In this document: positions 1-56,565 of the stretch, piece by piece
Position numbering within the stretch: position 1 is the stretch's first letter
Layout: every line of letters starts with the position of its first letter
Origin: a virus
Length of the DNA stretch: 56,565 nt
IMG/VR virus record: IMGVR_UViG_3300043788_000176
Location: 1-56,565 of that record
Direction: 5' to 3' (one strand)
Notes under the pieces: model-generated
Told to the model about the DNA's origin: nothing
Database searches by the model: none
The model's input: the letters and a program-made list of their open reading frames with translations, nothing else
Program-made: the position numbers and the translations under genes

Positions 1-21
1 GCGTGACCCGTAACGCTGTTA

Positions 22-201
22 GCGACAAGACGGTGAGTGTCGCGGGCTCCATTTCCCGAACAACCCCGTCAGCCGACGGATGGTCGTGGAAACCTGTGGA
101 GCACCATCGTGGTCGGCACCCTTTGCGCGGGATCGACCGGCGTAGCCCCCGTAGCGAGTATGGGCCTCGCTAAGGTCTCCCCGGCCGGTCGATCCCGCGC
201 A
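22..201. other. Dense inverted-repeat (hairpin) region, possible structured RNA
   Basis: No convincing gene lies in the first 224 bases. The stretch contains consecutive perfect stems: GCGACA 22-27 with TGTCGC 38-43; GCCGAC 72-77 with GTCGGC 112-117, enclosing GATGGT 79-84 with ACCATC 103-108; and a 17-bp perfect inverted repeat 124-140 with 185-201 that encloses a second hairpin (AGCGAG/CTCGCT). It precedes a small zinc-ribbon gene and a tRNA array. It could be a structured RNA, decayed tRNA material or a processing or termination element; the sequence alone does not decide. Confidence 0.5.
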
Positions 202-224
202 GAACCCGCAACCCGGAGGATGAG

Positions 225-422
225 ATGGCATCGGACGCCAAATCCGGTGATAAATGCCAAACCTGTGGTGGTTCTGGATGGAACCCCGCGATTCGGGTGA
301 AGCCGGTTCACATAGAGGGATTGATCGACGGCGACCGCCGCGCCCTCGAAACCCTGCACGATTATCTCAAGCGGCGGTTGTGCTGCCCCGATTGCGGCGG
401 CAGCGGGCACCGCGCAGAGTAG
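225..422 (+). CDS. Small DnaJ-type zinc-ribbon protein
   Basis: A 65-residue protein with two CxxCGGSG knuckles (CQTCGGSG near residues 11-18 and CCPDCGGSG near 53-61). These are typical of DnaJ-like cysteine-rich zinc-binding modules; the J domain is absent. A good ribosome-binding site (GGAGG about 6 bases upstream) fixes the ATG at 225. Its TAG stop lies inside the 5' end of the following tRNA-Met, an overlap of ten bases that recurs in this array. It probably binds one zinc ion; the partner is unknown. Confidence 0.75.
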   Translation: MASDAKSGDKCQTCGGSGWNPAIRVKPVHIEGLIDGDRRALETLHDYLKRRLCCPDCGGSGHRAE

Positions 423-487
423 TTCAGTGGCAGAACGGCGTGCTCATAACGCGCAAGTCGGAGGTTCGATCCCTCCCTCTGCGACCA
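413..487 (+). tRNA. tRNA-Met (CAT)
   Basis: Seven-bp acceptor CGCAGAG/CTCTGCG, discriminator A and encoded CCA. The D-arm is GTTC/GAAC, the anticodon loop is CTCATAA and the T-loop is TTCGATC. C1-G72 is paired, so this reads as an elongator-type Met or a C34-modified Ile tRNA rather than an initiator. Confidence 0.9.
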
Positions 488-494
488 GCATTGA

Positions 495-570
495 CGCGGG
501 AGGCAAGGGCCAGTGCCCTGGTCCGGCTCATAACCGGACAACCCGGAGGCAGCATCCGGTCCCGCCACCA
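495..570 (+). tRNA. Initiator-like tRNA-Met (CAT) with odd D- and T-loops
   Basis: Acceptor CGCGGGA/TCCCGCC leaves an unpaired C1xC72, the region where bacterial initiators carry a mismatch. The anticodon arm CCGG-CTCATAA-CCGG resembles an initiator, and CCA is encoded. The T-stem CCGGA/TCCGG is perfect but its loop is GGCAGCA, not TTCRANY. The D-arm may fold as GGGC-CAGT-GCCC. Initiator identity is an inference from the 1-72 mismatch. Confidence 0.65.
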
Positions 571-572
571 AC

Positions 573-665
573 CCACTGGGATCGCCGACCCCCAACGGCG
601 AGGCTTTCGTGACGCGCCGGGGCAACGTCCACCTGTCCTCCCCATGCCACCCCGGTTCCCAGTGG
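573..665 (+). other. Three-stem structured element between tRNA and gene
   Basis: A 9-bp perfect closing stem (CCACTGGGA 573-581 with TCCCAGTGG 657-665) encloses a 6-bp hairpin (TCGCCG 582-587 with CGGCGA 596-601). A second stem (CCGGGG 617-622 with CCCCGG 650-655) sits next to the closing stem. It has no T-arm consensus and no CCA, so it is not a standard tRNA. No open reading frame with a ribosome-binding site is seen here. Confidence 0.45.
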
Positions 666-722
666 CCCTATCCCACGTTGGCGTCAATCTTGTCGTCAAC
701 GTTACTCTGCGAGAGAGTTGCG

Positions 723-1040
723 ATGACAACCGTGTTTGCCAAGCATGAGCCATACGATGACGGCCATCTAGGCGAGGTCGGATTGGACATGGATCACGCG
801 GGCGCTCCGACAATCCGCGCGGTACTAATTGCCGGTAATCTCTACGCCGTTGATGGTTCACATAGGCTGGCGCAGGCGCACTATCGCGGGCTGATCCTCA
901 AGGTGATAGTCTTGGAGAGCGATCTCCATGGCGATCCGCGCATTCCAGCTGATCTTCCGCGATATGACTTTGATTACGTCATTGCGCTCAGGGAGAGTGA
1001 TTTCGCCGATGAGGCAGTTGTGGTCAATGCACCTGTTTGA
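723..1040 (+). CDS. Small ParB/sulfiredoxin-like protein
   Basis: A 105-residue protein starting at ATG 723 behind a GAGAGAG ribosome-binding site; an earlier in-frame GTG has no such signal. The central segment (…YAVDGSHRLAQAHYRG…, about residues 40-58) matches the DGxHRLxA signature of ParB-like nuclease/sulfiredoxin folds, in which Arg and His contact nucleotide or DNA. The family is large and mixed, so the substrate cannot be named. The end of the gene overlaps the first 36 bases of tRNA-Phe. Confidence 0.65.
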   Translation: MTTVFAKHEPYDDGHLGEVGLDMDHAGAPTIRAVLIAGNLYAVDGSHRLAQAHYRGLILKVIVLESDLHGDPRIPADLPRYDFDYVIALRESDFADEAVVVNAPV

Positions 1041-1080
1041 AGAACAGGCCAAGGTGGTTCGATTCCATCCATCGGCACCA
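1005..1080 (+). tRNA. tRNA-Phe (GAA)
   Basis: Acceptor GCCGATG/CATCGGC with A73 and CCA; anticodon arm CCTGT-TTGAAGA-ACAGG; T-loop TTCGATT. Its 5' half lies inside the coding sequence that ends at 1040. Confidence 0.95.
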
Positions 1081-1084
1081 GTTT

Positions 1085-1158
1085 GCGTCCATCGTCCAAA
1101 GGAAGGGCCTCAGATTTCCATTCTGAAGATCTCGGTTCGAGTCCGTGTGGACGCTCCA
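1085..1158 (+). tRNA. tRNA-Gly (TCC)
   Basis: Acceptor GCGTCCA/TGGACGC, T73, CCA. Anticodon arm TCAGA-TTTCCAT-TCTGA; T-loop TTCGAGT with one mismatch in the T-stem. Confidence 0.92.
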
Positions 1159-1177
1159 GATACAAGGGGAACGCGCG

Positions 1178-1489
1178 ATGATGAAGCACAGCGACTTTCG
1201 GATCGGTGTCGAATTCACGACTGGCGCTGGGCGCTGGCGATGCACCGATATCGGGACGCGGGTCATTACCGCGATCCGCCTTGATGAGGTGCGGATCGCG
1301 ACGGTCAGCGGCGGTGTGAAATCCATGCGGGCTCTGTGCTATGCTGAGGCCAATGCCGAGGGTTGGTTCAACGGGCCACCCTATGCCGTCGCTGAGAGCG
1401 TATTTGACGAGGACGGCCAAGAGGGATGTACGTTTTATGCGGGTCCCCAAGGGGATAGCGAGCCCGAGAGTCGATCGCTCCCTCGGTAG
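1178..1489 (+). CDS. Conserved-looking small protein of unknown function
   Basis: A 103-residue protein starting at ATG 1178, seven bases after AGGGGA; an upstream in-frame ATG lies inside tRNA-Gly and lacks a ribosome-binding site. The N-terminal part (DFRIGVEFTTG…RWRCTDIGTRVITAI) looks like a compact beta-rich domain I recognise from short hypothetical proteins of proteobacteria and phages, with no known function. The gene ends in two consecutive TAG stops, notable because this phage encodes an amber-suppressor tRNA. Confidence 0.6.
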   Translation: MMKHSDFRIGVEFTTGAGRWRCTDIGTRVITAIRLDEVRIATVSGGVKSMRALCYAEANAEGWFNGPPYAVAESVFDEDGQEGCTFYAGPQGDSEPESRSLPR

Positions 1490-1538
1490 TAGCGAATGCG
1501 CCGGTCCCTGCTCCCTCGGCCCAGCCCGCTCCAGACAT

Positions 1539-1616
1539 TGGCAGCTAGCAATCAGGGTGACTGCGCTCGCCTGTTAAGCGAGAATGAGTCCGGTTCGATC
1601 CCGGAGCTGCCAGCCA
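1539..1616 (+). tRNA. tRNA-Asn (GTT)
   Basis: Acceptor TGGCAGC/GCTGCCA, G73, CCA; anticodon arm CTCGC-CTGTTAA-GCGAG; T-arm TCCGG-TTCGATC-CCGGA. Confidence 0.95.
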
Positions 1617-1687
1617 ATCTTCGTGCGCACGGAGCCGGAACGCCACGGGGTCGGCGTGACAGCCAGGAGAGCACTGGCAACTGAATT

Positions 1688-1760
1688 GCGGACGAGCAGC
1701 GGTCTGCCTGCGGGTCTCCAAAACCTGCCAGCGAGGGTTCGACACCTTCCGTCCGTGCCA
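1688..1760 (+). tRNA. tRNA-Trp (CCA)
   Basis: Acceptor GCGGACG/CGTCCGT (G1-U72 wobble), G73, CCA. Anticodon stem GCGGGT/ACCTGC with loop CTCCAAA; T-loop TTCGACA. The D-loop is very short. Confidence 0.85.
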
Positions 1761-1778
1761 GCTAAAGAGGAAACCGCG

Positions 1779-2057
1779 ATGACTGAGAAATCGTTCGGCG
1801 ACGATCCGCTGATCTACAGCGAGACCGCGAAACGGCAAATCGCGGAAGACCCGGAGTTGGCAGACGTGATGAAGGATGTCGCGGCGAAGATGCGGCAGGC
1901 GCTCCACGCATGGCAAAGCGGTCAGTACCCAAACTTCGAGACCGCGATGGCGGCGCTCGGTTGCGATATTGCGGAAGTTTCCCCTGGGGACGAGGATTAT
2001 GAGGCAGTCTTCGAAGGGATTGCGATCGAAAATATCCGCAAGGGGAACGCGAAATAA
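1779..2057 (+). CDS. Small acidic protein of unknown function
   Basis: A 92-residue acidic, mostly helical protein starting at ATG 1779 behind AGAGGAAACC, directly after tRNA-Trp. The middle (…ADVMKDVAAKMRQALHAWQ…) looks like an amphipathic helix. No catalytic motif or named domain is visible. It lies between tRNA-Trp and tRNA-Cys and ends nine bases before tRNA-Cys. The longer reading frame upstream runs through tRNA-Asn and tRNA-Trp, which argues for the internal start. Confidence 0.6.
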   Translation: MTEKSFGDDPLIYSETAKRQIAEDPELADVMKDVAAKMRQALHAWQSGQYPNFETAMAALGCDIAEVSPGDEDYEAVFEGIAIENIRKGNAK

Positions 2058-2065
2058 TTTCAGTC

Positions 2066-2141
2066 GTGCCGCGAGCCAGCTAGGGAAGGCGTCGAGTTGC
2101 AACCTCGATTCGGCAGGGTGCGATCCCCTGGCGGCACTCCA
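2066..2141 (+). tRNA. tRNA-Cys (GCA)
   Basis: Acceptor GTGCCGC/GCGGCAC, T73, CCA; anticodon arm TCGAG-TTGCAAC-CTCGA; T-stem CAGGG/CCCTG with loop TGCGATC (position 55 is G rather than T). Confidence 0.9.
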
Positions 2142-2142
2142 G

Positions 2143-2254
2143 TTTCGTGCGGGTTATCGGGTGGGCGGGTCGGTTTGGATTTGTGTTGCTCCTGGCCGGG
2201 AAGCAGCGCAGACGCCGGTCTCTGGGAAGTTGAACCGTTCCCAGACGCACGAAA
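2143..2254 (+). other. Structured element with 9-bp closing stem
   Basis: TTTCGTGCG 2143-2151 pairs perfectly with CGCACGAAA 2246-2254. Directly inside the 3' strand is an 8-bp perfect hairpin (TCTGGGAA 2221-2228 with TTCCCAGA 2238-2245), and near the middle a 6-bp stem GTTGCT/AGCAGC. The layout resembles the element at 573-665. It is not a tRNA (no anticodon arm, no CCA), and no gene is seen in this gap. Confidence 0.45.
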
Positions 2255-2264
2255 ACATCTCGAT

Positions 2265-2340
2265 GGCGAGGTTAGTGAACCAGTGGAAACGCCGCCCTGT
2301 GGAGGCGGAGCAGCGGGGCCAGCACCCGCACCTCGCCCCA
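2265..2340 (+). tRNA. tRNA-His (GTG)
   Basis: The acceptor GCGAGGT/ACCTCGC is preceded by an extra G (position -1) facing C73, the hallmark of bacterial tRNA-His; CCA follows. The anticodon arm CCGCC-CTGTGGA-GGCGG is perfect. The T-stem GCGGG/CCCGC closes an aberrant loop GCCAGCA. Confidence 0.85.
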
Positions 2341-2345
2341 TCTAG

Positions 2346-2421
2346 GCTGGATTGGCCGAGAGAATAGGCACTCGCCCTGTAAGCGATGACGACGTAGGTT
2401 AAAGTCCTACATCCAGCACCA
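2346..2421 (+). tRNA. tRNA-Thr (TGT) with C33
   Basis: Acceptor GCTGGAT/ATCCAGC, A73, CCA. The anticodon loop reads CCTGTAA, so the anticodon is TGT and position 33 is C instead of the near-universal U. The T-stem GTAGG/CCTAC has loop TTAAAGT. The D-loop lacks a clear GG. Confidence 0.8.
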
Positions 2422-2440
2422 ATTTCAGGAGAGGCGAGAG

Positions 2441-2875
2441 ATGCGCACCATAATATTCGACATTGACGGGACTCTCGCCAATGGGGCGCACCGTCAGCAT
2501 CATTTGGCCGCCCTGAAAAAGGACTGGGATGCCTTCTACGCCGCGATGGGCGAGGACACGGCTATCCAGCCGATCATCGACTTGGCCAATCAACTCGCTT
2601 GCGACTACCACATTGTCCTCTGCACTGGGCGTCCCTCCAATTATCGCGAGGTGACCGAGCGCTGGCTCTACGACCACGATGTCCCGCGCTCGGCTCTCTA
2701 CATGCGTGCTGAAGGCGACTTTCGCGACGACACCATTGTGAAACGCGAGATGCTAGCGCAGATGCGGGCGGCTGGATTTGAGCCGTGTCTGGTCGTTGAC
2801 GATCGTACAAAAGTGGTTCGGATGTGGCGTGAGGAAGGATTGGTCTGTCTGCAATGTGCCGAGGGTGATTTCTGA
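2441..2875 (+). CDS. T4 Pnk-type 3'-phosphatase (HAD family)
   Basis: A 144-residue protein matching the C-terminal phosphatase domain of T4 polynucleotide kinase/phosphatase without the kinase. Motif I is DIDGTLA (D7 nucleophile, D9 general acid), motif II CTGRP, a conserved K in VKREM, and motif IV VVDDR followed by TKVVRMWR and a terminal GDF, as in T4 Pnk. The family removes 2',3'-cyclic or 3' phosphates from RNA ends before ligation. In this tRNA array it most likely heals tRNA ends made by anticodon nucleases; no kinase or ligase is seen here, so it may use other phage or host partners. The ribosome-binding site is GGAGAGGCGAG. Confidence 0.85.
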   Translation: MRTIIFDIDGTLANGAHRQHHLAALKKDWDAFYAAMGEDTAIQPIIDLANQLACDYHIVLCTGRPSNYREVTERWLYDHDVPRSALYMRAEGDFRDDTIVKREMLAQMRAAGFEPCLVVDDRTKVVRMWREEGLVCLQCAEGDF

Positions 2876-3075
2876 TGGAAACTTGCGCGTGTCGCATTGA
2901 TTGGGTTTGCTGTTTTCGGCAAGATTGCCCGCGAGCGGCATACATTCGGCGGTTGCAGGAAGCGGCTTACGAGCAAGCGCGTGAGCTTTTAGGTGATCCG
3001 CGCGAGTGCGTTTCGGTGGGACAAGAAGCGGATTGTGATGGCGGATCGTTCAATGGCGAGGATCATGCGCTCTGA
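2875..3075 (+). CDS. Small cysteine-rich protein
   Basis: A 66-residue protein whose ATG overlaps the last base of the phosphatase stop codon, so the two are translationally coupled. The N-terminus carries C4, C6, C12, C13 and C18, suggesting a metal site; the rest is a short helical stretch. Its 3' end runs 37 bases into tRNA-Gln(CTG). No family is recognised. Coupling to the phosphatase hints at a role in RNA end processing, but that is inference. Confidence 0.5.
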   Translation: METCACRIDWVCCFRQDCPRAAYIRRLQEAAYEQARELLGDPRECVSVGQEADCDGGSFNGEDHAL

Positions 3076-3113
3076 CCGCATAGATTTGGGTTCGAATCCC
3101 AATCCGCCTGCCA
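3039..3113 (+). tRNA. tRNA-Gln (CTG)
   Basis: Acceptor TGGCGGA/TCCGCCT with a T1xT72 mismatch (a weak 1-72 pair is a Gln identity element), G73, CCA. The anticodon arm ATGCG-CTCTGAC-CGCAT is perfect; T-loop TTCGAAT. Confidence 0.88.
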
Positions 3114-3200
3114 ATCGCGGGTCAGAGCTTTGGGCCGTCGGTGACGGGCGGTCGTGGCCTTTGCACTTAGCTCTGGATCGAGCCCACCCTCCCCGCGATT
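3113..3200 (+). other. Structured element with nested stems upstream of a gene
   Basis: AATCGCGGG 3113-3121 pairs perfectly with CCCGCGATT 3192-3200. Inside, CAGAGCT 3123-3129 pairs with AGCTCTG 3169-3175, which encloses the hairpin CCGTC 3135-3139/GACGG 3143-3147. The 3' strand ends ten bases before the AAGGGG ribosome-binding site of the gene at 3222. It could be a leader RNA for that gene or an independent small RNA. Confidence 0.45.
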
Positions 3201-3221
3201 TCCAACAGAAAGGGGCGCATC

Positions 3222-3518
3222 ATGGCTGAGAACGAATACTTGACAGGAACGGGCCAGTGGCTCACCGGGGTCCATCCGCGCGAGATCTGCGTCGGCGAGC
3301 ATTGTGTGATCCACAACCCATCAGACCATTGCATGCGTGGGTTCCCGACCCACTGGCGTGCTGACCGCAAGTTGATGGAGCGCATCTGTCCGCACGGCAT
3401 CGGCCATCCCGACCCCGACGACATCGCGTTCAAGCGCGCCACCCGCGGCGACAAGTTTGCCGATACCGAGGTGGTTCACGGTTGCGACGGTTGCTGTTCG
3501 CCTCGGGGATTTGTCTGA
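3222..3518 (+). CDS. Conserved small phage protein, probable zinc binder
   Basis: A 98-residue protein with AAGGGG eight bases before ATG. Conserved-looking blocks are CVIHNPSDHCMR, ERICPHGIGHPDPDD and the C-terminal HGCDGCC. I recognise this arrangement from short hypothetical proteins common in phages of several hosts, with no assigned function. The Cys/His spacing suggests one structural zinc site. The TGA stop is followed at once by the first base of tRNA-Gln(TTG). Confidence 0.7.
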   Translation: MAENEYLTGTGQWLTGVHPREICVGEHCVIHNPSDHCMRGFPTHWRADRKLMERICPHGIGHPDPDDIAFKRATRGDKFADTEVVHGCDGCCSPRGFV

Positions 3519-3591
3519 GGCGGGTGGCCCAGGTGGGTACCGCCGGCTTTGACCCGGCGCGTGTTCGGATCGTGCCCGAAGCCCGCTTCCA
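3519..3591 (+). tRNA. tRNA-Gln (TTG)
   Basis: Acceptor GGCGGGT/GCCCGCT (G1-U72 wobble), T73, CCA. Anticodon arm GCCGG-CTTTGAC-CCGGC; T-stem TTCGG/CCGAA with aberrant loop ATCGTGC. It starts directly after the preceding stop codon. Confidence 0.8.
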
Positions 3592-3592
3592 A

Positions 3593-3667
3593 CGCCCATT
3601 CCGCTACCGGCTAGGCGACCCGGTTCTCAGCCGGGCAAAGCGAGTTCGACCCTCGCATGGGCGACCA
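3593..3667 (+). tRNA. tRNA-Glu (CTC)
   Basis: Acceptor CGCCCAT/ATGGGCG, A73, CCA; anticodon arm CCCGG-TTCTCAG-CCGGG; T-arm GCGAG-TTCGACC-CTCGC. Confidence 0.94.
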
Positions 3668-3671
3668 ATAC

Positions 3672-3711
3672 GCGGGCGTGGGGGAACGGTAGACGGAAGA
3701 TGGTGCGGAAG
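3672..3711 (+). pseudogene. 5' fragment of a tRNA-Leu gene
   Basis: The sequence starts with the same acceptor strand as the intact tRNA-Leu at 4205 (GCGGGCG) and continues with a Leu-type D-arm (TGG…GGAAC-GGTAGAC). It has no matching anticodon, T-arm or 3' acceptor before the HNH gene at 3738. The 9-base repeat CGCGGGCGT occurs at 3671 and again at 4204, so the HNH gene sits between two copies of the tRNA 5' end. Confidence 0.45.
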
Positions 3712-3737
3712 AGGCGGGGTCATGATACGATCGCCTT

Positions 3738-4214
3738 ATGGATCGTCGCCGCTGGTCAGACGCGGATTTGATTAGAGCCGTAAGCGAGGCAAAATCGATT
3801 GCTTCGGTTTTGCATATCATTGGACTCGTGCCGGCCGGCGGAAACTACAGCTTGATAAAAAGCCACATTCGGCGACTGCGGTTGGATACGAATCACTTTA
3901 CTGGACAAGGATGGAGCCGCGGCTGGGAACTCCCATCAAGAGGAACGCCGCTTGCGGAATTGCTAGTAGCTGGAATTCACCTGAACACCGGCCACATCAA
4001 AAAGCGTTTGATTAAGGACAGACTGATCGAGGAGCGATGCGCCCGCTGTGGCATATCAGATTGGCTTGGACAGAAACTAAGTCTGCATCTTGACCACAAG
4101 AATGGCGCGCGAACAGATTTTCGAATGGAAAATCTGTGGCTGTTGTGTCCGAATTGTCATTCGCAGACCCCAACGTACTGCGGGCGTAACGCATCAAAAA
4201 TTGCGCGGGCGTAG
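3738..4214 (+). CDS. HNH homing-type endonuclease
   Basis: A 158-residue protein with a C-terminal HNH nuclease core: C101-A-R-C104 and C137-P-N-C140 form a zinc site, and HLDHKNG (H117-H120, N122) with a downstream H141 forms the beta-beta-alpha-metal motif. The N-terminus resembles the small helical domain often found ahead of phage HNH cores. The gene is AT-richer than its neighbours, has no strong ribosome-binding site, is preceded by a tRNA-Leu fragment, and its last codons and TAG stop are the first ten bases of intact tRNA-Leu. This suggests a mobile gene placed against a tRNA 5' end. Confidence 0.85.
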   Translation: MDRRRWSDADLIRAVSEAKSIASVLHIIGLVPAGGNYSLIKSHIRRLRLDTNHFTGQGWSRGWELPSRGTPLAELLVAGIHLNTGHIKKRLIKDRLIEERCARCGISDWLGQKLSLHLDHKNGARTDFRMENLWLLCPNCHSQTPTYCGRNASKIARA

Positions 4215-4281
4215 CCGAAGGTCAGGCGGAGAGATTTAAACCCTCTTGTCCTATGGGGTTCGATTCCCCGCGCCCGCACCA
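4205..4281 (+). tRNA. tRNA-Leu (TAA), short variable arm
   Basis: Acceptor GCGGGCG/CGCCCGC, A73, CCA; T-loop TTCGATT. With anticodon stem AGAGA/CCTCT (one A-C mismatch) the loop is TTTAAAC and the anticodon TAA. A one-base shift gives stem GAGAG/CCCTC and loop ATTTAAA, i.e. anticodon TTA (ochre). Leu is preferred because the adjacent fragment has a Leu-type D-arm. The variable region is only 7-8 bases, short for Leu. Confidence 0.7.
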
Positions 4282-4286
4282 ATTTT

Positions 4287-4371
4287 GTCCGAGTGGCGAA
4301 AATAGTAGACGCGCCTGTCTCATGAACAGGTGCCTCCGGGCGTGGGAGTTCAACTCTCCCCTCGCGCACCA
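4287..4371 (+). tRNA. Type II (long variable arm) tRNA with anticodon CAT
   Basis: An 85-base tRNA with Leu-type D-region (TGGCGAAAATAGTAGACGC), a long variable arm (GCC…GGGC), T-arm GGGAG-TTCAACT-CTCCC, A73 and CCA. The anticodon stem CCTGT/ACAGG is perfect with loop CTCATGA, so the anticodon is CAT. Acceptor GTCCGAG/CTCGCGC has one C-C mismatch. The body looks like Leu but the anticodon is that of Met or lysidine-Ile. Confidence 0.75.
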
Positions 4372-4376
4372 GTTCA

Positions 4377-4466
4377 GGGCGGCTAACCGGACAAGCGCAC
4401 CGGCACCGGTCGGAAACCGGTTGGAGCCTTCATGGGCTTGTGGAGCGTGACCACAGCCGCCCGCCA
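4377..4466 (+). tRNA. tRNA-Ser (GGA) with C33
   Basis: Acceptor GGGCGGC/GCCGCCC, G73, CCA; anticodon arm ACCGG-TCGGAAA-CCGGT (C33); long variable arm GAGCC/GGCTT; T-stem TGTGG/CCACA with aberrant loop AGCGTGA. Confidence 0.85.
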
Positions 4467-4473
4467 CACTAAC

Positions 4474-4561
4474 GGTTGGGTATCCGAGCCGGCGCTCGGC
4501 CTCGTCTTGAAAGCGAGTGGCACGGAGACGTGTGCGGGTCGGCACCAGCACCCAACCGCCA
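4474..4561 (+). tRNA. tRNA-Ser (TGA)
   Basis: Acceptor GGTTGGG/CCCAACC, G73, CCA; anticodon arm CTCGT-CTTGAAA-GCGAG; long variable arm around CACG/CGTG. The T-stem TGCGG/CC-GCA needs one bulged A and closes loop GTCGGCA. Confidence 0.82.
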
Positions 4562-4565
4562 ATAC

Positions 4566-4654
4566 GGGCAGTCAACCGCGAGGGCTCGCGGCCCAGCTTC
4601 GAAACCTGGTGGTGCGTGAGAGCGCATGGGACTCGGAATCTCGGCTGCCCGCCA
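4566..4654 (+). tRNA. tRNA-Ser (CGA)
   Basis: Acceptor GGGCAGT/GCTGCCC, G73, CCA; anticodon loop TTCGAAA on a stem with one C-C mismatch; variable arm TGCG/CGCA; T-stem TGGGA/TCTCG with aberrant loop CTCGGAA. Confidence 0.82.
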
Positions 4655-4658
4655 ATTT

Positions 4659-4747
4659 GGGGCGTGCAAGCAGACAGGCGCACTGCGCTGGATTGCTAAT
4701 CCGGGCGTACCTTCGGGTATCGGCTTCGAATGCCGGCCGCCCCGCCA
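4659..4747 (+). tRNA. tRNA-Ser (GCT)
   Basis: Acceptor GGGGCG/CGCCCC (six pairs), G73, CCA; anticodon arm CTGGA-TTGCTAA-TCCGG; variable arm TACC-TTCG-GGTA; T-loop TTCGAAT. It is the only one of the four serine tRNAs with a canonical T-loop. Confidence 0.9.
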
Positions 4748-4760
4748 TTCGGAGAAGGTG

Positions 4761-4934
4761 ATGGCTTGGGTCTTAGTCGCCTGCATGGTCGTTTCATTTG
4801 GCAAGCACGATATTTGCGTTACCCCGCAACCCGCCCAGCAATTTGCAACGGTTGCGGCCTGCAAAGCAGCGGCCAATAAGATTGGGCCACCTCATGACTA
4901 TTACGGGCTGTGCAAGCCCGCGGAATTCAAATGA
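4761..4934 (+). CDS. Small secreted-type cysteine-containing protein
   Basis: A 57-residue protein starting at ATG 4761 (GGAGAAGG just upstream), 13 bases after tRNA-Ser(GCT). The N-terminus is hydrophobic (MAWVLVACMVVSFG), followed by three cysteines. It could be an exported or membrane-tethered small phage protein. It ends one base before tRNA-Tyr. No family is recognised. Confidence 0.5.
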   Translation: MAWVLVACMVVSFGKHDICVTPQPAQQFATVAACKAAANKIGPPHDYYGLCKPAEFK

Positions 4935-4935
4935 T

Positions 4936-5020
4936 GGGTCGGGAAAGCTGGTGGTTCCAGCAGTCGGTCTGTAAAACCGACCTCGAATGAGGAGAGGATC
5001 GTAACCTCACCGACCCACCA
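4936..5020 (+). tRNA. tRNA-Tyr (GTA)
   Basis: Acceptor GGGTCGG/CCGACCC, A73, CCA; anticodon arm GTCGGT-CTGTAAA-ACCGAC; variable arm CCTC-GAAT-GAGG (type II, as expected for bacterial Tyr); T-stem GAGG/CCTC with loop ATCGTAA instead of TTCGAAT. Confidence 0.9.
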
Positions 5021-5022
5021 AT

Positions 5023-5098
5023 GCCCTCGTAGCTCAAAGGTAGAGCATTCGGTTGATAACCGTACCCCCGCCCTGGTCAGTACAGGGCGGGGGTACCA
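5023..5098 (+). tRNA. tRNA-Ile (GAT) with competing 3' hairpin
   Basis: Acceptor GCCCTCG/CGGGGGT (two wobble pairs), A73, CCA; canonical D-arm; anticodon loop TTGATAA; T-stem CCCTG/CAGGG with aberrant loop GTCAGTA. The variable region and 3' acceptor strand can also form a 14-bp perfect hairpin (from GTACCCCC to GGGGGTAC), which would compete with tRNA folding. Confidence 0.75.
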
Positions 5099-5113
5099 GA
5101 ACAGGAGACGGCG

Positions 5114-5359
5114 ATGACATGGAACCACCGCGTGATGCGGATGGACTATCCCGACGAGACCCAATTCGAGATTCATGAGGTCCACTACGATACCCCTGAT
5201 GGTCCGCCGCGTTCCTACACCAAGCGCGCGGTCGGCGTCGTCGCTGAAGACCTCGCAGGATTGGAATGGACGCTCAAGGCGATGCTGTCGGCGCTTGAAA
5301 AGCCTGTGCTGACACCAGGCGATTTCCCCGATGGAGGCAAATCGTGCCCTACTTCATGA
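5114..5359 (+). CDS. Conserved small protein of unknown function
   Basis: An 81-residue protein with AGGAGA seven bases before ATG. The N-terminal part (WNHRVMRMDYPDETQFEIHEVHYDT) matches a widespread family of short bacterial and phage proteins that I recognise by pattern (W-N-x-R-V, I-H-E-V-x-Y) but whose function is unknown. Its 3' end overlaps a very short downstream gene. Confidence 0.65.
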   Translation: MTWNHRVMRMDYPDETQFEIHEVHYDTPDGPPRSYTKRAVGVVAEDLAGLEWTLKAMLSALEKPVLTPGDFPDGGKSCPTS

Positions 5360-5409
5360 TCAACATTGAATCTTGGCCAAAAGAGGATTGGTTTGCCAGA
5401 TTGAGTTGA
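5344..5409 (+). CDS. Very short overlapping gene (21 residues)
   Basis: A GTG at 5344 sits six bases after GGAGG and opens a frame encoding VPYFMINIESWPKEDWFARL plus S, ending in TGA one base before tRNA-Lys(CTT). The strong ribosome-binding site and the fit against the tRNA argue that it is real; length and lack of known relatives argue caution. It overlaps the end of the gene at 5114. Confidence 0.4.
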   Translation: MPYFMINIESWPKEDWFARLS

Positions 5410-5483
5410 GGGGGTATAGCTCAGAGGGAGAGCAGTCGGCCCTTAACCGATCGATCAGGGTTCGAGCCCCTGTGCCCCTACCA
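5410..5483 (+). tRNA. tRNA-Lys (CTT) with C33
   Basis: Acceptor GGGGGTA/TGCCCCT, A73, CCA; D-arm GCTC/GAGC; anticodon stem GTCGG/CCGAT with loop CCCTTAA, so anticodon CTT and C at position 33; T-loop TTCGAGC. Confidence 0.88.
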
Positions 5484-5501
5484 ACTGAAAGGATATAGCC
5501 G

Positions 5502-5732
5502 ATGGCTTGGCGGCTTCTGGTTTACAGCGCAGAGACTGACCGACTGACAGCGTCGCTGGACATTCCAGAGTTGTTCTCGCCCGATGTCGAATTCCTTGCT
5601 GAGGTAAAACCGGAGGATGATGGGTTGGGCGAATACCCGCTAGGCGCGCATCAGGCGCGGATCATAGCCGAACGCGCTGGTCTGATTTTGCCAGTTGCCG
5701 AATCGGCCTATTCGGTCGAACTAATTGTCTAG
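5502..5732 (+). CDS. Conserved-looking small protein
   Basis: A 76-residue protein with AAAGGA about nine bases before ATG. It is acidic, with a core LAEVKPEDDGLGEYPL that recalls short hypothetical proteins of phages and proteobacteria. There is no enzymatic motif. It lies between tRNA-Lys(CTT) and tRNA-Asp and ends in TAG one base before tRNA-Asp. Confidence 0.6.
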   Translation: MAWRLLVYSAETDRLTASLDIPELFSPDVEFLAEVKPEDDGLGEYPLGAHQARIIAERAGLILPVAESAYSVELIV

Positions 5733-5733
5733 T

Positions 5734-5807
5734 GGGCGTGTCTTCCAACGACAGGAAAGTCGGTTGTCTCCCGGCAAATCGGGGTTTGACTCCCCGCACG
5801 CTCGCCA
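5734..5807 (+). tRNA. tRNA-Asp (GTC)
   Basis: Acceptor GGGCGTG/CACGCTC, G73, CCA; anticodon arm GTCGG-TTGTCTC-CCGGC; T-stem CGGGG/CCCCG with loop TTTGACT (C56 changed to T). Confidence 0.88.
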
Positions 5808-5855
5808 GGTTTCCTAGTTGCATTTGTAGGGTAGGCCCACTAAGTTGCTACCCTA

Positions 5856-6389
5856 ATGGGATGGAAGCCAATTGATCTCAATACGGTGCCGATCCGCAGC
5901 CGCGGAGTTTATTTGGATGCCTATGTTCCAGAACATCCTTTTGCGGATCGGCGCGGGCGCGTGCTTCTCCATAGGCTGATTGTTGAAAACAAGGTCGGCC
6001 GTTACCTAACGGCCGCAGAGATAGTTCATCATGATAATGAGAACCCGAGAGATAATGATCCAGATAATCTTTTGATAAAATCCGCACAGGAGCATTCGGC
6101 GCATCATCATCCAAGAGTGAAACGCGTAGAGCTTAAGTGCCTGAATTGTGGATCATCAGTATATAGAAGGCCAAAGCAGATAAAAAACGAGAATGTATTT
6201 TGTGACCGGCGTTGTCGCGGTTTATACAGTCTTGGCCATGCCTTTGGCGGATGCGCGCCGCGCGAGCGCAAGACCCCGCATGGCTCTGCTGGTGACTATC
6301 GTGCTGGCTGTAGATGCGATCTCTGTAAAGCATCTCACGCAAGAAAGATGAGAGAGCGGAGATTGAGACTAAAACGGAGGCTAGGGTAA
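5856..6389 (+). CDS. HNH endonuclease with C-terminal zinc ribbon
   Basis: A 177-residue protein. The HNH core spans about residues 38-82: LLHRLIVENKVG with H39, IVHHDNENP with H58 and H59, then the NLL…H stretch. After it come cysteines 95/98 and 116/120 (zinc ribbon) and a basic tail with a CRCDLC motif that probably binds DNA. It is AT-richer than its surroundings. A TAGGGTA repeat occurs at 5827 just upstream and again at 6382, inside the start of tRNA-Pro, where the gene ends. This parallels the HNH gene at 3738. Confidence 0.85.
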   Translation: MGWKPIDLNTVPIRSRGVYLDAYVPEHPFADRRGRVLLHRLIVENKVGRYLTAAEIVHHDNENPRDNDPDNLLIKSAQEHSAHHHPRVKRVELKCLNCGSSVYRRPKQIKNENVFCDRRCRGLYSLGHAFGGCAPRERKTPHGSAGDYRAGCRCDLCKASHARKMRERRLRLKRRLG

Positions 6390-6449
6390 CGGTAACCCGC
6401 TCGCTTTGGGGGCGAGAGAATCTCGGTTCGAACCCGAGGCTTCCGACCA
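6375..6449 (+). tRNA. tRNA-Pro (TGG)
   Basis: Acceptor CGGAGGC/GCTTCCG, A73, CCA; anticodon arm CTCGC-TTTGGGG-GCGAG; T-arm CTCGG-TTCGAAC-CCGAG. The last 15 bases of the HNH gene form its 5' end. Confidence 0.94.
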
Positions 6450-6511
6450 GCTTTTCCTCTTTACAACCGCCGTTAGTTATCCTAACATGGCTTATCTGAG
6501 AGGGACGCAAT

Positions 6512-7183
6512 ATGACCATGGAAGTAAGTTTGCGACGGGCGTCGCAGATCATCAACGCGATTCAGAGGCGCATTGAGCCGCCACGTGAGGAGCCAGAGGA
6601 AGACTCGTATGGTCGTCGTCGGCGCCGCCACGCCAAGAGCGTAAATCCATTGGCGGCGGTCGTGTCGGTTGATGTTGACACGACGGTTGCGGCGGGGGTG
6701 CTCGCGCGCCGCGACGAGTTGCGCCGCAAAATGGAGGCGACTTGGCGGCTGATGGAAGTGCTGACGGCACTGCGTAATGCGGTCGGTGCCGCCAATCATC
6801 AGTATGGCATCGCGAGTCTTGTGACATCGCGCGCTGGCTTGCTTCGCAAGCAGCAAATCCTCGACGGCATGATCAAGGAACTGGCTGCGGCTGGCACTCT
6901 CGACGAGAACGAGTTGGAGAGGAAACTGGACGCGTTGCGTGATCGGATCGCCGCTATGGCGGCTCGTCCATCATCGCGCTATGGCGAACCGGAAACGCCC
7001 GCCGACAAACTGTCGGTGCCGTTGCTGACGGTTGCCGATCATCGGGAACTACAGCGCGACTTGCTGGCGGCCAATCGCCGCTTGGTCGAGATTGACGACC
7101 AGTTGTCTGCCAAGAATGCGAGCAACAAGATCGCGATCGACGGCGGCGATGTCGAGGTGTTGGAAGCGGAGGGCATCATCTGA
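6512..7183 (+). CDS. Coiled-coil protein of unknown function
   Basis: A 223-residue protein, GAGGGA about seven bases upstream of ATG. It is strongly helical, with heptad-like stretches near residues 60-120 (ARRDELRRKMEATWRLMEVL) and 175-205 (HRELQRDLLAANRRLVEIDDQL), separated by a basic RRRRR segment and a proline-containing linker. The organisation vaguely resembles DIP1984-type proteins (repeated helical hairpins, unknown function), but I am not confident of that. No enzymatic motif is visible. Confidence 0.6.
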   Translation: MTMEVSLRRASQIINAIQRRIEPPREEPEEDSYGRRRRRHAKSVNPLAAVVSVDVDTTVAAGVLARRDELRRKMEATWRLMEVLTALRNAVGAANHQYGIASLVTSRAGLLRKQQILDGMIKELAAAGTLDENELERKLDALRDRIAAMAARPSSRYGEPETPADKLSVPLLTVADHRELQRDLLAANRRLVEIDDQLSAKNASNKIAIDGGDVEVLEAEGII

Positions 7184-7429
7184 GATCGGGGGTTCGCCCC
7201 TGATGGGCGGGCGGGTGAGTGAGTAGAGAAGCGGGCAAAATCTTCAACTCCGGGGTCGCCCACCGATCGTGTCTTTGGTAACCGCGCCGGTTTCCGTTAC
7301 GACGGACGATGACGTGGTAATCCGGGCACACCGGGCGTGCTGGTTGATGGTTGCTGATTGCTGTTTGATCCGTCCGATTCTCTGTTCCTCCCCGCCCGTT
7401 TCCCTTGCCGGATAAAGGATGTCGGTAAA
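7184..7429. other. Intergenic region with hairpins, no gene seen
   Basis: About 245 bases without a convincing gene. A GGGG-TTCG-CCCC hairpin flanked by ATC/GAT follows the upstream stop and could end transcription, although no T-run follows it. Other short inverted repeats are GTAAC/GTTAC and GCAC-ACCGGGC-GTGC. A segment near 7203-7262 starts and ends like an acceptor stem (GGGCG/CGCCC) but has no T-arm. Confidence 0.4.
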
Positions 7430-7687
7430 ATGGAAAGAACACTCACACTATCAGTGATGCCAGTAGGCACGCCTGTGTGGCTGATGACCACGAATTGGCA
7501 GATCCGTGCCACCTTCATCAAGAAAATCACGATCGCGGTGGAAAGTGAGTGGGGCGCTCCCATGATCACCTATGACACCTGTCACGATGATTTTTGGGGT
7601 CAGCATGCCCAGGTAGGTCAGACCATTTTCCTCAGTGAGGATGATGCCCGCGAGGAGGTTGATCGACGGAAGAAGTTGGGCCGCTAG
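7430..7687 (+). CDS. Small protein of unknown function
   Basis: An 85-residue protein starting at ATG 7430 behind AAAGGA; a longer frame upstream has no ribosome-binding site. It looks beta-rich at the N-terminus (LTLSVMPVGTPVWLMTTNW), with an acidic-basic C-terminus. It ends in TAG followed directly by another TAG, and the stop lies within the first ten bases of tRNA-Val. No family is recognised. Confidence 0.55.
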   Translation: MERTLTLSVMPVGTPVWLMTTNWQIRATFIKKITIAVESEWGAPMITYDTCHDDFWGQHAQVGQTIFLSEDDAREEVDRRKKLGR

Positions 7688-7753
7688 TAGACCGGCTTAG
7701 AACGGCGCGCCTACACCGCGCAGAACGGGGTTCGACTCCTCGGCGGCCTACCA
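7678..7753 (+). tRNA. tRNA-Val (TAC) with C33
   Basis: Acceptor GGGCCGC/GCGGCCT (G1-U72), A73, CCA; anticodon stem GCGCG/CGCGC with loop CCTACAC (C33); T-loop TTCGACT. Confidence 0.88.
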
Positions 7754-7787
7754 ATCGCACACGGCTTGCGTTGGCGGCGGCAATGCT

Positions 7788-8147
7788 ATGACAGAACTTG
7801 AGGCGTGTACCTATGCTGCCGATCTTCTCAAAAGAGTTGGGTTCGAGCATCGGTACACCTCGATGCAGAGCGAGGCGTGTTACTATGGGCTGCCGGGGCG
7901 ACGCGAAGTCGTCAGAATTGCAGGACATCGATACGGTGGTGCCGAATACGGGTTGGCCCCTGTTGTCACATGCCTGACAATCACCGCGAGCAAGGAATGG
8001 TCGGAGGTACAAATCTGTAATCTGACCGCCAGCGCTATCGGCAGTTATTTGCTTCGGTGCGCGGGGATCATGCCCCTTAGCGCTAAAGAGCGCGCCCGTC
8101 GGCAACATCGCGCGCGGCTAACCCAGAAGGAGGTTCCGATGACGTGA
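7788..8147 (+). CDS. Small protein of unknown function
   Basis: A 119-residue protein starting at ATG 7788 without a strong ribosome-binding site. The first half could be a small alpha/beta domain (ACTYAADLLKRVGFEHRYTS…SEACYYGL), and the C-terminus is basic (KERARRQHRARL), suggesting nucleic-acid contact. No motif or family is recognised. It lies between tRNA-Val and the gene at 8170 on the same strand. Confidence 0.5.
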   Translation: MTELEACTYAADLLKRVGFEHRYTSMQSEACYYGLPGRREVVRIAGHRYGGAEYGLAPVVTCLTITASKEWSEVQICNLTASAIGSYLLRCAGIMPLSAKERARRQHRARLTQKEVPMT

Positions 8148-8169
8148 CGCTCAACATCGGAGGTAAATC

Positions 8170-8868
8170 ATGCGCTACGACATGCACGAGGTCGTCATCG
8201 AGCGACCTCGTACTGGCGGCGTGTATCGCTACCGCAACATCCGTTCGCGGACTAAATTGGAGGATTGGCCAGACAAGCAGGGGATGAGCCGTCCCTACCC
8301 TGAGCACAAGGAGTTTTCCGATCTGCTCGGACCGTTGCGGAGATTTTTAGTCAGACAGGTCGGTCGGACGTGGAACGATGTCTACTCCGAAATCCGGCAG
8401 CGGATCAGCCCGCGCTCGACGGTGCAAATCCACATTCTCGGGCACCTCGATGGCATGGTTTCGACCAAGCTGATCGAGCGCGGTGGCAAACTTTTTGTGT
8501 TCGGTCCGTACTGGGTCCACGAGGTATTTCCTGGCGATCTCTACGTCAATCCGCGCACCGGCATTTTGTGTCGGATGCCGGAACGGCGGCGCTATCCAAG
8601 ACCGACCCCACCGACCGATGTCGTGGTTCTAGCTCCAGAGAGCGAGCTGCGTTTGGTCAATGGGATTTGGTACTGGGCGGTGTTCGCCGGCGTGCCAGCG
8701 CCTTCTGTTGATGCCGAGGGTCGGACGATTCGCAGCATCGCGGTCGATTGCTTTACGGGCAAGGAAAGCCCCTATCCGGGGCGCTATCGGATCGGCAAGC
8801 GGCAAGCCAACCACGCCGATCTCAAACGCCACGGTCTCGAAAACAACGACGCGTTACGCTTCCGGTGA
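8170..8868 (+). CDS. Conserved protein of unknown function
   Basis: A 232-residue protein with GGAGG six bases before ATG. The N-terminal half follows a pattern I recognise from hypothetical proteins in phages, cyanobacteria and planctomycetes: VIERPR-x-GG, LGPLRRFLVRQVGRTWNDVY, STVQIHILGHLD. The role is unknown. The basic helix LRRFLVRQVGR suggests nucleic-acid binding, which is inference only. The gene ends 21 bases inside tRNA-Glu(TTC). Confidence 0.7.
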   Translation: MRYDMHEVVIERPRTGGVYRYRNIRSRTKLEDWPDKQGMSRPYPEHKEFSDLLGPLRRFLVRQVGRTWNDVYSEIRQRISPRSTVQIHILGHLDGMVSTKLIERGGKLFVFGPYWVHEVFPGDLYVNPRTGILCRMPERRRYPRPTPPTDVVVLAPESELRLVNGIWYWAVFAGVPAPSVDAEGRTIRSIAVDCFTGKESPYPGRYRIGKRQANHADLKRHGLENNDALRFR

Positions 8869-8923
8869 GGCGCCCCGTCTTTCAAGCGGGAGAGGCTCGG
8901 TTCGACTCCGGCACGCGTCACCA
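8848..8923 (+). tRNA. tRNA-Glu (TTC)
   Basis: Acceptor GACGCGT/ACGCGTC, A73, CCA; anticodon arm CCCGT-CTTTCAA-GCGGG; T-loop TTCGACT. Confidence 0.94.
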
Positions 8924-8943
8924 AACCAAGCAGGAGGACGACG

Positions 8944-9255
8944 ATGCCCATCTCTCGACCACCACCAGTGTCGGATGTGCCCGAGGCTGAAATCACCCAC
9001 TGGCAAATACGACAGTTGGAAAATGGCGATCGGCATCTCGTTGGCGTCGTCCAGAACAGCGGTCACGATGGTCGGGTGTCTTCGAAGATCATGATGATCG
9101 GCGAGCGCATCGTGACCACGCGGAGTGGGCGCAGATATTTTCTGCGTGGGCAACCGGGGACTGCTCCGGTTGCCGAATACGTCTGGCAAATGTGGTGCCG
9201 ATACAACGGGGTTGACCCCGAGACGACGGTTGACGTGACCAAAGATTTTTCTTGA
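8944..9255 (+). CDS. Small conserved-looking protein
   Basis: A 103-residue protein, AGGAGG nine bases before ATG. The centre (HWQIRQLENGDRHLVGVVQNSGHDGRVSS then IVTTRSGRRYFLRG) looks like a small beta-barrel. I have the impression of a recurrent short family in proteobacteria, without known function. The final codons overlap the -35 element of the strong promoter that drives the Y-RNA-like genes downstream. Confidence 0.6.
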   Translation: MPISRPPPVSDVPEAEITHWQIRQLENGDRHLVGVVQNSGHDGRVSSKIMMIGERIVTTRSGRRYFLRGQPGTAPVAEYVWQMWCRYNGVDPETTVDVTKDFS

Positions 9256-9281
9256 CACCATAGGTCAGGGCGTCCTATATT
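9252..9281 (+). promoter_or_regulatory. Near-consensus sigma70-type promoter
   Basis: TTGACA at 9252-9257 and TATATT at 9276-9281 with an 18-base spacer. It points at the first Y-RNA-like unit, which begins 11 bases after the -10 box, so transcription would start almost at the RNA's 5' end. It is one of the best sigma70-like promoters I see in the window. Confidence 0.78.
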
Positions 9282-9291
9282 CCCCTCACAA

Positions 9292-9378
9292 GATCGGCGG
9301 CGTAGGGTAACGGTTACTTCGTTGCTGTGAACGACGATGGGCTTCGGTCCAGTTCCCGTTCCCGCCTGTTCCCCGATC
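9292..9378 (+). ncRNA. Y-RNA-like gene, unit 1
   Basis: Closing stem GATCGG 9292-9297/CCGATC 9373-9378. Inside it, a conserved 5' strand CGGCGTAGGG-TA-ACGG faces CCGT-T-CCCGCC, then the conserved TACTTCG. The 3' strand ends GCCTGTTCC. The same framework recurs in the two following units with compensatory base changes. The loop holds a small TCGTT/AACGA hairpin rather than a full tRNA-like domain. Three such RNAs directly upstream of a Ro60-family gene strongly suggest Y RNAs (YrlA-type). Confidence 0.7.
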
Positions 9379-9396
9379 GCGTGAAATAGAGGTTTT

Positions 9397-9503
9397 GACC
9401 GGCGGCGTTAGGCAACGGCTACTTCGAGTTCGACTCTCGATATCCCCGCCACCCTATGGGGATAGGGCTTCAGGGCCTTTCCGTTTCCGCTTGTTCCCCG
9501 GTC
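9397..9503 (+). ncRNA. Y-RNA-like gene, unit 2
   Basis: Closing stem GACCGG 9397-9402/CCGGTC 9498-9503 differs from unit 1 by a compensatory pair change. The conserved CGGCGT-AGG…ACGG and TACTTCG strands and the 3' strand TTTCCGCTTGTTCC are present. The insert holds a T-arm-like hairpin (CGAG-TTCGACT-CTCG) and a TATCCCC/GGGGATA stem, i.e. a partial tRNA mimic. Confidence 0.65.
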
Positions 9504-9518
9504 GCAGTTCTAGTGGAC

Positions 9519-9649
9519 GGCAGACGGCGTAGGGCAGAGGTACTTCGTAGCTCAACTGGTAGAGCATCAGTCTATCAACTGACGGTAGTTGGTTCGAATC
9601 CAACCGACCCCGCAAGGGGTTAGCTCCTCTTCCCGCTTATTCCTCTGCC
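9519..9649 (+). ncRNA. Y-RNA-like gene, unit 3 with full tRNA-like domain
   Basis: Closing stem GGCAGA 9519-9524/TCTGCC 9644-9649, inner stem GGGC-AGAGG/CCTCT-TCCC, conserved CGGCGTAGGG and TACTTCG, and 3' GCTTATTCC. Between them lies a tRNA core: D-arm GCTCAACTGGTAGAGC, anticodon-like arm TCAGT-CTATCAA-ACTGA, and T-arm GTTGG-TTCGAAT-CCAAC. There is no proper acceptor stem (only TCG/CGA pairs) and no CCA. A tRNA mimic grafted on a Ro-binding stem is the hallmark of bacterial YrlA RNAs. Confidence 0.75.
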
Positions 9650-9693
9650 GCCTATTCCTGCGATCGGTTCCTTTCAACAGAGGAGTAGGTCGT

Positions 9694-11097
9694 ATGGCAC
9701 GATTGAACGTCGCGGCCCGGAAGCCGCAAACTCCACCACAGGCTACCAATCCAATCTATCCGTCGAATGTCCAGCGTACCCATGAGGGTGCGCCTGCGGC
9801 AGAGATTCCGGTCGAACTCCAACTGCGTCGCGCTGTGTGTTCCTGCCTGTTGTGGGAGGACACCCACTACGAGAGCGGCAAGGACATCGGCGACCGCATT
9901 GTCGAACTCGTCGGCAAGGTGCCGGTGGGAGTCGCGACCAACTTGGCGATGGACGCCCGCAGTCATTTCCATTTGCGGCATGCGCCGCTGCTGGTCATGG
10001 CGGCTGTCGCGGCGCCGGGTCGAGGCGGTTCACGGATGATCGGCGAGGCGCTGGCGAACGTGATCCAGCGGCCTGACGAATTGACCGAATTCCTGGCGAT
10101 CTATGCCAAGGTCTACGGCGTGCCGCCAAATGCTGTCCGCAAGCGGCTGTCGGCACAGGTCAAGAAGGGTATCGCAGCGGCGTTCGGCAAGTTCGATCGC
10201 TATCAGCTCGGCAAGTATTTCTCGCCCTCTGGTGAGAAGGGTCAGCCGATCCGCGCCCGCGATGCGATGTTCTTGACGCACCCAAAGCCGCTCGACGAAG
10301 AGCAGGCCGCTCATTGGAAGCAGCTTGTCGCCAAAAAGATCGTCGAGGAGGGTGGGGCTGACACTTGGGAAACCAAGCTGTCGAGCGGCAAGGACAAGAA
10401 GGAGACCTTCGAAGAGCAGTTGCGTGCTGGGAAGCTCGGCTATCTCGCCCTATTGCGCAATCTGCGCAACATGACGCAGGCGGGGGTTGATGAAACCCTG
10501 ATTGCCGACGCAATCGTCGGTCGTCGTGGGGCTCGCCGGGTGTTGCCATTCCGCTATGTCACGGCGGCGCGCGCTTGCCCGCAGATGGCAAAGCCGCTTG
10601 ATCAAGCACTGCAGCAAGCGATTCTTGATCTTCCGGTATTGCCGGGCCGCACCGTGGTGCTGGTCGATGTCTCAGGTTCGATGGACGCGCCAATCTCAGG
10701 CAAGTCCGAACTGAACCGCATTGACGTGGCGGCGACATTGGGAGCGATCGTGCCTGGCGACTGTCAGACATTCTCGTTCTCGCACTCGGTAGTTGCAGTT
10801 GGCCAGCCGCGCGGTCTCTCTGGCATCGAGGCGATCAAGCGCAGCCAGCAGCACGGCGGAACGTATCTCGGTCAGGCTGTCGATTTCGTGAACAGGATTG
10901 ATCATGATCGGCTCATCGTGATCACCGATGAACAGAGTCATGACCACGTGCCGGCACCGAAGGCGAGCAAGGCTTACATCATCAACGTCGCCTCATATCG
11001 AAACGGCGTCGGCTATGGCGATCGGTGGATTCATCTGGATGGATTCTCCGAGCAGACACTCCGCTTCATTGCTGAGTTCGAGAAAATCCTGAATTGA
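9694..11097 (+). CDS. rsr: Ro60/Rsr (TROVE plus vWA) RNA-binding protein
   Basis: A 467-residue protein with AGAGGAG upstream of ATG. Residues about 30-310 are a TROVE/Ro HEAT-repeat ring (RHAPLLVMAAVA, VLPFRYVTAARACP). Residues about 315-467 are a von Willebrand A fold with the metal site DVSGSMD (D325, S327, S329) and a later TD motif. Bacterial Rsr binds Y RNA on its outer surface and threads misfolded RNA ends through its ring, often with the exonuclease PNPase. Here it follows three Y-RNA-like genes under one promoter and sits inside a tRNA array, so a role in tRNA or RNA quality control during infection is likely. It is slightly shorter than the roughly 500-residue bacterial members. 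Confidence 0.92.
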   Translation: MARLNVAARKPQTPPQATNPIYPSNVQRTHEGAPAAEIPVELQLRRAVCSCLLWEDTHYESGKDIGDRIVELVGKVPVGVATNLAMDARSHFHLRHAPLLVMAAVAAPGRGGSRMIGEALANVIQRPDELTEFLAIYAKVYGVPPNAVRKRLSAQVKKGIAAAFGKFDRYQLGKYFSPSGEKGQPIRARDAMFLTHPKPLDEEQAAHWKQLVAKKIVEEGGADTWETKLSSGKDKKETFEEQLRAGKLGYLALLRNLRNMTQAGVDETLIADAIVGRRGARRVLPFRYVTAARACPQMAKPLDQALQQAILDLPVLPGRTVVLVDVSGSMDAPISGKSELNRIDVAATLGAIVPGDCQTFSFSHSVVAVGQPRGLSGIEAIKRSQQHGGTYLGQAVDFVNRIDHDRLIVITDEQSHDHVPAPKASKAYIINVASYRNGVGYGDRWIHLDGFSEQTLRFIAEFEKILN

Positions 11098-11300
11098 CCC
11101 CTGACGATCTCCGGGAGGCTGGGCTCTATCTCTATGGTTGGGGATGGCAGACCCGGCTTTCCGAGACGCTTGGTGTCGCGGATCGCACCGTGCGGCGATG
11201 GGCGTCGGGTGCCGTCGAGGTTCCCGGTCCAGCGCGGTGCGCGATTCACTGCCTCGTCGAGAGCAAAAAGTTACGCATGGCCACGTCGTCAACTGGATAG
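11094..11300 (+). CDS. Small helix-turn-helix regulator
   Basis: A 68-residue protein whose TTG start overlaps the rsr stop (TTGA), so it is probably translationally coupled. Residues 17-37 (WQTRLSETLGVADRTVRRW) form a clear helix-turn-helix of the type common in short phage and proteobacterial regulators. It may control the rsr/Y-RNA operon or the following tRNA block. Its TAG stop lies 22 bases inside tRNA-Arg(ACG). Confidence 0.72.
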   Translation: MTPDDLREAGLYLYGWGWQTRLSETLGVADRTVRRWASGAVEVPGPARCAIHCLVESKKLRMATSSTG

Positions 11301-11356
11301 ACACCGAGATTACGAATCTCGCATTAGTGTGGGTTCGAATCCCACCGTGGCCTCCA
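11279..11356 (+). tRNA. tRNA-Arg (ACG)
   Basis: Acceptor GGCCACG/CGTGGCC, T73, CCA; anticodon arm CGAGA-TTACGAA-TCTCG; T-loop TTCGAAT. Confidence 0.95.
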
Positions 11357-11364
11357 TACTCTAC

Positions 11365-11436
11365 GGCCCGCTACCTTGGACGGTGCCTCGGTCTTCTAAT
11401 CCGAGTGAGAGGGTTCGAATCCTTCGCGGGTCACCA
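11365..11436 (+). tRNA. tRNA-Arg (TCT)
   Basis: Acceptor GGCCCGC/GCGGGTC, A73, CCA; anticodon loop CTTCTAA on a TCGGT/TCCGA stem with one mismatch; T-loop TTCGAAT. Confidence 0.9.
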
Positions 11437-11438
11437 CT

Positions 11439-11510
11439 GCGCTCGCCAGCGGATCTGGCGTCTGGCCTCCGAAGCCGGAATGCGGGGTCCGACTCCCCGC
11501 GGGCGCGCCA
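11439..11510 (+). tRNA. tRNA-Arg (CCG)
   Basis: Acceptor GCGCTCG/CGGGCGC, G73, CCA; anticodon arm CTGGC-CTCCGAA-GCCGG; T-arm CGGGG-TCCGACT-CCCCG. Confidence 0.92.
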
Positions 11511-11512
11511 GA

Positions 11513-17268: not shown

Positions 17269-19761
17269 ATGCGTTGGCATCTGGCGCTTGCGGCGGCACT
17301 GATAGGCGTCTGGGCGATCACGGCTCACGCCGCATCGACGATCGTCCCCAATTTATTGCCGATCGGCATTCCCGCCAATGCGGGGCTGATTAACCAAAAC
17401 TTCGGCAACGCGATCAACGACGTAAACGCGTTGCAGACGCAGAATGCGGGCGTCACGCCGCCGTCGAACCCGTCTCGGGGCTATTTCTGGTTGTCGACCC
17501 CGCAGAACGGTACGATCTATGAATTGAATGTCTGGGATGGCACAAAATGGTTGCCGATCGCCGGGCTTGATTCGGTCAATCACATTTGGATGCCGCCGAT
17601 CGGCGGTGGTGTGCCACCAACAATCCTCAGTGCGACCACGACTGATCTGGGCTCAGTACCGCAGGCGACCGTCTCTATCTCGGGCGTGAATGCGATCCAG
17701 AGCTTTGGTACCAGTGCCCCAGCAGGCACGATCAAGGTCGTGCTGTTCACGGCGGCGACGCCGCTGATCAATTCGGCCTCACTGGTTCTGCCGGGGAACA
17801 CAAATATCACGCAGACAGCAGGGGGCGTAGAGGCCGCGCTGGCGCAGGGCGGCGGCGCTTGGAAGGTCATTTTCGATTCGCAATCGGTGTTGGTTGGTAC
17901 TGGCGTCAATGGAGTGTTTGTCTGTCCGAGCATCACCGTTGCGAACGGCCTGATTTCGTCTGCCGCTGGAGCCGCTTGTCCGGTCAATGTCGCCACCAAT
18001 GCCGCGCTACAGGCGATAACCGCTCCCGCGGCCGGTACCGAGGTCTTCCGCGCGGGATTTTACGCTGCTGGCGATGGCGGGAAGGCAAACTATACATTCT
18101 CGACATCAGCATGCTCATTAAATGCTGGCACCGGGGATAACGGTTCGCAAGTTGCGCCGACTGCGGGCAGCGGCTGTTGGCTCGTCCAGGTCCCCCCCAC
18201 TGGTCTTAGCTTCAAGGTTTGGGGCGCTAAGATGGACGGCGCCACCAATGACGCGGCGGCAGATCAGGCCGCGCTTAACTGGGCGGGCCAGGTACCCGGA
18301 GGCACACTACAGGTCCCTGCAGGGGGGTTATCTTACACTGGATCGGCGCAGATTACCGATAATGGCCTTCCTGTCATCATCCACGGCAACAATCCGACAA
18401 ACGGCAACGACAACGGTGCCTGCACGAGCGGATTCACCGATGTTGCCGGCGGGATTGGGGCGAACATCAACATCCTCAGCCTAACGGGCACCGGGAGCAA
18501 GATCGACCACACCTGCATCCTGGCCGGGAGCGCCAGCACGCCCGCGACCGCTGGCACGGTGCTGACGATCGGCGGAACAGGCACCTCGAACGGCGTAAAC
18601 CAGGCCGCAACCTTCGATACGATAAAATTCCCGTACATCGGCATCGCCGCTGGCGGGTCGACGCACGGGTCGACGGACACCAATAGCCTACATCTCGAGA
18701 ACGATTGGGTCGTCAGTCCCAGCTTCGCCGGGATCGTGATCGGCCAATTCAGCTCCAACGCCACGACCGGGGGGCTGATCCTTAGAGGAGACCGCGTTAC
18801 TTGCGCGCCGCCCGACACGGCCGCCTATGGCATTGCCATCTATGATGGTGCCATTGACCACTACGATGGCACCGACATCACCAACTGTAATCAGAATCTG
18901 GCTGTTATCCCCGGCGCCGCTGGCGGCTCCGGCCAGACGGTCCTCGGGTTCTTCTACGACGTGCTTGGTGATACGGGCATCTTGAACCAGCTCTATATTG
19001 AGCCGCAGACATCTCAGGGCAAAGTCGAGTATTTCGATTGTAACGGCTGCTGGATCGGGATGAACAACAACACAACGGGTGCGGGCGCAGTGATCGCTAA
19101 CCGCAACGGCGGTGTCGTCCAAGGGATCACGTTCAGCGGAGGCATCGCCCACGGCAACAACAACAACGCGAACTCGCCGGAGGATATTTTCGACATCGAG
19201 GGCAATATTTGTGGCGTTACAATCGTGGGTATGCAGATCGCCGCCGATGGCGGCGGGGCCGACGCCAATAACGGGATAAATGACAATAGTACGTGCTCAA
19301 GTGCTATGGTCTACAGCAACGATAATTACAGCTTCAATGCCGGAACGCTTGGGATTGGTCTTCATATAACTTCAACGGCTGGCGATAACCGCACGATTGT
19401 TGGGAACAATTGGTCACAGACGTTCACGCCATTTCAATTCGATCCGACTTCGGCCATCTATCGGATGACCGAGACGAACAACTTTCCGTTGTCAACCAAT
19501 ACCCCCTCTGCCTTGACGGCCGCAGCCTCGATCGCCGCGCCGCTGTTCGACTGGTTTGGCATAAACGGCACGACGACAATCAGCAATATGTCTGGGTTCT
19601 GGCAGACACGATACGTCCGCATTCGGGCAAACTCGGCCGGACTCAACTTCGCGACCGGTGGTGGGACCGGTGGCTTCTGCATGGCCTTTGGGCCTACGAC
19701 ATCGGGGGAAATCGTGCAGGCTTACTGGAACGCGAACAATGCTTGCTGGGATTTGAAGTGA
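17269..19761 (+). CDS. Tailspike-like beta-helix protein with signal peptide
   Basis: An 830-residue protein starting at ATG 17269 (GGCGG upstream). The N-terminus is a classic Sec signal peptide (MRWHLALAAALIGVWAITAHA, cleavage after AHA). Next comes a virion-like domain with FWLSTPQNGTIYELNVWDG. The segment FKVWGAKMDGATNDAAADQ (about residue 320) is the usual entry into a right-handed beta-helix tailspike (pectate-lyase fold), followed by roughly 350 residues of Asn/Gly-rich coils. Such proteins bind or cut surface polysaccharide. A signal peptide on a tailspike is unusual. Confidence 0.75.
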   Translation: MRWHLALAAALIGVWAITAHAASTIVPNLLPIGIPANAGLINQNFGNAINDVNALQTQNAGVTPPSNPSRGYFWLSTPQNGTIYELNVWDGTKWLPIAGLDSVNHIWMPPIGGGVPPTILSATTTDLGSVPQATVSISGVNAIQSFGTSAPAGTIKVVLFTAATPLINSASLVLPGNTNITQTAGGVEAALAQGGGAWKVIFDSQSVLVGTGVNGVFVCPSITVANGLISSAAGAACPVNVATNAALQAITAPAAGTEVFRAGFYAAGDGGKANYTFSTSACSLNAGTGDNGSQVAPTAGSGCWLVQVPPTGLSFKVWGAKMDGATNDAAADQAALNWAGQVPGGTLQVPAGGLSYTGSAQITDNGLPVIIHGNNPTNGNDNGACTSGFTDVAGGIGANINILSLTGTGSKIDHTCILAGSASTPATAGTVLTIGGTGTSNGVNQAATFDTIKFPYIGIAAGGSTHGSTDTNSLHLENDWVVSPSFAGIVIGQFSSNATTGGLILRGDRVTCAPPDTAAYGIAIYDGAIDHYDGTDITNCNQNLAVIPGAAGGSGQTVLGFFYDVLGDTGILNQLYIEPQTSQGKVEYFDCNGCWIGMNNNTTGAGAVIANRNGGVVQGITFSGGIAHGNNNNANSPEDIFDIEGNICGVTIVGMQIAADGGGADANNGINDNSTCSSAMVYSNDNYSFNAGTLGIGLHITSTAGDNRTIVGNNWSQTFTPFQFDPTSAIYRMTETNNFPLSTNTPSALTAAASIAAPLFDWFGINGTTTISNMSGFWQTRYVRIRANSAGLNFATGGGTGGFCMAFGPTTSGEIVQAYWNANNACWDLK

Positions 19762-20018
19762 TGCTCAGATCCGTCGTCATCGCACTCTTATTTGTTACGG
19801 CGACGCTGCCCGGCGTTGCCGCAGCGCCTGCCTCCACCCCCGTCGTCGGCGATCCTATGCTGGCGCATGCTGGCTTCGATCGACAGTACCTGACCGATCT
19901 CAAGGCTAAATTTTCAGGTAACTATTGCCAGGGAACGCCCGCTCCCAAACCGGGCGAGGCGACGCATCTGGTGCTGAACACGGCCAGGAACTGCTTGGAG
20001 AGGCACAACCACAGGTGA
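19761..20018 (+). CDS. Small exported protein
   Basis: An 85-residue protein; the ATG overlaps the tailspike stop by one base. A signal peptide (MLRSVVIALLFVTATLPGVA, then AAPA) is followed by a short mature part with two cysteines (NYCQGTP, ARNCLE). Its last bases overlap the next gene start (GTGA). Coupling to the tailspike and the shared export signal suggest it acts with it; the function is unknown. Confidence 0.6.
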   Translation: MLRSVVIALLFVTATLPGVAAAPASTPVVGDPMLAHAGFDRQYLTDLKAKFSGNYCQGTPAPKPGEATHLVLNTARNCLERHNHR

Positions 20019-20749
20019 CCTACGAAGAGAATCTTCGCGTCCTAGCCGAGCTTGCTGGCGACAGCTCGCTGGAGAGCGATCCCGACTTTCTTTCGTTCCT
20101 GCCGTATTGCATTTCGTCGGCTGAGTTGAAGATATGCCGCGACCTCGATCTGCTGAGTACATACGTCACCGACAATTCCGGCAAATTGACCATCAACAGC
20201 AAGGTGTTCCAACTGCCGACCGACGTTGGGATCTTCATCGTGGTCTCACAACTCAGGGTGATCACCCCGAGTCCATCTGGCCCCGGCGCTGTCGGAATCT
20301 TCGGGCCGCCACTCCTGCCAGTGTCAAAGGATACAGTAGATTCATTGTGGCCGCTGGAAACCGCGCCGTCTTTCCCAAGCATCCCTACGATGTGGGCACC
20401 GATTGACCAAGCGAACGTGGTCGTGGCACCACCGCCAGACCAGGATTATTTTATCAGCGTCTTCGGGACGCAACGACCGGTGACGCTGGGTCCGAAAACG
20501 CCCCCTCCTGGCACGTTTATCAGCGTACAGTTGCGCGATCTGTTCGTGGCGGCCGAGATGTTAGAAATAAGCGCCCAGCAACGCAACTGGTCGGCTCATG
20601 GCGACGACCCGCAGATGGCAATAGGGTGGCGGAACGAGTACGATAAACTTATGGCACCCGCGTTGATTGAGGAATACCGCAAGAAATTGCAGAGCACAGG
20701 GTGGCATCCAGGTTTCCCACCTAGAGCCGCCACCCCGCCGCAGACATAA
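20015..20749 (+). CDS. Protein of unknown function in the tail module
   Basis: A 244-residue protein taken from GTG 20015, which overlaps the previous stop in GTGA; an earlier ATG inside the upstream gene is less likely. The N-terminal part is helical and acidic, the middle beta-rich and Pro/Gly-rich (ITPSPSGPGAVGIFGPPLLP), the C-terminus helical. It has no signal peptide. No family is recognised; its position suggests a virion or fibre-assembly part. Confidence 0.55.
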   Translation: MTYEENLRVLAELAGDSSLESDPDFLSFLPYCISSAELKICRDLDLLSTYVTDNSGKLTINSKVFQLPTDVGIFIVVSQLRVITPSPSGPGAVGIFGPPLLPVSKDTVDSLWPLETAPSFPSIPTMWAPIDQANVVVAPPPDQDYFISVFGTQRPVTLGPKTPPPGTFISVQLRDLFVAAEMLEISAQQRNWSAHGDDPQMAIGWRNEYDKLMAPALIEEYRKKLQSTGWHPGFPPRAATPPQT

Positions 20750-20751
20750 TG

Positions 20752-21024
20752 TTAGACGCCAAAAATTTCCTTTGCTCGGTCCAGCCGCTCAAGCATCGCT
20801 TTGTTGCGTTTCTCTGCGAGCACAGAAACTCGGAATCTGTGTCCTGGCCACACCTCGGCTTGGTCCATCAATCCAAGGCTGACGAAGCGGCGGAGGTGAT
20901 TCCCAACCGTCTCTCGTCGCGAGCCTGTTGCGGCAACGACATCTTTCATCGTGACCCAGCGGTCGGCCTTTCGGACGAATTCGAAGATTTTGACTTGGTG
21001 CAGGCTGATTTCATTTGTTTCCAT
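20752..21024 (-). CDS. Winged-helix DNA-binding protein
   Basis: A 90-residue minus-strand protein starting at METNEISLHQVKIFEF; an upstream ATG would add 17 residues. Residues about 5-65 form a winged helix (FEFVRKADRWVTMKDVVAAT, SRRETVGNHLRRFVSLGL, then a beta hairpin). It is one of only two minus-strand genes I support here and lies between two late genes, diverging from the tail-hub gene at 21093, so it may repress or tune late expression. Confidence 0.65.
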   Translation of the reverse strand: METNEISLHQVKIFEFVRKADRWVTMKDVVAATGSRRETVGNHLRRFVSLGLMDQAEVWPGHRFRVSVLAEKRNKAMLERLDRAKEIFGV

Positions 21025-21092
21025 GGCGTCCCATTCTGTACCAGAAAGCCGCCATCTAATACCATCTTTCGCCATGTCACGCCATCAAAAAG

Positions 21093-23072
21093 ATGACCCT
21101 TGTCCCGATCAAGTTGCGCCCTGGCGTGACAACTCAGCCGACTCCTCTGCTAAATGAATCTGGCTGGTCCCAAAGTCAAAACATCCGCTGGAAAGATAGC
21201 TTGCCAGAAAAATACGGCGGCTATTTCCAGTTCGCGCAAGTGCCGTCTGACGCGGGCGTGCCCCTAGCATTACAGGCGTGGACCTCTCTGGCGAACCTAG
21301 ACTTTCTCGGCATCGCCTGCTTCCATGGTCTTGAGGTTTTCCTGTCGGAGCAGGTCTACGATATCACGCCGAACACCATCTTCTCGCTGGTGCCGCTGTC
21401 AATCTCGACCACCACCGGCAGTGCCGTCGTTGTGATCGCAGACTCGGTCAACGCGCCGATTGTCGGTGAGTGGTTTCAGATTCACGATCCAATTTCTGTT
21501 GGCGGGATCATCCTGCAAGGAAGTTACGGGGTCACCGCGATCGGCGCGGGCACCTATTCGATTATGTCGGCGGTTGAGGCGACATCTTCAGTGGTGGCTG
21601 GTGGCCAATCCCGCATTCTGACTACGGTTGCGGGGTCCAAGACAGTCACCGTCAATTTACCCAACCACGGCTTGTTCAATGGGCAAATCGCGAGCTTTCC
21701 GGACCCCACGCCGATCGGCGGTCTGACGCTGCAAGGCAATTATTTGACCGTCTACGTTAACTCTAGCACTTACGAGGTGACAGCCGCGACTGCGGCAACG
21801 TCGAGTGTAACCGAGCCTGAGCAGCAGGCTGCATTCGGCGCTGGCGAGGCAATGCAGATTACCTTCTTCAATCCCGCGACTGGTGGGACGCAAGTTGATA
21901 TGCACGCCTCGCAGGCGACGATGGCGAACTGGGGCGAGTTTCTGATGTGGTGCCCGCAGTTCGGTCCGGTGTTTGTCTGGATGCCGGCATCTGGGACATC
22001 AGTCCCAGCCCAGGACATCACGACCGCACCGCAGAGCAACGGCACCATTTTTGTCGCGACACAAGAGGAGCAACTTTTCTGCCTCGGCAGCGTCAATGCG
22101 GCGACTGGTCTGTTTGACCCAATGCTGATCAATTGGTCTGATGTTGCTGATTATACTGATTTTATTCCAACCGTTACCAATCAAGCGGGCGACTTTCGCT
22201 TGGTGACTGGCTCGCGAATTGTGGGTGGCTTGGCGTTGGCAGGCGGCAATATCATCTGGACCGACCTGTGTGCGTATTGGGCGCAGTATCTTGGGTCGCC
22301 TCTGGTTTGGGGGTTTCAGCCTATTGGGCTCAATTTTGGTTTGGTCGGGCCGCATGCTTTTGGCACATTGGGAGCCAATGTATTCTGGATGACCCAGCGT
22401 CAATTCGTGTTCGTGTCGCCGGGCGCGTCGCCGCAGGTCATGGCGTGTGCGGTCTGGGACTTGGTGTTCAAGAACATGGATCTGGCGAACCTCTCCAATG
22501 TCGTGTGCGAGACCAATTCCTTCTACAATGAGGTATCGTGGGAAGTGCCGCAGGCAGATGGCACCGTGACTCGTGCGACCATACAGATTGATACGGGGTT
22601 GTGGAGCTACACGGTTCTGCGTAATAACAGTGACGACGTGCCACGTAGGGCGTGGATTGACCAGTCGGTGTTTGGGGCGCCACTGGCAGCTGATGCAACC
22701 GGCATTATCTGGCAGCATGAAACGGGGAAGAATGCTGGGACACAGCCACTGGCGTGGTATCTGAAGACGGGTATTATCATGGTCGCCGAGGGCGACCAGA
22801 TTACGTTTTTTAGAGAAGTCAAGCCAGACTTCAAGTTTAGCGAAACCGGCCCTGGCCCTGGTGTTGTCCAATGCAAGATTTATGTCTATCAGGACCCGCT
22901 CGATTCCCCTACTGTGAAAGGACCTTTTTATATAACAGACAAGACAAGATCAATTCCTGGAGCTAGAGGAAGAGGAAGGGGTATCCAATTCGAATTTAGT
23001 GGCAATGACCTTTCGAGTTGGGTAAGAGGAGGAATGATCAGGTACAGAGGTAGTTCGGATGGACGAAGATAA
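21093..23072 (+). CDS. Tail hub / DNA-stabilisation protein (P22 gp10-like)
   Basis: A 659-residue protein matching podoviral gp10/T7 gp12-type tail hubs (beta-propeller): starts MTLVPIKLRPGVTTQPTPLLN…GWSQSQNIRW and later has DFIPTVTNQAGDFRLVTGSRI, LVFKNMDLANLSNVVCETNS, NEVSWEVPQADGT and a C-terminal FEFSGNDLSSWVRGGMIRYR. Near residues 185-240 it carries an HGLFNGQ…GGLTLQGNY module like the insertion in the adaptor at 14501. The last 130 bases switch to AGA/GGA-rich codons unlike the rest, just before an HNH gene that overlaps its 3' end. Confidence 0.78.
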   Translation: MTLVPIKLRPGVTTQPTPLLNESGWSQSQNIRWKDSLPEKYGGYFQFAQVPSDAGVPLALQAWTSLANLDFLGIACFHGLEVFLSEQVYDITPNTIFSLVPLSISTTTGSAVVVIADSVNAPIVGEWFQIHDPISVGGIILQGSYGVTAIGAGTYSIMSAVEATSSVVAGGQSRILTTVAGSKTVTVNLPNHGLFNGQIASFPDPTPIGGLTLQGNYLTVYVNSSTYEVTAATAATSSVTEPEQQAAFGAGEAMQITFFNPATGGTQVDMHASQATMANWGEFLMWCPQFGPVFVWMPASGTSVPAQDITTAPQSNGTIFVATQEEQLFCLGSVNAATGLFDPMLINWSDVADYTDFIPTVTNQAGDFRLVTGSRIVGGLALAGGNIIWTDLCAYWAQYLGSPLVWGFQPIGLNFGLVGPHAFGTLGANVFWMTQRQFVFVSPGASPQVMACAVWDLVFKNMDLANLSNVVCETNSFYNEVSWEVPQADGTVTRATIQIDTGLWSYTVLRNNSDDVPRRAWIDQSVFGAPLAADATGIIWQHETGKNAGTQPLAWYLKTGIIMVAEGDQITFFREVKPDFKFSETGPGPGVVQCKIYVYQDPLDSPTVKGPFYITDKTRSIPGARGRGRGIQFEFSGNDLSSWVRGGMIRYRGSSDGRR

Positions 23073-23799
23073 GTTACCATCATCTCGGGCTGAAGCGGAA
23101 GCGTCTGGGTCTATGTTCTATTTCAACGGCCGTCTGTGTGTTCATGGTCATCGGAGCAAGCGATATAAATCCGGTCAATGCCACGCGTGCAAGACAGGAG
23201 TGCCGACAGTTGAAACCTGCCATGAGACGGAGGAATGGAAAACAGTCCCCGGATACGAGGGGTATTATGAAGCCTCACGAAGCGGCAAGGTGCGGGCATT
23301 ACCGCGCAAGACGCCATATGGTCCTGGTTTCAGATGCCGCCGCCCACGCCTCGTCCGTGGCAGTGTCAGGCATGGATGCATAATGGTAGGATTATCGCAC
23401 GATAAATATAAGTCAAAGCTTGTTACTCTGCACTCAGTGATAGCGCAAACCTTTATTGGGCCGCGTCCGCTAGGGAAATTGATCTGTCATAACAACGGCA
23501 ATTTTTTAGATAATCGGCCAGAAAATCTTAGGTACGATACTCACAAGGGCAATTCGCAAGATGCGATAAAGCACGGCACAATGCGCGGTGATAAGTGGAA
23601 ACGCACGAAACTCTCCGTGGCTGATGTGATAAAAATTCGCGTTCTTCTCAAAGAGAGAACGCAAGAATCAATTGCGAGGGAATTTGGGGTCAGTAACGGA
23701 GCGATACGCGCCATAATCGAGGGGCGGACATGGAAGTACGTTGCTGACCCGACTATCAAAATGGCAGATGGTCTCTTGTCCTACCTCATGTTCGGCTAG
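23059..23799 (+). CDS. HNH homing endonuclease (NUMOD4-HNH-HTH)
   Basis: A 247-residue protein overlapping the tail-hub gene by 14 bases. It has an N-terminal Cys/His segment (C27…C41-HAC44), a NUMOD4 module at residues 59-112 (EWKTVPGYEGYYEAS), an HNH_3 core at about 120-160 (H125, ICHNNGNFLDNRPENL with H144) and a C-terminal helix-turn-helix (TQESIAREFGVSNGAIRAI). The gene is AT-rich. Its TAG stop is followed immediately, in the same frame, by the ATG of the next fibre-like gene, so amber readthrough would fuse the two. Confidence 0.88.
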   Translation: MDEDKLPSSRAEAEASGSMFYFNGRLCVHGHRSKRYKSGQCHACKTGVPTVETCHETEEWKTVPGYEGYYEASRSGKVRALPRKTPYGPGFRCRRPRLVRGSVRHGCIMVGLSHDKYKSKLVTLHSVIAQTFIGPRPLGKLICHNNGNFLDNRPENLRYDTHKGNSQDAIKHGTMRGDKWKRTKLSVADVIKIRVLLKERTQESIAREFGVSNGAIRAIIEGRTWKYVADPTIKMADGLLSYLMFG

Positions 23800-24432
23800 A
23801 TGTCTGGTATTCCTTCTGGCTCGATCCCGGCTGGCGCTCGTGGCGCGACCCCCGGTCTGACGCAGATCGACACCGACCTCCAGCAACTAATCAAGGCGAT
23901 CAACCGGCTGACCGAGACAACCGGTCAAATCCCAACCCTAGTGCTGGTGACCCAGGGGGGTACTGGGGCAACGACAGCGGCGGGCGCGCGCACGAACCTC
24001 GGTATCGGCACGCTTGGCACTGAGAATTCCAACAGCGTCGCGATCACTGGCGGCACGATTGACGGCACGAACATTGGCGAGACCACGCCCGCATTCCTAG
24101 CGGCGACGACATTGATCAACAATGGCGCATCCGCAGACGAGTCGGGAGACTATCACCAGCCGACGAGCGGCTTTACGATCACGGTGCCCAGCGGGTCATC
24201 ATGGCTGATCCTTGATCCGTCAGGAACGCTCGGCTTGGGCACGGTGGTGATGCCAGTGGGACCGATTGACGGACAGAACGTGATCATCTCGACCTCGCAT
24301 GCGATCACTGGGTTCACCGTGTCGCCAAACGGATCGCAGACCCTAAACGGTGCGCCGACAACGATTGTGGCGAACACCTCGATGTGGTGGCGCTATCGCC
24401 TCGCCAATACGACATGGTATCGACTATTATGA
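23800..24432 (+). CDS. Tail-fibre-like virion protein
   Basis: A 210-residue protein beginning right after the TAG of the HNH gene. Residues about 50-75 carry LVTQGGTGATTAAGARTNLG, a hallmark of phage fibre proteins. The rest is Gly/Thr/Asn-rich and ends MWWRYRLANTTWYRLL, a typical fibre C-terminal motif. No ribosome-binding site is obvious, so translation may depend on the upstream gene. Its end overlaps the next ATG (ATGA). Confidence 0.7.
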   Translation: MSGIPSGSIPAGARGATPGLTQIDTDLQQLIKAINRLTETTGQIPTLVLVTQGGTGATTAAGARTNLGIGTLGTENSNSVAITGGTIDGTNIGETTPAFLAATTLINNGASADESGDYHQPTSGFTITVPSGSSWLILDPSGTLGLGTVVMPVGPIDGQNVIISTSHAITGFTVSPNGSQTLNGAPTTIVANTSMWWRYRLANTTWYRLL

Positions 24433-24635
24433 TCCGTCAGGAGTACAAAGACGCACTGACTGGAAATGTCGTGGCTGTCAATTACTACCAGCCACCAGAA
24501 GAATTTCGGTCGGCGAGGGCACCGCAAATTTATCATCGTCACGTCTGCCTTCGCTGCGGGCAATCTGAGGTCTATCAGGTCGGACAGGCTGAGTGCTGCC
24601 GTTGCGGCAGTATGTATCTTAGGCTAGACCGCTGA
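24429..24635 (+). CDS. Small zinc-ribbon protein
   Basis: A 68-residue protein with ATG overlapping the previous TGA. Its C-terminal half has two CxxC pairs (CLRCGQ and CCRCGS), a four-cysteine zinc ribbon. It lies within the virion operon; phage tail regions often contain such tiny zinc proteins of unknown role. Confidence 0.6.
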   Translation: MIRQEYKDALTGNVVAVNYYQPPEEFRSARAPQIYHRHVCLRCGQSEVYQVGQAECCRCGSMYLRLDR

Positions 24636-24636
24636 A

Positions 24637-25887
24637 ATGTTCATTGGTCGCGACTTCCCTGCGTTTGAAGACAACCAAAGTCGGGTATTGGGGTTCGACC
24701 TGACTGCGGTGTTGGCTGAAGGCGAGATCGTCAATTCGGCCACGTCGTCCCTGCTGGTCTGGAAGGGTACCGATGCCGTGCTGGCCAACAATCCGACAGC
24801 GCGATTTATCGGCACGACGCTGGTCAACAACAATGTTGTCACCCAGGGGATTATTCTCAACGATCCGCTGAGCACTCTGGTCGGCAATACCTATGCCTTG
24901 CAGTTGGCGGCTTTGACGAGTCTGGGGCAGACAATCTCCCCTTGGGCTCGGTTTACGGTTACGCAAAGCTTCGGCTCGCCTGCGCTACAGTTGATCTTTC
25001 TGACTAGCGACAGCGGCATGATTCTGACGGGGGATGACGGCACGCCGCTGACTTCTGATGGCGGGTCTGGTGTGCCGCCAACGTCAGCGCAGATCATCGT
25101 GTTGCCGGCAGCGCCACTGAAACTGACAATTCCGGGATTGGGTAGTTTCGCGGGTCAGAATTTCCCGACTGCCGATCCCGGCGAGGTGTGGTTTTACGGG
25201 TTCGATTTCTCGCCAGCGCTGAGCCCCAACGAGCAGATCACCAACGCTGCCGCCAGCCTGACCTGTGTTTACGGACCCGATCCGGTGCTGGCACTAAATC
25301 CGACAGCATATTTTGGCGGCAATGTCACGTTGACCAGCGACAGTGGAGAACCGCTGACGGGGGATGATGGTGGTCCGCTGACAGGTGCTGGCCCTATCGG
25401 GCCAGCGACCTCCGGTTCGGTCGTGCAGCAGATTGTGATGTGGCCGTCAGGACTGAATACGGTAGCTGGGAACACTTATATTTTAGGCATCGCCATCGCG
25501 ACGAATTACAGCCAAGCGATCTCACTATGGGCGCGGATCACGGTTGGAGTTGGGTTTGAAACGGCTGGCCCGCTGCCGCCACCATCAGCCCCGCTGCCAG
25601 TACCAGATCCCCCACCGGACCCGCCAGCGCCAACGGGCGGCATCCAACTTGCCGAGATCGGAGGCCAAAATCCATACACATTGGCCAATGGCACGGCGGT
25701 CAATCAAACCGTCCTGATCATTGACAACCTCGGCGTGGCGAGTCAGACGAATCCGATAACGGTCAATGGTGCTTTCAATATCGGTGGTGACTCTGTCGCC
25801 AGCATCATTATGATGCAGACTGGTCAGGGTATTCTGGCGGTGTGGAACGGATCGCAATGGGATGTGCCAAGCTTCTTGCTTGCGTGA
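24637..25887 (+). CDS. Virion protein with repeated beta domains
   Basis: A 416-residue protein made of two related halves: DFPAFEDNQSRVLGFDL with NNPTARF…NTYALQL, then NFPTADPGEVWFYGFDF with LNPTAYF…NTYILGI. Each ends with the motif LTSDSGxxLTGDDGxPLT, also found in unrelated virion proteins at 14501 and 40954. A Pro-rich linker (about residues 305-330) leads to a C-terminal domain (NPYTLANGTAVNQTVLIIDN…ILAVWNGSQWDV) like fibre caps. No signal peptide. Start two bases after the previous stop. Confidence 0.65.
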   Translation: MFIGRDFPAFEDNQSRVLGFDLTAVLAEGEIVNSATSSLLVWKGTDAVLANNPTARFIGTTLVNNNVVTQGIILNDPLSTLVGNTYALQLAALTSLGQTISPWARFTVTQSFGSPALQLIFLTSDSGMILTGDDGTPLTSDGGSGVPPTSAQIIVLPAAPLKLTIPGLGSFAGQNFPTADPGEVWFYGFDFSPALSPNEQITNAAASLTCVYGPDPVLALNPTAYFGGNVTLTSDSGEPLTGDDGGPLTGAGPIGPATSGSVVQQIVMWPSGLNTVAGNTYILGIAIATNYSQAISLWARITVGVGFETAGPLPPPSAPLPVPDPPPDPPAPTGGIQLAEIGGQNPYTLANGTAVNQTVLIIDNLGVASQTNPITVNGAFNIGGDSVASIIMMQTGQGILAVWNGSQWDVPSFLLA

Positions 25888-26198
25888 TGTTAGCGGCAAC
25901 AACCATTGTGGTGTCTGCGAACGCTTCGGAGATATGTAACGCAAAGGACAGTCCGAGCACATGCGCCATGCTCGACGCGTTTGCCACGACCTCGAAAGAA
26001 CTTTTCAATACCGAAGGGGCACGGCGCGCATTGGTGGCTGAGATGGACGCAAAGAATGCCTATTGGCAGAAGTACACATCTGGCGTTTCCGAGGTGCCTG
26101 GATTGCTCGCGCACGTTGTGCGGGCTTGTGCTTGGAAAGGCGTCCAAAACAAGCCCACCGCTGAACTATGCTCTTGGTGGAGAGGACTGAGGCCATGA
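25887..26198 (+). CDS. Small exported protein
   Basis: A 103-residue protein with ATG overlapping the previous stop. A short signal peptide (MLAATTIVVSANA-S) precedes a helical mature domain with four cysteines (EICNAK, STCAML, RACAW, ELCSWW) that could form two disulfides. It overlaps the next gene by four bases. The function is unknown; it is one of a series of exported proteins in the tail module. Confidence 0.6.
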   Translation: MLAATTIVVSANASEICNAKDSPSTCAMLDAFATTSKELFNTEGARRALVAEMDAKNAYWQKYTSGVSEVPGLLAHVVRACAWKGVQNKPTAELCSWWRGLRP

Positions 26199-26989
26199 CT
26201 GGCAGAGTTAAGATTGCGGTTGCCGTTGCCGCTGGGCTGTTGTTTTCGTTGCCTGCGGCGCGCGCGGCAAGCGTTATGACGCCAGGTCAGTTCCTGATCG
26301 TGCCTAACGGTGGCTCTGGTGCTGGCACGTTCACCGCACACGACGTTCTGGTTGGCGAGGGCACGAGTGCGTTTGCTGCAATTTCCCCTGGCGCCACGAG
26401 CGGCGTGCCTCTTATCTCGCAAGGTACCGGGACTGATCCGGTCTTCGGCACGGTTGTAGTGGCGGGCGGCGGCACCGGTCTCGCGACCCTGACCGCACAC
26501 GCGCTGATAATCGGTGAGGGTACCAGCAACGTTGCGTTCGCAGCGGCGGCAGCCGACAGCATCCCGCTGTGGCAATCGTCGGGGGTTGATCCAACCGTCA
26601 CTGCCATCAACAACTGCGCCACGGCGCTGACCTACGCGACATCGACCCACACCTTTGGGTGCAATGCCGCAGCTGGCATCATCCCGACCGAAGCCACCGC
26701 AACTGGCGCTTCGCCGATCACCATCACGGCAACCAATCTCTTGACCACGGTGGTCTCGATGGCGACACCTGCGGCATCGACGATCAATCTGCCGACAGCA
26801 GTACAGACGGCTGGCTGGCGGGAATGCGTCAAAGATGGCACGACTAACTTCGCCACCAACAACGCGACTATAAAGAGCCCCACCTCTGGAACGATTGACG
26901 GAATAGCAGGGTCAACCGGCGTCGTTCTGAACCAGAAAGGGCAGGAGCTTTGCGTAATGTCCGACGCCACCAATTGGTGGACTGAATAA
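26195..26989 (+). CDS. Exported fibre-like protein
   Basis: A 264-residue protein with a clear Sec signal peptide (MTGRVKIAVAVAAGLLFSLP, cleavage after ARA). The mature part starts ASVMTPGQFLIVPNGG and contains two related repeats (TAHDVLVGEGTSAFAAI and TAHALIIGEGTSNVAFA), then a C-terminal capping segment ending LCVMSDATNWWTE, as in phage fibres. The start at 26195 overlaps the previous stop (ATGA). The next gene shares the MTPGQ-LIVPNGG start. Confidence 0.7.
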   Translation: MTGRVKIAVAVAAGLLFSLPAARAASVMTPGQFLIVPNGGSGAGTFTAHDVLVGEGTSAFAAISPGATSGVPLISQGTGTDPVFGTVVVAGGGTGLATLTAHALIIGEGTSNVAFAAAAADSIPLWQSSGVDPTVTAINNCATALTYATSTHTFGCNAAAGIIPTEATATGASPITITATNLLTTVVSMATPAASTINLPTAVQTAGWRECVKDGTTNFATNNATIKSPTSGTIDGIAGSTGVVLNQKGQELCVMSDATNWWTE

Positions 26990-27044
26990 TTTATACAGCT
27001 ATTTCAATATGTTAGATACGCAAGCCGCCTGAACGAGCAGCAAT

Positions 27045-28493
27045 GTGCCTGTGTGCCGGACTATCCTGGCATGGCTATGTCTATTAGTCGGCGTCATTCT
27101 GTGTCCGACCGATGCGTTTGCGGCGAACATTATGACGCCCGGTCAGGCACTCATCGTACCCAACGGCGGCATTGGCAACACGACGGTGGCCCCCACTGCG
27201 CTGAGCAATGCGTCCACGGTCACAGTTCCGACCCTCACGGGCATCGGTAATAACTTCACGCTGTCAACGACAACCGCGGTCGGCGCTGTCACGATAGCCA
27301 ACCCGACGAGTTTCACCGTTGGGCAGGTGGTGAATTTTGTATTGCTGCAGGACGCGACCGGTGGGGAGGCCATCACTTTCGGATCTGACTATAATTTCAC
27401 GGCAGGCACGCCGTACTTCAATACGGCGGCAAACGCCAAGAACGTCGTTTCGTGCATAGCCGACACGTCATCGACCCTTCAGTGCTCCGCGACCTACATA
27501 AACGCTCTGAGCGTCGGCATCACGCCGATGCCGGGTGGCCGGATAAGCGACAACACCTCGTCGTGCGCGCACCAGACCGATTCGACCACGATCACGACGC
27601 TCTACTACCTGCCGTGCGTCGGCAACGCGCTGCCGATCTCGCCGAACGACGCGACGTTTTTGACTTATGCGATCCCATCGACATCTACCAGCCTGAGCAC
27701 GGCCAACTCGACGAACTTCCCGGCGAACGGCCTCTTCGATTTCTATGCGTTCATTCATTCTGGCGCGGTCACATATTGCGCGGTCAAATGGGGGACGAGC
27801 ACTGCTGGCGCGTCGTCGAGGGGTGGGTCGGCTGGGATCACGACCCTGCTCGGGCTGACCGTCAACAGCGGTGCGTGGACTTGCCTCAATGGTGCTACCT
27901 CGTACACTCTGACGACGGGCGAGGCGACGCTGCTTGGATCGTTTGTGATCTCGCCCACGGCCCAAGATGTCGCGGTGCAGTTCGTGCCTACGGCTGCAGC
28001 CGGTGGCCCGACGAACGGCTGCTACATTGGCTACGCGAATATCTACAATAGCCAGCCGGCCACCTGCCTTGCGCATGACAACACGTCGTCATGGACCTAC
28101 GGGACGGCCACATGGCAGGCATTAGATGCGGGAGCCACGGGGAGTGGGCTTTATAATCGGGTCTATTGGGTCGATCCTCTTGGCGCCAACAATATTCAGG
28201 CGGCGCTGACTATAGCGATGAAAAACACGACTGCGATTGACTTAGGTGCCGTAGGTATTGGTGTAAATGCGACGAGTACCCTGTCTGGGAATTACGCCGT
28301 AACTGGCGCGGTTAGCACCGCGCAGATGGGCACGGCCATTTATGAAGGTGGTGCGCCGCAAACCGGCGGCGGTCTCAACTACGTGCAGGCGATGCAGTAT
28401 GCAAATGCAACCGCTACCGTGACTTACTATGGTACGGGTGCTGGCGGTCCGACCGGGCAAACGGAGCAGCTCTCTCTGAGGGTGGCTTACTGA
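27045..28493 (+). CDS. Exported fibre/adhesin-like protein
   Basis: A 482-residue protein from GTG 27045. The signal peptide (CRTILAWLCLLVGVILCPTD then AFA) is followed by ANIMTPGQALIVPNGG, paralogous to the protein at 26195. The body is Ser/Thr/Asn-rich beta structure with few charges and several cysteines, typical of secreted fibres. No catalytic motif is recognised. Twelve nearby proteins share the same export or tail context. Confidence 0.65.
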   Translation: MPVCRTILAWLCLLVGVILCPTDAFAANIMTPGQALIVPNGGIGNTTVAPTALSNASTVTVPTLTGIGNNFTLSTTTAVGAVTIANPTSFTVGQVVNFVLLQDATGGEAITFGSDYNFTAGTPYFNTAANAKNVVSCIADTSSTLQCSATYINALSVGITPMPGGRISDNTSSCAHQTDSTTITTLYYLPCVGNALPISPNDATFLTYAIPSTSTSLSTANSTNFPANGLFDFYAFIHSGAVTYCAVKWGTSTAGASSRGGSAGITTLLGLTVNSGAWTCLNGATSYTLTTGEATLLGSFVISPTAQDVAVQFVPTAAAGGPTNGCYIGYANIYNSQPATCLAHDNTSSWTYGTATWQALDAGATGSGLYNRVYWVDPLGANNIQAALTIAMKNTTAIDLGAVGIGVNATSTLSGNYAVTGAVSTAQMGTAIYEGGAPQTGGGLNYVQAMQYANATATVTYYGTGAGGPTGQTEQLSLRVAY

Positions 28494-28554
28494 CGAGTCT
28501 GGCTTTGCGGCACAGTCGCTGTTACACCTTGCCATCTGATATCTGAGGTCGGAG

Positions 28555-28830
28555 ATGCCAAACGAATCGGGGCTGACCATCTGCTGCGGTAGCTGCCCTT
28601 TCTACGTGGCGACCAGCGAGGTAATGGGGCTTTGCCACGAAGGCCCTGGGCAGGTTGTTGCTATGACGACACCGCAGGACGCTTTGGGGCGTTCTACATT
28701 CAGCACGCATACGGTTCTGCCGCCAAAGAAATTCACCGATTGGTGCGGTCGCCACCCGCTGTTCTCGTTACAGCACAATGTGCTGCCGTTGGATCGGCGA
28801 TTGGTGGCTGATGCGGAAGGCACCAGTTGA
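28555..28830 (+). CDS. Small cysteine-rich protein
   Basis: A 91-residue protein with four early cysteines (TICCGSCPFY…MGLCHEG) and a later W-C-G-R-H, a likely metal-binding knuckle. There is no signal peptide. It lies between the exported fibre gene and a coupled small gene. No family is recognised. Confidence 0.55.
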   Translation: MPNESGLTICCGSCPFYVATSEVMGLCHEGPGQVVAMTTPQDALGRSTFSTHTVLPPKKFTDWCGRHPLFSLQHNVLPLDRRLVADAEGTS

Positions 28831-29024
28831 TGGCTGGGCGCGCGCAGTTCCATTTGTTTCGCCGTTACGGTCTTGACCCAGTCAAGCTGCGCGAGGCGGT
28901 GCAAAGCGACCCCGCAGTGCGCGAGGAGGCCGAGGCTGAGTTGGCGGCGGTCGAGGGGATTGACCAAAATCGAAGCTCCGTCGCACATATGTATCGCGAG
29001 ATTTTGAGGGAGGCATTGGCTTAA
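28830..29024 (+). CDS. Small helical protein
   Basis: A 64-residue protein with ATG overlapping the previous stop. It is almost wholly alpha-helical and charged (PAVREEAEAELAAVEGIDQN), ending YREILREALA. Possibly a small assembly or internal virion protein. No family is recognised. Confidence 0.5.
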   Translation: MAGRAQFHLFRRYGLDPVKLREAVQSDPAVREEAEAELAAVEGIDQNRSSVAHMYREILREALA

Positions 29025-29031
29025 AGTGCCG

Positions 29032-30021
29032 ATGAGATCGCAATCTCAGCGAGGACTTTTTTATGCGACAGCGGAGGGCGCACATACTGGCGTGCCACTC
29101 TCTGTCGCCAAGGAATTCATCGCTTCTGACCGTCCCGGAAAGTTGCCACAGCATGTGCGTCCCAAACGGGCTGATGGCGGGATGGCAAACGACAACGATC
29201 CCGTCAGCAATGCGCTCGCTCTGCTGAGGCAATTGCCGGCGTCATCAACTGGCGACCTCGCTAAACAGACCGGAGCCGCAGGTCGTCCGTCACCACAGCG
29301 ACCGCCACTCGATCCAAGCGATCCTGTTCAGGCCGCGCTGCTGATGACGCGCCAGCACTTTGCGTTCGGCGGCGTGACACCAGAGATCCCTTCCTTCGAG
29401 AAGGCGGAGATGCGCGACATCTCCAATCCCTACGGGTTCTCGGCCGGCATAGGGGGTGGCAGGACCGACAAGAACCCAATTGACGTGGGTGCCGGTTCAT
29501 ACGTCCTGCCCGCTGACGTTGTGGCTGGTCTTGGTGAGGGCAATAGTCTTGCTGGTCCCAGAATCTGGGACAGCATCCTGCATTCTGGTGGCCCACACGG
29601 CATCGAGGCGCCACAGACTCATCCGCGCACTGGTCAAGGGATACCTCGGCCCCCGAGTGATCCAGAATTGGCCAAGGGAATGTTTGAGGGAGCGGAATCA
29701 GCGCCAATTTCACCGACTCTTGCCAAGGGTGGGCAGGCTGAAGAGAAGGGCGATGGCGAGGGCAAGGTGCCAATTCTCGCTGCTGATGGCGAACTCATTG
29801 TGAGCCCCGACGATGTGGCGCGCATTGGTGAGCGTTATTTCCCACGGCATCGCACCCCAACGCGTCGTGCTCTGATCACACACGGACATCGAATTTTGGA
29901 CGAATTTTGTCGAGAAATCCGGGGGCGTACCATCAAGAAATTGAAAGAACTTCCGGGTCCGGCAGGTTCGAGAAATCCGAAGGAGGGCCACACCCTCGCC
30001 GCGACAAAAGACGCCGCCTGA
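29032..30021 (+). CDS. Virion-associated protein
   Basis: A 329-residue protein. Segments such as DVGAGSYVLPADVVAGLGEG, VPILAADGELIVSPDDVARI and a C-terminal GHRILDEFCREIRGRTIKKL then LPGPAG match a recurring family of podoviral structural proteins of unknown exact role, usually located just before the internal virion proteins, as here. ATG 29032 is chosen over GTG 29026. It overlaps the next gene by one base. Confidence 0.6.
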   Translation: MRSQSQRGLFYATAEGAHTGVPLSVAKEFIASDRPGKLPQHVRPKRADGGMANDNDPVSNALALLRQLPASSTGDLAKQTGAAGRPSPQRPPLDPSDPVQAALLMTRQHFAFGGVTPEIPSFEKAEMRDISNPYGFSAGIGGGRTDKNPIDVGAGSYVLPADVVAGLGEGNSLAGPRIWDSILHSGGPHGIEAPQTHPRTGQGIPRPPSDPELAKGMFEGAESAPISPTLAKGGQAEEKGDGEGKVPILAADGELIVSPDDVARIGERYFPRHRTPTRRALITHGHRILDEFCREIRGRTIKKLKELPGPAGSRNPKEGHTLAATKDAA

Positions 30022-30569
30022 TGAGTGTGATGCTTGGTCTGCCTCCGCCAGTTCGCATTCCTCGTCAGCGTCCCGCGCAACGACCGCCGCGCCCATTCTC
30101 GGATGTCAAGATGGCGACGGCGGAGGACGCTGACGATCTGATTTGGTTCCTGCGCTCGGTCGCTGATGAGATTGACGGGGGTGCCGCCGAGGACGATTTG
30201 ATGACGGCGATGGCCACGCAGTTGGCCTGCCGCGACGGTGGGATGGCGTTGATCGTGCGCGGATCGCGCGGCATTGAGGCGAGCATGGGGATCGTGTTTC
30301 TCCGACCGCTATTGTCGCGAAATTACTTTCTGCACACGGTCTGGCGGGTTGTGGCCCCAGAGGCGCGGATGACGGGGCACGCCAAATCGCTACTGGTCGA
30401 GGCCCGCAAATACGCCGACGGGATCGGGCGGCGGCTGCAAAACATCGAGTACGCTGCTGCGATTGACGCGCCTACCGTGCGGCTCTGCGCACGGCATTTG
30501 AAGATCAGCGGCGCTGTTTTTTCCTATGTGCCGGGACAAGAACCGGATGGTCCACATGGACCAGTTTAG
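30021..30569 (+). CDS. GNAT acetyltransferase-like phage protein
   Basis: A 182-residue protein. From residue about 28 (KMATAEDADDLIWFLRSV) to the end it follows a GNAT-like layout: GGMALIVRGSRGIEASMGIV (beta strands) and MTGHAKSLLVEARKYADG (the acetyl-CoA-binding helix region, poorly conserved). Such proteins are common in podovirus tail modules, often in pairs; acetyl transfer has not been shown. The gene ends in TAG followed directly by TAA. Confidence 0.6.
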   Translation: MSVMLGLPPPVRIPRQRPAQRPPRPFSDVKMATAEDADDLIWFLRSVADEIDGGAAEDDLMTAMATQLACRDGGMALIVRGSRGIEASMGIVFLRPLLSRNYFLHTVWRVVAPEARMTGHAKSLLVEARKYADGIGRRLQNIEYAAAIDAPTVRLCARHLKISGAVFSYVPGQEPDGPHGPV

Positions 30570-30906
30570 TAAGGCAGCAAAGATATTCGCCAGAACGGGA
30601 CCTGCCTCGCTGCCCCTATCGCCACCCCGCCGCCACCGCAAGCCGAGGCGTCCCTCTCCTTTGATTCGGGTTGCCGAATCGCAGAATTGGCGCTGCGCGA
30701 TGGCAGCGCATTTGCAACGGTGCTTGGTTGAACTAGAGAGCTGCGACTTGCACGCATTTCTATTTTATCCTTACACTTACGATGACATCGTCGTGTGTTG
30801 CCCTGCTTGCGCCGCCATGAACCCGCGTGGCCTGAAGCGCGTTGTCAGACGCGGCAATTCATTATTCTATTGCGGCGATGACGGTTACGGTCGTCAGATT
30901 AGCTGA
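30556..30906 (+). CDS. HNH-like cysteine protein of uncertain activity
   Basis: A 116-residue protein from ATG 30556; upstream in-frame ATGs at 30526 and 30547 are also possible. After a basic, Pro-rich N-terminus the sequence RVAESQNWRCAMAAHLQRC then CCPACAAMNPRGL resembles a degenerate HNH core (Q-N-W-R-C…C..C), but the catalytic His pair is not evident. It overlaps both neighbours. Confidence 0.45.
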   Translation: MDQFSKAAKIFARTGPASLPLSPPRRHRKPRRPSPLIRVAESQNWRCAMAAHLQRCLVELESCDLHAFLFYPYTYDDIVVCCPACAAMNPRGLKRVVRRGNSLFYCGDDGYGRQIS

Positions 30907-31351
30907 GCCAGCGGACGAGGAGCCGCTCTTTGCGTTGTTGACGGCGCTCGCGGCGGATAACAACTCTTTTGGGGATGAACTCGACGAACGCCGCATCCGT
31001 GAGCACATCCAGCTTGGCACTGAGCGACGCGGCGGATTGCATGGAGTGATTGATGGCGATGGCGAATTGGCGGCCAGTATCGGGATCATCTGGGATCGTT
31101 GGTGGTACGCCAAGCAGTACATGCTATCGCAGATTTGGTTGTTTGTGAGACCGGCGTATCGGCACTTTCCCTACGAGCGAGAGTTGATCGAATGGGCTAA
31201 GCAGAAGCGGCGGCAGATCGAGGCGGGGGCAGGACAAAAGGTGCCGTTAGCTCACACAGTGATCTCGCAGACGCGGCTCCCTACCAAGCTCAGACTGTGG
31301 CGCAGGCGGTCAGGCAGTGAGATGATCGGCGGGGTATTCCTGATTCGCTAA
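30878..31351 (+). CDS. GNAT acetyltransferase-like phage protein
   Basis: A 157-residue protein from ATG 30878, overlapping the previous gene by 29 bases. It starts MTVTVVRLAEPADEEPLFAL with the usual GNAT N-terminus, then HGVIDGDGELAASIGIIWDR and a Tyr/Trp-rich strand (WWYAKQYMLSQIWLFVRPAY), followed by a helix. It is probably related in function to the protein at 30021. The typical Q/RxxGxG/A acetyl-CoA loop is not obvious. Confidence 0.55.
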   Translation: MTVTVVRLAEPADEEPLFALLTALAADNNSFGDELDERRIREHIQLGTERRGGLHGVIDGDGELAASIGIIWDRWWYAKQYMLSQIWLFVRPAYRHFPYERELIEWAKQKRRQIEAGAGQKVPLAHTVISQTRLPTKLRLWRRRSGSEMIGGVFLIR

Positions 31352-31443
31352 GAATTATGGTACTGTGCTGCGTTCCCCGTGTCTGGGAGCCTTGACCCAA
31401 GTCTGAGCGCCGCCCCGTTCAGCCGGGCTCCGGCAGCGCGGCG

Positions 31444-34400
31444 ATGGGAAAATCTTCGGGCGGCACAAATACCGTAGAAACACAAAGTGCACCTCCAGCT
31501 CAGTTCCTCAATGCCTATTCGGGGGCGGTGAGCAATGCCCAGAATCTGGCGGCGCAGCCCTATCAGCAATATTCTGGCTCTCTGCTAGCCCCGCTCAACA
31601 ATGAGCAATTGAACGCCGCTTATAACGCGCCGAGCCTTTCCAGCAACGCAACGCCGTATCTCAACGAGGCGCAGCAGTATTTTCAAAATGCGGCGACGCC
31701 GATTACCGCAACGCCGTTTTCAACATCACAAGTCAACCAATATCTGTCGCCGTACACCCAGGACGTTACGTCGTCGCTGCAAAATTTGTTCAATCAGCAG
31801 AATGCGACGCAGTTGAGCCAAGTGCAGGGTAATGCTGCGGCACAAGGTGCCTTTGGCGGTGACCGTGAGGCGGTGGCGGCGGCACAGACGGCAGGGCAGC
31901 AGCAGGCTCAAGAAGCGCCAGTTCTCGCGCAAAACCTACAGACTGGTTACAACACGGCGCTTGGCGAATTCAATGCACAACAGCAGGCCAACCTGCAAGC
32001 GCAGCAAGCCACTGGCTGGCTACAGCAAGGTGCCGGGTATGGTGTCGGCAATCTTGGCCAAGAAAATTACAACATTGGCCAGGGAACGCTTGGCACCGAG
32101 GCGAGTCTCGGTGGTCTCCTCCAGCAACAAGCGCAGGAGGGGCTCAATATCCCCTACGAGCAGTTCATCGCTCAGCAATCTTACCCGTACCAAGAGGCAG
32201 GATGGGAGGCCAACATCGCCGAGGGGCTGGGCGGGGCATCGGGGGGCACGTCGTCAACGCAATATCCGGGGCCAAGCGCACTGTCACAGGTTGCTGGGTT
32301 GGGGTTGACGGGAACCGGCATCCTGGGCGCGACGGGAGCGTTTGGGTCGGGCGGCTATCTTACTGGCGCTGGCGGGCTGGCCGACGAATTGCTCGGCAAT
32401 GCTGGTAGCTTTGCGCCCGCCGCTGGCGCGGCGAGTGATGCTGCGCTCGCGCTCGGTCCAGAACTTGCCACTGCCACCGACTTCTCAGGGGGGCTCGCGG
32501 GCGCTGGGGCGGCGATTCTGGGTGCCCAGAGCGGCGGTCGTATCCCGCGCCAAGACGGAGGTGGCAGCAATTCATCCGCCGCTCCGACGCCCACATCGAA
32601 CGCATTGCAGAGTTTGCTGGTCAATCAGTTGCTCTACGGGGGCGGCTCGGGCAGCGATTACGCGGCGGGGGGCAGGATCAGACGGCAAGCGGGTGGCCCG
32701 CTGAGCACGCCGTATTCGGGTCTGACGATCCCTGGCATGCCCACATTGCAATCGGCGATGGGGCAGGCGAACGCGCCGCAAGGACCGCAGCCGTCGCAGC
32801 CGCCAAATCTGTCGAGCGGCTATGTTCCAACACCGCCGCCATCGGCGGGGGGACGCGGGATACCGACTGGGGCTGGCGCTGGAATGCAACAGCAACAGCA
32901 GCAGCCGGTCATGCAGGCATTGCAGACCCTCCAAGCGCTGAAGGGGCTGAAAGGGCTGTTCCCTGGCGATTCCTCCGACACGCCTGCGGCTTCGGCAGGC
33001 GGTGCCGTGACGCTGGGCACGCCATACCAAGGTTTTGATGACGGCGGTGCTGCCATACAGCAGGCGGGGCAATCCGGGACTGGCGGGGGCACCCCGTTAT
33101 CGCAAGGGTTGCTACAGCAATATCTACAGCTGCCGCTGGAGCAATTGCAGGAACTGGCGCAACGCGCCCCGCCGACAACCCCGCAGGGTCAGTCGATCCA
33201 GCGCGCCCTACAGTTGAAGCACATGAACCCTGGATCGGGGATCGGGGGGGCTGGTGCACCGCAGCCGCCGGCATCCCCGCAGGGTCTCGCGGCGACACCG
33301 GCACCAACTGGCCCCGCGACTTCGGGGCTTTCCCCAGTGCTGGCGGCGAATTGGAAAGGCGGTCGCATCGGACGCCAAGAAGGCGGTGATATCCCAGGGC
33401 TTTCGGTTGCGGCTGATTCGGCATTTGCGCAGCCGCAGTCGCCAGACGTGGACATTCCTGGTGTCTCGATCGCGACGGCACCAAACGCGCAAGTCCTGAC
33501 CCAGAAAGGTGACGAGGCTCCGCAGAAGGCTGCGTCACAGATGGTTCCCGGCGGGGCTGGGCTTACTGCGCCGCCAAAAGCTAATGCAACATCTGATCTG
33601 CCAACGCCCTCCTTGGCTAACCCACCCCGGCCTGAAAGCTCGACGGCAGCAACAACGCTCGACAACAATGCGCCGCCCAGCCTTGGTGGGCGCGGGTCTT
33701 TACCGGACGCGAAGAGCATCGGCGTCAACCCGCTGGTCTACAACTATCTCGTGAACCACGTTGCGCCAGGCGAATCGCGTGGCAATCCCAATGCGCTTTA
33801 CGGCAGCGGCACTTTCTCAGATATGTCGCAGCATCCGGCTGATGCTGGCTGGAAAGGTGGCACTGGCCCTGGTGGGCAACCCACTCACGCAGCAGGGCTT
33901 TTGCAGGACGAGCCAGACACTTGGCATCGCATCCAACTGGCGACTGGGGTTTCTGACTTCTCGCCCGCATCGCAGATCAAGGGCAATGCGTGGCTGGCGC
34001 AGCAGACGTATCACGACCGCACTGGACGCGATCTCGCGACCGATCTCGCGGCGGGGAAAACCGCACAGGTTGACCAAGCGCTATCAGGCCAGTGGCCGTC
34101 ACTGGCATCAAAACAGGGCGGCAAACCCTCGTTGGCGAACGGTCCGCAGCTTGGCACTGGAGCTGGCGCTGGCCCGGCGCTGACCGCGCCATTCTCGCAA
34201 GACAATAGTGGAGGTGGGGGCGGCGGGCTGGACCTGAGCCAGCTATCCAGACTGACGGGAACTCAGCGCACGGCAACAGGCGACTTCTACTCAAGCCCGT
34301 GGATGCCGCTGATTGCAGCGGGGGCTGGGATGCTGGCGTCGCGGTCGCCATACCCAGGGGTGGCGCTTGGTGAAGGGCTGGAAACTGGGCTCAAGACGCT

Positions 34401-35859
34401 CGGCAGTCAGCAGTCCGAGATCCCAGAGAACCAGCTGCGAGAGGCCCAAGCGCAGACCGCGCAGATTACCAATGCGCTATTGCCAATCCAAATGCAGGCG
34501 TTGGCGGGTGGCCAAGGGGCACCATCAGGCGGACCGTTAGGCCAGCCCAGCGGCACAACGGGCACGAGTGGAGCGGGGTCTGCTGCGGTGACAGGAAGCC
34601 CAGCATCGGCGGCTGGGGCAATGCCGTCTGGCCCACCCCTGACGCCCGGTTCCGTACAGGGCGCAAGCGGCATGCCTGAGCCGGCCAATCTCGGTCAGAA
34701 CCCACAGTTCGCAGGGCTGGACAGCCAATATCAGGCGATTGGCGCACAGATAGCGCAGTTGAAGCGGATCATTCCGCTGTACCCACAGCACGCGCCAGAA
34801 CTGACGGCGTCGCTGGCGAGCCAGATGGACAACTACACCAAGTTGATGCTTGGTGATCCGCGGATGCAGGCGCAGGCCGAGGCAATGAAGGACTGGGCTG
34901 CAGTTGCGCCGAAGGCGGTGCAGTCCGAGAATGAGGCAGAGTCTCGATACAACAACACAGCAACGCGAGCCCCGCCAGGCAGCTATATGTATAGAGGCAG
35001 TCAGGTGGTTGGTGCGACTCCGACCGTGCGCACAGTCACCGATCCGGGTAGCGGGGCTAAGTCGGAGCAATTCTTTGCGCCACCGCTGCCTGGGCAACAG
35101 GGCGCATCACCCGCACCGCAGCAGGGGCCAGCCGCAACCCAATCGCCAGCGGGGGCCGGCGCCCCGGCTGAGGATGGCGCGCTGGGCAAGTCTTGGCAGA
35201 CCGAACTTGGCCCTGGGCAGAAAGTATCTCTGGAGGATCGCGCTAAAATTGAGCAGGCTGGACGAGAGGAGACGCTGAAAGAAGCGCAGTCGGCGCAAAA
35301 CCAGCAGTCCACCCTGAACGTGATGAAGGACAACGCCGCTAATATCTATACTGGCCCTGGGGCAAGCTACGTCGGCGACTTCAACAAAATTGCTCGGCTA
35401 GTAGACCCAGCTTACGATGATACTGTTGCGGCCCGCGAAAGCTTCTTGAAGAATGGCGGGAATTTGATCCGGCAGGCGACCCGCGAATTGTCACCGCGCG
35501 CGGCATTCCAAGAAGTGCGATTTGTCCAGTCCACGCTGCCGAACCCAGATATGTCCCCGAAGGGACTGAATGCGGTCATTGGCGAACTGCAGGGTCTGAA
35601 CGACTACAAAATCGCCAAGGCGAACGCCCAAGCGCAGTGGGAAGATCAGCACGGCGGCGTCGGGCATGTCGAAGGCTTCGAAAGCAATTGGCAGGCGAAA
35701 GCGCCGGTGACCCCGTACACCTTCATCATTTCGAGGATGCCGCAGAACGAACGGCAAGAGTTATTTGGCAGAATGGCCACGACCGATGAGGGGCGGGCGC
35801 AATTGCAGCGTTTTGCGCAAGAGCGCCAAACCGCAACAGCGAACGGGTGGACGCCGTGA
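31444..35859 (+). CDS. Internal virion (ejection) protein with lysozyme-like domain
   Basis: A 1471-residue protein. Residues 1-260 are Gln/Asn/Ala-rich helices of the type found in podoviral ejection proteins, followed by long Gly/Pro/Ala-rich low-complexity stretches with several repeats of GGRIxRQxGG. Residues about 757-885 form a lysozyme-like domain: APGESRGNPNALYG (Glu near 777), DMSQHP, AAGLLQDEPDTWHRIQLATG, FSPASQIKGNAWLAQQ and GQWPSLA, like phage muramidase/transglycosylase domains that open peptidoglycan for DNA entry. The C-terminal part is helical. The gene overlaps the next by four bases. Confidence 0.75.
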   Translation: MGKSSGGTNTVETQSAPPAQFLNAYSGAVSNAQNLAAQPYQQYSGSLLAPLNNEQLNAAYNAPSLSSNATPYLNEAQQYFQNAATPITATPFSTSQVNQYLSPYTQDVTSSLQNLFNQQNATQLSQVQGNAAAQGAFGGDREAVAAAQTAGQQQAQEAPVLAQNLQTGYNTALGEFNAQQQANLQAQQATGWLQQGAGYGVGNLGQENYNIGQGTLGTEASLGGLLQQQAQEGLNIPYEQFIAQQSYPYQEAGWEANIAEGLGGASGGTSSTQYPGPSALSQVAGLGLTGTGILGATGAFGSGGYLTGAGGLADELLGNAGSFAPAAGAASDAALALGPELATATDFSGGLAGAGAAILGAQSGGRIPRQDGGGSNSSAAPTPTSNALQSLLVNQLLYGGGSGSDYAAGGRIRRQAGGPLSTPYSGLTIPGMPTLQSAMGQANAPQGPQPSQPPNLSSGYVPTPPPSAGGRGIPTGAGAGMQQQQQQPVMQALQTLQALKGLKGLFPGDSSDTPAASAGGAVTLGTPYQGFDDGGAAIQQAGQSGTGGGTPLSQGLLQQYLQLPLEQLQELAQRAPPTTPQGQSIQRALQLKHMNPGSGIGGAGAPQPPASPQGLAATPAPTGPATSGLSPVLAANWKGGRIGRQEGGDIPGLSVAADSAFAQPQSPDVDIPGVSIATAPNAQVLTQKGDEAPQKAASQMVPGGAGLTAPPKANATSDLPTPSLANPPRPESSTAATTLDNNAPPSLGGRGSLPDAKSIGVNPLVYNYLVNHVAPGESRGNPNALYGSGTFSDMSQHPADAGWKGGTGPGGQPTHAAGLLQDEPDTWHRIQLATGVSDFSPASQIKGNAWLAQQTYHDRTGRDLATDLAAGKTAQVDQALSGQWPSLASKQGGKPSLANGPQLGTGAGAGPALTAPFSQDNSGGGGGGLDLSQLSRLTGTQRTATGDFYSSPWMPLIAAGAGMLASRSPYPGVALGEGLETGLKTLGSQQSEIPENQLREAQAQTAQITNALLPIQMQALAGGQGAPSGGPLGQPSGTTGTSGAGSAAVTGSPASAAGAMPSGPPLTPGSVQGASGMPEPANLGQNPQFAGLDSQYQAIGAQIAQLKRIIPLYPQHAPELTASLASQMDNYTKLMLGDPRMQAQAEAMKDWAAVAPKAVQSENEAESRYNNTATRAPPGSYMYRGSQVVGATPTVRTVTDPGSGAKSEQFFAPPLPGQQGASPAPQQGPAATQSPAGAGAPAEDGALGKSWQTELGPGQKVSLEDRAKIEQAGREETLKEAQSAQNQQSTLNVMKDNAANIYTGPGASYVGDFNKIARLVDPAYDDTVAARESFLKNGGNLIRQATRELSPRAAFQEVRFVQSTLPNPDMSPKGLNAVIGELQGLNDYKIAKANAQAQWEDQHGGVGHVEGFESNWQAKAPVTPYTFIISRMPQNERQELFGRMATTDEGRAQLQRFAQERQTATANGWTP

Positions 35860-38800
35860 GCGACCCGGTTTTAGACGACATCGGAGCTGCACTCCAGCAA
35901 ACACCCCAGCCCCGCCCAGCGTCTGGCAACGCGGCGCCATCACTACCGGCCGCGACCACCACCGACCCAATGCTCGGCGATATCCACGCCGCGTTATCAG
36001 GACGACAAGCCGTTCCCAGCCAAGCCAAGGCTGCGGGCAAGCCCGAGCCATCGGCCGCGCGGGATGTCGCTTCGGGATTGGTGACTGGAATTGGCGCCCA
36101 AACTCTCGGCGCGCCAGTTGATCTGGCATCCGAGACAATTAACGCTGTCACTGGGGCTGCGCGTAGTCTAGCCTCAGACGTTGCCCATCCAGTTGATACG
36201 CTGACCGGAATGCTGCCCGTCGTGGGCGAGGCAATCAATCCGGGAGGCGCGACGCGAGATATTCAGCGGCAAAGAGATATCTTAGCCACGCCATTGATTG
36301 GTGCAGGTAACTCACAAAAAGCCCAGACCCTGAGCGGGCTGGTGACTGGCAATAAGCTGGAGTCCCAACCTACTGCGCCAATTCCTGGCGGGTCGGAATG
36401 GTTCAATCAGGTGCTCGGTGCCGCAGGATTGCCGACAACTGAGAATACGCAACCAACGACGGCGGCTGGCAAATTGCTACAACAAGGAAGTCGGGCCGCT
36501 GGTGCGTTTGCGGGGCCTGGGATCGCCGGCAAACTAGCAGGCGCTGCGGGATTGCCTGCTGCTGACGAAGCGCTGTCGGCATTGGCTCCCGGCAATATTA
36601 CGCAAAATCTGGCGTATGGTGCGGCGTCTGGCGTGGCCGGGGAAGCAGGCAAGGAATTGGCCCCTCCAGGTTACGAGCGCGCAGGCGAGACCATTGGCAG
36701 TCTGGCCGGCGGCATCGTTCCGGCTGGCGCTATCGCAGGAACTGTCGGACTCGCGCGGGGGGCACAGCATATTTTGCCACCGCTGACCGCAGCAGGGCGC
36801 GAGGCGGCGGCTGGCAACCTCGCATCACAGGCACTTGAACGCAGTGCTGCCGATCCGAATGCGGCGTTTGACGCGTTGCAGGATCGGGTCGAGGCAGACA
36901 ATGCCGAACTGATCCCTGGCTCAAAACCGACGACCGCTGAGTTGGCCAATGATCCCGGCTTGGCCACGCTAGCGCGGACGCGCGCCCGCCAAAACCCAGA
37001 GATGGCGACAGCGGTCACCGAGCAGCGCGCCGAGAACAATGAGGCTCGTGTCAAAGCGTTGAAGGGTATGGCCCCAGAGACCGCGACGCCAGAGGCCGCG
37101 CAAACCGCATTAAGTCAGCATTTACAGAACATTGACGATTTGGGGGCGAAAAATCTGGAGGCGGCGCGACAGGGTGTCGAAAACACCTTCGAGCCAGCCA
37201 CTACAGCGTTGGAACAGCAGGAAAATCAGGCGCAGCCCGAAGCAACGGATGCCGTCAATAGCTTAGGCGGCGCTGAGGCGATGGGGTCGGCAGAGGAACG
37301 CGCCGCTGCCCCCGCCGCTTACGGGGCCGCGATGCGCGACCCGGCACAAGAAGCCTACGTTGCCGAGCGCAGCCGACTCAACGACTTACGGCAAGCTGTT
37401 GATCCCTCGGGCACGATGGGAATGCGCCCCGATGCCGCAAAAGCGGCGGTGGGCAGCATCATTGATACCTTCAAGCCGGAAGGCGGGGTGATGTATAGCG
37501 GTGCCGAGCGGCACCTTTACGACACGGTGAACGAGTGGGGACCGCTGATTCCGATCGACCAGGCATTCCAGATGCGCGCCAACATCAACGGTCGGCTGGC
37601 GCAGGCGATGGACCATTCGCCGCAGGAAGCCAAGCGGCTTCTGATGCTAAAACAAGGGGTTGACCAGTCCATCTCGGACGCGGTCGGCGACACGCAAGTG
37701 GCTGAGCAGGCTGGTGCTATCAACAAGGATGCGCCGCCGATCGAGGACCGCATCGCGGGGCTTGCGTCAACCCCAGGGATGGGGCCATCTTTCATCCAAG
37801 ATGTCGCTAGAGCATACGCATCCAACCCCACCGCTCTCCGGGCCGCAAGAGGAGACGAGACGGGGCGTGGCATACTTGCAGCGGCAGACCGCCAAGCTGA
37901 GCCCGTTCCAGCGGGAACAGTGGTTGGCGGTGGTGGAGAGGGGCGCGATCCGAACGGGGGATCTAGCGGTGGTGCGGGCGGTGAGGGAGTTCCGCAAGAG
38001 CCTGCGCTAACGCCGCTGACCGACGAGGCGCGCCAGCGTTTCGCCCAATGGAATCAAGAATATGCCGAGATGAAGCGGCAATTCCAGGGGGAGACTGCTG
38101 GGAAGCTGCACGCCGTCGGCAAGATGCTGCAAAAGGGCGGTGCCTACGACAGCTTCAAACTGGCTGATTCTCAAGTGCCTTGGCTGTTTGTTGACGGCAA
38201 GCAAACTGCCAAAGAAGGCATTCAGCGGTTTCTCGCCGCGACGCCGCCAGAGGCGCACCAAGCACTTGATAACGCCTATAGTTTTTCCCTGCGCCGCGCG
38301 GCCCAAAACCCCGACACAGGGGCGCTTGACCTGCCAAAGTACAATCGCTGGCTGACGGCGCATGAGGCAGGACTTTCTGAACGTCCTGAACTACTTAACC
38401 AGTTTAATACCGCCGCCAAGGCGCAGCAGCGACTGAACGACATCCGAAGCAATCTGGCTGATTTGCAGAAGTCATATGCCGATGCCCTGAAGGGAGCGGA
38501 GAAGGGGGCGACCAGCGATCACCTCGATGCGCGGAATGCCTTCACCAAATCGGTTGCTGGGCAATTCATCGGCGACGATCCCGACAAGGCAATCATGCGG
38601 GTGTTCACTGGCCCCGATCGGGCGCAGAAAGCCCAGACCTTGATGGGGCTTATGTCGGGGAACAAGCCAGCAGTCGAGGGTCTGCAGCGCGCTGCGATTG
38701 ATCACATCATCGAAAAATATTCAGGTTCGGCAATGGCGGGCGCCGAGAGCGGCTATCTCAAAGCGCAAAAGCTGCAGGATTTTATCGCAGCCAACCGCAG

Positions 38801-39563
38801 TGTTCTTGATGTGCTGTTTCCGAATGGCCTGTCAAAGAATTTTGACGCGCTGGTCGATGACCTGAAGCGCTCCCAGTTGGTGCCGAACGCCAAATTACCG
38901 GGTGGTTCCGACACCATGCAATTGCAGAACGCCGCGAAAGAACATGAGGTCGAGCCGGACAAAGGGAATCTTCTCCAACTGGCGACAGCTTTCGCCGCTG
39001 AGCGGGCTGGCGAGGCGCTGACTGGCATTCCCGGTGCTGCCATCGCTGTACCGCTGACAATGCGCTGGCTGAAAGGCAAGTCGAGCGCATTGCAGTTGCG
39101 CTCCAATCAGATGCTCGACCAGATGCTGCTTGATCCAAAATACGCCGTTGAGATGCGCAACGCTTACCCAGCAAAAGGTGAAGTCGTGCGCCCAGCCGTG
39201 ATGAACCGCTTCGCCGCGCGGGTCGCGCAGAACGCAGTACAGTCGGCGCACGGCACAGATTTAACAACGCCTCAGCAGAGGGCTGGCTACAAAGCGGGCG
39301 GCTCAGTCGCTGACGACCCAGTGCGGGGGATGTCAACCGAGATGCAAGGCAAGCACCTCGCCGATCTCGCAATGAAGATTCGCCAGCAGCATTTCGCCGA
39401 TGGCGGCGGTGTTGCCGGTGACGACGAGTCAGACCAAGACGGCACCGAGGATGATCCGCGCGGTCTCCCAATCGCCGCTCAGGGTGCCCATCTTGCTGAT
39501 ATGGCCGAGAAATACCGCAAGGAAATGCGCGCTCGCGACGAGGCTGCGGTGCCGGCCGATTGA
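35856..39563 (+). CDS. Large internal virion (ejection) protein
   Basis: A 1235-residue protein taken from GTG 35856, overlapping the previous stop (GTGA); GTG 35847 is also possible. It is Ala-rich and mostly helical, with segments such as MRANINGRLAQAMDHSPQEA and LMGLMSGNKPAVEGLQRAAI, and a glycine-rich hydrophobic stretch near residues 150-320. Together with the preceding protein it looks like the pair of long ejection proteins that form the trans-envelope channel in podoviruses. No catalytic motif is recognised. Confidence 0.68.
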   Translation: MSDPVLDDIGAALQQTPQPRPASGNAAPSLPAATTTDPMLGDIHAALSGRQAVPSQAKAAGKPEPSAARDVASGLVTGIGAQTLGAPVDLASETINAVTGAARSLASDVAHPVDTLTGMLPVVGEAINPGGATRDIQRQRDILATPLIGAGNSQKAQTLSGLVTGNKLESQPTAPIPGGSEWFNQVLGAAGLPTTENTQPTTAAGKLLQQGSRAAGAFAGPGIAGKLAGAAGLPAADEALSALAPGNITQNLAYGAASGVAGEAGKELAPPGYERAGETIGSLAGGIVPAGAIAGTVGLARGAQHILPPLTAAGREAAAGNLASQALERSAADPNAAFDALQDRVEADNAELIPGSKPTTAELANDPGLATLARTRARQNPEMATAVTEQRAENNEARVKALKGMAPETATPEAAQTALSQHLQNIDDLGAKNLEAARQGVENTFEPATTALEQQENQAQPEATDAVNSLGGAEAMGSAEERAAAPAAYGAAMRDPAQEAYVAERSRLNDLRQAVDPSGTMGMRPDAAKAAVGSIIDTFKPEGGVMYSGAERHLYDTVNEWGPLIPIDQAFQMRANINGRLAQAMDHSPQEAKRLLMLKQGVDQSISDAVGDTQVAEQAGAINKDAPPIEDRIAGLASTPGMGPSFIQDVARAYASNPTALRAARGDETGRGILAAADRQAEPVPAGTVVGGGGEGRDPNGGSSGGAGGEGVPQEPALTPLTDEARQRFAQWNQEYAEMKRQFQGETAGKLHAVGKMLQKGGAYDSFKLADSQVPWLFVDGKQTAKEGIQRFLAATPPEAHQALDNAYSFSLRRAAQNPDTGALDLPKYNRWLTAHEAGLSERPELLNQFNTAAKAQQRLNDIRSNLADLQKSYADALKGAEKGATSDHLDARNAFTKSVAGQFIGDDPDKAIMRVFTGPDRAQKAQTLMGLMSGNKPAVEGLQRAAIDHIIEKYSGSAMAGAESGYLKAQKLQDFIAANRSVLDVLFPNGLSKNFDALVDDLKRSQLVPNAKLPGGSDTMQLQNAAKEHEVEPDKGNLLQLATAFAAERAGEALTGIPGAAIAVPLTMRWLKGKSSALQLRSNQMLDQMLLDPKYAVEMRNAYPAKGEVVRPAVMNRFAARVAQNAVQSAHGTDLTTPQQRAGYKAGGSVADDPVRGMSTEMQGKHLADLAMKIRQQHFADGGGVAGDDESDQDGTEDDPRGLPIAAQGAHLADMAEKYRKEMRARDEAAVPAD

Positions 39564-39592
39564 CCTGCATGTTCCACTCTAGGAGATACCCA

Positions 39593-40012
39593 ATGGATTT
39601 TAATTTCGTGAATCGCAAACTCGGCGAAAAGTCCGATGCCGAGAAGAGGCTGGATGCTGCGGTTTCTCAGCTTCAGAAGATAATCGTCTGCGAGGATGGG
39701 CTTCCCGGCCCGTACTGTCAGACGGGAATGGCCTATACCGAAATTCGGTCAGGCTGTGTCTGTCAAGAAGGTTCGGGAGTTACAATTCTTTATAAGACTG
39801 GCGCTCTGGCTGTTTCTGCGTGGCTGGATGCGGTCAAGGGATGCCTCCCGACCCTTTGCAAGGATGACTATTGCCTTTATTGGCGCACGCCACCGCGGCT
39901 GTCTCAAGTGTCGGTTGATCTGCTTGACTCGGAAGGCGAGCCCGAAATTTGGTATTCAGTCTACTGCCATTTGGCGGTTGACCGTCGGCCTGCGGTCAGA
40001 ACCGTGGTATAA
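39593..40012 (+). CDS. Protein of unknown function
   Basis: A 139-residue protein with AGGAGA about nine bases before ATG 39593. It has several cysteines (VCEDGLPGPYC, GCVCQEG, GCLPTLCKDDYC) in a probably beta-rich fold; there is no signal peptide. No family is recognised. A possible extended -10 promoter element overlaps its stop. Confidence 0.55.
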   Translation: MDFNFVNRKLGEKSDAEKRLDAAVSQLQKIIVCEDGLPGPYCQTGMAYTEIRSGCVCQEGSGVTILYKTGALAVSAWLDAVKGCLPTLCKDDYCLYWRTPPRLSQVSVDLLDSEGEPEIWYSVYCHLAVDRRPAVRTVV

Positions 40013-40013
40013 T
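40005..40013 (+). promoter_or_regulatory. Candidate extended -10 promoter element
   Basis: TGGTATAAT (TATAAT at 40008-40013 preceded by TG) overlaps the end of the gene at 39593 and precedes the GIY-YIG gene at 40106. No good -35 box is seen at normal spacing. A similar TGGTATAAG occurs near 41463. Confidence 0.35.
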
Positions 40014-40105
40014 CAACGGTCGCCCCACGCTTGGGCGGCGCGAGCAATGTCCCGATGTCGGCTTTGCCAATCTCAACCGCAATCAACCACCTTCGGAGGT
40101 GCCCG

Positions 40106-40951
40106 ATGCCTATCGTCTACAAAGCGACTAACAAGGTTAATGGCCATCACTACGTTGGGATGACGCGAAAGACGCTGGTTGCCCGACGCAGGCGGCATGA
40201 ATCGGTGGCTTTTTCCAGAAACGCTAGGGATCAAGCGCCGCGGCTGTGTTCCGCCTTGCGCAAATATGGGCGAGGCGTTTTTGAATGGGAGGTTATCGGG
40301 GAGTTTGAGACCGCCGAAGAGGCCATTGTTGCCGAGGCCAAGGCGATAGCGGCCCAGCGCCCAGAGTACAACGTCAAAGAGGGCGGAGAATTTACCCCTG
40401 TCGGCGCTGGGCAGAATCGTATTTCGATCATTTGCCTCGACCGTGGCGAAATTTTTCCAAGCATGACAGTTGCCGCCAAGGAATATGGTCTGTGTCTTTC
40501 GGAGGTTTCGGCCGCGTGTAGAGGCGACGCGCTGAGCGTCAAGGGACTGCACTTCATGGTTGCCGAACGGCCTATGTCTCTGGAGGACTGCGCTGAGGCG
40601 ATCAGAACGAAGATTGCCACCCACGTCCTGCAGAGGTCTTGGCGGTCGCGCTCTGTTGAATGGCGGCAACAAGAGATGCGCCGCCGCACAAACGGCAACC
40701 ACGACGCCGTTAACCCCGGCAACCAGTATCGCGGGGTCGAAGATGGTAGGGATGTTAAGGGTCGATCGGCGGCTGGTCCCATACGTTTGTCGCGTGCAGT
40801 CGTGTGCCTGGACGATGGCATCGTGTATCCGAGCGCCAGCGCCGCCGCCCGCGCATACGGGGCGGCACGAAGTGCCGTGATCGAATTATGTCTCGGCAAA
40901 AATGGTCGCCGAACCGCTAGTGGCCATCGCTTTTCTTATCAGGACTACTAA
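40106..40951 (+). CDS. GIY-YIG endonuclease
   Basis: A 281-residue protein with GGAGGTG upstream of ATG 40106. Residues 3-95 form the GIY-YIG domain: IVYKATNKVNGHHYVGMT, then an Arg-rich helix, FEWEVIGEFET and an EAKAIAAQRPEYNVKEGG helix with the metal Glu. Two NUMOD1-like modules (CLDRGEIFPSMTVAAKEYGL and CLDDGIVYPSASAAARAYGA) follow, which give DNA specificity. It is a homing-type gene in the late operon. Confidence 0.9.
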   Translation: MPIVYKATNKVNGHHYVGMTRKTLVARRRRHESVAFSRNARDQAPRLCSALRKYGRGVFEWEVIGEFETAEEAIVAEAKAIAAQRPEYNVKEGGEFTPVGAGQNRISIICLDRGEIFPSMTVAAKEYGLCLSEVSAACRGDALSVKGLHFMVAERPMSLEDCAEAIRTKIATHVLQRSWRSRSVEWRQQEMRRRTNGNHDAVNPGNQYRGVEDGRDVKGRSAAGPIRLSRAVVCLDDGIVYPSASAAARAYGAARSAVIELCLGKNGRRTASGHRFSYQDY

Positions 40952-40953
40952 TA

Positions 40954-41445
40954 ATGGCATGGCGTTATCACGGTCGCGCTCGGGTAGATGCAAGATATCC
41001 AGAATCGTTTGGCGTCTGCGATAGATGCAATTTTTGGTTTAATTTGGTTGACCTCGCTTACCAGTATGACTATCGCGGCCCCCAACTAGCGAACCTAAGA
41101 TTGCGAGTATGTCCGAAATGTATAGACCGCGCGTTCGTTTTCTACCGTCCGTTGATTTACCCGCCAGACCCTGTTCCCGTAAACGACCCTCGGTTGCAAA
41201 ACTTCGCCGCCGCCAACCAGGGCACCTACCCGTTACCGCCGTTGCCGTGGCCGACGGTGCCGATTGGCCCGCAGCCGACGCTGACTCTCAGCAGCGATAC
41301 GGGAGTCGGGTTGACTGGGGACACTGGGACGCCGTTGACGCCGGACAATCCGTATGCGCTGCCGCCGTCTGACCCAGCGAATAGCGGGATTGGGGGCAAT
41401 CCTCCGCCGCCATTGGATGTGGGGGCGCTGTTTTCTGAGCCGTAG
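40954..41445 (+). CDS. Virion protein with zinc ribbon and Pro-rich tail
   Basis: A 163-residue protein starting two bases after the previous stop. It has two zinc knuckles (CDRCNFW and CPKCIDR), then a Pro-rich segment with the motif LTLSSDTGVGLTGDTGTPLT, the same short motif found in the virion proteins at 14501 and 24637. The pattern is common among small phage structural proteins. It ends in TAG. Confidence 0.6.
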   Translation: MAWRYHGRARVDARYPESFGVCDRCNFWFNLVDLAYQYDYRGPQLANLRLRVCPKCIDRAFVFYRPLIYPPDPVPVNDPRLQNFAAANQGTYPLPPLPWPTVPIGPQPTLTLSSDTGVGLTGDTGTPLTPDNPYALPPSDPANSGIGGNPPPPLDVGALFSEP

Positions 41446-41545
41446 TCACTGCGGCGTGGGCGTGGTATAAGGGCTATGCCCCTCGCCTTGGGCATTAGGA
41501 AGCTGGCATCTCGCGCGCTGCGGCGGTGTCGCGGACTAGCCACTA

Positions 41546-43648
41546 ATGACCCGAGCAAAGCGCTGGTTTCTGATTGCCGCAGCGACCGTTGCGTCTGGTT
41601 TGTACGCTGGGGCGGCGCATGCGCAGAGCGAGACCTGGTCTAATTTTGTTACCAATGCGCCATCATTGACGCTGCCGTGTCTGAGTTCCGATTTTGTCCC
41701 GGTTGTTCGTGGCAACACGACATTTCACATCGCGGCAACCAACGCCTGTAGTGGTGGGGGTGGGGGCAGCGGCACGGTCACCAGCATCGGCACGACGGCA
41801 CCGCTATCTGGCGGGACAATTACGACGGCGGGTACGCTCTCGCTGACTGGGCCTTCGGATCTGACGACATTTACGGCTAACGCGATCCCGATCGGCGCTG
41901 GCGCTTCGCCATTCGGCGCGATCGGCCCCACGGCAAGCAGTCTGGCTGGGTGGAACGCGAGCGGCGTGGGCTCGGTTATCGCGCTCGGCACGAACTTGTC
42001 GATGTCGGGATCGACGCTGAATGCGACAGGCGGCGGTTCCGTCAGCGTTACGGCGGGCGACACCAGCATTGTCGTGTCGCCTTCTCCGCTTACGGGAACG
42101 GGTACGATTGAGGTCGGCGGCCCCTCGCACCTGACGACATTCGCGACCGGCGCGTTGCCTCTCGGCAACGGCACGTCGCCATTCTCCGCGCTTGCTGCCA
42201 TCAACGGCGATTGTGTGATCGGTAGCGCGGGGGCGTGGACTGCCGGCAGTTGCACGGGTGCGGGCACAGCTTTCAGCGCTCTTGGCGGCGGGACTAACAC
42301 CACTGCCGCGATGCTTGTGGGCTCTGGCGCATCGCTAGGTGCCACGGGATCAGGAACGCTCACGGCGACGGCGGTTCCGTTGAGCGGGATTACTGGGTTC
42401 GGGGCTGGCGTTGCCACGGCGCTCGGAATAGCGCCAGGAACCACAGGATCATTTGCGACACAGGATGGCTCAATCACGACTGGGCACTGCTTGGAGTGGG
42501 GACCTGGTGTTGAGGACGCCGGGTCCGCGTGCGGAAGCGGGGGATCAAGCGCCTTCAGTGCCCTCACCGGGAGCACAAATACGACAGCGGCGATGGTCGT
42601 CGGCTCTGGTGCCTCACTTACCTTCACTGGCTCCGGCACCATCAATGCGTCCGCAGTGCCACTGAGCGGTTTGACGGGCCTTGGCACTGGCGTCGCGACG
42701 GCCCTCGCGATAGCGCCTGGGACCACGGGGTCGTTCACGACGCAGGACGGGGCGATCACGACGGGGAATTGCTTGAAGTGGGGGCCGGGCGTCCAGGATA
42801 ATGGCTCCGCTTGCGGCGGCTCGACGACGATCACCCTCGGCCCCGGCCTTGGCAACTCGCAGACGACCCTCAACGGTACGAGCACGGCGCAGACAGTCAC
42901 GAACTCCTCGACCCTTTATACCCAACTAGGCACCTACGCGCAGACCGCATCTTACACGCTCAATGCCACGTCGGGCGGCACCGCACCATGCTCGGCCGGC
43001 GTTCTGTGCGACCTATCGCGTGGCCTGCTGGCAAACGGTTCCGGGTCGATCGCCTACACCGCACCGAACCCGGCCGGGACGCTGGGCGTCTACCAGATCG
43101 GCGACGAGAGCGGGCACGGCTATACGGTCACGACGGTTGGCGGCACCGCGACTTTCTTCGGCTGCGCTACCGGCTCTCCGACGACGATCACGGTCCCAGC
43201 CAACAATCAGGTCGCGCTTTCGGACCAAGGCTCGTCGGCCAATTCCTACTATTGCTCGATGCAGCCACAGAGCGGCGCGGTGGGGCTCTCGTCGGCGAAT
43301 ACCTTCACCAACACGAACACCTTCACCGGCAACGTGATCGCGCCACACCCGGCGGCGCTGACTGCAACCGGGAACCTCGACCCGACCTCAACGAATATGT
43401 GCGGCGGCTCGATCGCCTATAACAGCAGCTCGGCTGGAACGCTTTCCGTCCTTAGCTCTTGGCCGATCGGCTGCAATGTCAGTGTCGTCGCGATCGGAAC
43501 GGGGTTGGCGACGATCGCGGCGGGAACGGGCACCGTTCACTCGGCCTGCACGACGGTTCGCACACGCGCGCAATACTCGATCATCTGGATACGAAACGAC
43601 GCCGATGCTGGGGCCGGGGTCGTCGAGGTTGGGGGGGATTGCGGCTGA
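41546..43648 (+). CDS. Exported fibre-like protein with tandem 92-residue repeats
   Basis: A 700-residue protein with a Sec signal peptide (MTRAKRWFLIAAATVASGLY, cleavage after AHA). The mature part is fibre-like (TVTSIGTTAPLSGGTITTAG, then LTGPSDLTTFTANAIPIG) and contains two adjacent copies of a unit of about 92 residues (FSALGGGTNTTAAMLVGSGA and FSALTGSTNTTAAMVVGSGA), plus a C-terminal domain with several cysteines. It is Gly/Thr-rich with hardly any Lys. It overlaps the next gene by one base. Probably an adhesin or fibre that is exported. Confidence 0.68.
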   Translation: MTRAKRWFLIAAATVASGLYAGAAHAQSETWSNFVTNAPSLTLPCLSSDFVPVVRGNTTFHIAATNACSGGGGGSGTVTSIGTTAPLSGGTITTAGTLSLTGPSDLTTFTANAIPIGAGASPFGAIGPTASSLAGWNASGVGSVIALGTNLSMSGSTLNATGGGSVSVTAGDTSIVVSPSPLTGTGTIEVGGPSHLTTFATGALPLGNGTSPFSALAAINGDCVIGSAGAWTAGSCTGAGTAFSALGGGTNTTAAMLVGSGASLGATGSGTLTATAVPLSGITGFGAGVATALGIAPGTTGSFATQDGSITTGHCLEWGPGVEDAGSACGSGGSSAFSALTGSTNTTAAMVVGSGASLTFTGSGTINASAVPLSGLTGLGTGVATALAIAPGTTGSFTTQDGAITTGNCLKWGPGVQDNGSACGGSTTITLGPGLGNSQTTLNGTSTAQTVTNSSTLYTQLGTYAQTASYTLNATSGGTAPCSAGVLCDLSRGLLANGSGSIAYTAPNPAGTLGVYQIGDESGHGYTVTTVGGTATFFGCATGSPTTITVPANNQVALSDQGSSANSYYCSMQPQSGAVGLSSANTFTNTNTFTGNVIAPHPAALTATGNLDPTSTNMCGGSIAYNSSSAGTLSVLSSWPIGCNVSVVAIGTGLATIAAGTGTVHSACTTVRTRAQYSIIWIRNDADAGAGVVEVGGDCG

Positions 43649-44361
43649 TGTGGCGCTTTCGCTTCCTCGCCACGCTGCTGCCGTTGTTATGGGGGATACC
43701 TGCCTCTGCGCAGTTCTTGCCGCTCGGGTCGGGGCCGATTCAGAGCGGTGGCCCGGTTGGCCCCCAGATCGTTCACCAGACCAACTCCTTTTTCTCAAGC
43801 GGCTGCGGAAGTGGTTGCGTAGTAACCATTCCATCTACTGCTTCCGGCAATGCCCTGACGATTGGCGTCGTCGCGTATAGCGGCGTCGCAACATTTACTT
43901 ATAGCGATACACATTCTGACACATGCACAAGTTTGACTGCCGGCGTATCCGGGGGCAGTAGCCTTGCCGGAGGCGGGATCGGCGGGTGCGTGAATATTGC
44001 TTCCGGCAACACCTCGGTAACAGTTATATCTTCTTCGGGAACCGACTTTAATATTGACGTAATAGAATGGTCTAATGTGACCGCGTCACCATTTGAGCAG
44101 GCGGCCAGCACTCCCACTGTTGCGACAAGTACGATCACATGCACGACAGCCGGAGCAACCACTGTCGCTAATGATGCGATATATTTGGTAGGCGGCGGGC
44201 CTAACGGATCGGCCTATACGTCGCCGACAAGTCCTTGGGGTACCACCGGGTCGGGTTTTGATTTTTACCAGATCGGGGCGGCGCTCACAAGTTATAGCGG
44301 GACGGTCACTTATACTTCGGCCACGGCAATGTCCTGTTCAATTGTGGCGATAAAGCCATGA
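43648..44361 (+). CDS. Exported virion/adhesin-like protein
   Basis: A 237-residue protein with a Sec signal peptide (MWRFRFLATLLPLLWGIPAS, cleavage before QF). The mature protein is beta-rich, Thr/Ser/Ala-rich and ends MSCSIVAIKP, like bacterial and phage surface beta-sandwich proteins (IEWSNVTASPFEQAAS). It overlaps both the previous stop and the next start, so the export-signal genes form one coupled run. Confidence 0.62.
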   Translation: MWRFRFLATLLPLLWGIPASAQFLPLGSGPIQSGGPVGPQIVHQTNSFFSSGCGSGCVVTIPSTASGNALTIGVVAYSGVATFTYSDTHSDTCTSLTAGVSGGSSLAGGGIGGCVNIASGNTSVTVISSSGTDFNIDVIEWSNVTASPFEQAASTPTVATSTITCTTAGATTVANDAIYLVGGGPNGSAYTSPTSPWGTTGSGFDFYQIGAALTSYSGTVTYTSATAMSCSIVAIKP

Positions 44362-45512
44362 AGCGGCTTGCCTTCCTCGCCGCGCTCTTGGCGCTGTGCG
44401 CGTTTAGCCCGCACAGGTTCGCGGGCGGCAACGTCAACAACGGCCCCGGCTGGATTGCCGTCTTCGACGATCAATTTAGCTGTGCGAACAACATGGTGGT
44501 CTGCACCCAGACGCAGACCCCGACCTCGATCACATGGGACAACAGCAACAGCGGGCTCGGCGAGGGCGTCGTCGTGCTCCCGGCCGCATCGAACGTCACC
44601 GGGGTCGGGCAGATCATCAGCTTGTTCGGCTTCACGAACTCCGGCTCGGGAGGCTCTGCGGCGATCAACATCACGAGCGCGGTGGTCGCCTATACTGACA
44701 GCCAGCACTTCAAGATTTGGCTACCCGCGTCTACCGGGGTGTTCGGGACGATTGGCACTTCGGGAGCGGAGCTTGGCTCTGGGGCGTGGTACGGGACTTT
44801 CAGCGGCGGCGGTGGCCCGATCGAGTGGTGCAACTGCATGGGCAACGGCGACACCGAGGGCTGGAACCCCGCTAATCTGACCGTTGGCGCGAGCGGCCTG
44901 TCGATTGCCTTGGTTGATGCCGCCTGGACCGACCCGCTCGACAACGCCCACACCTACAACTATGGCCACATCGACCAGTCAGCCTATCCCGCCGCGACCA
45001 CGACCGAGCCATTCGCGATCGACACCTACGCGCAATTCCCCTACGGCCAAGGATTTCACACAACCTTCTGGGCACTGGGCAGCAATTCGCCAGACGAGCT
45101 TGATGCCGCCGAGAGCTATGGGTTAGGCGATCCCGTCACGCCGATGCACGGCAACATTCACAACTCAAGCGGCTTTAGCACCTACATGAGTTCGACGCTC
45201 TATTCCGATTTCTCGACTGCCTTTCATCAATACACCGGCATTCAAACAGCCACATCGACGACGAGTTACATCGACGGGACTCAAGAGGGCACGACGACCT
45301 CGAACCAGCCAAATCCAACTAGTGTCTGGTATCCGCTTTACGATGTGACCAGCGACAGCCTGTCGGGAGCGCCGGATTTCGCGTGCTCAGGCGGCTCGCC
45401 GTGCCACACGCTGTTGCGGTATTACCGCATCTACAAGTTCGTCAATAGTTGCTCGCGATACGCGACCATCCCATCTCACTCCACTTCGATAGTGCTGGGG
45501 CCAACATGCTGA
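44358..45512 (+). CDS. Exported GH16-type glycoside hydrolase (depolymerase)
   Basis: A 384-residue protein with a signal peptide (MKRLAFLAALLALCAFSPHR). The mature part has the GH16 laminarinase/agarase layout: WIAVFDDQFS at the start, then TTFWALG…DELDAAESYG with the catalytic motif E247-L-D249-A-A-E252, and HGNIHNSS downstream. GH16 enzymes cut beta-glucans, agars or carrageenans. Next to fibre genes it probably clears capsule or exopolysaccharide. It starts by overlapping the previous stop (ATGA) and overlaps the next gene by seven bases. Confidence 0.72.
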   Translation: MKRLAFLAALLALCAFSPHRFAGGNVNNGPGWIAVFDDQFSCANNMVVCTQTQTPTSITWDNSNSGLGEGVVVLPAASNVTGVGQIISLFGFTNSGSGGSAAINITSAVVAYTDSQHFKIWLPASTGVFGTIGTSGAELGSGAWYGTFSGGGGPIEWCNCMGNGDTEGWNPANLTVGASGLSIALVDAAWTDPLDNAHTYNYGHIDQSAYPAATTTEPFAIDTYAQFPYGQGFHTTFWALGSNSPDELDAAESYGLGDPVTPMHGNIHNSSGFSTYMSSTLYSDFSTAFHQYTGIQTATSTTSYIDGTQEGTTTSNQPNPTSVWYPLYDVTSDSLSGAPDFACSGGSPCHTLLRYYRIYKFVNSCSRYATIPSHSTSIVLGPTC

Positions 45513-45748
45513 AAATTGTCCCGGCTGCTCTCGTGGCAATGACGCTTGCGGCCCCGGCTTGGGCCTCGACCCGGCTGAATGACGCCTACCAGAACTGCAT
45601 TCCGATCATGTCGGCCCATCAGCCGGCGAGCCCCGAAGTCATCAAGGAATGCCAGATGATCGAGCAAAAATACAAGGTGCAGCCGCAAGACAGGCAGTTG
45701 CAGAAGGCACCCCCGATCGACCCTGCCATGAGGGGTGGCCCGAAATGA
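45506..45748 (+). CDS. Small exported protein
   Basis: An 80-residue protein; signal peptide MLKIVPAALVAMTLAAPAWA-S. The mature part is a charged helix with two cysteines (QNCIPIM, KECQMIEQ) and a Pro-rich tail. It overlaps both neighbours (by seven and four bases). No family is recognised. Confidence 0.58.
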   Translation: MLKIVPAALVAMTLAAPAWASTRLNDAYQNCIPIMSAHQPASPEVIKECQMIEQKYKVQPQDRQLQKAPPIDPAMRGGPK

Positions 45749-46431
45749 AGTTTCTATTTCGGCTGGTCCTGCTCGTGGGCCTGATATCGACGGCGGCGCA
45801 GGCCCAGACTATCACTGCTCCGACTGGAACCGTTGCGACATCGGACGGGGCTTCGTGGAGCTGGGGCGGGACCGCACCGCAGGCCGGGCAGTACTACGTC
45901 CTGCGCAACGGCGCATCCGCCGACGGCGGTGAGGCCGCGGTCATGGAAGTGTCCGGCGGCGCGCTGTACGCCGAGAACACCTCGGTCTCTCCGGGCGTGT
46001 GGTTCCTGTGGAACGGCTCCGGCTGGACCCAAGAGGCAAGCGCGCCTTCGCCATCGACCGGGGGCGGCACTACCACGACCGGCGGCTCCTCTGGCGGTAG
46101 CACCACGACGCAGCCGAGCGGCAGCGGCCCTACGCTGTTGACGGGGAGCATCACCCTGACAGCGCCGCTCGCGAACTGGTATCTGATGAACTCGTCTTCT
46201 CTTGCGACGGTCACGTTGCCGCCCTGTTCCGCCATCTCTGCCCCTAGCTACTTTGATACAACCGGGGTGGGGCCGCTGGTGCTACAGCTATCGTCAGGAT
46301 CGTGGGTCGATCAGCCGCCTGGTGCTCAGACAGTCGGACTGTGGGTCTATGGCCCCAGCGCAACTGCTTGGGTTTCGAGCGACGGGACGAACTGTCATAT
46401 CTCCTTTGGGGGCGCTCCCCCCGCGTCATGA
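45745..46431 (+). CDS. Exported fibre-like protein
   Basis: A 228-residue protein with signal peptide MKFLFRLVLLVGLISTAAQA-Q. An N-terminal beta domain (YYVLRNGASADGGEAAVMEV…FLWNGSGWTQ) is followed by a Gly/Thr/Ser-rich linker (about 105-135) and a C-terminal domain ending WVSSDGTNCHISFGG, a fibre-cap pattern. It overlaps the next start by four bases. Confidence 0.62.
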   Translation: MKFLFRLVLLVGLISTAAQAQTITAPTGTVATSDGASWSWGGTAPQAGQYYVLRNGASADGGEAAVMEVSGGALYAENTSVSPGVWFLWNGSGWTQEASAPSPSTGGGTTTTGGSSGGSTTTQPSGSGPTLLTGSITLTAPLANWYLMNSSSLATVTLPPCSAISAPSYFDTTGVGPLVLQLSSGSWVDQPPGAQTVGLWVYGPSATAWVSSDGTNCHISFGGAPPAS

Positions 46432-49400
46432 GCGAAGTCGCCAAAGCCGCCCTGCGGTTCACGACGCGCCGCAATTTTCTGCTCGGTTCGACCAGCGCGG
46501 TTGCGATCGGCGTATTGCCGCTGAAGGCGCGGGCGTTTCAGCGGCTTGGGCATGATTTCGGCGGCGGTGCCGCTGGCTCCGGGCCGCCGCCCCAGATGAT
46601 CGCGTCGATCACTCTCTCGCCGACAACCTATACGGCCGGGGTAGCGAACGGCGTCGTCGGCACCGTCACGGTGCTGATGAGCAACGGCAACTCGCCGGGG
46701 CCGAGCGGCACCCTGTCGATCACCGGAACGAACAGTGGCGGATTCCATCTGTCGGGTACGTCGTCGGGTGCGTCCCTGCTGCAAAACTCGGGGGGTACCA
46801 CTGGCGTCGGGCCGTATAGCGACTTCAACATCGTCTATACGCAAGCCGGCATCTCGAACTCGCCGCAGCAGATCACGCCGACGGTGGAGCAAACAGCGCC
46901 GCTGTCGTTCACGCTTACGAATGACGGCAGTTCGACGCAGGCTGCTGGCGTTGCGACGCAGACCATCGGCCTGCCCTTCAAGCAGGGGGACATCGCCTCT
47001 GGGAACGTCCCCGAGTTCACCGTCAGCAGCGTCGCGCAGCCCTTCTCAGCCGGCTTGCAGAGCTACTGGACCGACGGATCGCTGAAGTTCGTCTCGGTCA
47101 TGCTGCTGCCGACATTCAGCCTCGCCGCTGGTATATCCCAACAGATCACGATCACCCCGGTCAGCGGCTCATGGCCCGCTGCGTCCAGCCGATCTCTGAC
47201 CGAGGTCTACGCCCAAAACCTCGTGGTGAATGCGCCGCCGCTCGCCATAGCCGATACCAGCGGCTACGCAAATGGTCAGCAGCCGGGCGGCGGCGTGGCG
47301 ATGCACGCTTGGCTGAACGGTGATGCGAACACCTACAACGTCTCGGTGTGGATGGACGGGGCGGCAGGGAAAATCTGGCGCATCAGCACGAAGATGGCGG
47401 CGACACAGGGCGGCTCGCCCGACAGCTTCCTGCGCTTTGACCACTATATAGCGGCGCTCAACAATTCGAGCGGCGGTCTCGCGGGGTTTCGCTGGCTTGG
47501 CCGGATGCGGATGCCAAGCTACGCGGCAACAAACGCGAGCAACTGCAACTTCTTCTGCCAACCCCCAAACAGCGGGAGCCCGACAAGCGGCCTGAACTGG
47601 CAGGCCGCCGGGACTACCTACCTGCCGCCGTGGCCGTTTGCTGCGGCGACCGACATGACATCGAATGTCAAATGGGCCACCACCAACGGCACGGTTTCCA
47701 ATGGTTCGGGCGGAGCCGGCAACACCTTTACTACCGGATCGGGCTTAACGGGAACGATCTCAATTGATGATAACGTCACCGGCGCCGGGATAGGTGGCGG
47801 GGCATATATCGCAAGTCAGCTTACTGGACCAACCGGCGGCCAAGGCACATACGCTTTGGGCAACATCCCCGGTGGCGGGATCAACGTCGGCCCAGAACTA
47901 ATTTCTATTCCTGGCGTGTTCGGCAGTACACAAGCGCTTTCCTGGATTACTACGAATAACAACAACTTGGTGCCTGTGCAGTGGTCAGGCTCAACGATCA
48001 CGCTAGAAGGCACCAGCACGGTCATAGCCTCCGGCGGCTGCTGGTGGGGCGCGATAAATAATGCCGCAGCTTCCACCGGCAATTTTACCTTCTCCGCTAC
48101 CGCAAATCTGCTGGCCCCCGCAACACCTCTTAATCCGGTCACAGGCACGGCGACTCCAGTAGTTGGGCTTACGCCGTTCACGTCGCTAATCTTCGACACC
48201 GTTGACGCGGAGTACAACTATTTCCAGGGAAGCGGTAGCCAGGCCGCGGAAACGACACTGCGGTCGCAGATCAATCAGACTTACTGGCTATTGACGAGGG
48301 TGATGCCGCCGTATACGCTCAACAGCACTATCACTGGGGCCACGTTCGGCGGCATCATCACTGATACCACCTATCCGTTCAACCGCAATTTCTACAACTC
48401 CCTGACGATTGAGTCGAATATCAGTGGCGCTGGAGATAGCGAGTTCATCGGCGCGCTCACATCATTTAACCTCATCGAGTTCTACAACCAGAGCAAGCTG
48501 AGCCTGAAGATCAATCGCATCGTGAGCCACTCGGCGAGCATGATGTGCTCGGACTTCAAAGACCCGACCCTCGACACCGCGCCTAACCTGACTGATGTCG
48601 CGTACACGGGGCTGTCCGCACCTAACACAACGACGAACTTAGCGCTCTCCTGGAACGGCAATTCGCAGGATGCTGTCGGGTTTACTGGGCCGGGGCCAAC
48701 AGGATTGCCCAATGGCGCCTTGTTCTATGCCGCCACCGACCCGTCGCACGTCCCTTTCTTCAACTACTACACCTATCTCCGCACCGGGGAGCTTCAGCAT
48801 TACGACCTGTTGTGCGAATTGGCGCTAGGATATCTGTTGGGGACAGCAGCCAGGAACCCCCGCGCCGCAAACGGCGACAGCCCTTACGATGCCAATGCCA
48901 TCGCCACTTATGAAATCCAGGAAAACCGAGCGACGGGATGGATGCTGCGGACGCTCGCCGCTGCTGCTCATGTCGCACCCTGGAATCCATCGAGTCCCAG
49001 CACGCCGGATTTCGACGGCACTCAGCGATCGAAGTATTTCAATGACCTGACAGACGCCAACGCCTCATTCTTGATCGACTGCTGGAACGCGAACCCGAGC
49101 GGCACCTTCACGCCATACGCGGCCGGCGCGAGTATGTGGACACAGTACAATGTGAATGACAACGGCAATCCTGTGTACTGGGGTAATGGACCGCTGTGGG
49201 AGCAGTGCTACATCGGGCTCGGGGCCTGCTACGCCGCGCTGCGAAACAACGGTGCCGTGACGACGAAGGCGCTCGCGTTTGCCGAATTGCTCATCACACG
49301 CATGAATTACATCAACACGACCTATGGCGGCTATTATCCGTGCTACGGCTATGGGCAGTCGGTTGTGGTTAATAACACAAACCAAGGCCCCAACGGCGGC

Positions 49401-49982
49401 TATCCGCTGATTAGCGCCGACGATCAGTATGTAATAAGCCAAATCTTCGCGATGCCGTCCGGCCCGAATTGGGCACCAAACTCCGGCGGCAGCACCAATG
49501 CATTTACGTTCCCCAGCGTGCTGCCGCAGGGGTGGCAGCCGGCGAATGGGGACGTGCTGATACCCTATGAGCAGAACGGGCCGCCCTACCCGCCCGAGAT
49601 GACTCAGCCTGGCCCGTGGTACATCGTTGGGATCAACTTTGCGCCAGGCGGTGGGAATTATTGCAGCTTCAATGTGTCAGCGACGCGGGGCGGCTCCCCG
49701 CTCGCCATCACAAGCTCCGGAAGTACGGCGATCCTCAGCTACATGCCTGGACCAACGAACATGCCCGCGACCGCGACTCCCTATTCTGGCAACTTCATGT
49801 GGCAGTGTGGGTATCTCACCGCGTGGGGCACAGCGCTCGGGGTGTCGGGTGGGAGCGCCATAATAACAGATATCGCGGCTCGCAATACAGCGACAGGCAA
49901 CCCGAACAGCATCCACCAACTGCTCTTTGGCGACCCGTATAATACGGTAGATGCCAGGTATGCTTGGACAGATGCCTACTGA
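46428..49982 (+). CDS. Very large protein with Tat-type signal, probable exported tailspike or enzyme
   Basis: A 1184-residue protein whose N-terminus (RFTTRRNFLLGSTSAVAIGV then LPLKARA) fits a twin-arginine signal (T-R-R-N-F-L). After a Ser/Gly-rich beta domain (about 50-190) comes a region with IGLPFKQGDIASGNVPEFTV and YWTDGSLKFVSVMLLP, seen in some phage and bacterial surface-sugar-acting proteins. A long Trp/Tyr/Asn-rich region with helical hairpins (about 740-1000) could be an alpha/alpha toroid. No catalytic residues can be named. It closes the run of exported proteins. Confidence 0.6.
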   Translation: MSEVAKAALRFTTRRNFLLGSTSAVAIGVLPLKARAFQRLGHDFGGGAAGSGPPPQMIASITLSPTTYTAGVANGVVGTVTVLMSNGNSPGPSGTLSITGTNSGGFHLSGTSSGASLLQNSGGTTGVGPYSDFNIVYTQAGISNSPQQITPTVEQTAPLSFTLTNDGSSTQAAGVATQTIGLPFKQGDIASGNVPEFTVSSVAQPFSAGLQSYWTDGSLKFVSVMLLPTFSLAAGISQQITITPVSGSWPAASSRSLTEVYAQNLVVNAPPLAIADTSGYANGQQPGGGVAMHAWLNGDANTYNVSVWMDGAAGKIWRISTKMAATQGGSPDSFLRFDHYIAALNNSSGGLAGFRWLGRMRMPSYAATNASNCNFFCQPPNSGSPTSGLNWQAAGTTYLPPWPFAAATDMTSNVKWATTNGTVSNGSGGAGNTFTTGSGLTGTISIDDNVTGAGIGGGAYIASQLTGPTGGQGTYALGNIPGGGINVGPELISIPGVFGSTQALSWITTNNNNLVPVQWSGSTITLEGTSTVIASGGCWWGAINNAAASTGNFTFSATANLLAPATPLNPVTGTATPVVGLTPFTSLIFDTVDAEYNYFQGSGSQAAETTLRSQINQTYWLLTRVMPPYTLNSTITGATFGGIITDTTYPFNRNFYNSLTIESNISGAGDSEFIGALTSFNLIEFYNQSKLSLKINRIVSHSASMMCSDFKDPTLDTAPNLTDVAYTGLSAPNTTTNLALSWNGNSQDAVGFTGPGPTGLPNGALFYAATDPSHVPFFNYYTYLRTGELQHYDLLCELALGYLLGTAARNPRAANGDSPYDANAIATYEIQENRATGWMLRTLAAAAHVAPWNPSSPSTPDFDGTQRSKYFNDLTDANASFLIDCWNANPSGTFTPYAAGASMWTQYNVNDNGNPVYWGNGPLWEQCYIGLGACYAALRNNGAVTTKALAFAELLITRMNYINTTYGGYYPCYGYGQSVVVNNTNQGPNGGYPLISADDQYVISQIFAMPSGPNWAPNSGGSTNAFTFPSVLPQGWQPANGDVLIPYEQNGPPYPPEMTQPGPWYIVGINFAPGGGNYCSFNVSATRGGSPLAITSSGSTAILSYMPGPTNMPATATPYSGNFMWQCGYLTAWGTALGVSGGSAIITDIAARNTATGNPNSIHQLLFGDPYNTVDARYAWTDAY

Positions 49983-50000
49983 GTGCATGAGGCCCAGAAG

Positions 50001-50183
50001 ATGATCATCCGCGAGCACGTCTTCAACAACACCCCGGCGAGCGACAAATGCACGGTGCCCGGCTGCGGGGTGGCGTATGCCGAGCGACTCGATCATGCCT
50101 GCCAGGAGCGCACGGCATCGCAGCGGGGAACCGTGAGAAGGATCGAGATCGACGGTATCGTCATCGAGGGACCGGATGCGTGA
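50001..50183 (+). CDS. Small zinc-knuckle-like protein
   Basis: A 60-residue protein from ATG 50001 (GAGG eight bases upstream). It has CTVPGCGVAYAERLDHAC, a likely zinc-binding knuckle, and a charged C-terminus (RRIEIDGIVIEGPDA). It overlaps the next gene by eight bases. No family is recognised. Confidence 0.5.
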   Translation: MIIREHVFNNTPASDKCTVPGCGVAYAERLDHACQERTASQRGTVRRIEIDGIVIEGPDA

Positions 50184-50832
50184 ACTGCCTATGGCTGGGG
50201 CGCTCTCGGCCCTACTTGCACTGGCGGCGTGCTCGTCCGTTCCGGCACCGCCGACTCAGCCGACCTCAGCCAACATCGTCGCCATACAGCAGGAACTCGC
50301 GGCCGAGCAGGTCGCCGGGCTGACGCCGCTGCAGGCGCTGGAATACGGTATCCTCGGCGAGCAGCGGGCTTGCGACGCGTGGCTGGAGGCGTCGGCGTCG
50401 CGGGCGAACAAGATCGCGAACGCGCAGAACGCGCTGTCGACCGCGACCGGTGCGACGGCCGGGATTATGGGTATCCTCGGTGCCGGTGGCCCAGCAGTCG
50501 CGGGCGCCGCGGTGGGTGGGACGTTCCTCGGAAACCTCCTGACGACGCAAGCCGGTGCCGGGTTGTCCGATGGCGATGCGTATCTGATCGCGAACGCCCT
50601 ACAGCAGTACGAGGCGAACCTAACGATGCCGACCGATCTGGCATCGGCGAGCCTCCAGATCGAGGGAGCCTGGATGACGTGCAATCAGTTTGCGGCGAAC
50701 CAGTACGGCGAGCGCGCCAAGCTGACGGCGCAGGTGACGGCATCGAGTTCGTCGCTTTCGCAAGCACTGCAGCGCAACACGGGGCTGTACGTGCTGCCGC
50801 CGGTGCCGGTAGTGTCGATCAACGGGCATTAA
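50176..50832 (+). CDS. Lipoprotein of unknown function
   Basis: A 218-residue protein with a lipoprotein signal: MRELPMAGALSALLALAAC-S, lipobox L-A-A-C at residues 16-19. The mature part is helical, with a glycine-rich hydrophobic segment at about 92-122 (ATAGIMGILGAGGPAVAGAA) that may insert in a membrane. Two cysteines are present. It sits before the lysis region, so an outer-membrane role at lysis is possible but unproven. Confidence 0.6.
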   Translation: MRELPMAGALSALLALAACSSVPAPPTQPTSANIVAIQQELAAEQVAGLTPLQALEYGILGEQRACDAWLEASASRANKIANAQNALSTATGATAGIMGILGAGGPAVAGAAVGGTFLGNLLTTQAGAGLSDGDAYLIANALQQYEANLTMPTDLASASLQIEGAWMTCNQFAANQYGERAKLTAQVTASSSSLSQALQRNTGLYVLPPVPVVSINGH

Positions 50833-50844
50833 GGAAGAAACCTC

Positions 50845-51249
50845 ATGACCTCTGAGACGCTCGCCACTCTGGTGGACGAGGTGCGCTGCAAGCCAGGCTG
50901 GTCTTTCCGCGTCGTTGAAGAGGACGGCGCGGGACGATTGGTAATAACGGTGGCGGGTTACGATAGCAGCCAACCGTCCAAAAGGGTGCCGTTCACGGTG
51001 CGGCACTTCTTCCCGATACCACAGGCCACGTACAACGAGAAAACGTGGCGGCGGTGGATCTTCGAGCAATGCCGACGGCTGGAGAATCACGAACTTGGAG
51101 AATGGTTCAGGATCGGGGCGGAGCGGCCCTTTCAGCCCCTGCACGGCCCGGGCGAAGACCCGTACACGGTTCATGAGTTTCGTCCCGAGACCGACGCGCT
51201 GACGACTCAGGACGGTTCCATGCGAGAACCGTATGGCGATCAGAAATGA
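50845..51249 (+). CDS. Conserved phage protein of unknown function
   Basis: A 134-residue protein with AAGGAAG upstream of ATG. The blocks DEVRCKPGWSFRV, VRHFFPIPQATYNEKTWRRW and NHELGEWFRIG followed by RPFQPLHGPGEDPY match a conserved family of short phage proteins that I recognise from diverse tailed phages, function unknown. The conservation is strong enough to expect a specific role in virion or host takeover. Confidence 0.7.
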   Translation: MTSETLATLVDEVRCKPGWSFRVVEEDGAGRLVITVAGYDSSQPSKRVPFTVRHFFPIPQATYNEKTWRRWIFEQCRRLENHELGEWFRIGAERPFQPLHGPGEDPYTVHEFRPETDALTTQDGSMREPYGDQK

Positions 51250-51691
51250 TGAGAAAGGTAGCAAAGTGAACCTGCGCGATTTCGAGTTCGGCAACCCGAA
51301 AGTGAACGCTGCGGGCTTCTCGTGTTGCGGTAAGCCGGTGGGCTGCACGATCAAAAGCGACGGCTGTGCGTATCTGCATCATCCCTGGAAGCGCGCGCAT
51401 GTCTTCGGCGATCCAACGGTACGCTGCCAAGCTAAAAGCATAGGACCATACCCCATTGATGCGACGCCACATTCTTGGATCGGGACGGCGTTAGACCGGA
51501 AGACCTGCAAAAAATGTGGGATTACTATACGTCAGGATGGGCGTGTGTACCCCGAAAACTACTCTGTGCTTTCTGGTCCGCAGCCTTATGCTGCTCCTCC
51601 TTGTGGCGGCGGTGACATCATGGAATGGCCATGCTCTTTGAAACACGGACACGAGGGCGAGTGTGTCCCTGAGCCGATCCGGGTGCGCTGA
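51233..51691 (+). CDS. Cysteine-rich small protein
   Basis: A 152-residue protein overlapping the previous gene by 17 bases. It has several Cys/His pairs (SCCGKPVGC, RCQAKS, CKKCGITI, PCSLKHGHEGEC) suggesting two or three zinc sites. The start is uncertain: the ATG at 51233 has no good ribosome-binding site and a later start is possible. No family is recognised. Confidence 0.5.
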   Translation: MAIRNDEKGSKVNLRDFEFGNPKVNAAGFSCCGKPVGCTIKSDGCAYLHHPWKRAHVFGDPTVRCQAKSIGPYPIDATPHSWIGTALDRKTCKKCGITIRQDGRVYPENYSVLSGPQPYAAPPCGGGDIMEWPCSLKHGHEGECVPEPIRVR

Positions 51692-51879
51692 TGATCATTA
51701 CGTTGACGGCATTTGATGGGGTCGAATATGGAACGGCCGATGTCGCCGAAGGACTCTATCCGTCTGTGATCATTTGGAAGGGGAAAGCGTTTACACCCGC
51801 CCCTGGAGAAAATGCTTACCAGCAAGAGTCGGTGAACTTCCTGGCAGACGACGACGTGACGGGGCCGATCACGCCATGA
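51691..51879 (+). CDS. Small acidic protein
   Basis: A 62-residue acidic protein; ATG overlaps the previous stop by one base. It looks like a small beta domain (IITLTAFDGVEYGTADVAEG). No motif is recognised. It overlaps the next gene start (ATGA). Confidence 0.5.
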   Translation: MIITLTAFDGVEYGTADVAEGLYPSVIIWKGKAFTPAPGENAYQQESVNFLADDDVTGPITP

Positions 51880-52079
51880 AATTCTCCCGCGTCACCCTTG
51901 CCGAATTCAAGGTCTGCGTGCGCGCGATCTACGCCTTCGGCTCCGGCTACAAGCTCGGCGAGAACTACCGCCTCGGAGCGATCGAAGAGTCGCCCGCCAA
52001 GAAAGCCGATCCCGAGGCTTGGCAACTCGGCTACGATCTGGCAACTAAGCGTCACGTTTACTCTAGGAGCGGCCCATGA
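51876..52079 (+). CDS. Small basic protein
   Basis: A 67-residue protein with ATG overlapping the previous stop (ATGA). Helical with basic residues (VCVRAIYAFGSGYKLGENYR then LGAIEESPAKK). No family is recognised. It overlaps the next gene by four bases, so the run is translationally coupled. Confidence 0.5.
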   Translation: MKFSRVTLAEFKVCVRAIYAFGSGYKLGENYRLGAIEESPAKKADPEAWQLGYDLATKRHVYSRSGP

Positions 52080-52276
52080 CCTATTCCGTGGACGAATTGC
52101 GGTACTTACTGGCAAACATCGAGGGGGACCGCAGTTATAGCGGTCCGGTGCTTCAAACCGTGGACAGCACGCGAGTTCTGATCGGCGGTGTCAGAATGTT
52201 GGGCGAGTATCCGAGGGATCAGTGGGGCGACAAGGTGCGCGAGATGATCGCGGCGGCGACATGCCCTACGACATAA
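52076..52276 (+). CDS. Small protein of unknown function
   Basis: A 66-residue protein with AGGAG eight bases before the ATG, which overlaps the previous stop. It looks like a small alpha/beta fold (VDELRYLLANIEGDRSYSGP). It overlaps the next gene by 16 bases. No motif is recognised. Confidence 0.5.
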   Translation: MTYSVDELRYLLANIEGDRSYSGPVLQTVDSTRVLIGGVRMLGEYPRDQWGDKVREMIAAATCPTT

Positions 52277-52479
52277 GCACCCCGGCGGCCGAGGAACGCT
52301 GCCGCTACTCTTGTAAAGACCCGCGCTGTCGTCCAGATGGCTGCGGCTATCGGCAGTGGCGAGAGGCGAACGGTTGGGTTCGGTCAGTATCGGATCAAAC
52401 GCCGGCGGAATCATTGCGTGATTTGGCGCGGGGCCAAGATGACGATGATGGCGTGATCGTTACTGGACCGCCATCGTGA
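52261..52479 (+). CDS. Small cysteine-rich acidic protein
   Basis: A 72-residue protein with CRYSCKDPRCRPDGCGYRQW (four to five cysteines, a compact metal site) and a very acidic tail (GQDDDDGVI). It overlaps the previous gene. No family is recognised. Confidence 0.5.
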   Translation: MPYDISTPAAEERCRYSCKDPRCRPDGCGYRQWREANGWVRSVSDQTPAESLRDLARGQDDDDGVIVTGPPS

Positions 52480-52498
52480 CCATTTGCGGAGCAGACTC

Positions 52499-52672
52499 AT
52501 GACAAAATCGCCTGAGTTCGAGAAGATCACGGCCGACACTATCAAGAGCATCAAGGAGGACTTTCAGAAGTCGCTCGAACCGAACGTCGCGCATCGGCGG
52601 AATCTCGACAAAGCGATCGTCGAGCAGGTCGAGGCCGATCTCGATGGGCTGGTGAAGAAGCATAGCGAATGA
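52499..52672 (+). CDS. Small helical protein
   Basis: A 57-residue charged, helical protein (ITADTIKSIKEDFQKSLEPN, then LDKAIVEQVEADLDGLVKKH). The start at 52499 has GGAG 13-16 bases upstream. It overlaps the next gene by four bases. Possibly a small assembly or lysis accessory protein; not recognised. Confidence 0.45.
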   Translation: MTKSPEFEKITADTIKSIKEDFQKSLEPNVAHRRNLDKAIVEQVEADLDGLVKKHSE

Positions 52673-52863
52673 TCGTAGATAAACTTCCGCCCGGTCCGGC
52701 TTTTATCCAAGGGCCATATTGCTTGTATTGTCGCAAAGTCGGGTTTTGGCATTGCGGGTCGGGGGCCGAGTATTGCGGAGGGACGCCACCGATCCCCGGC
52801 TATATCTGGCAGCCGGCAACGATTGGCACTGCGGCCGGTTGGATACGGGGGAAAGCTGAATGA
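52669..52863 (+). CDS. Small cysteine-containing protein
   Basis: A 64-residue protein, ATG overlapping the previous stop (ATGA), with four cysteines and a His (CLYCRKVGFWHCGSGAEYCGG) as a probable zinc knuckle. It overlaps the lysin-like gene start by four bases. Confidence 0.5.
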   Translation: MIVDKLPPGPAFIQGPYCLYCRKVGFWHCGSGAEYCGGTPPIPGYIWQPATIGTAAGWIRGKAE

Positions 52864-53522
52864 TCGTCGCCACCGCCGTCCCAAGCCTTGGTTTCGACAG
52901 CGACACGGTGGTGTCAGCCGCTGTCGCTAAGCAATTCTTTAGCTTGGGATATCGGTGGTGTGCACGGTATGTCTCGCGCAGCGCGCCAGAGGCCGGGGAT
53001 CTGACACCCGAGGAAATCTCCACTATCCTCGCTGCCGGTCTGGCATTGATCGTCGTGCAGCATGCGCCTGAGCCGAACTGGACGCCGAATGACGCTGAGG
53101 GTTTGGCTTGGGGCCACGCTGCTGTTGCCAATGTCAGGGCGCTCGGCATCCCGCCGGGGCTGTCGATCGCCAAAGATCACGAAGGCGTCAATGTGAGCGG
53201 CAGGGCGAGCACGGTTGCGGCGGTTTCGGCGGCGCACATCAATTCATGGTCTGCGGTGGTGAGAACCGCCGAGTACCAGCCATTGCTCTATGTGGGGTTC
53301 GACTGCGGTCTCGACGCGACACAATTGTACGACAATCTGACGCCGACCCGCTATTGGAAATCGGCCTCTAATGTGCCCACGCCAGTAAAGCGCGGGTACT
53401 GCATGGAGCAGTTGAACATCAACCAAACGCGTGTGGTAGACGGACAGCCATTCTCCTATGATGAGGACGTAATCATGGCAGACGCGCTGGGCGGTTTGCC
53501 GAAATGGGCAGTGGGGGGATGA
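52860..53522 (+). CDS. DUF1906 (Rv2525c-like) glycosidase-like protein, possible endolysin
   Basis: A 220-residue protein with the TIM-barrel-like DUF1906 pattern: GFDSDTVVSAAVAKQFFSLG, RWCARYVSRSAP, LTPEEISTILAAGLALIVVQ, GPP-like start of the next strand (GIPPGLSIAKDHEGVN), PLLYVGFDCGL and a final DEDVIMAD. Relatives are glycoside-hydrolase-like domains found in phages and actinobacteria, some acting as lysins; a conserved Asp and Glu near strands 1 and 4 (D13, E112) could be catalytic. Beside membrane proteins it is the best endolysin candidate here. Confidence 0.65.
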   Translation: MIVATAVPSLGFDSDTVVSAAVAKQFFSLGYRWCARYVSRSAPEAGDLTPEEISTILAAGLALIVVQHAPEPNWTPNDAEGLAWGHAAVANVRALGIPPGLSIAKDHEGVNVSGRASTVAAVSAAHINSWSAVVRTAEYQPLLYVGFDCGLDATQLYDNLTPTRYWKSASNVPTPVKRGYCMEQLNINQTRVVDGQPFSYDEDVIMADALGGLPKWAVGG

Positions 53523-53683
53523 GATATTTGATAACCTTCTGGCGTGCGCTGCGGAAGCACCGTAAGCGGGGCAACATCCGCATCCCGCCGCTTGGCTTCA
53601 TCAAGGCTCGCCGAATGGCGCAGGCCGAGCGGATGATCCTGCGTGGCCCCCCGTATCGTAAGCCGCGTTGGTGGGCGACGTGA
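53519..53683 (+). CDS. Very basic small protein
   Basis: A 54-residue protein overlapping the previous stop (ATGA) and ending in GTGA that starts the next gene. It is highly basic (LRKHRKRGNIRIPPLG, MILRGPPYRKPRWW) with a hydrophobic N-terminus (MRYLITFW). The four-base overlaps on both sides support it. Role unknown, possibly in lysis. Confidence 0.5.
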   Translation: MRYLITFWRALRKHRKRGNIRIPPLGFIKARRMAQAERMILRGPPYRKPRWWAT

Positions 53684-53889
53684 CCGAAACCGAACGTGAG
53701 TGCCACAAATCTTGGCATGAGGCGGCGCTGGGTCGCTTGGAAAAGGGCGGGTTCACCGACATGGACGAGTGGACCGTTCACCTGATCCTCTTCTACTATT
53801 GTGATCACCCTGAGATGCTCGCCCCGCCCGGTGAGCGCTATCGGCGATATCTGGGCGATGCGAGGCGCAAATTGGGAATGCCGCCTTGA
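53680..53889 (+). CDS. Small protein of unknown function
   Basis: A 69-residue protein from GTG 53680, in the GTGA overlap with the previous gene. It is helical and acidic at the N-terminus (TETERECHKSWHEAALGRLE), with a Tyr/Arg-rich C-terminus (GERYRRYLGDARRKLG). No family is recognised. Confidence 0.5.
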   Translation: MTETERECHKSWHEAALGRLEKGGFTDMDEWTVHLILFYYCDHPEMLAPPGERYRRYLGDARRKLGMPP

Positions 53890-54236
53890 GTGATATTGTG
53901 TCCCTTGCATTGATCTCGGCGTCATCTGTGATCGCGACCCCAATAATAGTGTCCTATCTGAACGGACGGCAGATGAAGGCCAAAGAAATTCGTGATTACG
54001 CCCGTCAGGATGAGGTGAGCGCCCGCGTTGAGGCGCTCAGGATAGAGGCGGCACAGCACGCGCGTGACACGGTCCAAGCTGTTAATGTCATGGCTGAGAA
54101 CGTCGATAAGGTCGAGAAAGCGACTAATTCGATGATGGCGCAGGCGACCAAGATAGCATTGGAGAAAGCCGAGGCAGACAAGGAGCGCGCATACGCTGCT
54201 GGGTTGGCGGATGGCATTGCCAAGAAAAACGGTTAA
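53886..54236 (+). CDS. Membrane-anchored coiled-coil protein (spanin- or holin-accessory-like)
   Basis: A 116-residue protein with a TTG start in a TTGA overlap. An N-terminal transmembrane segment (IVSLALISASSVIATPIIVS) precedes a long charged helix with heptads (residues 30-105, e.g. AENVDKVEKATNSMMAQATK). This layout fits an inner-membrane spanin or a lysis accessory. It lies immediately before the two-helix holin candidate. Confidence 0.55.
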   Translation: MSDIVSLALISASSVIATPIIVSYLNGRQMKAKEIRDYARQDEVSARVEALRIEAAQHARDTVQAVNVMAENVDKVEKATNSMMAQATKIALEKAEADKERAYAAGLADGIAKKNG

Positions 54237-54239
54237 TTC

Positions 54240-56565: not shown

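Follow-up and report, generated by a model that had tools for sequence, protein, structure and literature searches.

The locus

The sequence analysed here (the window) comprises the first 56,565 nucleotides of the 120,565-base IMG/VR virus record IMGVR_UViG_3300043788_000176, from a podovirus-like phage. Between 17 and 46 kb, the window encodes ten proteins with strong Sec signal peptides (SPs), interleaved with tail genes (Table 1). Specifically, the SP-bearing genes sit between adaptor, stabilization, and ejection genes, and thus occupy a tail-gene location. The two ejection proteins contain no cysteine in 2709 amino acids. A conjugation module, with many exported Tra proteins and a tRNA array, was also considered for this region and was ruled out by the presence of stabilization, ejection, and portal families.

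Table 1. Features of the window, with SP model scores for the Sec-type proteins.
Coordinates (strand)	Feature	Length (aa)	Cys	SP score	Details
17269..19761 (+)	SP-bearing tailspike/tail fibre	830	14 mature	19.5	SP 17269-17331 (MRWHLALAAALIGVWAITAHA, mature start ASTIVPN); fibre N-terminal domain, then phrog_33320 tail-fibre body (1.3e-29)
19761..20018 (+)	SP-bearing small protein	85	2 mature	17.0	start overlaps preceding stop
20015..20749 (+)	SU10-type tail adaptor, SP-less				PF24175 E 7.9e-10
21093..23072 (+)	virion stabilization protein, SP-less				phrog_3287 E 6.9e-32
23800..24432 (+)	fibre-like protein, SP-less		0		GGTGATTAAGARTNLG motif; internal contrast
24637..25887 (+)	fibre-tail adaptor-like protein, SP-less		1		Gp77, PF23148, under curated cut-off
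25857..26198 (+)	SP-bearing small protein		4 mature (by-eye count)	17.2	SP MGCAKLLACVMLAATTIVVSANA, mature start SEIC...
26195..26989 (+)	SP-bearing fibre-like protein	264	4 mature	16.1	mature N-terminus ASVMTPGQFLIVPNGG; conserved in sibling L015
27045..28493 (+)	SP-bearing tailspike-like protein	482	8 mature, 3 further in SP	18.0	mature N-terminus ANIMTPGQALIVPNGG
31444..39563 (+)	two large internal virion/ejection proteins, SP-less		0		31444-35859, 35847-39563; phrog_4287 for first
41546..43648 (+)	SP-bearing repeat-rich fibre-like protein	700	16 mature	19.1	SP-bearing homologue in sibling G001, 74% identity
43648..44361 (+)	SP-bearing protein	237	6 mature	16.2	start overlaps preceding stop
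44358..45512 (+)	SP-bearing GH16-like endoglucanase	384	8 mature, 1 further in SP	21.8	catalytic motif ELDAAE at residue 247
45506..45748 (+)	SP-bearing small protein	80	2 mature	14.8	
45745..46431 (+)	SP-bearing fibre-like protein	228	2 mature	17.6	SP-bearing in siblings L016, L025
46428..49982 (+)	lyase-like protein with Tat-type signal	1184	11		TTRRNFLLG; weak PcRGLX N-terminal domain
52860..54841 (+)	putative lysis region, downstream				glycoside-hydrolase-like (PF08924 5.3e-16), holin-like membrane protein, peptidoglycan-binding-like lipoprotein

Signal peptides and their start sites

N-termini were scored with a home-made model of the n-, h-, and c-regions rather than with SignalP. Among E. 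coli references, PhoA, OmpA, and DsbA score 14.6, 19.6, and 23.0, RecA and GroEL score -1.4 and -6.4, and the membrane-helix reference LacY scores 8.9. All ten Sec-type window proteins possess a positive n-region, a hydrophobic core, and an AXA-type cleavage site at their start, and they score from 14.8 to 21.8. Scores of at least 14 occur in 16 of the 149 called phage genes, against a mean of 0.5 and a maximum of 3 when residues 2-46 are shuffled. Chance hydrophobic N-termini are thereby ruled out, and the Sec signals reported by the first-pass annotation are borne out. None of the 315 internal methionine positions scores at least 14 in the same model. One reported coordinate, 25887, requires correction: the protein does carry an SP, but its gene begins at 25857, and the ATG at the reported position falls within the SP-coding stretch. 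An eleventh signal, absent from the earlier list, is of the twin-arginine type. In the protein at 46428-49982, the motif TTRRNFLLG, read by eye and not called by a Tat predictor, lies ahead of a hydrophobic stretch.

The first-pass annotation had named start sites that exclude the hydrophobic segments as one way its claim could fail. Such starts were looked for, and no alternative with a better ribosome site was found just 3' of any SP. Moreover, the start codons at 19761, 43648, 44358, 45506, 45745, and 46428 overlap the upstream gene's stop by 1 to 7 bases, the usual mark of a coupled start. Together, these two observations rule out wrong start sites. Judged from sequence, the window's SPs appear functional and behave as though they are removed.

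The mature parts of the larger SP-bearing window proteins (at least 170 aa) contain no hydrophobic segment of at least 1.8, and so no transmembrane segment or membrane anchor, and no outer-membrane secretion domain was recognised in the exported window proteins. Thus, these proteins should stay in the periplasm until lysis. Lipoproteins are encoded at 50176 and 54497, by genes distinct from the SP-bearing set.

Cysteine parity

An even number of cysteines is a recognised hallmark of bacterial proteins that are exported and disulfide-bonded (PMC7678975). Across this and related viral loci, the mature cysteine count is even in 42 of 43 complete SP-bearing proteins, and in 39 of the 40 that have cysteine, versus 175 of 390 SP-less proteins from the same loci. 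Cysteine content is threefold higher in the SP-bearing proteins (1.74% versus 0.55%). Relatedness is allowed for only in a clustered version of the comparison, which takes one protein per similarity cluster and gives even counts in about 12 of 12 SP-bearing clusters (those with no transmembrane segment) versus 113 of 261. Counted from sequence, removal of the SP restores even parity in 10 of 10 proteins. Within one fibre N-terminal domain, counts are even (4-18) in all 16 complete SP-bearing copies versus 15 of 33 SP-less ones. In the domain alignment, the cysteines of SP-bearing rows come and go pairwise, and SP-less rows have none in the domain. A few SP-bearing fibres (L046, L102) have no cysteine. 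In 17269, all 14 lie beyond the fibre N-terminal domain, which itself has none. The even and enriched cysteines show, statistically, that the mature parts are suited to an oxidising compartment, and we consider it very probable that these fibres are both exported and oxidised.

A competing notion is that the N-termini are structural segments of virion proteins, or that the true starts lie downstream. Tail proteins sometimes have hydrophobic termini, and several of the ribosome-binding sites are weak. We nonetheless judge this notion highly improbable: mature cysteine counts are even and regain parity only on SP removal, starts overlap upstream stops with no good start downstream, and the SP is kept as cargo changes.

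Fibre identity

The N-terminal domain of 17269 is common to Rhizobium and Bradyrhizobium phage fibres. In the Rhizobium phages RHph_I4 and RHph_TM16 (about 30% identity over about 150 aa), the collar/fibre gene adjoins a J-like tail tip gene; there, however, the protein begins at the domain, has neither SP nor cysteine in the domain, and is followed by a fibre assembly chaperone gene. The tail collar/fibre of Rhizobium phage P106B is alike by fold. In Bradyrhizobium phages, by contrast, the domain comes with an SP and mostly paired cysteines. Specifically, WAX24264 and WAX24263 of Bradyrhizobium phage ppBdUSDA122-1 combine the domain with SPs and even cysteine counts (6 and 18), and their genes, one annotated "tail fiber protein", directly follow the tail-tip gene; this phage differs in having a siphophage-type tail module. 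Its SP-bearing fibre L010_9380 carries a canonical tip (phrog_1858 3e-28, phrog_523 1e-24).

Homology to fibre families is thus found for 17269 (phrog_33320), L010_9380, and 27045, the last a homologue of the Pseudanabaena phage Pam5 tail spike (26.7% over 65%, E 2e-9). The Pam5 spike differs in being a single fused, SP-less protein with 0 cysteines, where SP-bearing relatives have an SP-less anchor/cap and an exported body. The mature starts of 26195 and 27045 are paralogous. Profile search returned no known fibre family for 26195, 41546, or 44358; 41546 clusters with SP-bearing proteins of L025 and L026. AlphaFold gave a pLDDT of 30 for the whole mature 17269 and a modest 62 for its N-terminal domain alone. 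This domain model has a tail-collar structural match in a viral library (E 4e-8) and no significant match in the PDB. The assignment of 44358 to GH16 rests on the family profile (Glyco_hydro_16 E 1.1e-7; Pfam 31.9 bits versus a cut-off of 22) together with an ExDxxE motif (ELDAAE), and PDB 2vy0 is matched at E 1.1e-6.

Relatives and distribution

Virion fibres normally lack SPs, as the first-pass annotation had assumed. In an unselected set of 108 tail fibres carrying the GGTGA motif, 105 have none, leaving about 3% SP-bearing, and four related tail modules encode zero SP proteins. Many phages nevertheless encode SP-bearing fibres at tail-fibre positions, with several unrelated fibre N-terminal modules. 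This recurrence argues against the idea that the genes are host-derived secreted morons of one phage, unrelated to virion biology. Although GH16 and GH54-like domains also occur in cellular secreted enzymes, we give that idea the least credence of all those weighed here.

At five related loci (L031, L032, L043, L044, and L045), an SP-less, cysteine-poor anchor/cap protein of 141-200 aa is encoded directly upstream of the SP-bearing fibre, and the anchor/cap parts occur fused within the SP-less fibres L181 and Pam5. This split arrangement is a pattern of the relatives and is not clear in the present window.

The domain tree groups SP-bearing rows, with 5 label changes (bootstrap range 2-5) against a shuffled mean of 16.5, but it is compatible with a single SP origin inside that family. 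A DNA-level search of named phages gave no match, and proteins of the 41546, 44358, and 46428 types have no relatives among named phages (the 41546 type queried via its L025 relative). SP-bearing domain copies are present in 4 genomes of a Nitrobacter family sample, whereas the broader samples, at order, class, and phylum level, contain none. All of these samples are small, so they only suggest the host.

A proposed route for exported fibres

Our hypothesis is that fibres, spikes, and depolymerase-like enzymes are made as Sec precursors that, late in infection, would cross the inner membrane and lose their SPs. The mature proteins would fold and form disulfides in the periplasm, remaining soluble. 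Meanwhile, heads and tails would be assembled in the cytoplasm, the tail bearing SP-less anchors or adaptors such as the product of 24637-25887. Once holin, endolysin, and spanin-like proteins have breached the envelope, virions and oxidised fibres would come together, and the fibres would dock. We put the probability of this explanation as a whole at roughly 0.6, and we infer the docking step after lysis with the same reserve.

The first-pass annotation had offered two readings. In one, adhesins and enzymes are sent to the envelope to aid spread, biofilm, or exclusion; in the other, fibres are mounted from outside. Export itself is strongly upheld by the paired cysteines. Mounting from outside fits better: the proteins have real fibre parts (an N-terminal domain and, in ppBdUSDA122-1, a tip), occupy the tail-fibre gene position, and lack a membrane anchor. 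A purpose in adhesion, biofilm, or exclusion is less favoured.

The proteins could also form a secreted set that never joins the virion: free depolymerases, decoys that mask receptors, or exclusion factors, at work both during infection and once the cell has lysed. The enzyme-like cargo invites this interpretation: a GH16 protein with intact ELDAAE, a lyase-like Tat protein, and, in siblings, a GH54-like protein that replaces the GH16-like one at the 44358 locus while the SP persists. Several small SP-bearing proteins, moreover, have no fibre features. Yet the proteins retain the N-terminal and tip domains of fibres and are encoded where fibre genes lie, the 16.5 kb of ppBdUSDA122-1 tail region examined contains no further annotated fibre gene, and the lack of a membrane anchor or recognised outer-membrane export signal makes surface display before lysis unlikely. 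For the set as a whole, we regard a purely secreted role as unlikely. A free exoenzyme, decoy, or exclusion role could apply above all to the GH16-like 44358, the Tat-type 46428, the three small proteins, and the GH54-like sibling cargo.

A division of the set is a more serious, if still tentative, possibility. Here, 17269, 26195, 27045, 41546, and 45745 would be exported and then mounted, while the GH16, Tat, and small proteins would be periplasmic or released enzymes. Differing cargo types do occur within this single operon-like run, and the Tat protein has an odd cysteine count (11) versus the even counts of the Sec proteins. A shared fate is suggested, however, by sibling L025, in which Tat is swapped for Sec at the 46428 locus with a similar mature start (AFRPLGHGFGGG). 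This division overlaps with docking at lysis and narrows its scope.

Known systems and implications

Phage endolysins exported by Sec, via signal-arrest-release or plain SPs, are described in two articles (PMC7143992, PMC8951688). They are likewise late proteins of double-stranded DNA tailed phages that use the host Sec system; they differ in being lysis enzymes, not fibres. Lambda Lom-type proteins are SP-bearing phage envelope proteins encoded between tail genes (PMC12309495) and differ from exported fibres in being outer-membrane beta-barrels. A paper on spontaneously produced Bradyrhizobium phages, including those of strain USDA 122, mentions neither SPs nor tail fibres (PMC10127595). Searches of the open-licence literature turned up neither tail fibres with signal peptides nor a published account of a route for Sec-exported fibres.

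The prevailing assumption is that tailed-phage fibres fold and assemble in the cytoplasm. We see an even chance that a second, general assembly route exists, in which host-recognition fibres are separate from the anchors that hold them on the virion, leave the cytoplasm through Sec, become oxidised in the periplasm, and join the particle at lysis and not before. Such a route would span several unrelated fibre families, so far mainly in phages of Bradyrhizobium-like Alphaproteobacteria. If so, phages would gain disulfide-stabilised fibres, receptor-binding and polysaccharide-cutting proteins would be kept away from assembling virions, and the final assembly step would shift to lysis. The way receptor-binding proteins are identified and produced would change as well: annotation pipelines may call them secreted host enzymes, and cytoplasmic expression of these fibres could misfold them.

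Export Signals in a Virion Module

The window covers bases 1-56565 of a virus record 120,565 bases long. It contains a gene module for the tail and ejection apparatus of a podovirus-like phage. Genes of portal and capsid type are found in other parts of the record, and a 122 kb close sibling shares the layout. The first-pass annotation listed ten starts of fibre-like and depolymerase proteins as Sec signal peptides. Nine are clean, scoring 14.8-21.8 in a home-made n/h/c-region model in which E. coli exported proteins score 14.6-23.0 and cytoplasmic ones below 0; the tenth, 25887, falls inside the signal peptide of a gene beginning at 25857. The gene immediately following these, 46428, opens with a Tat-type signal. 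Of the 149 genes called across the record as a whole, 16 reach a score of at least 14, versus 0.5 in shuffles; of 315 internal Met positions, 0 do. Six signal starts (19761, 43648, 44358, 45506, 45745, and 46428) overlap the previous stop codon, and no convincing start codon was found downstream of any signal peptide.

Features of the window, the rest of the record, and related viral loci (L numbers)
Feature	Location	Remarks
Stabilization protein	window	phrog_3287
Ejection protein	window	phrog_4287
SU10-type adaptor	window	
Gp77-like fibre adaptor	window	
Array of 23 tRNA genes	window 413-11876	
tRNA, CTA anticodon	window 11803-11876	tRNA-Pyl by ARAGORN; possible amber suppressor
Ro60/TROVE-type RNA-binding look	window 9694-11097	467 aa, vWA-like end (read from sequence); adjoins tRNA array
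Homing-endonuclease look	window 15885-16943, 23059-23799, 40106-40951	GIY-YIG and HNH type (read from sequence); between virion genes
GH16-like enzyme	window 44358-45512	catalytic motif present
Same mature start	window 46428-49982; L025:10059-11150; L016:8967-12530	
Further predicted exported proteins	record 73086, 73949, 76358, 76998, 90813, 103460	outside virion region; Tat-type start at 73949
Adenylosuccinate synthetase look	record 117584-118702, minus strand	GANYGDEAKGRMVDYL (read from sequence)

Cysteine Content and Signal Cleavage

The best evidence that the signals are used comes from cysteine, and shows at the sequence level an adaptation of the signal-bearing proteins to an oxidising compartment. 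A preference for even cysteine numbers is an accepted hallmark of proteins that are exported and disulfide-bonded (PMC7678975). In the virion region, cysteine makes up 1.72% of the mature signal-bearing proteins versus 0.61% of the signal-less ones. Even counts are seen in 39 of 40 cysteine-containing signal-bearing proteins from the window and related viral loci, versus 45% of signal-less proteins; parity P values are naive wherever relatedness remains, and with one protein per similarity cluster, even counts number approximately 12/12 versus 113/261. Ten proteins have an odd number of cysteines within the signal peptide, and all ten are even only as the cleaved form, an indirect sign of cleavage.

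Fibre Modules With and Without Signals

Several members are homologous to fibres. Specifically, 17269 is a tailspike/fibre (phrog_33320) sharing an N-terminal domain with both signal-bearing fibres of Bradyrhizobium phage ppBdUSDA122-1, whose fibre has a canonical collar tip. By contrast, Rhizobium phages RHph_I4 and TM16 possess this domain without a signal, as do many prophages. Among signal-bearing members, all 16 complete proteins are even (4-18 cysteines per whole mature protein), versus 15 of 33 signal-less members. Within the domain itself, signal-bearing rows hold 0, 2, or 4 cysteines, which across the alignment are gained and lost pairwise (e.g., TC..QC and IC..AC); 17269 has none there and all 14 in its body. 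Near-twins differ plainly: SQGSGCMPTTGTVSGL (locus L177, exported) versus MSQGSTVLPTTGVFSGL (L185, non-exported). Likewise, 27045 has a signal and 8 mature cysteines, whereas the Pam5 spike is fused, signal-less, and cysteine-less. Further modules occur in both forms, such as the GGTGAST motif (signal-bearing in L045, signal-less in 105 proteins).

Split genes would be expected if the virion in the cytoplasm retained the anchor and the receptor-binding body were exported. At each of five related loci, the exported fibre is immediately preceded by a gene for a signal-less protein of 141-200 aa with 0-1 cysteines and a C-terminal cap common to all five. This cap also occurs within the fused Pam5 spike, and the first 39 residues of one upstream protein match the start of a signal-less fused fibre, some of these matches being weak (E 5e-4 to 1e-4).

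The annotation's premise that virion fibres normally lack signal peptides holds: only 3 of 108 IMG/VR tail fibres, chosen by fibre motif irrespective of signals, carry one. Signal peptides on tail fibres are unusual. No signal-peptide proteins are encoded in the tail modules of four further phages that share the stabilization protein; a fifth such phage, L009, has four, none at a recognisable fibre position. Separately, loci L088, L094 (score under threshold), and L102 have unrelated signal-like fibre starts with 0 cysteines (MKKILSLVISAALIVSGYAQTRNVLVGTNN...), possibly a separate instance from a different host group.

A Possible Route to the Virion

The larger exported proteins of the window (170 aa or more) have no predicted membrane anchors. 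The notion is that soluble fibres would reside in the periplasm and, at lysis, dock onto virions; we infer this last step. Short common mature starts could be docking sites: A[SN][VI]MTPGQxLIVPNGG joins 26195 and 27045, whose bodies differ, and AF(Q/R)(R/P)LGH(D/G)FGGG joins 46428 and L025_10059, which has a Sec-type signal. The annotation's alternative, envelope adhesins, is less favoured, since these would need to cross the outer membrane and no domain for such passage was recognised. Possibly, some members are free enzymes or decoys, above all the GH16-like enzyme, the Tat protein, and the small proteins. Sibling loci of 44358 (L016:7063, L025:8294) have signal peptides nearly identical to its own (MKRLAFLAALLALCAFSPHRFA / MRRLAFLALLLALCAFSPHRFA) with GH54-like instead of GH16-like cargo.

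Phage endolysins and certain envelope proteins are already known to use Sec export; we found no published report of it for tail fibres among the open-licence papers searched. We therefore regard these proteins as tail fibres that would mature by an unusual route.
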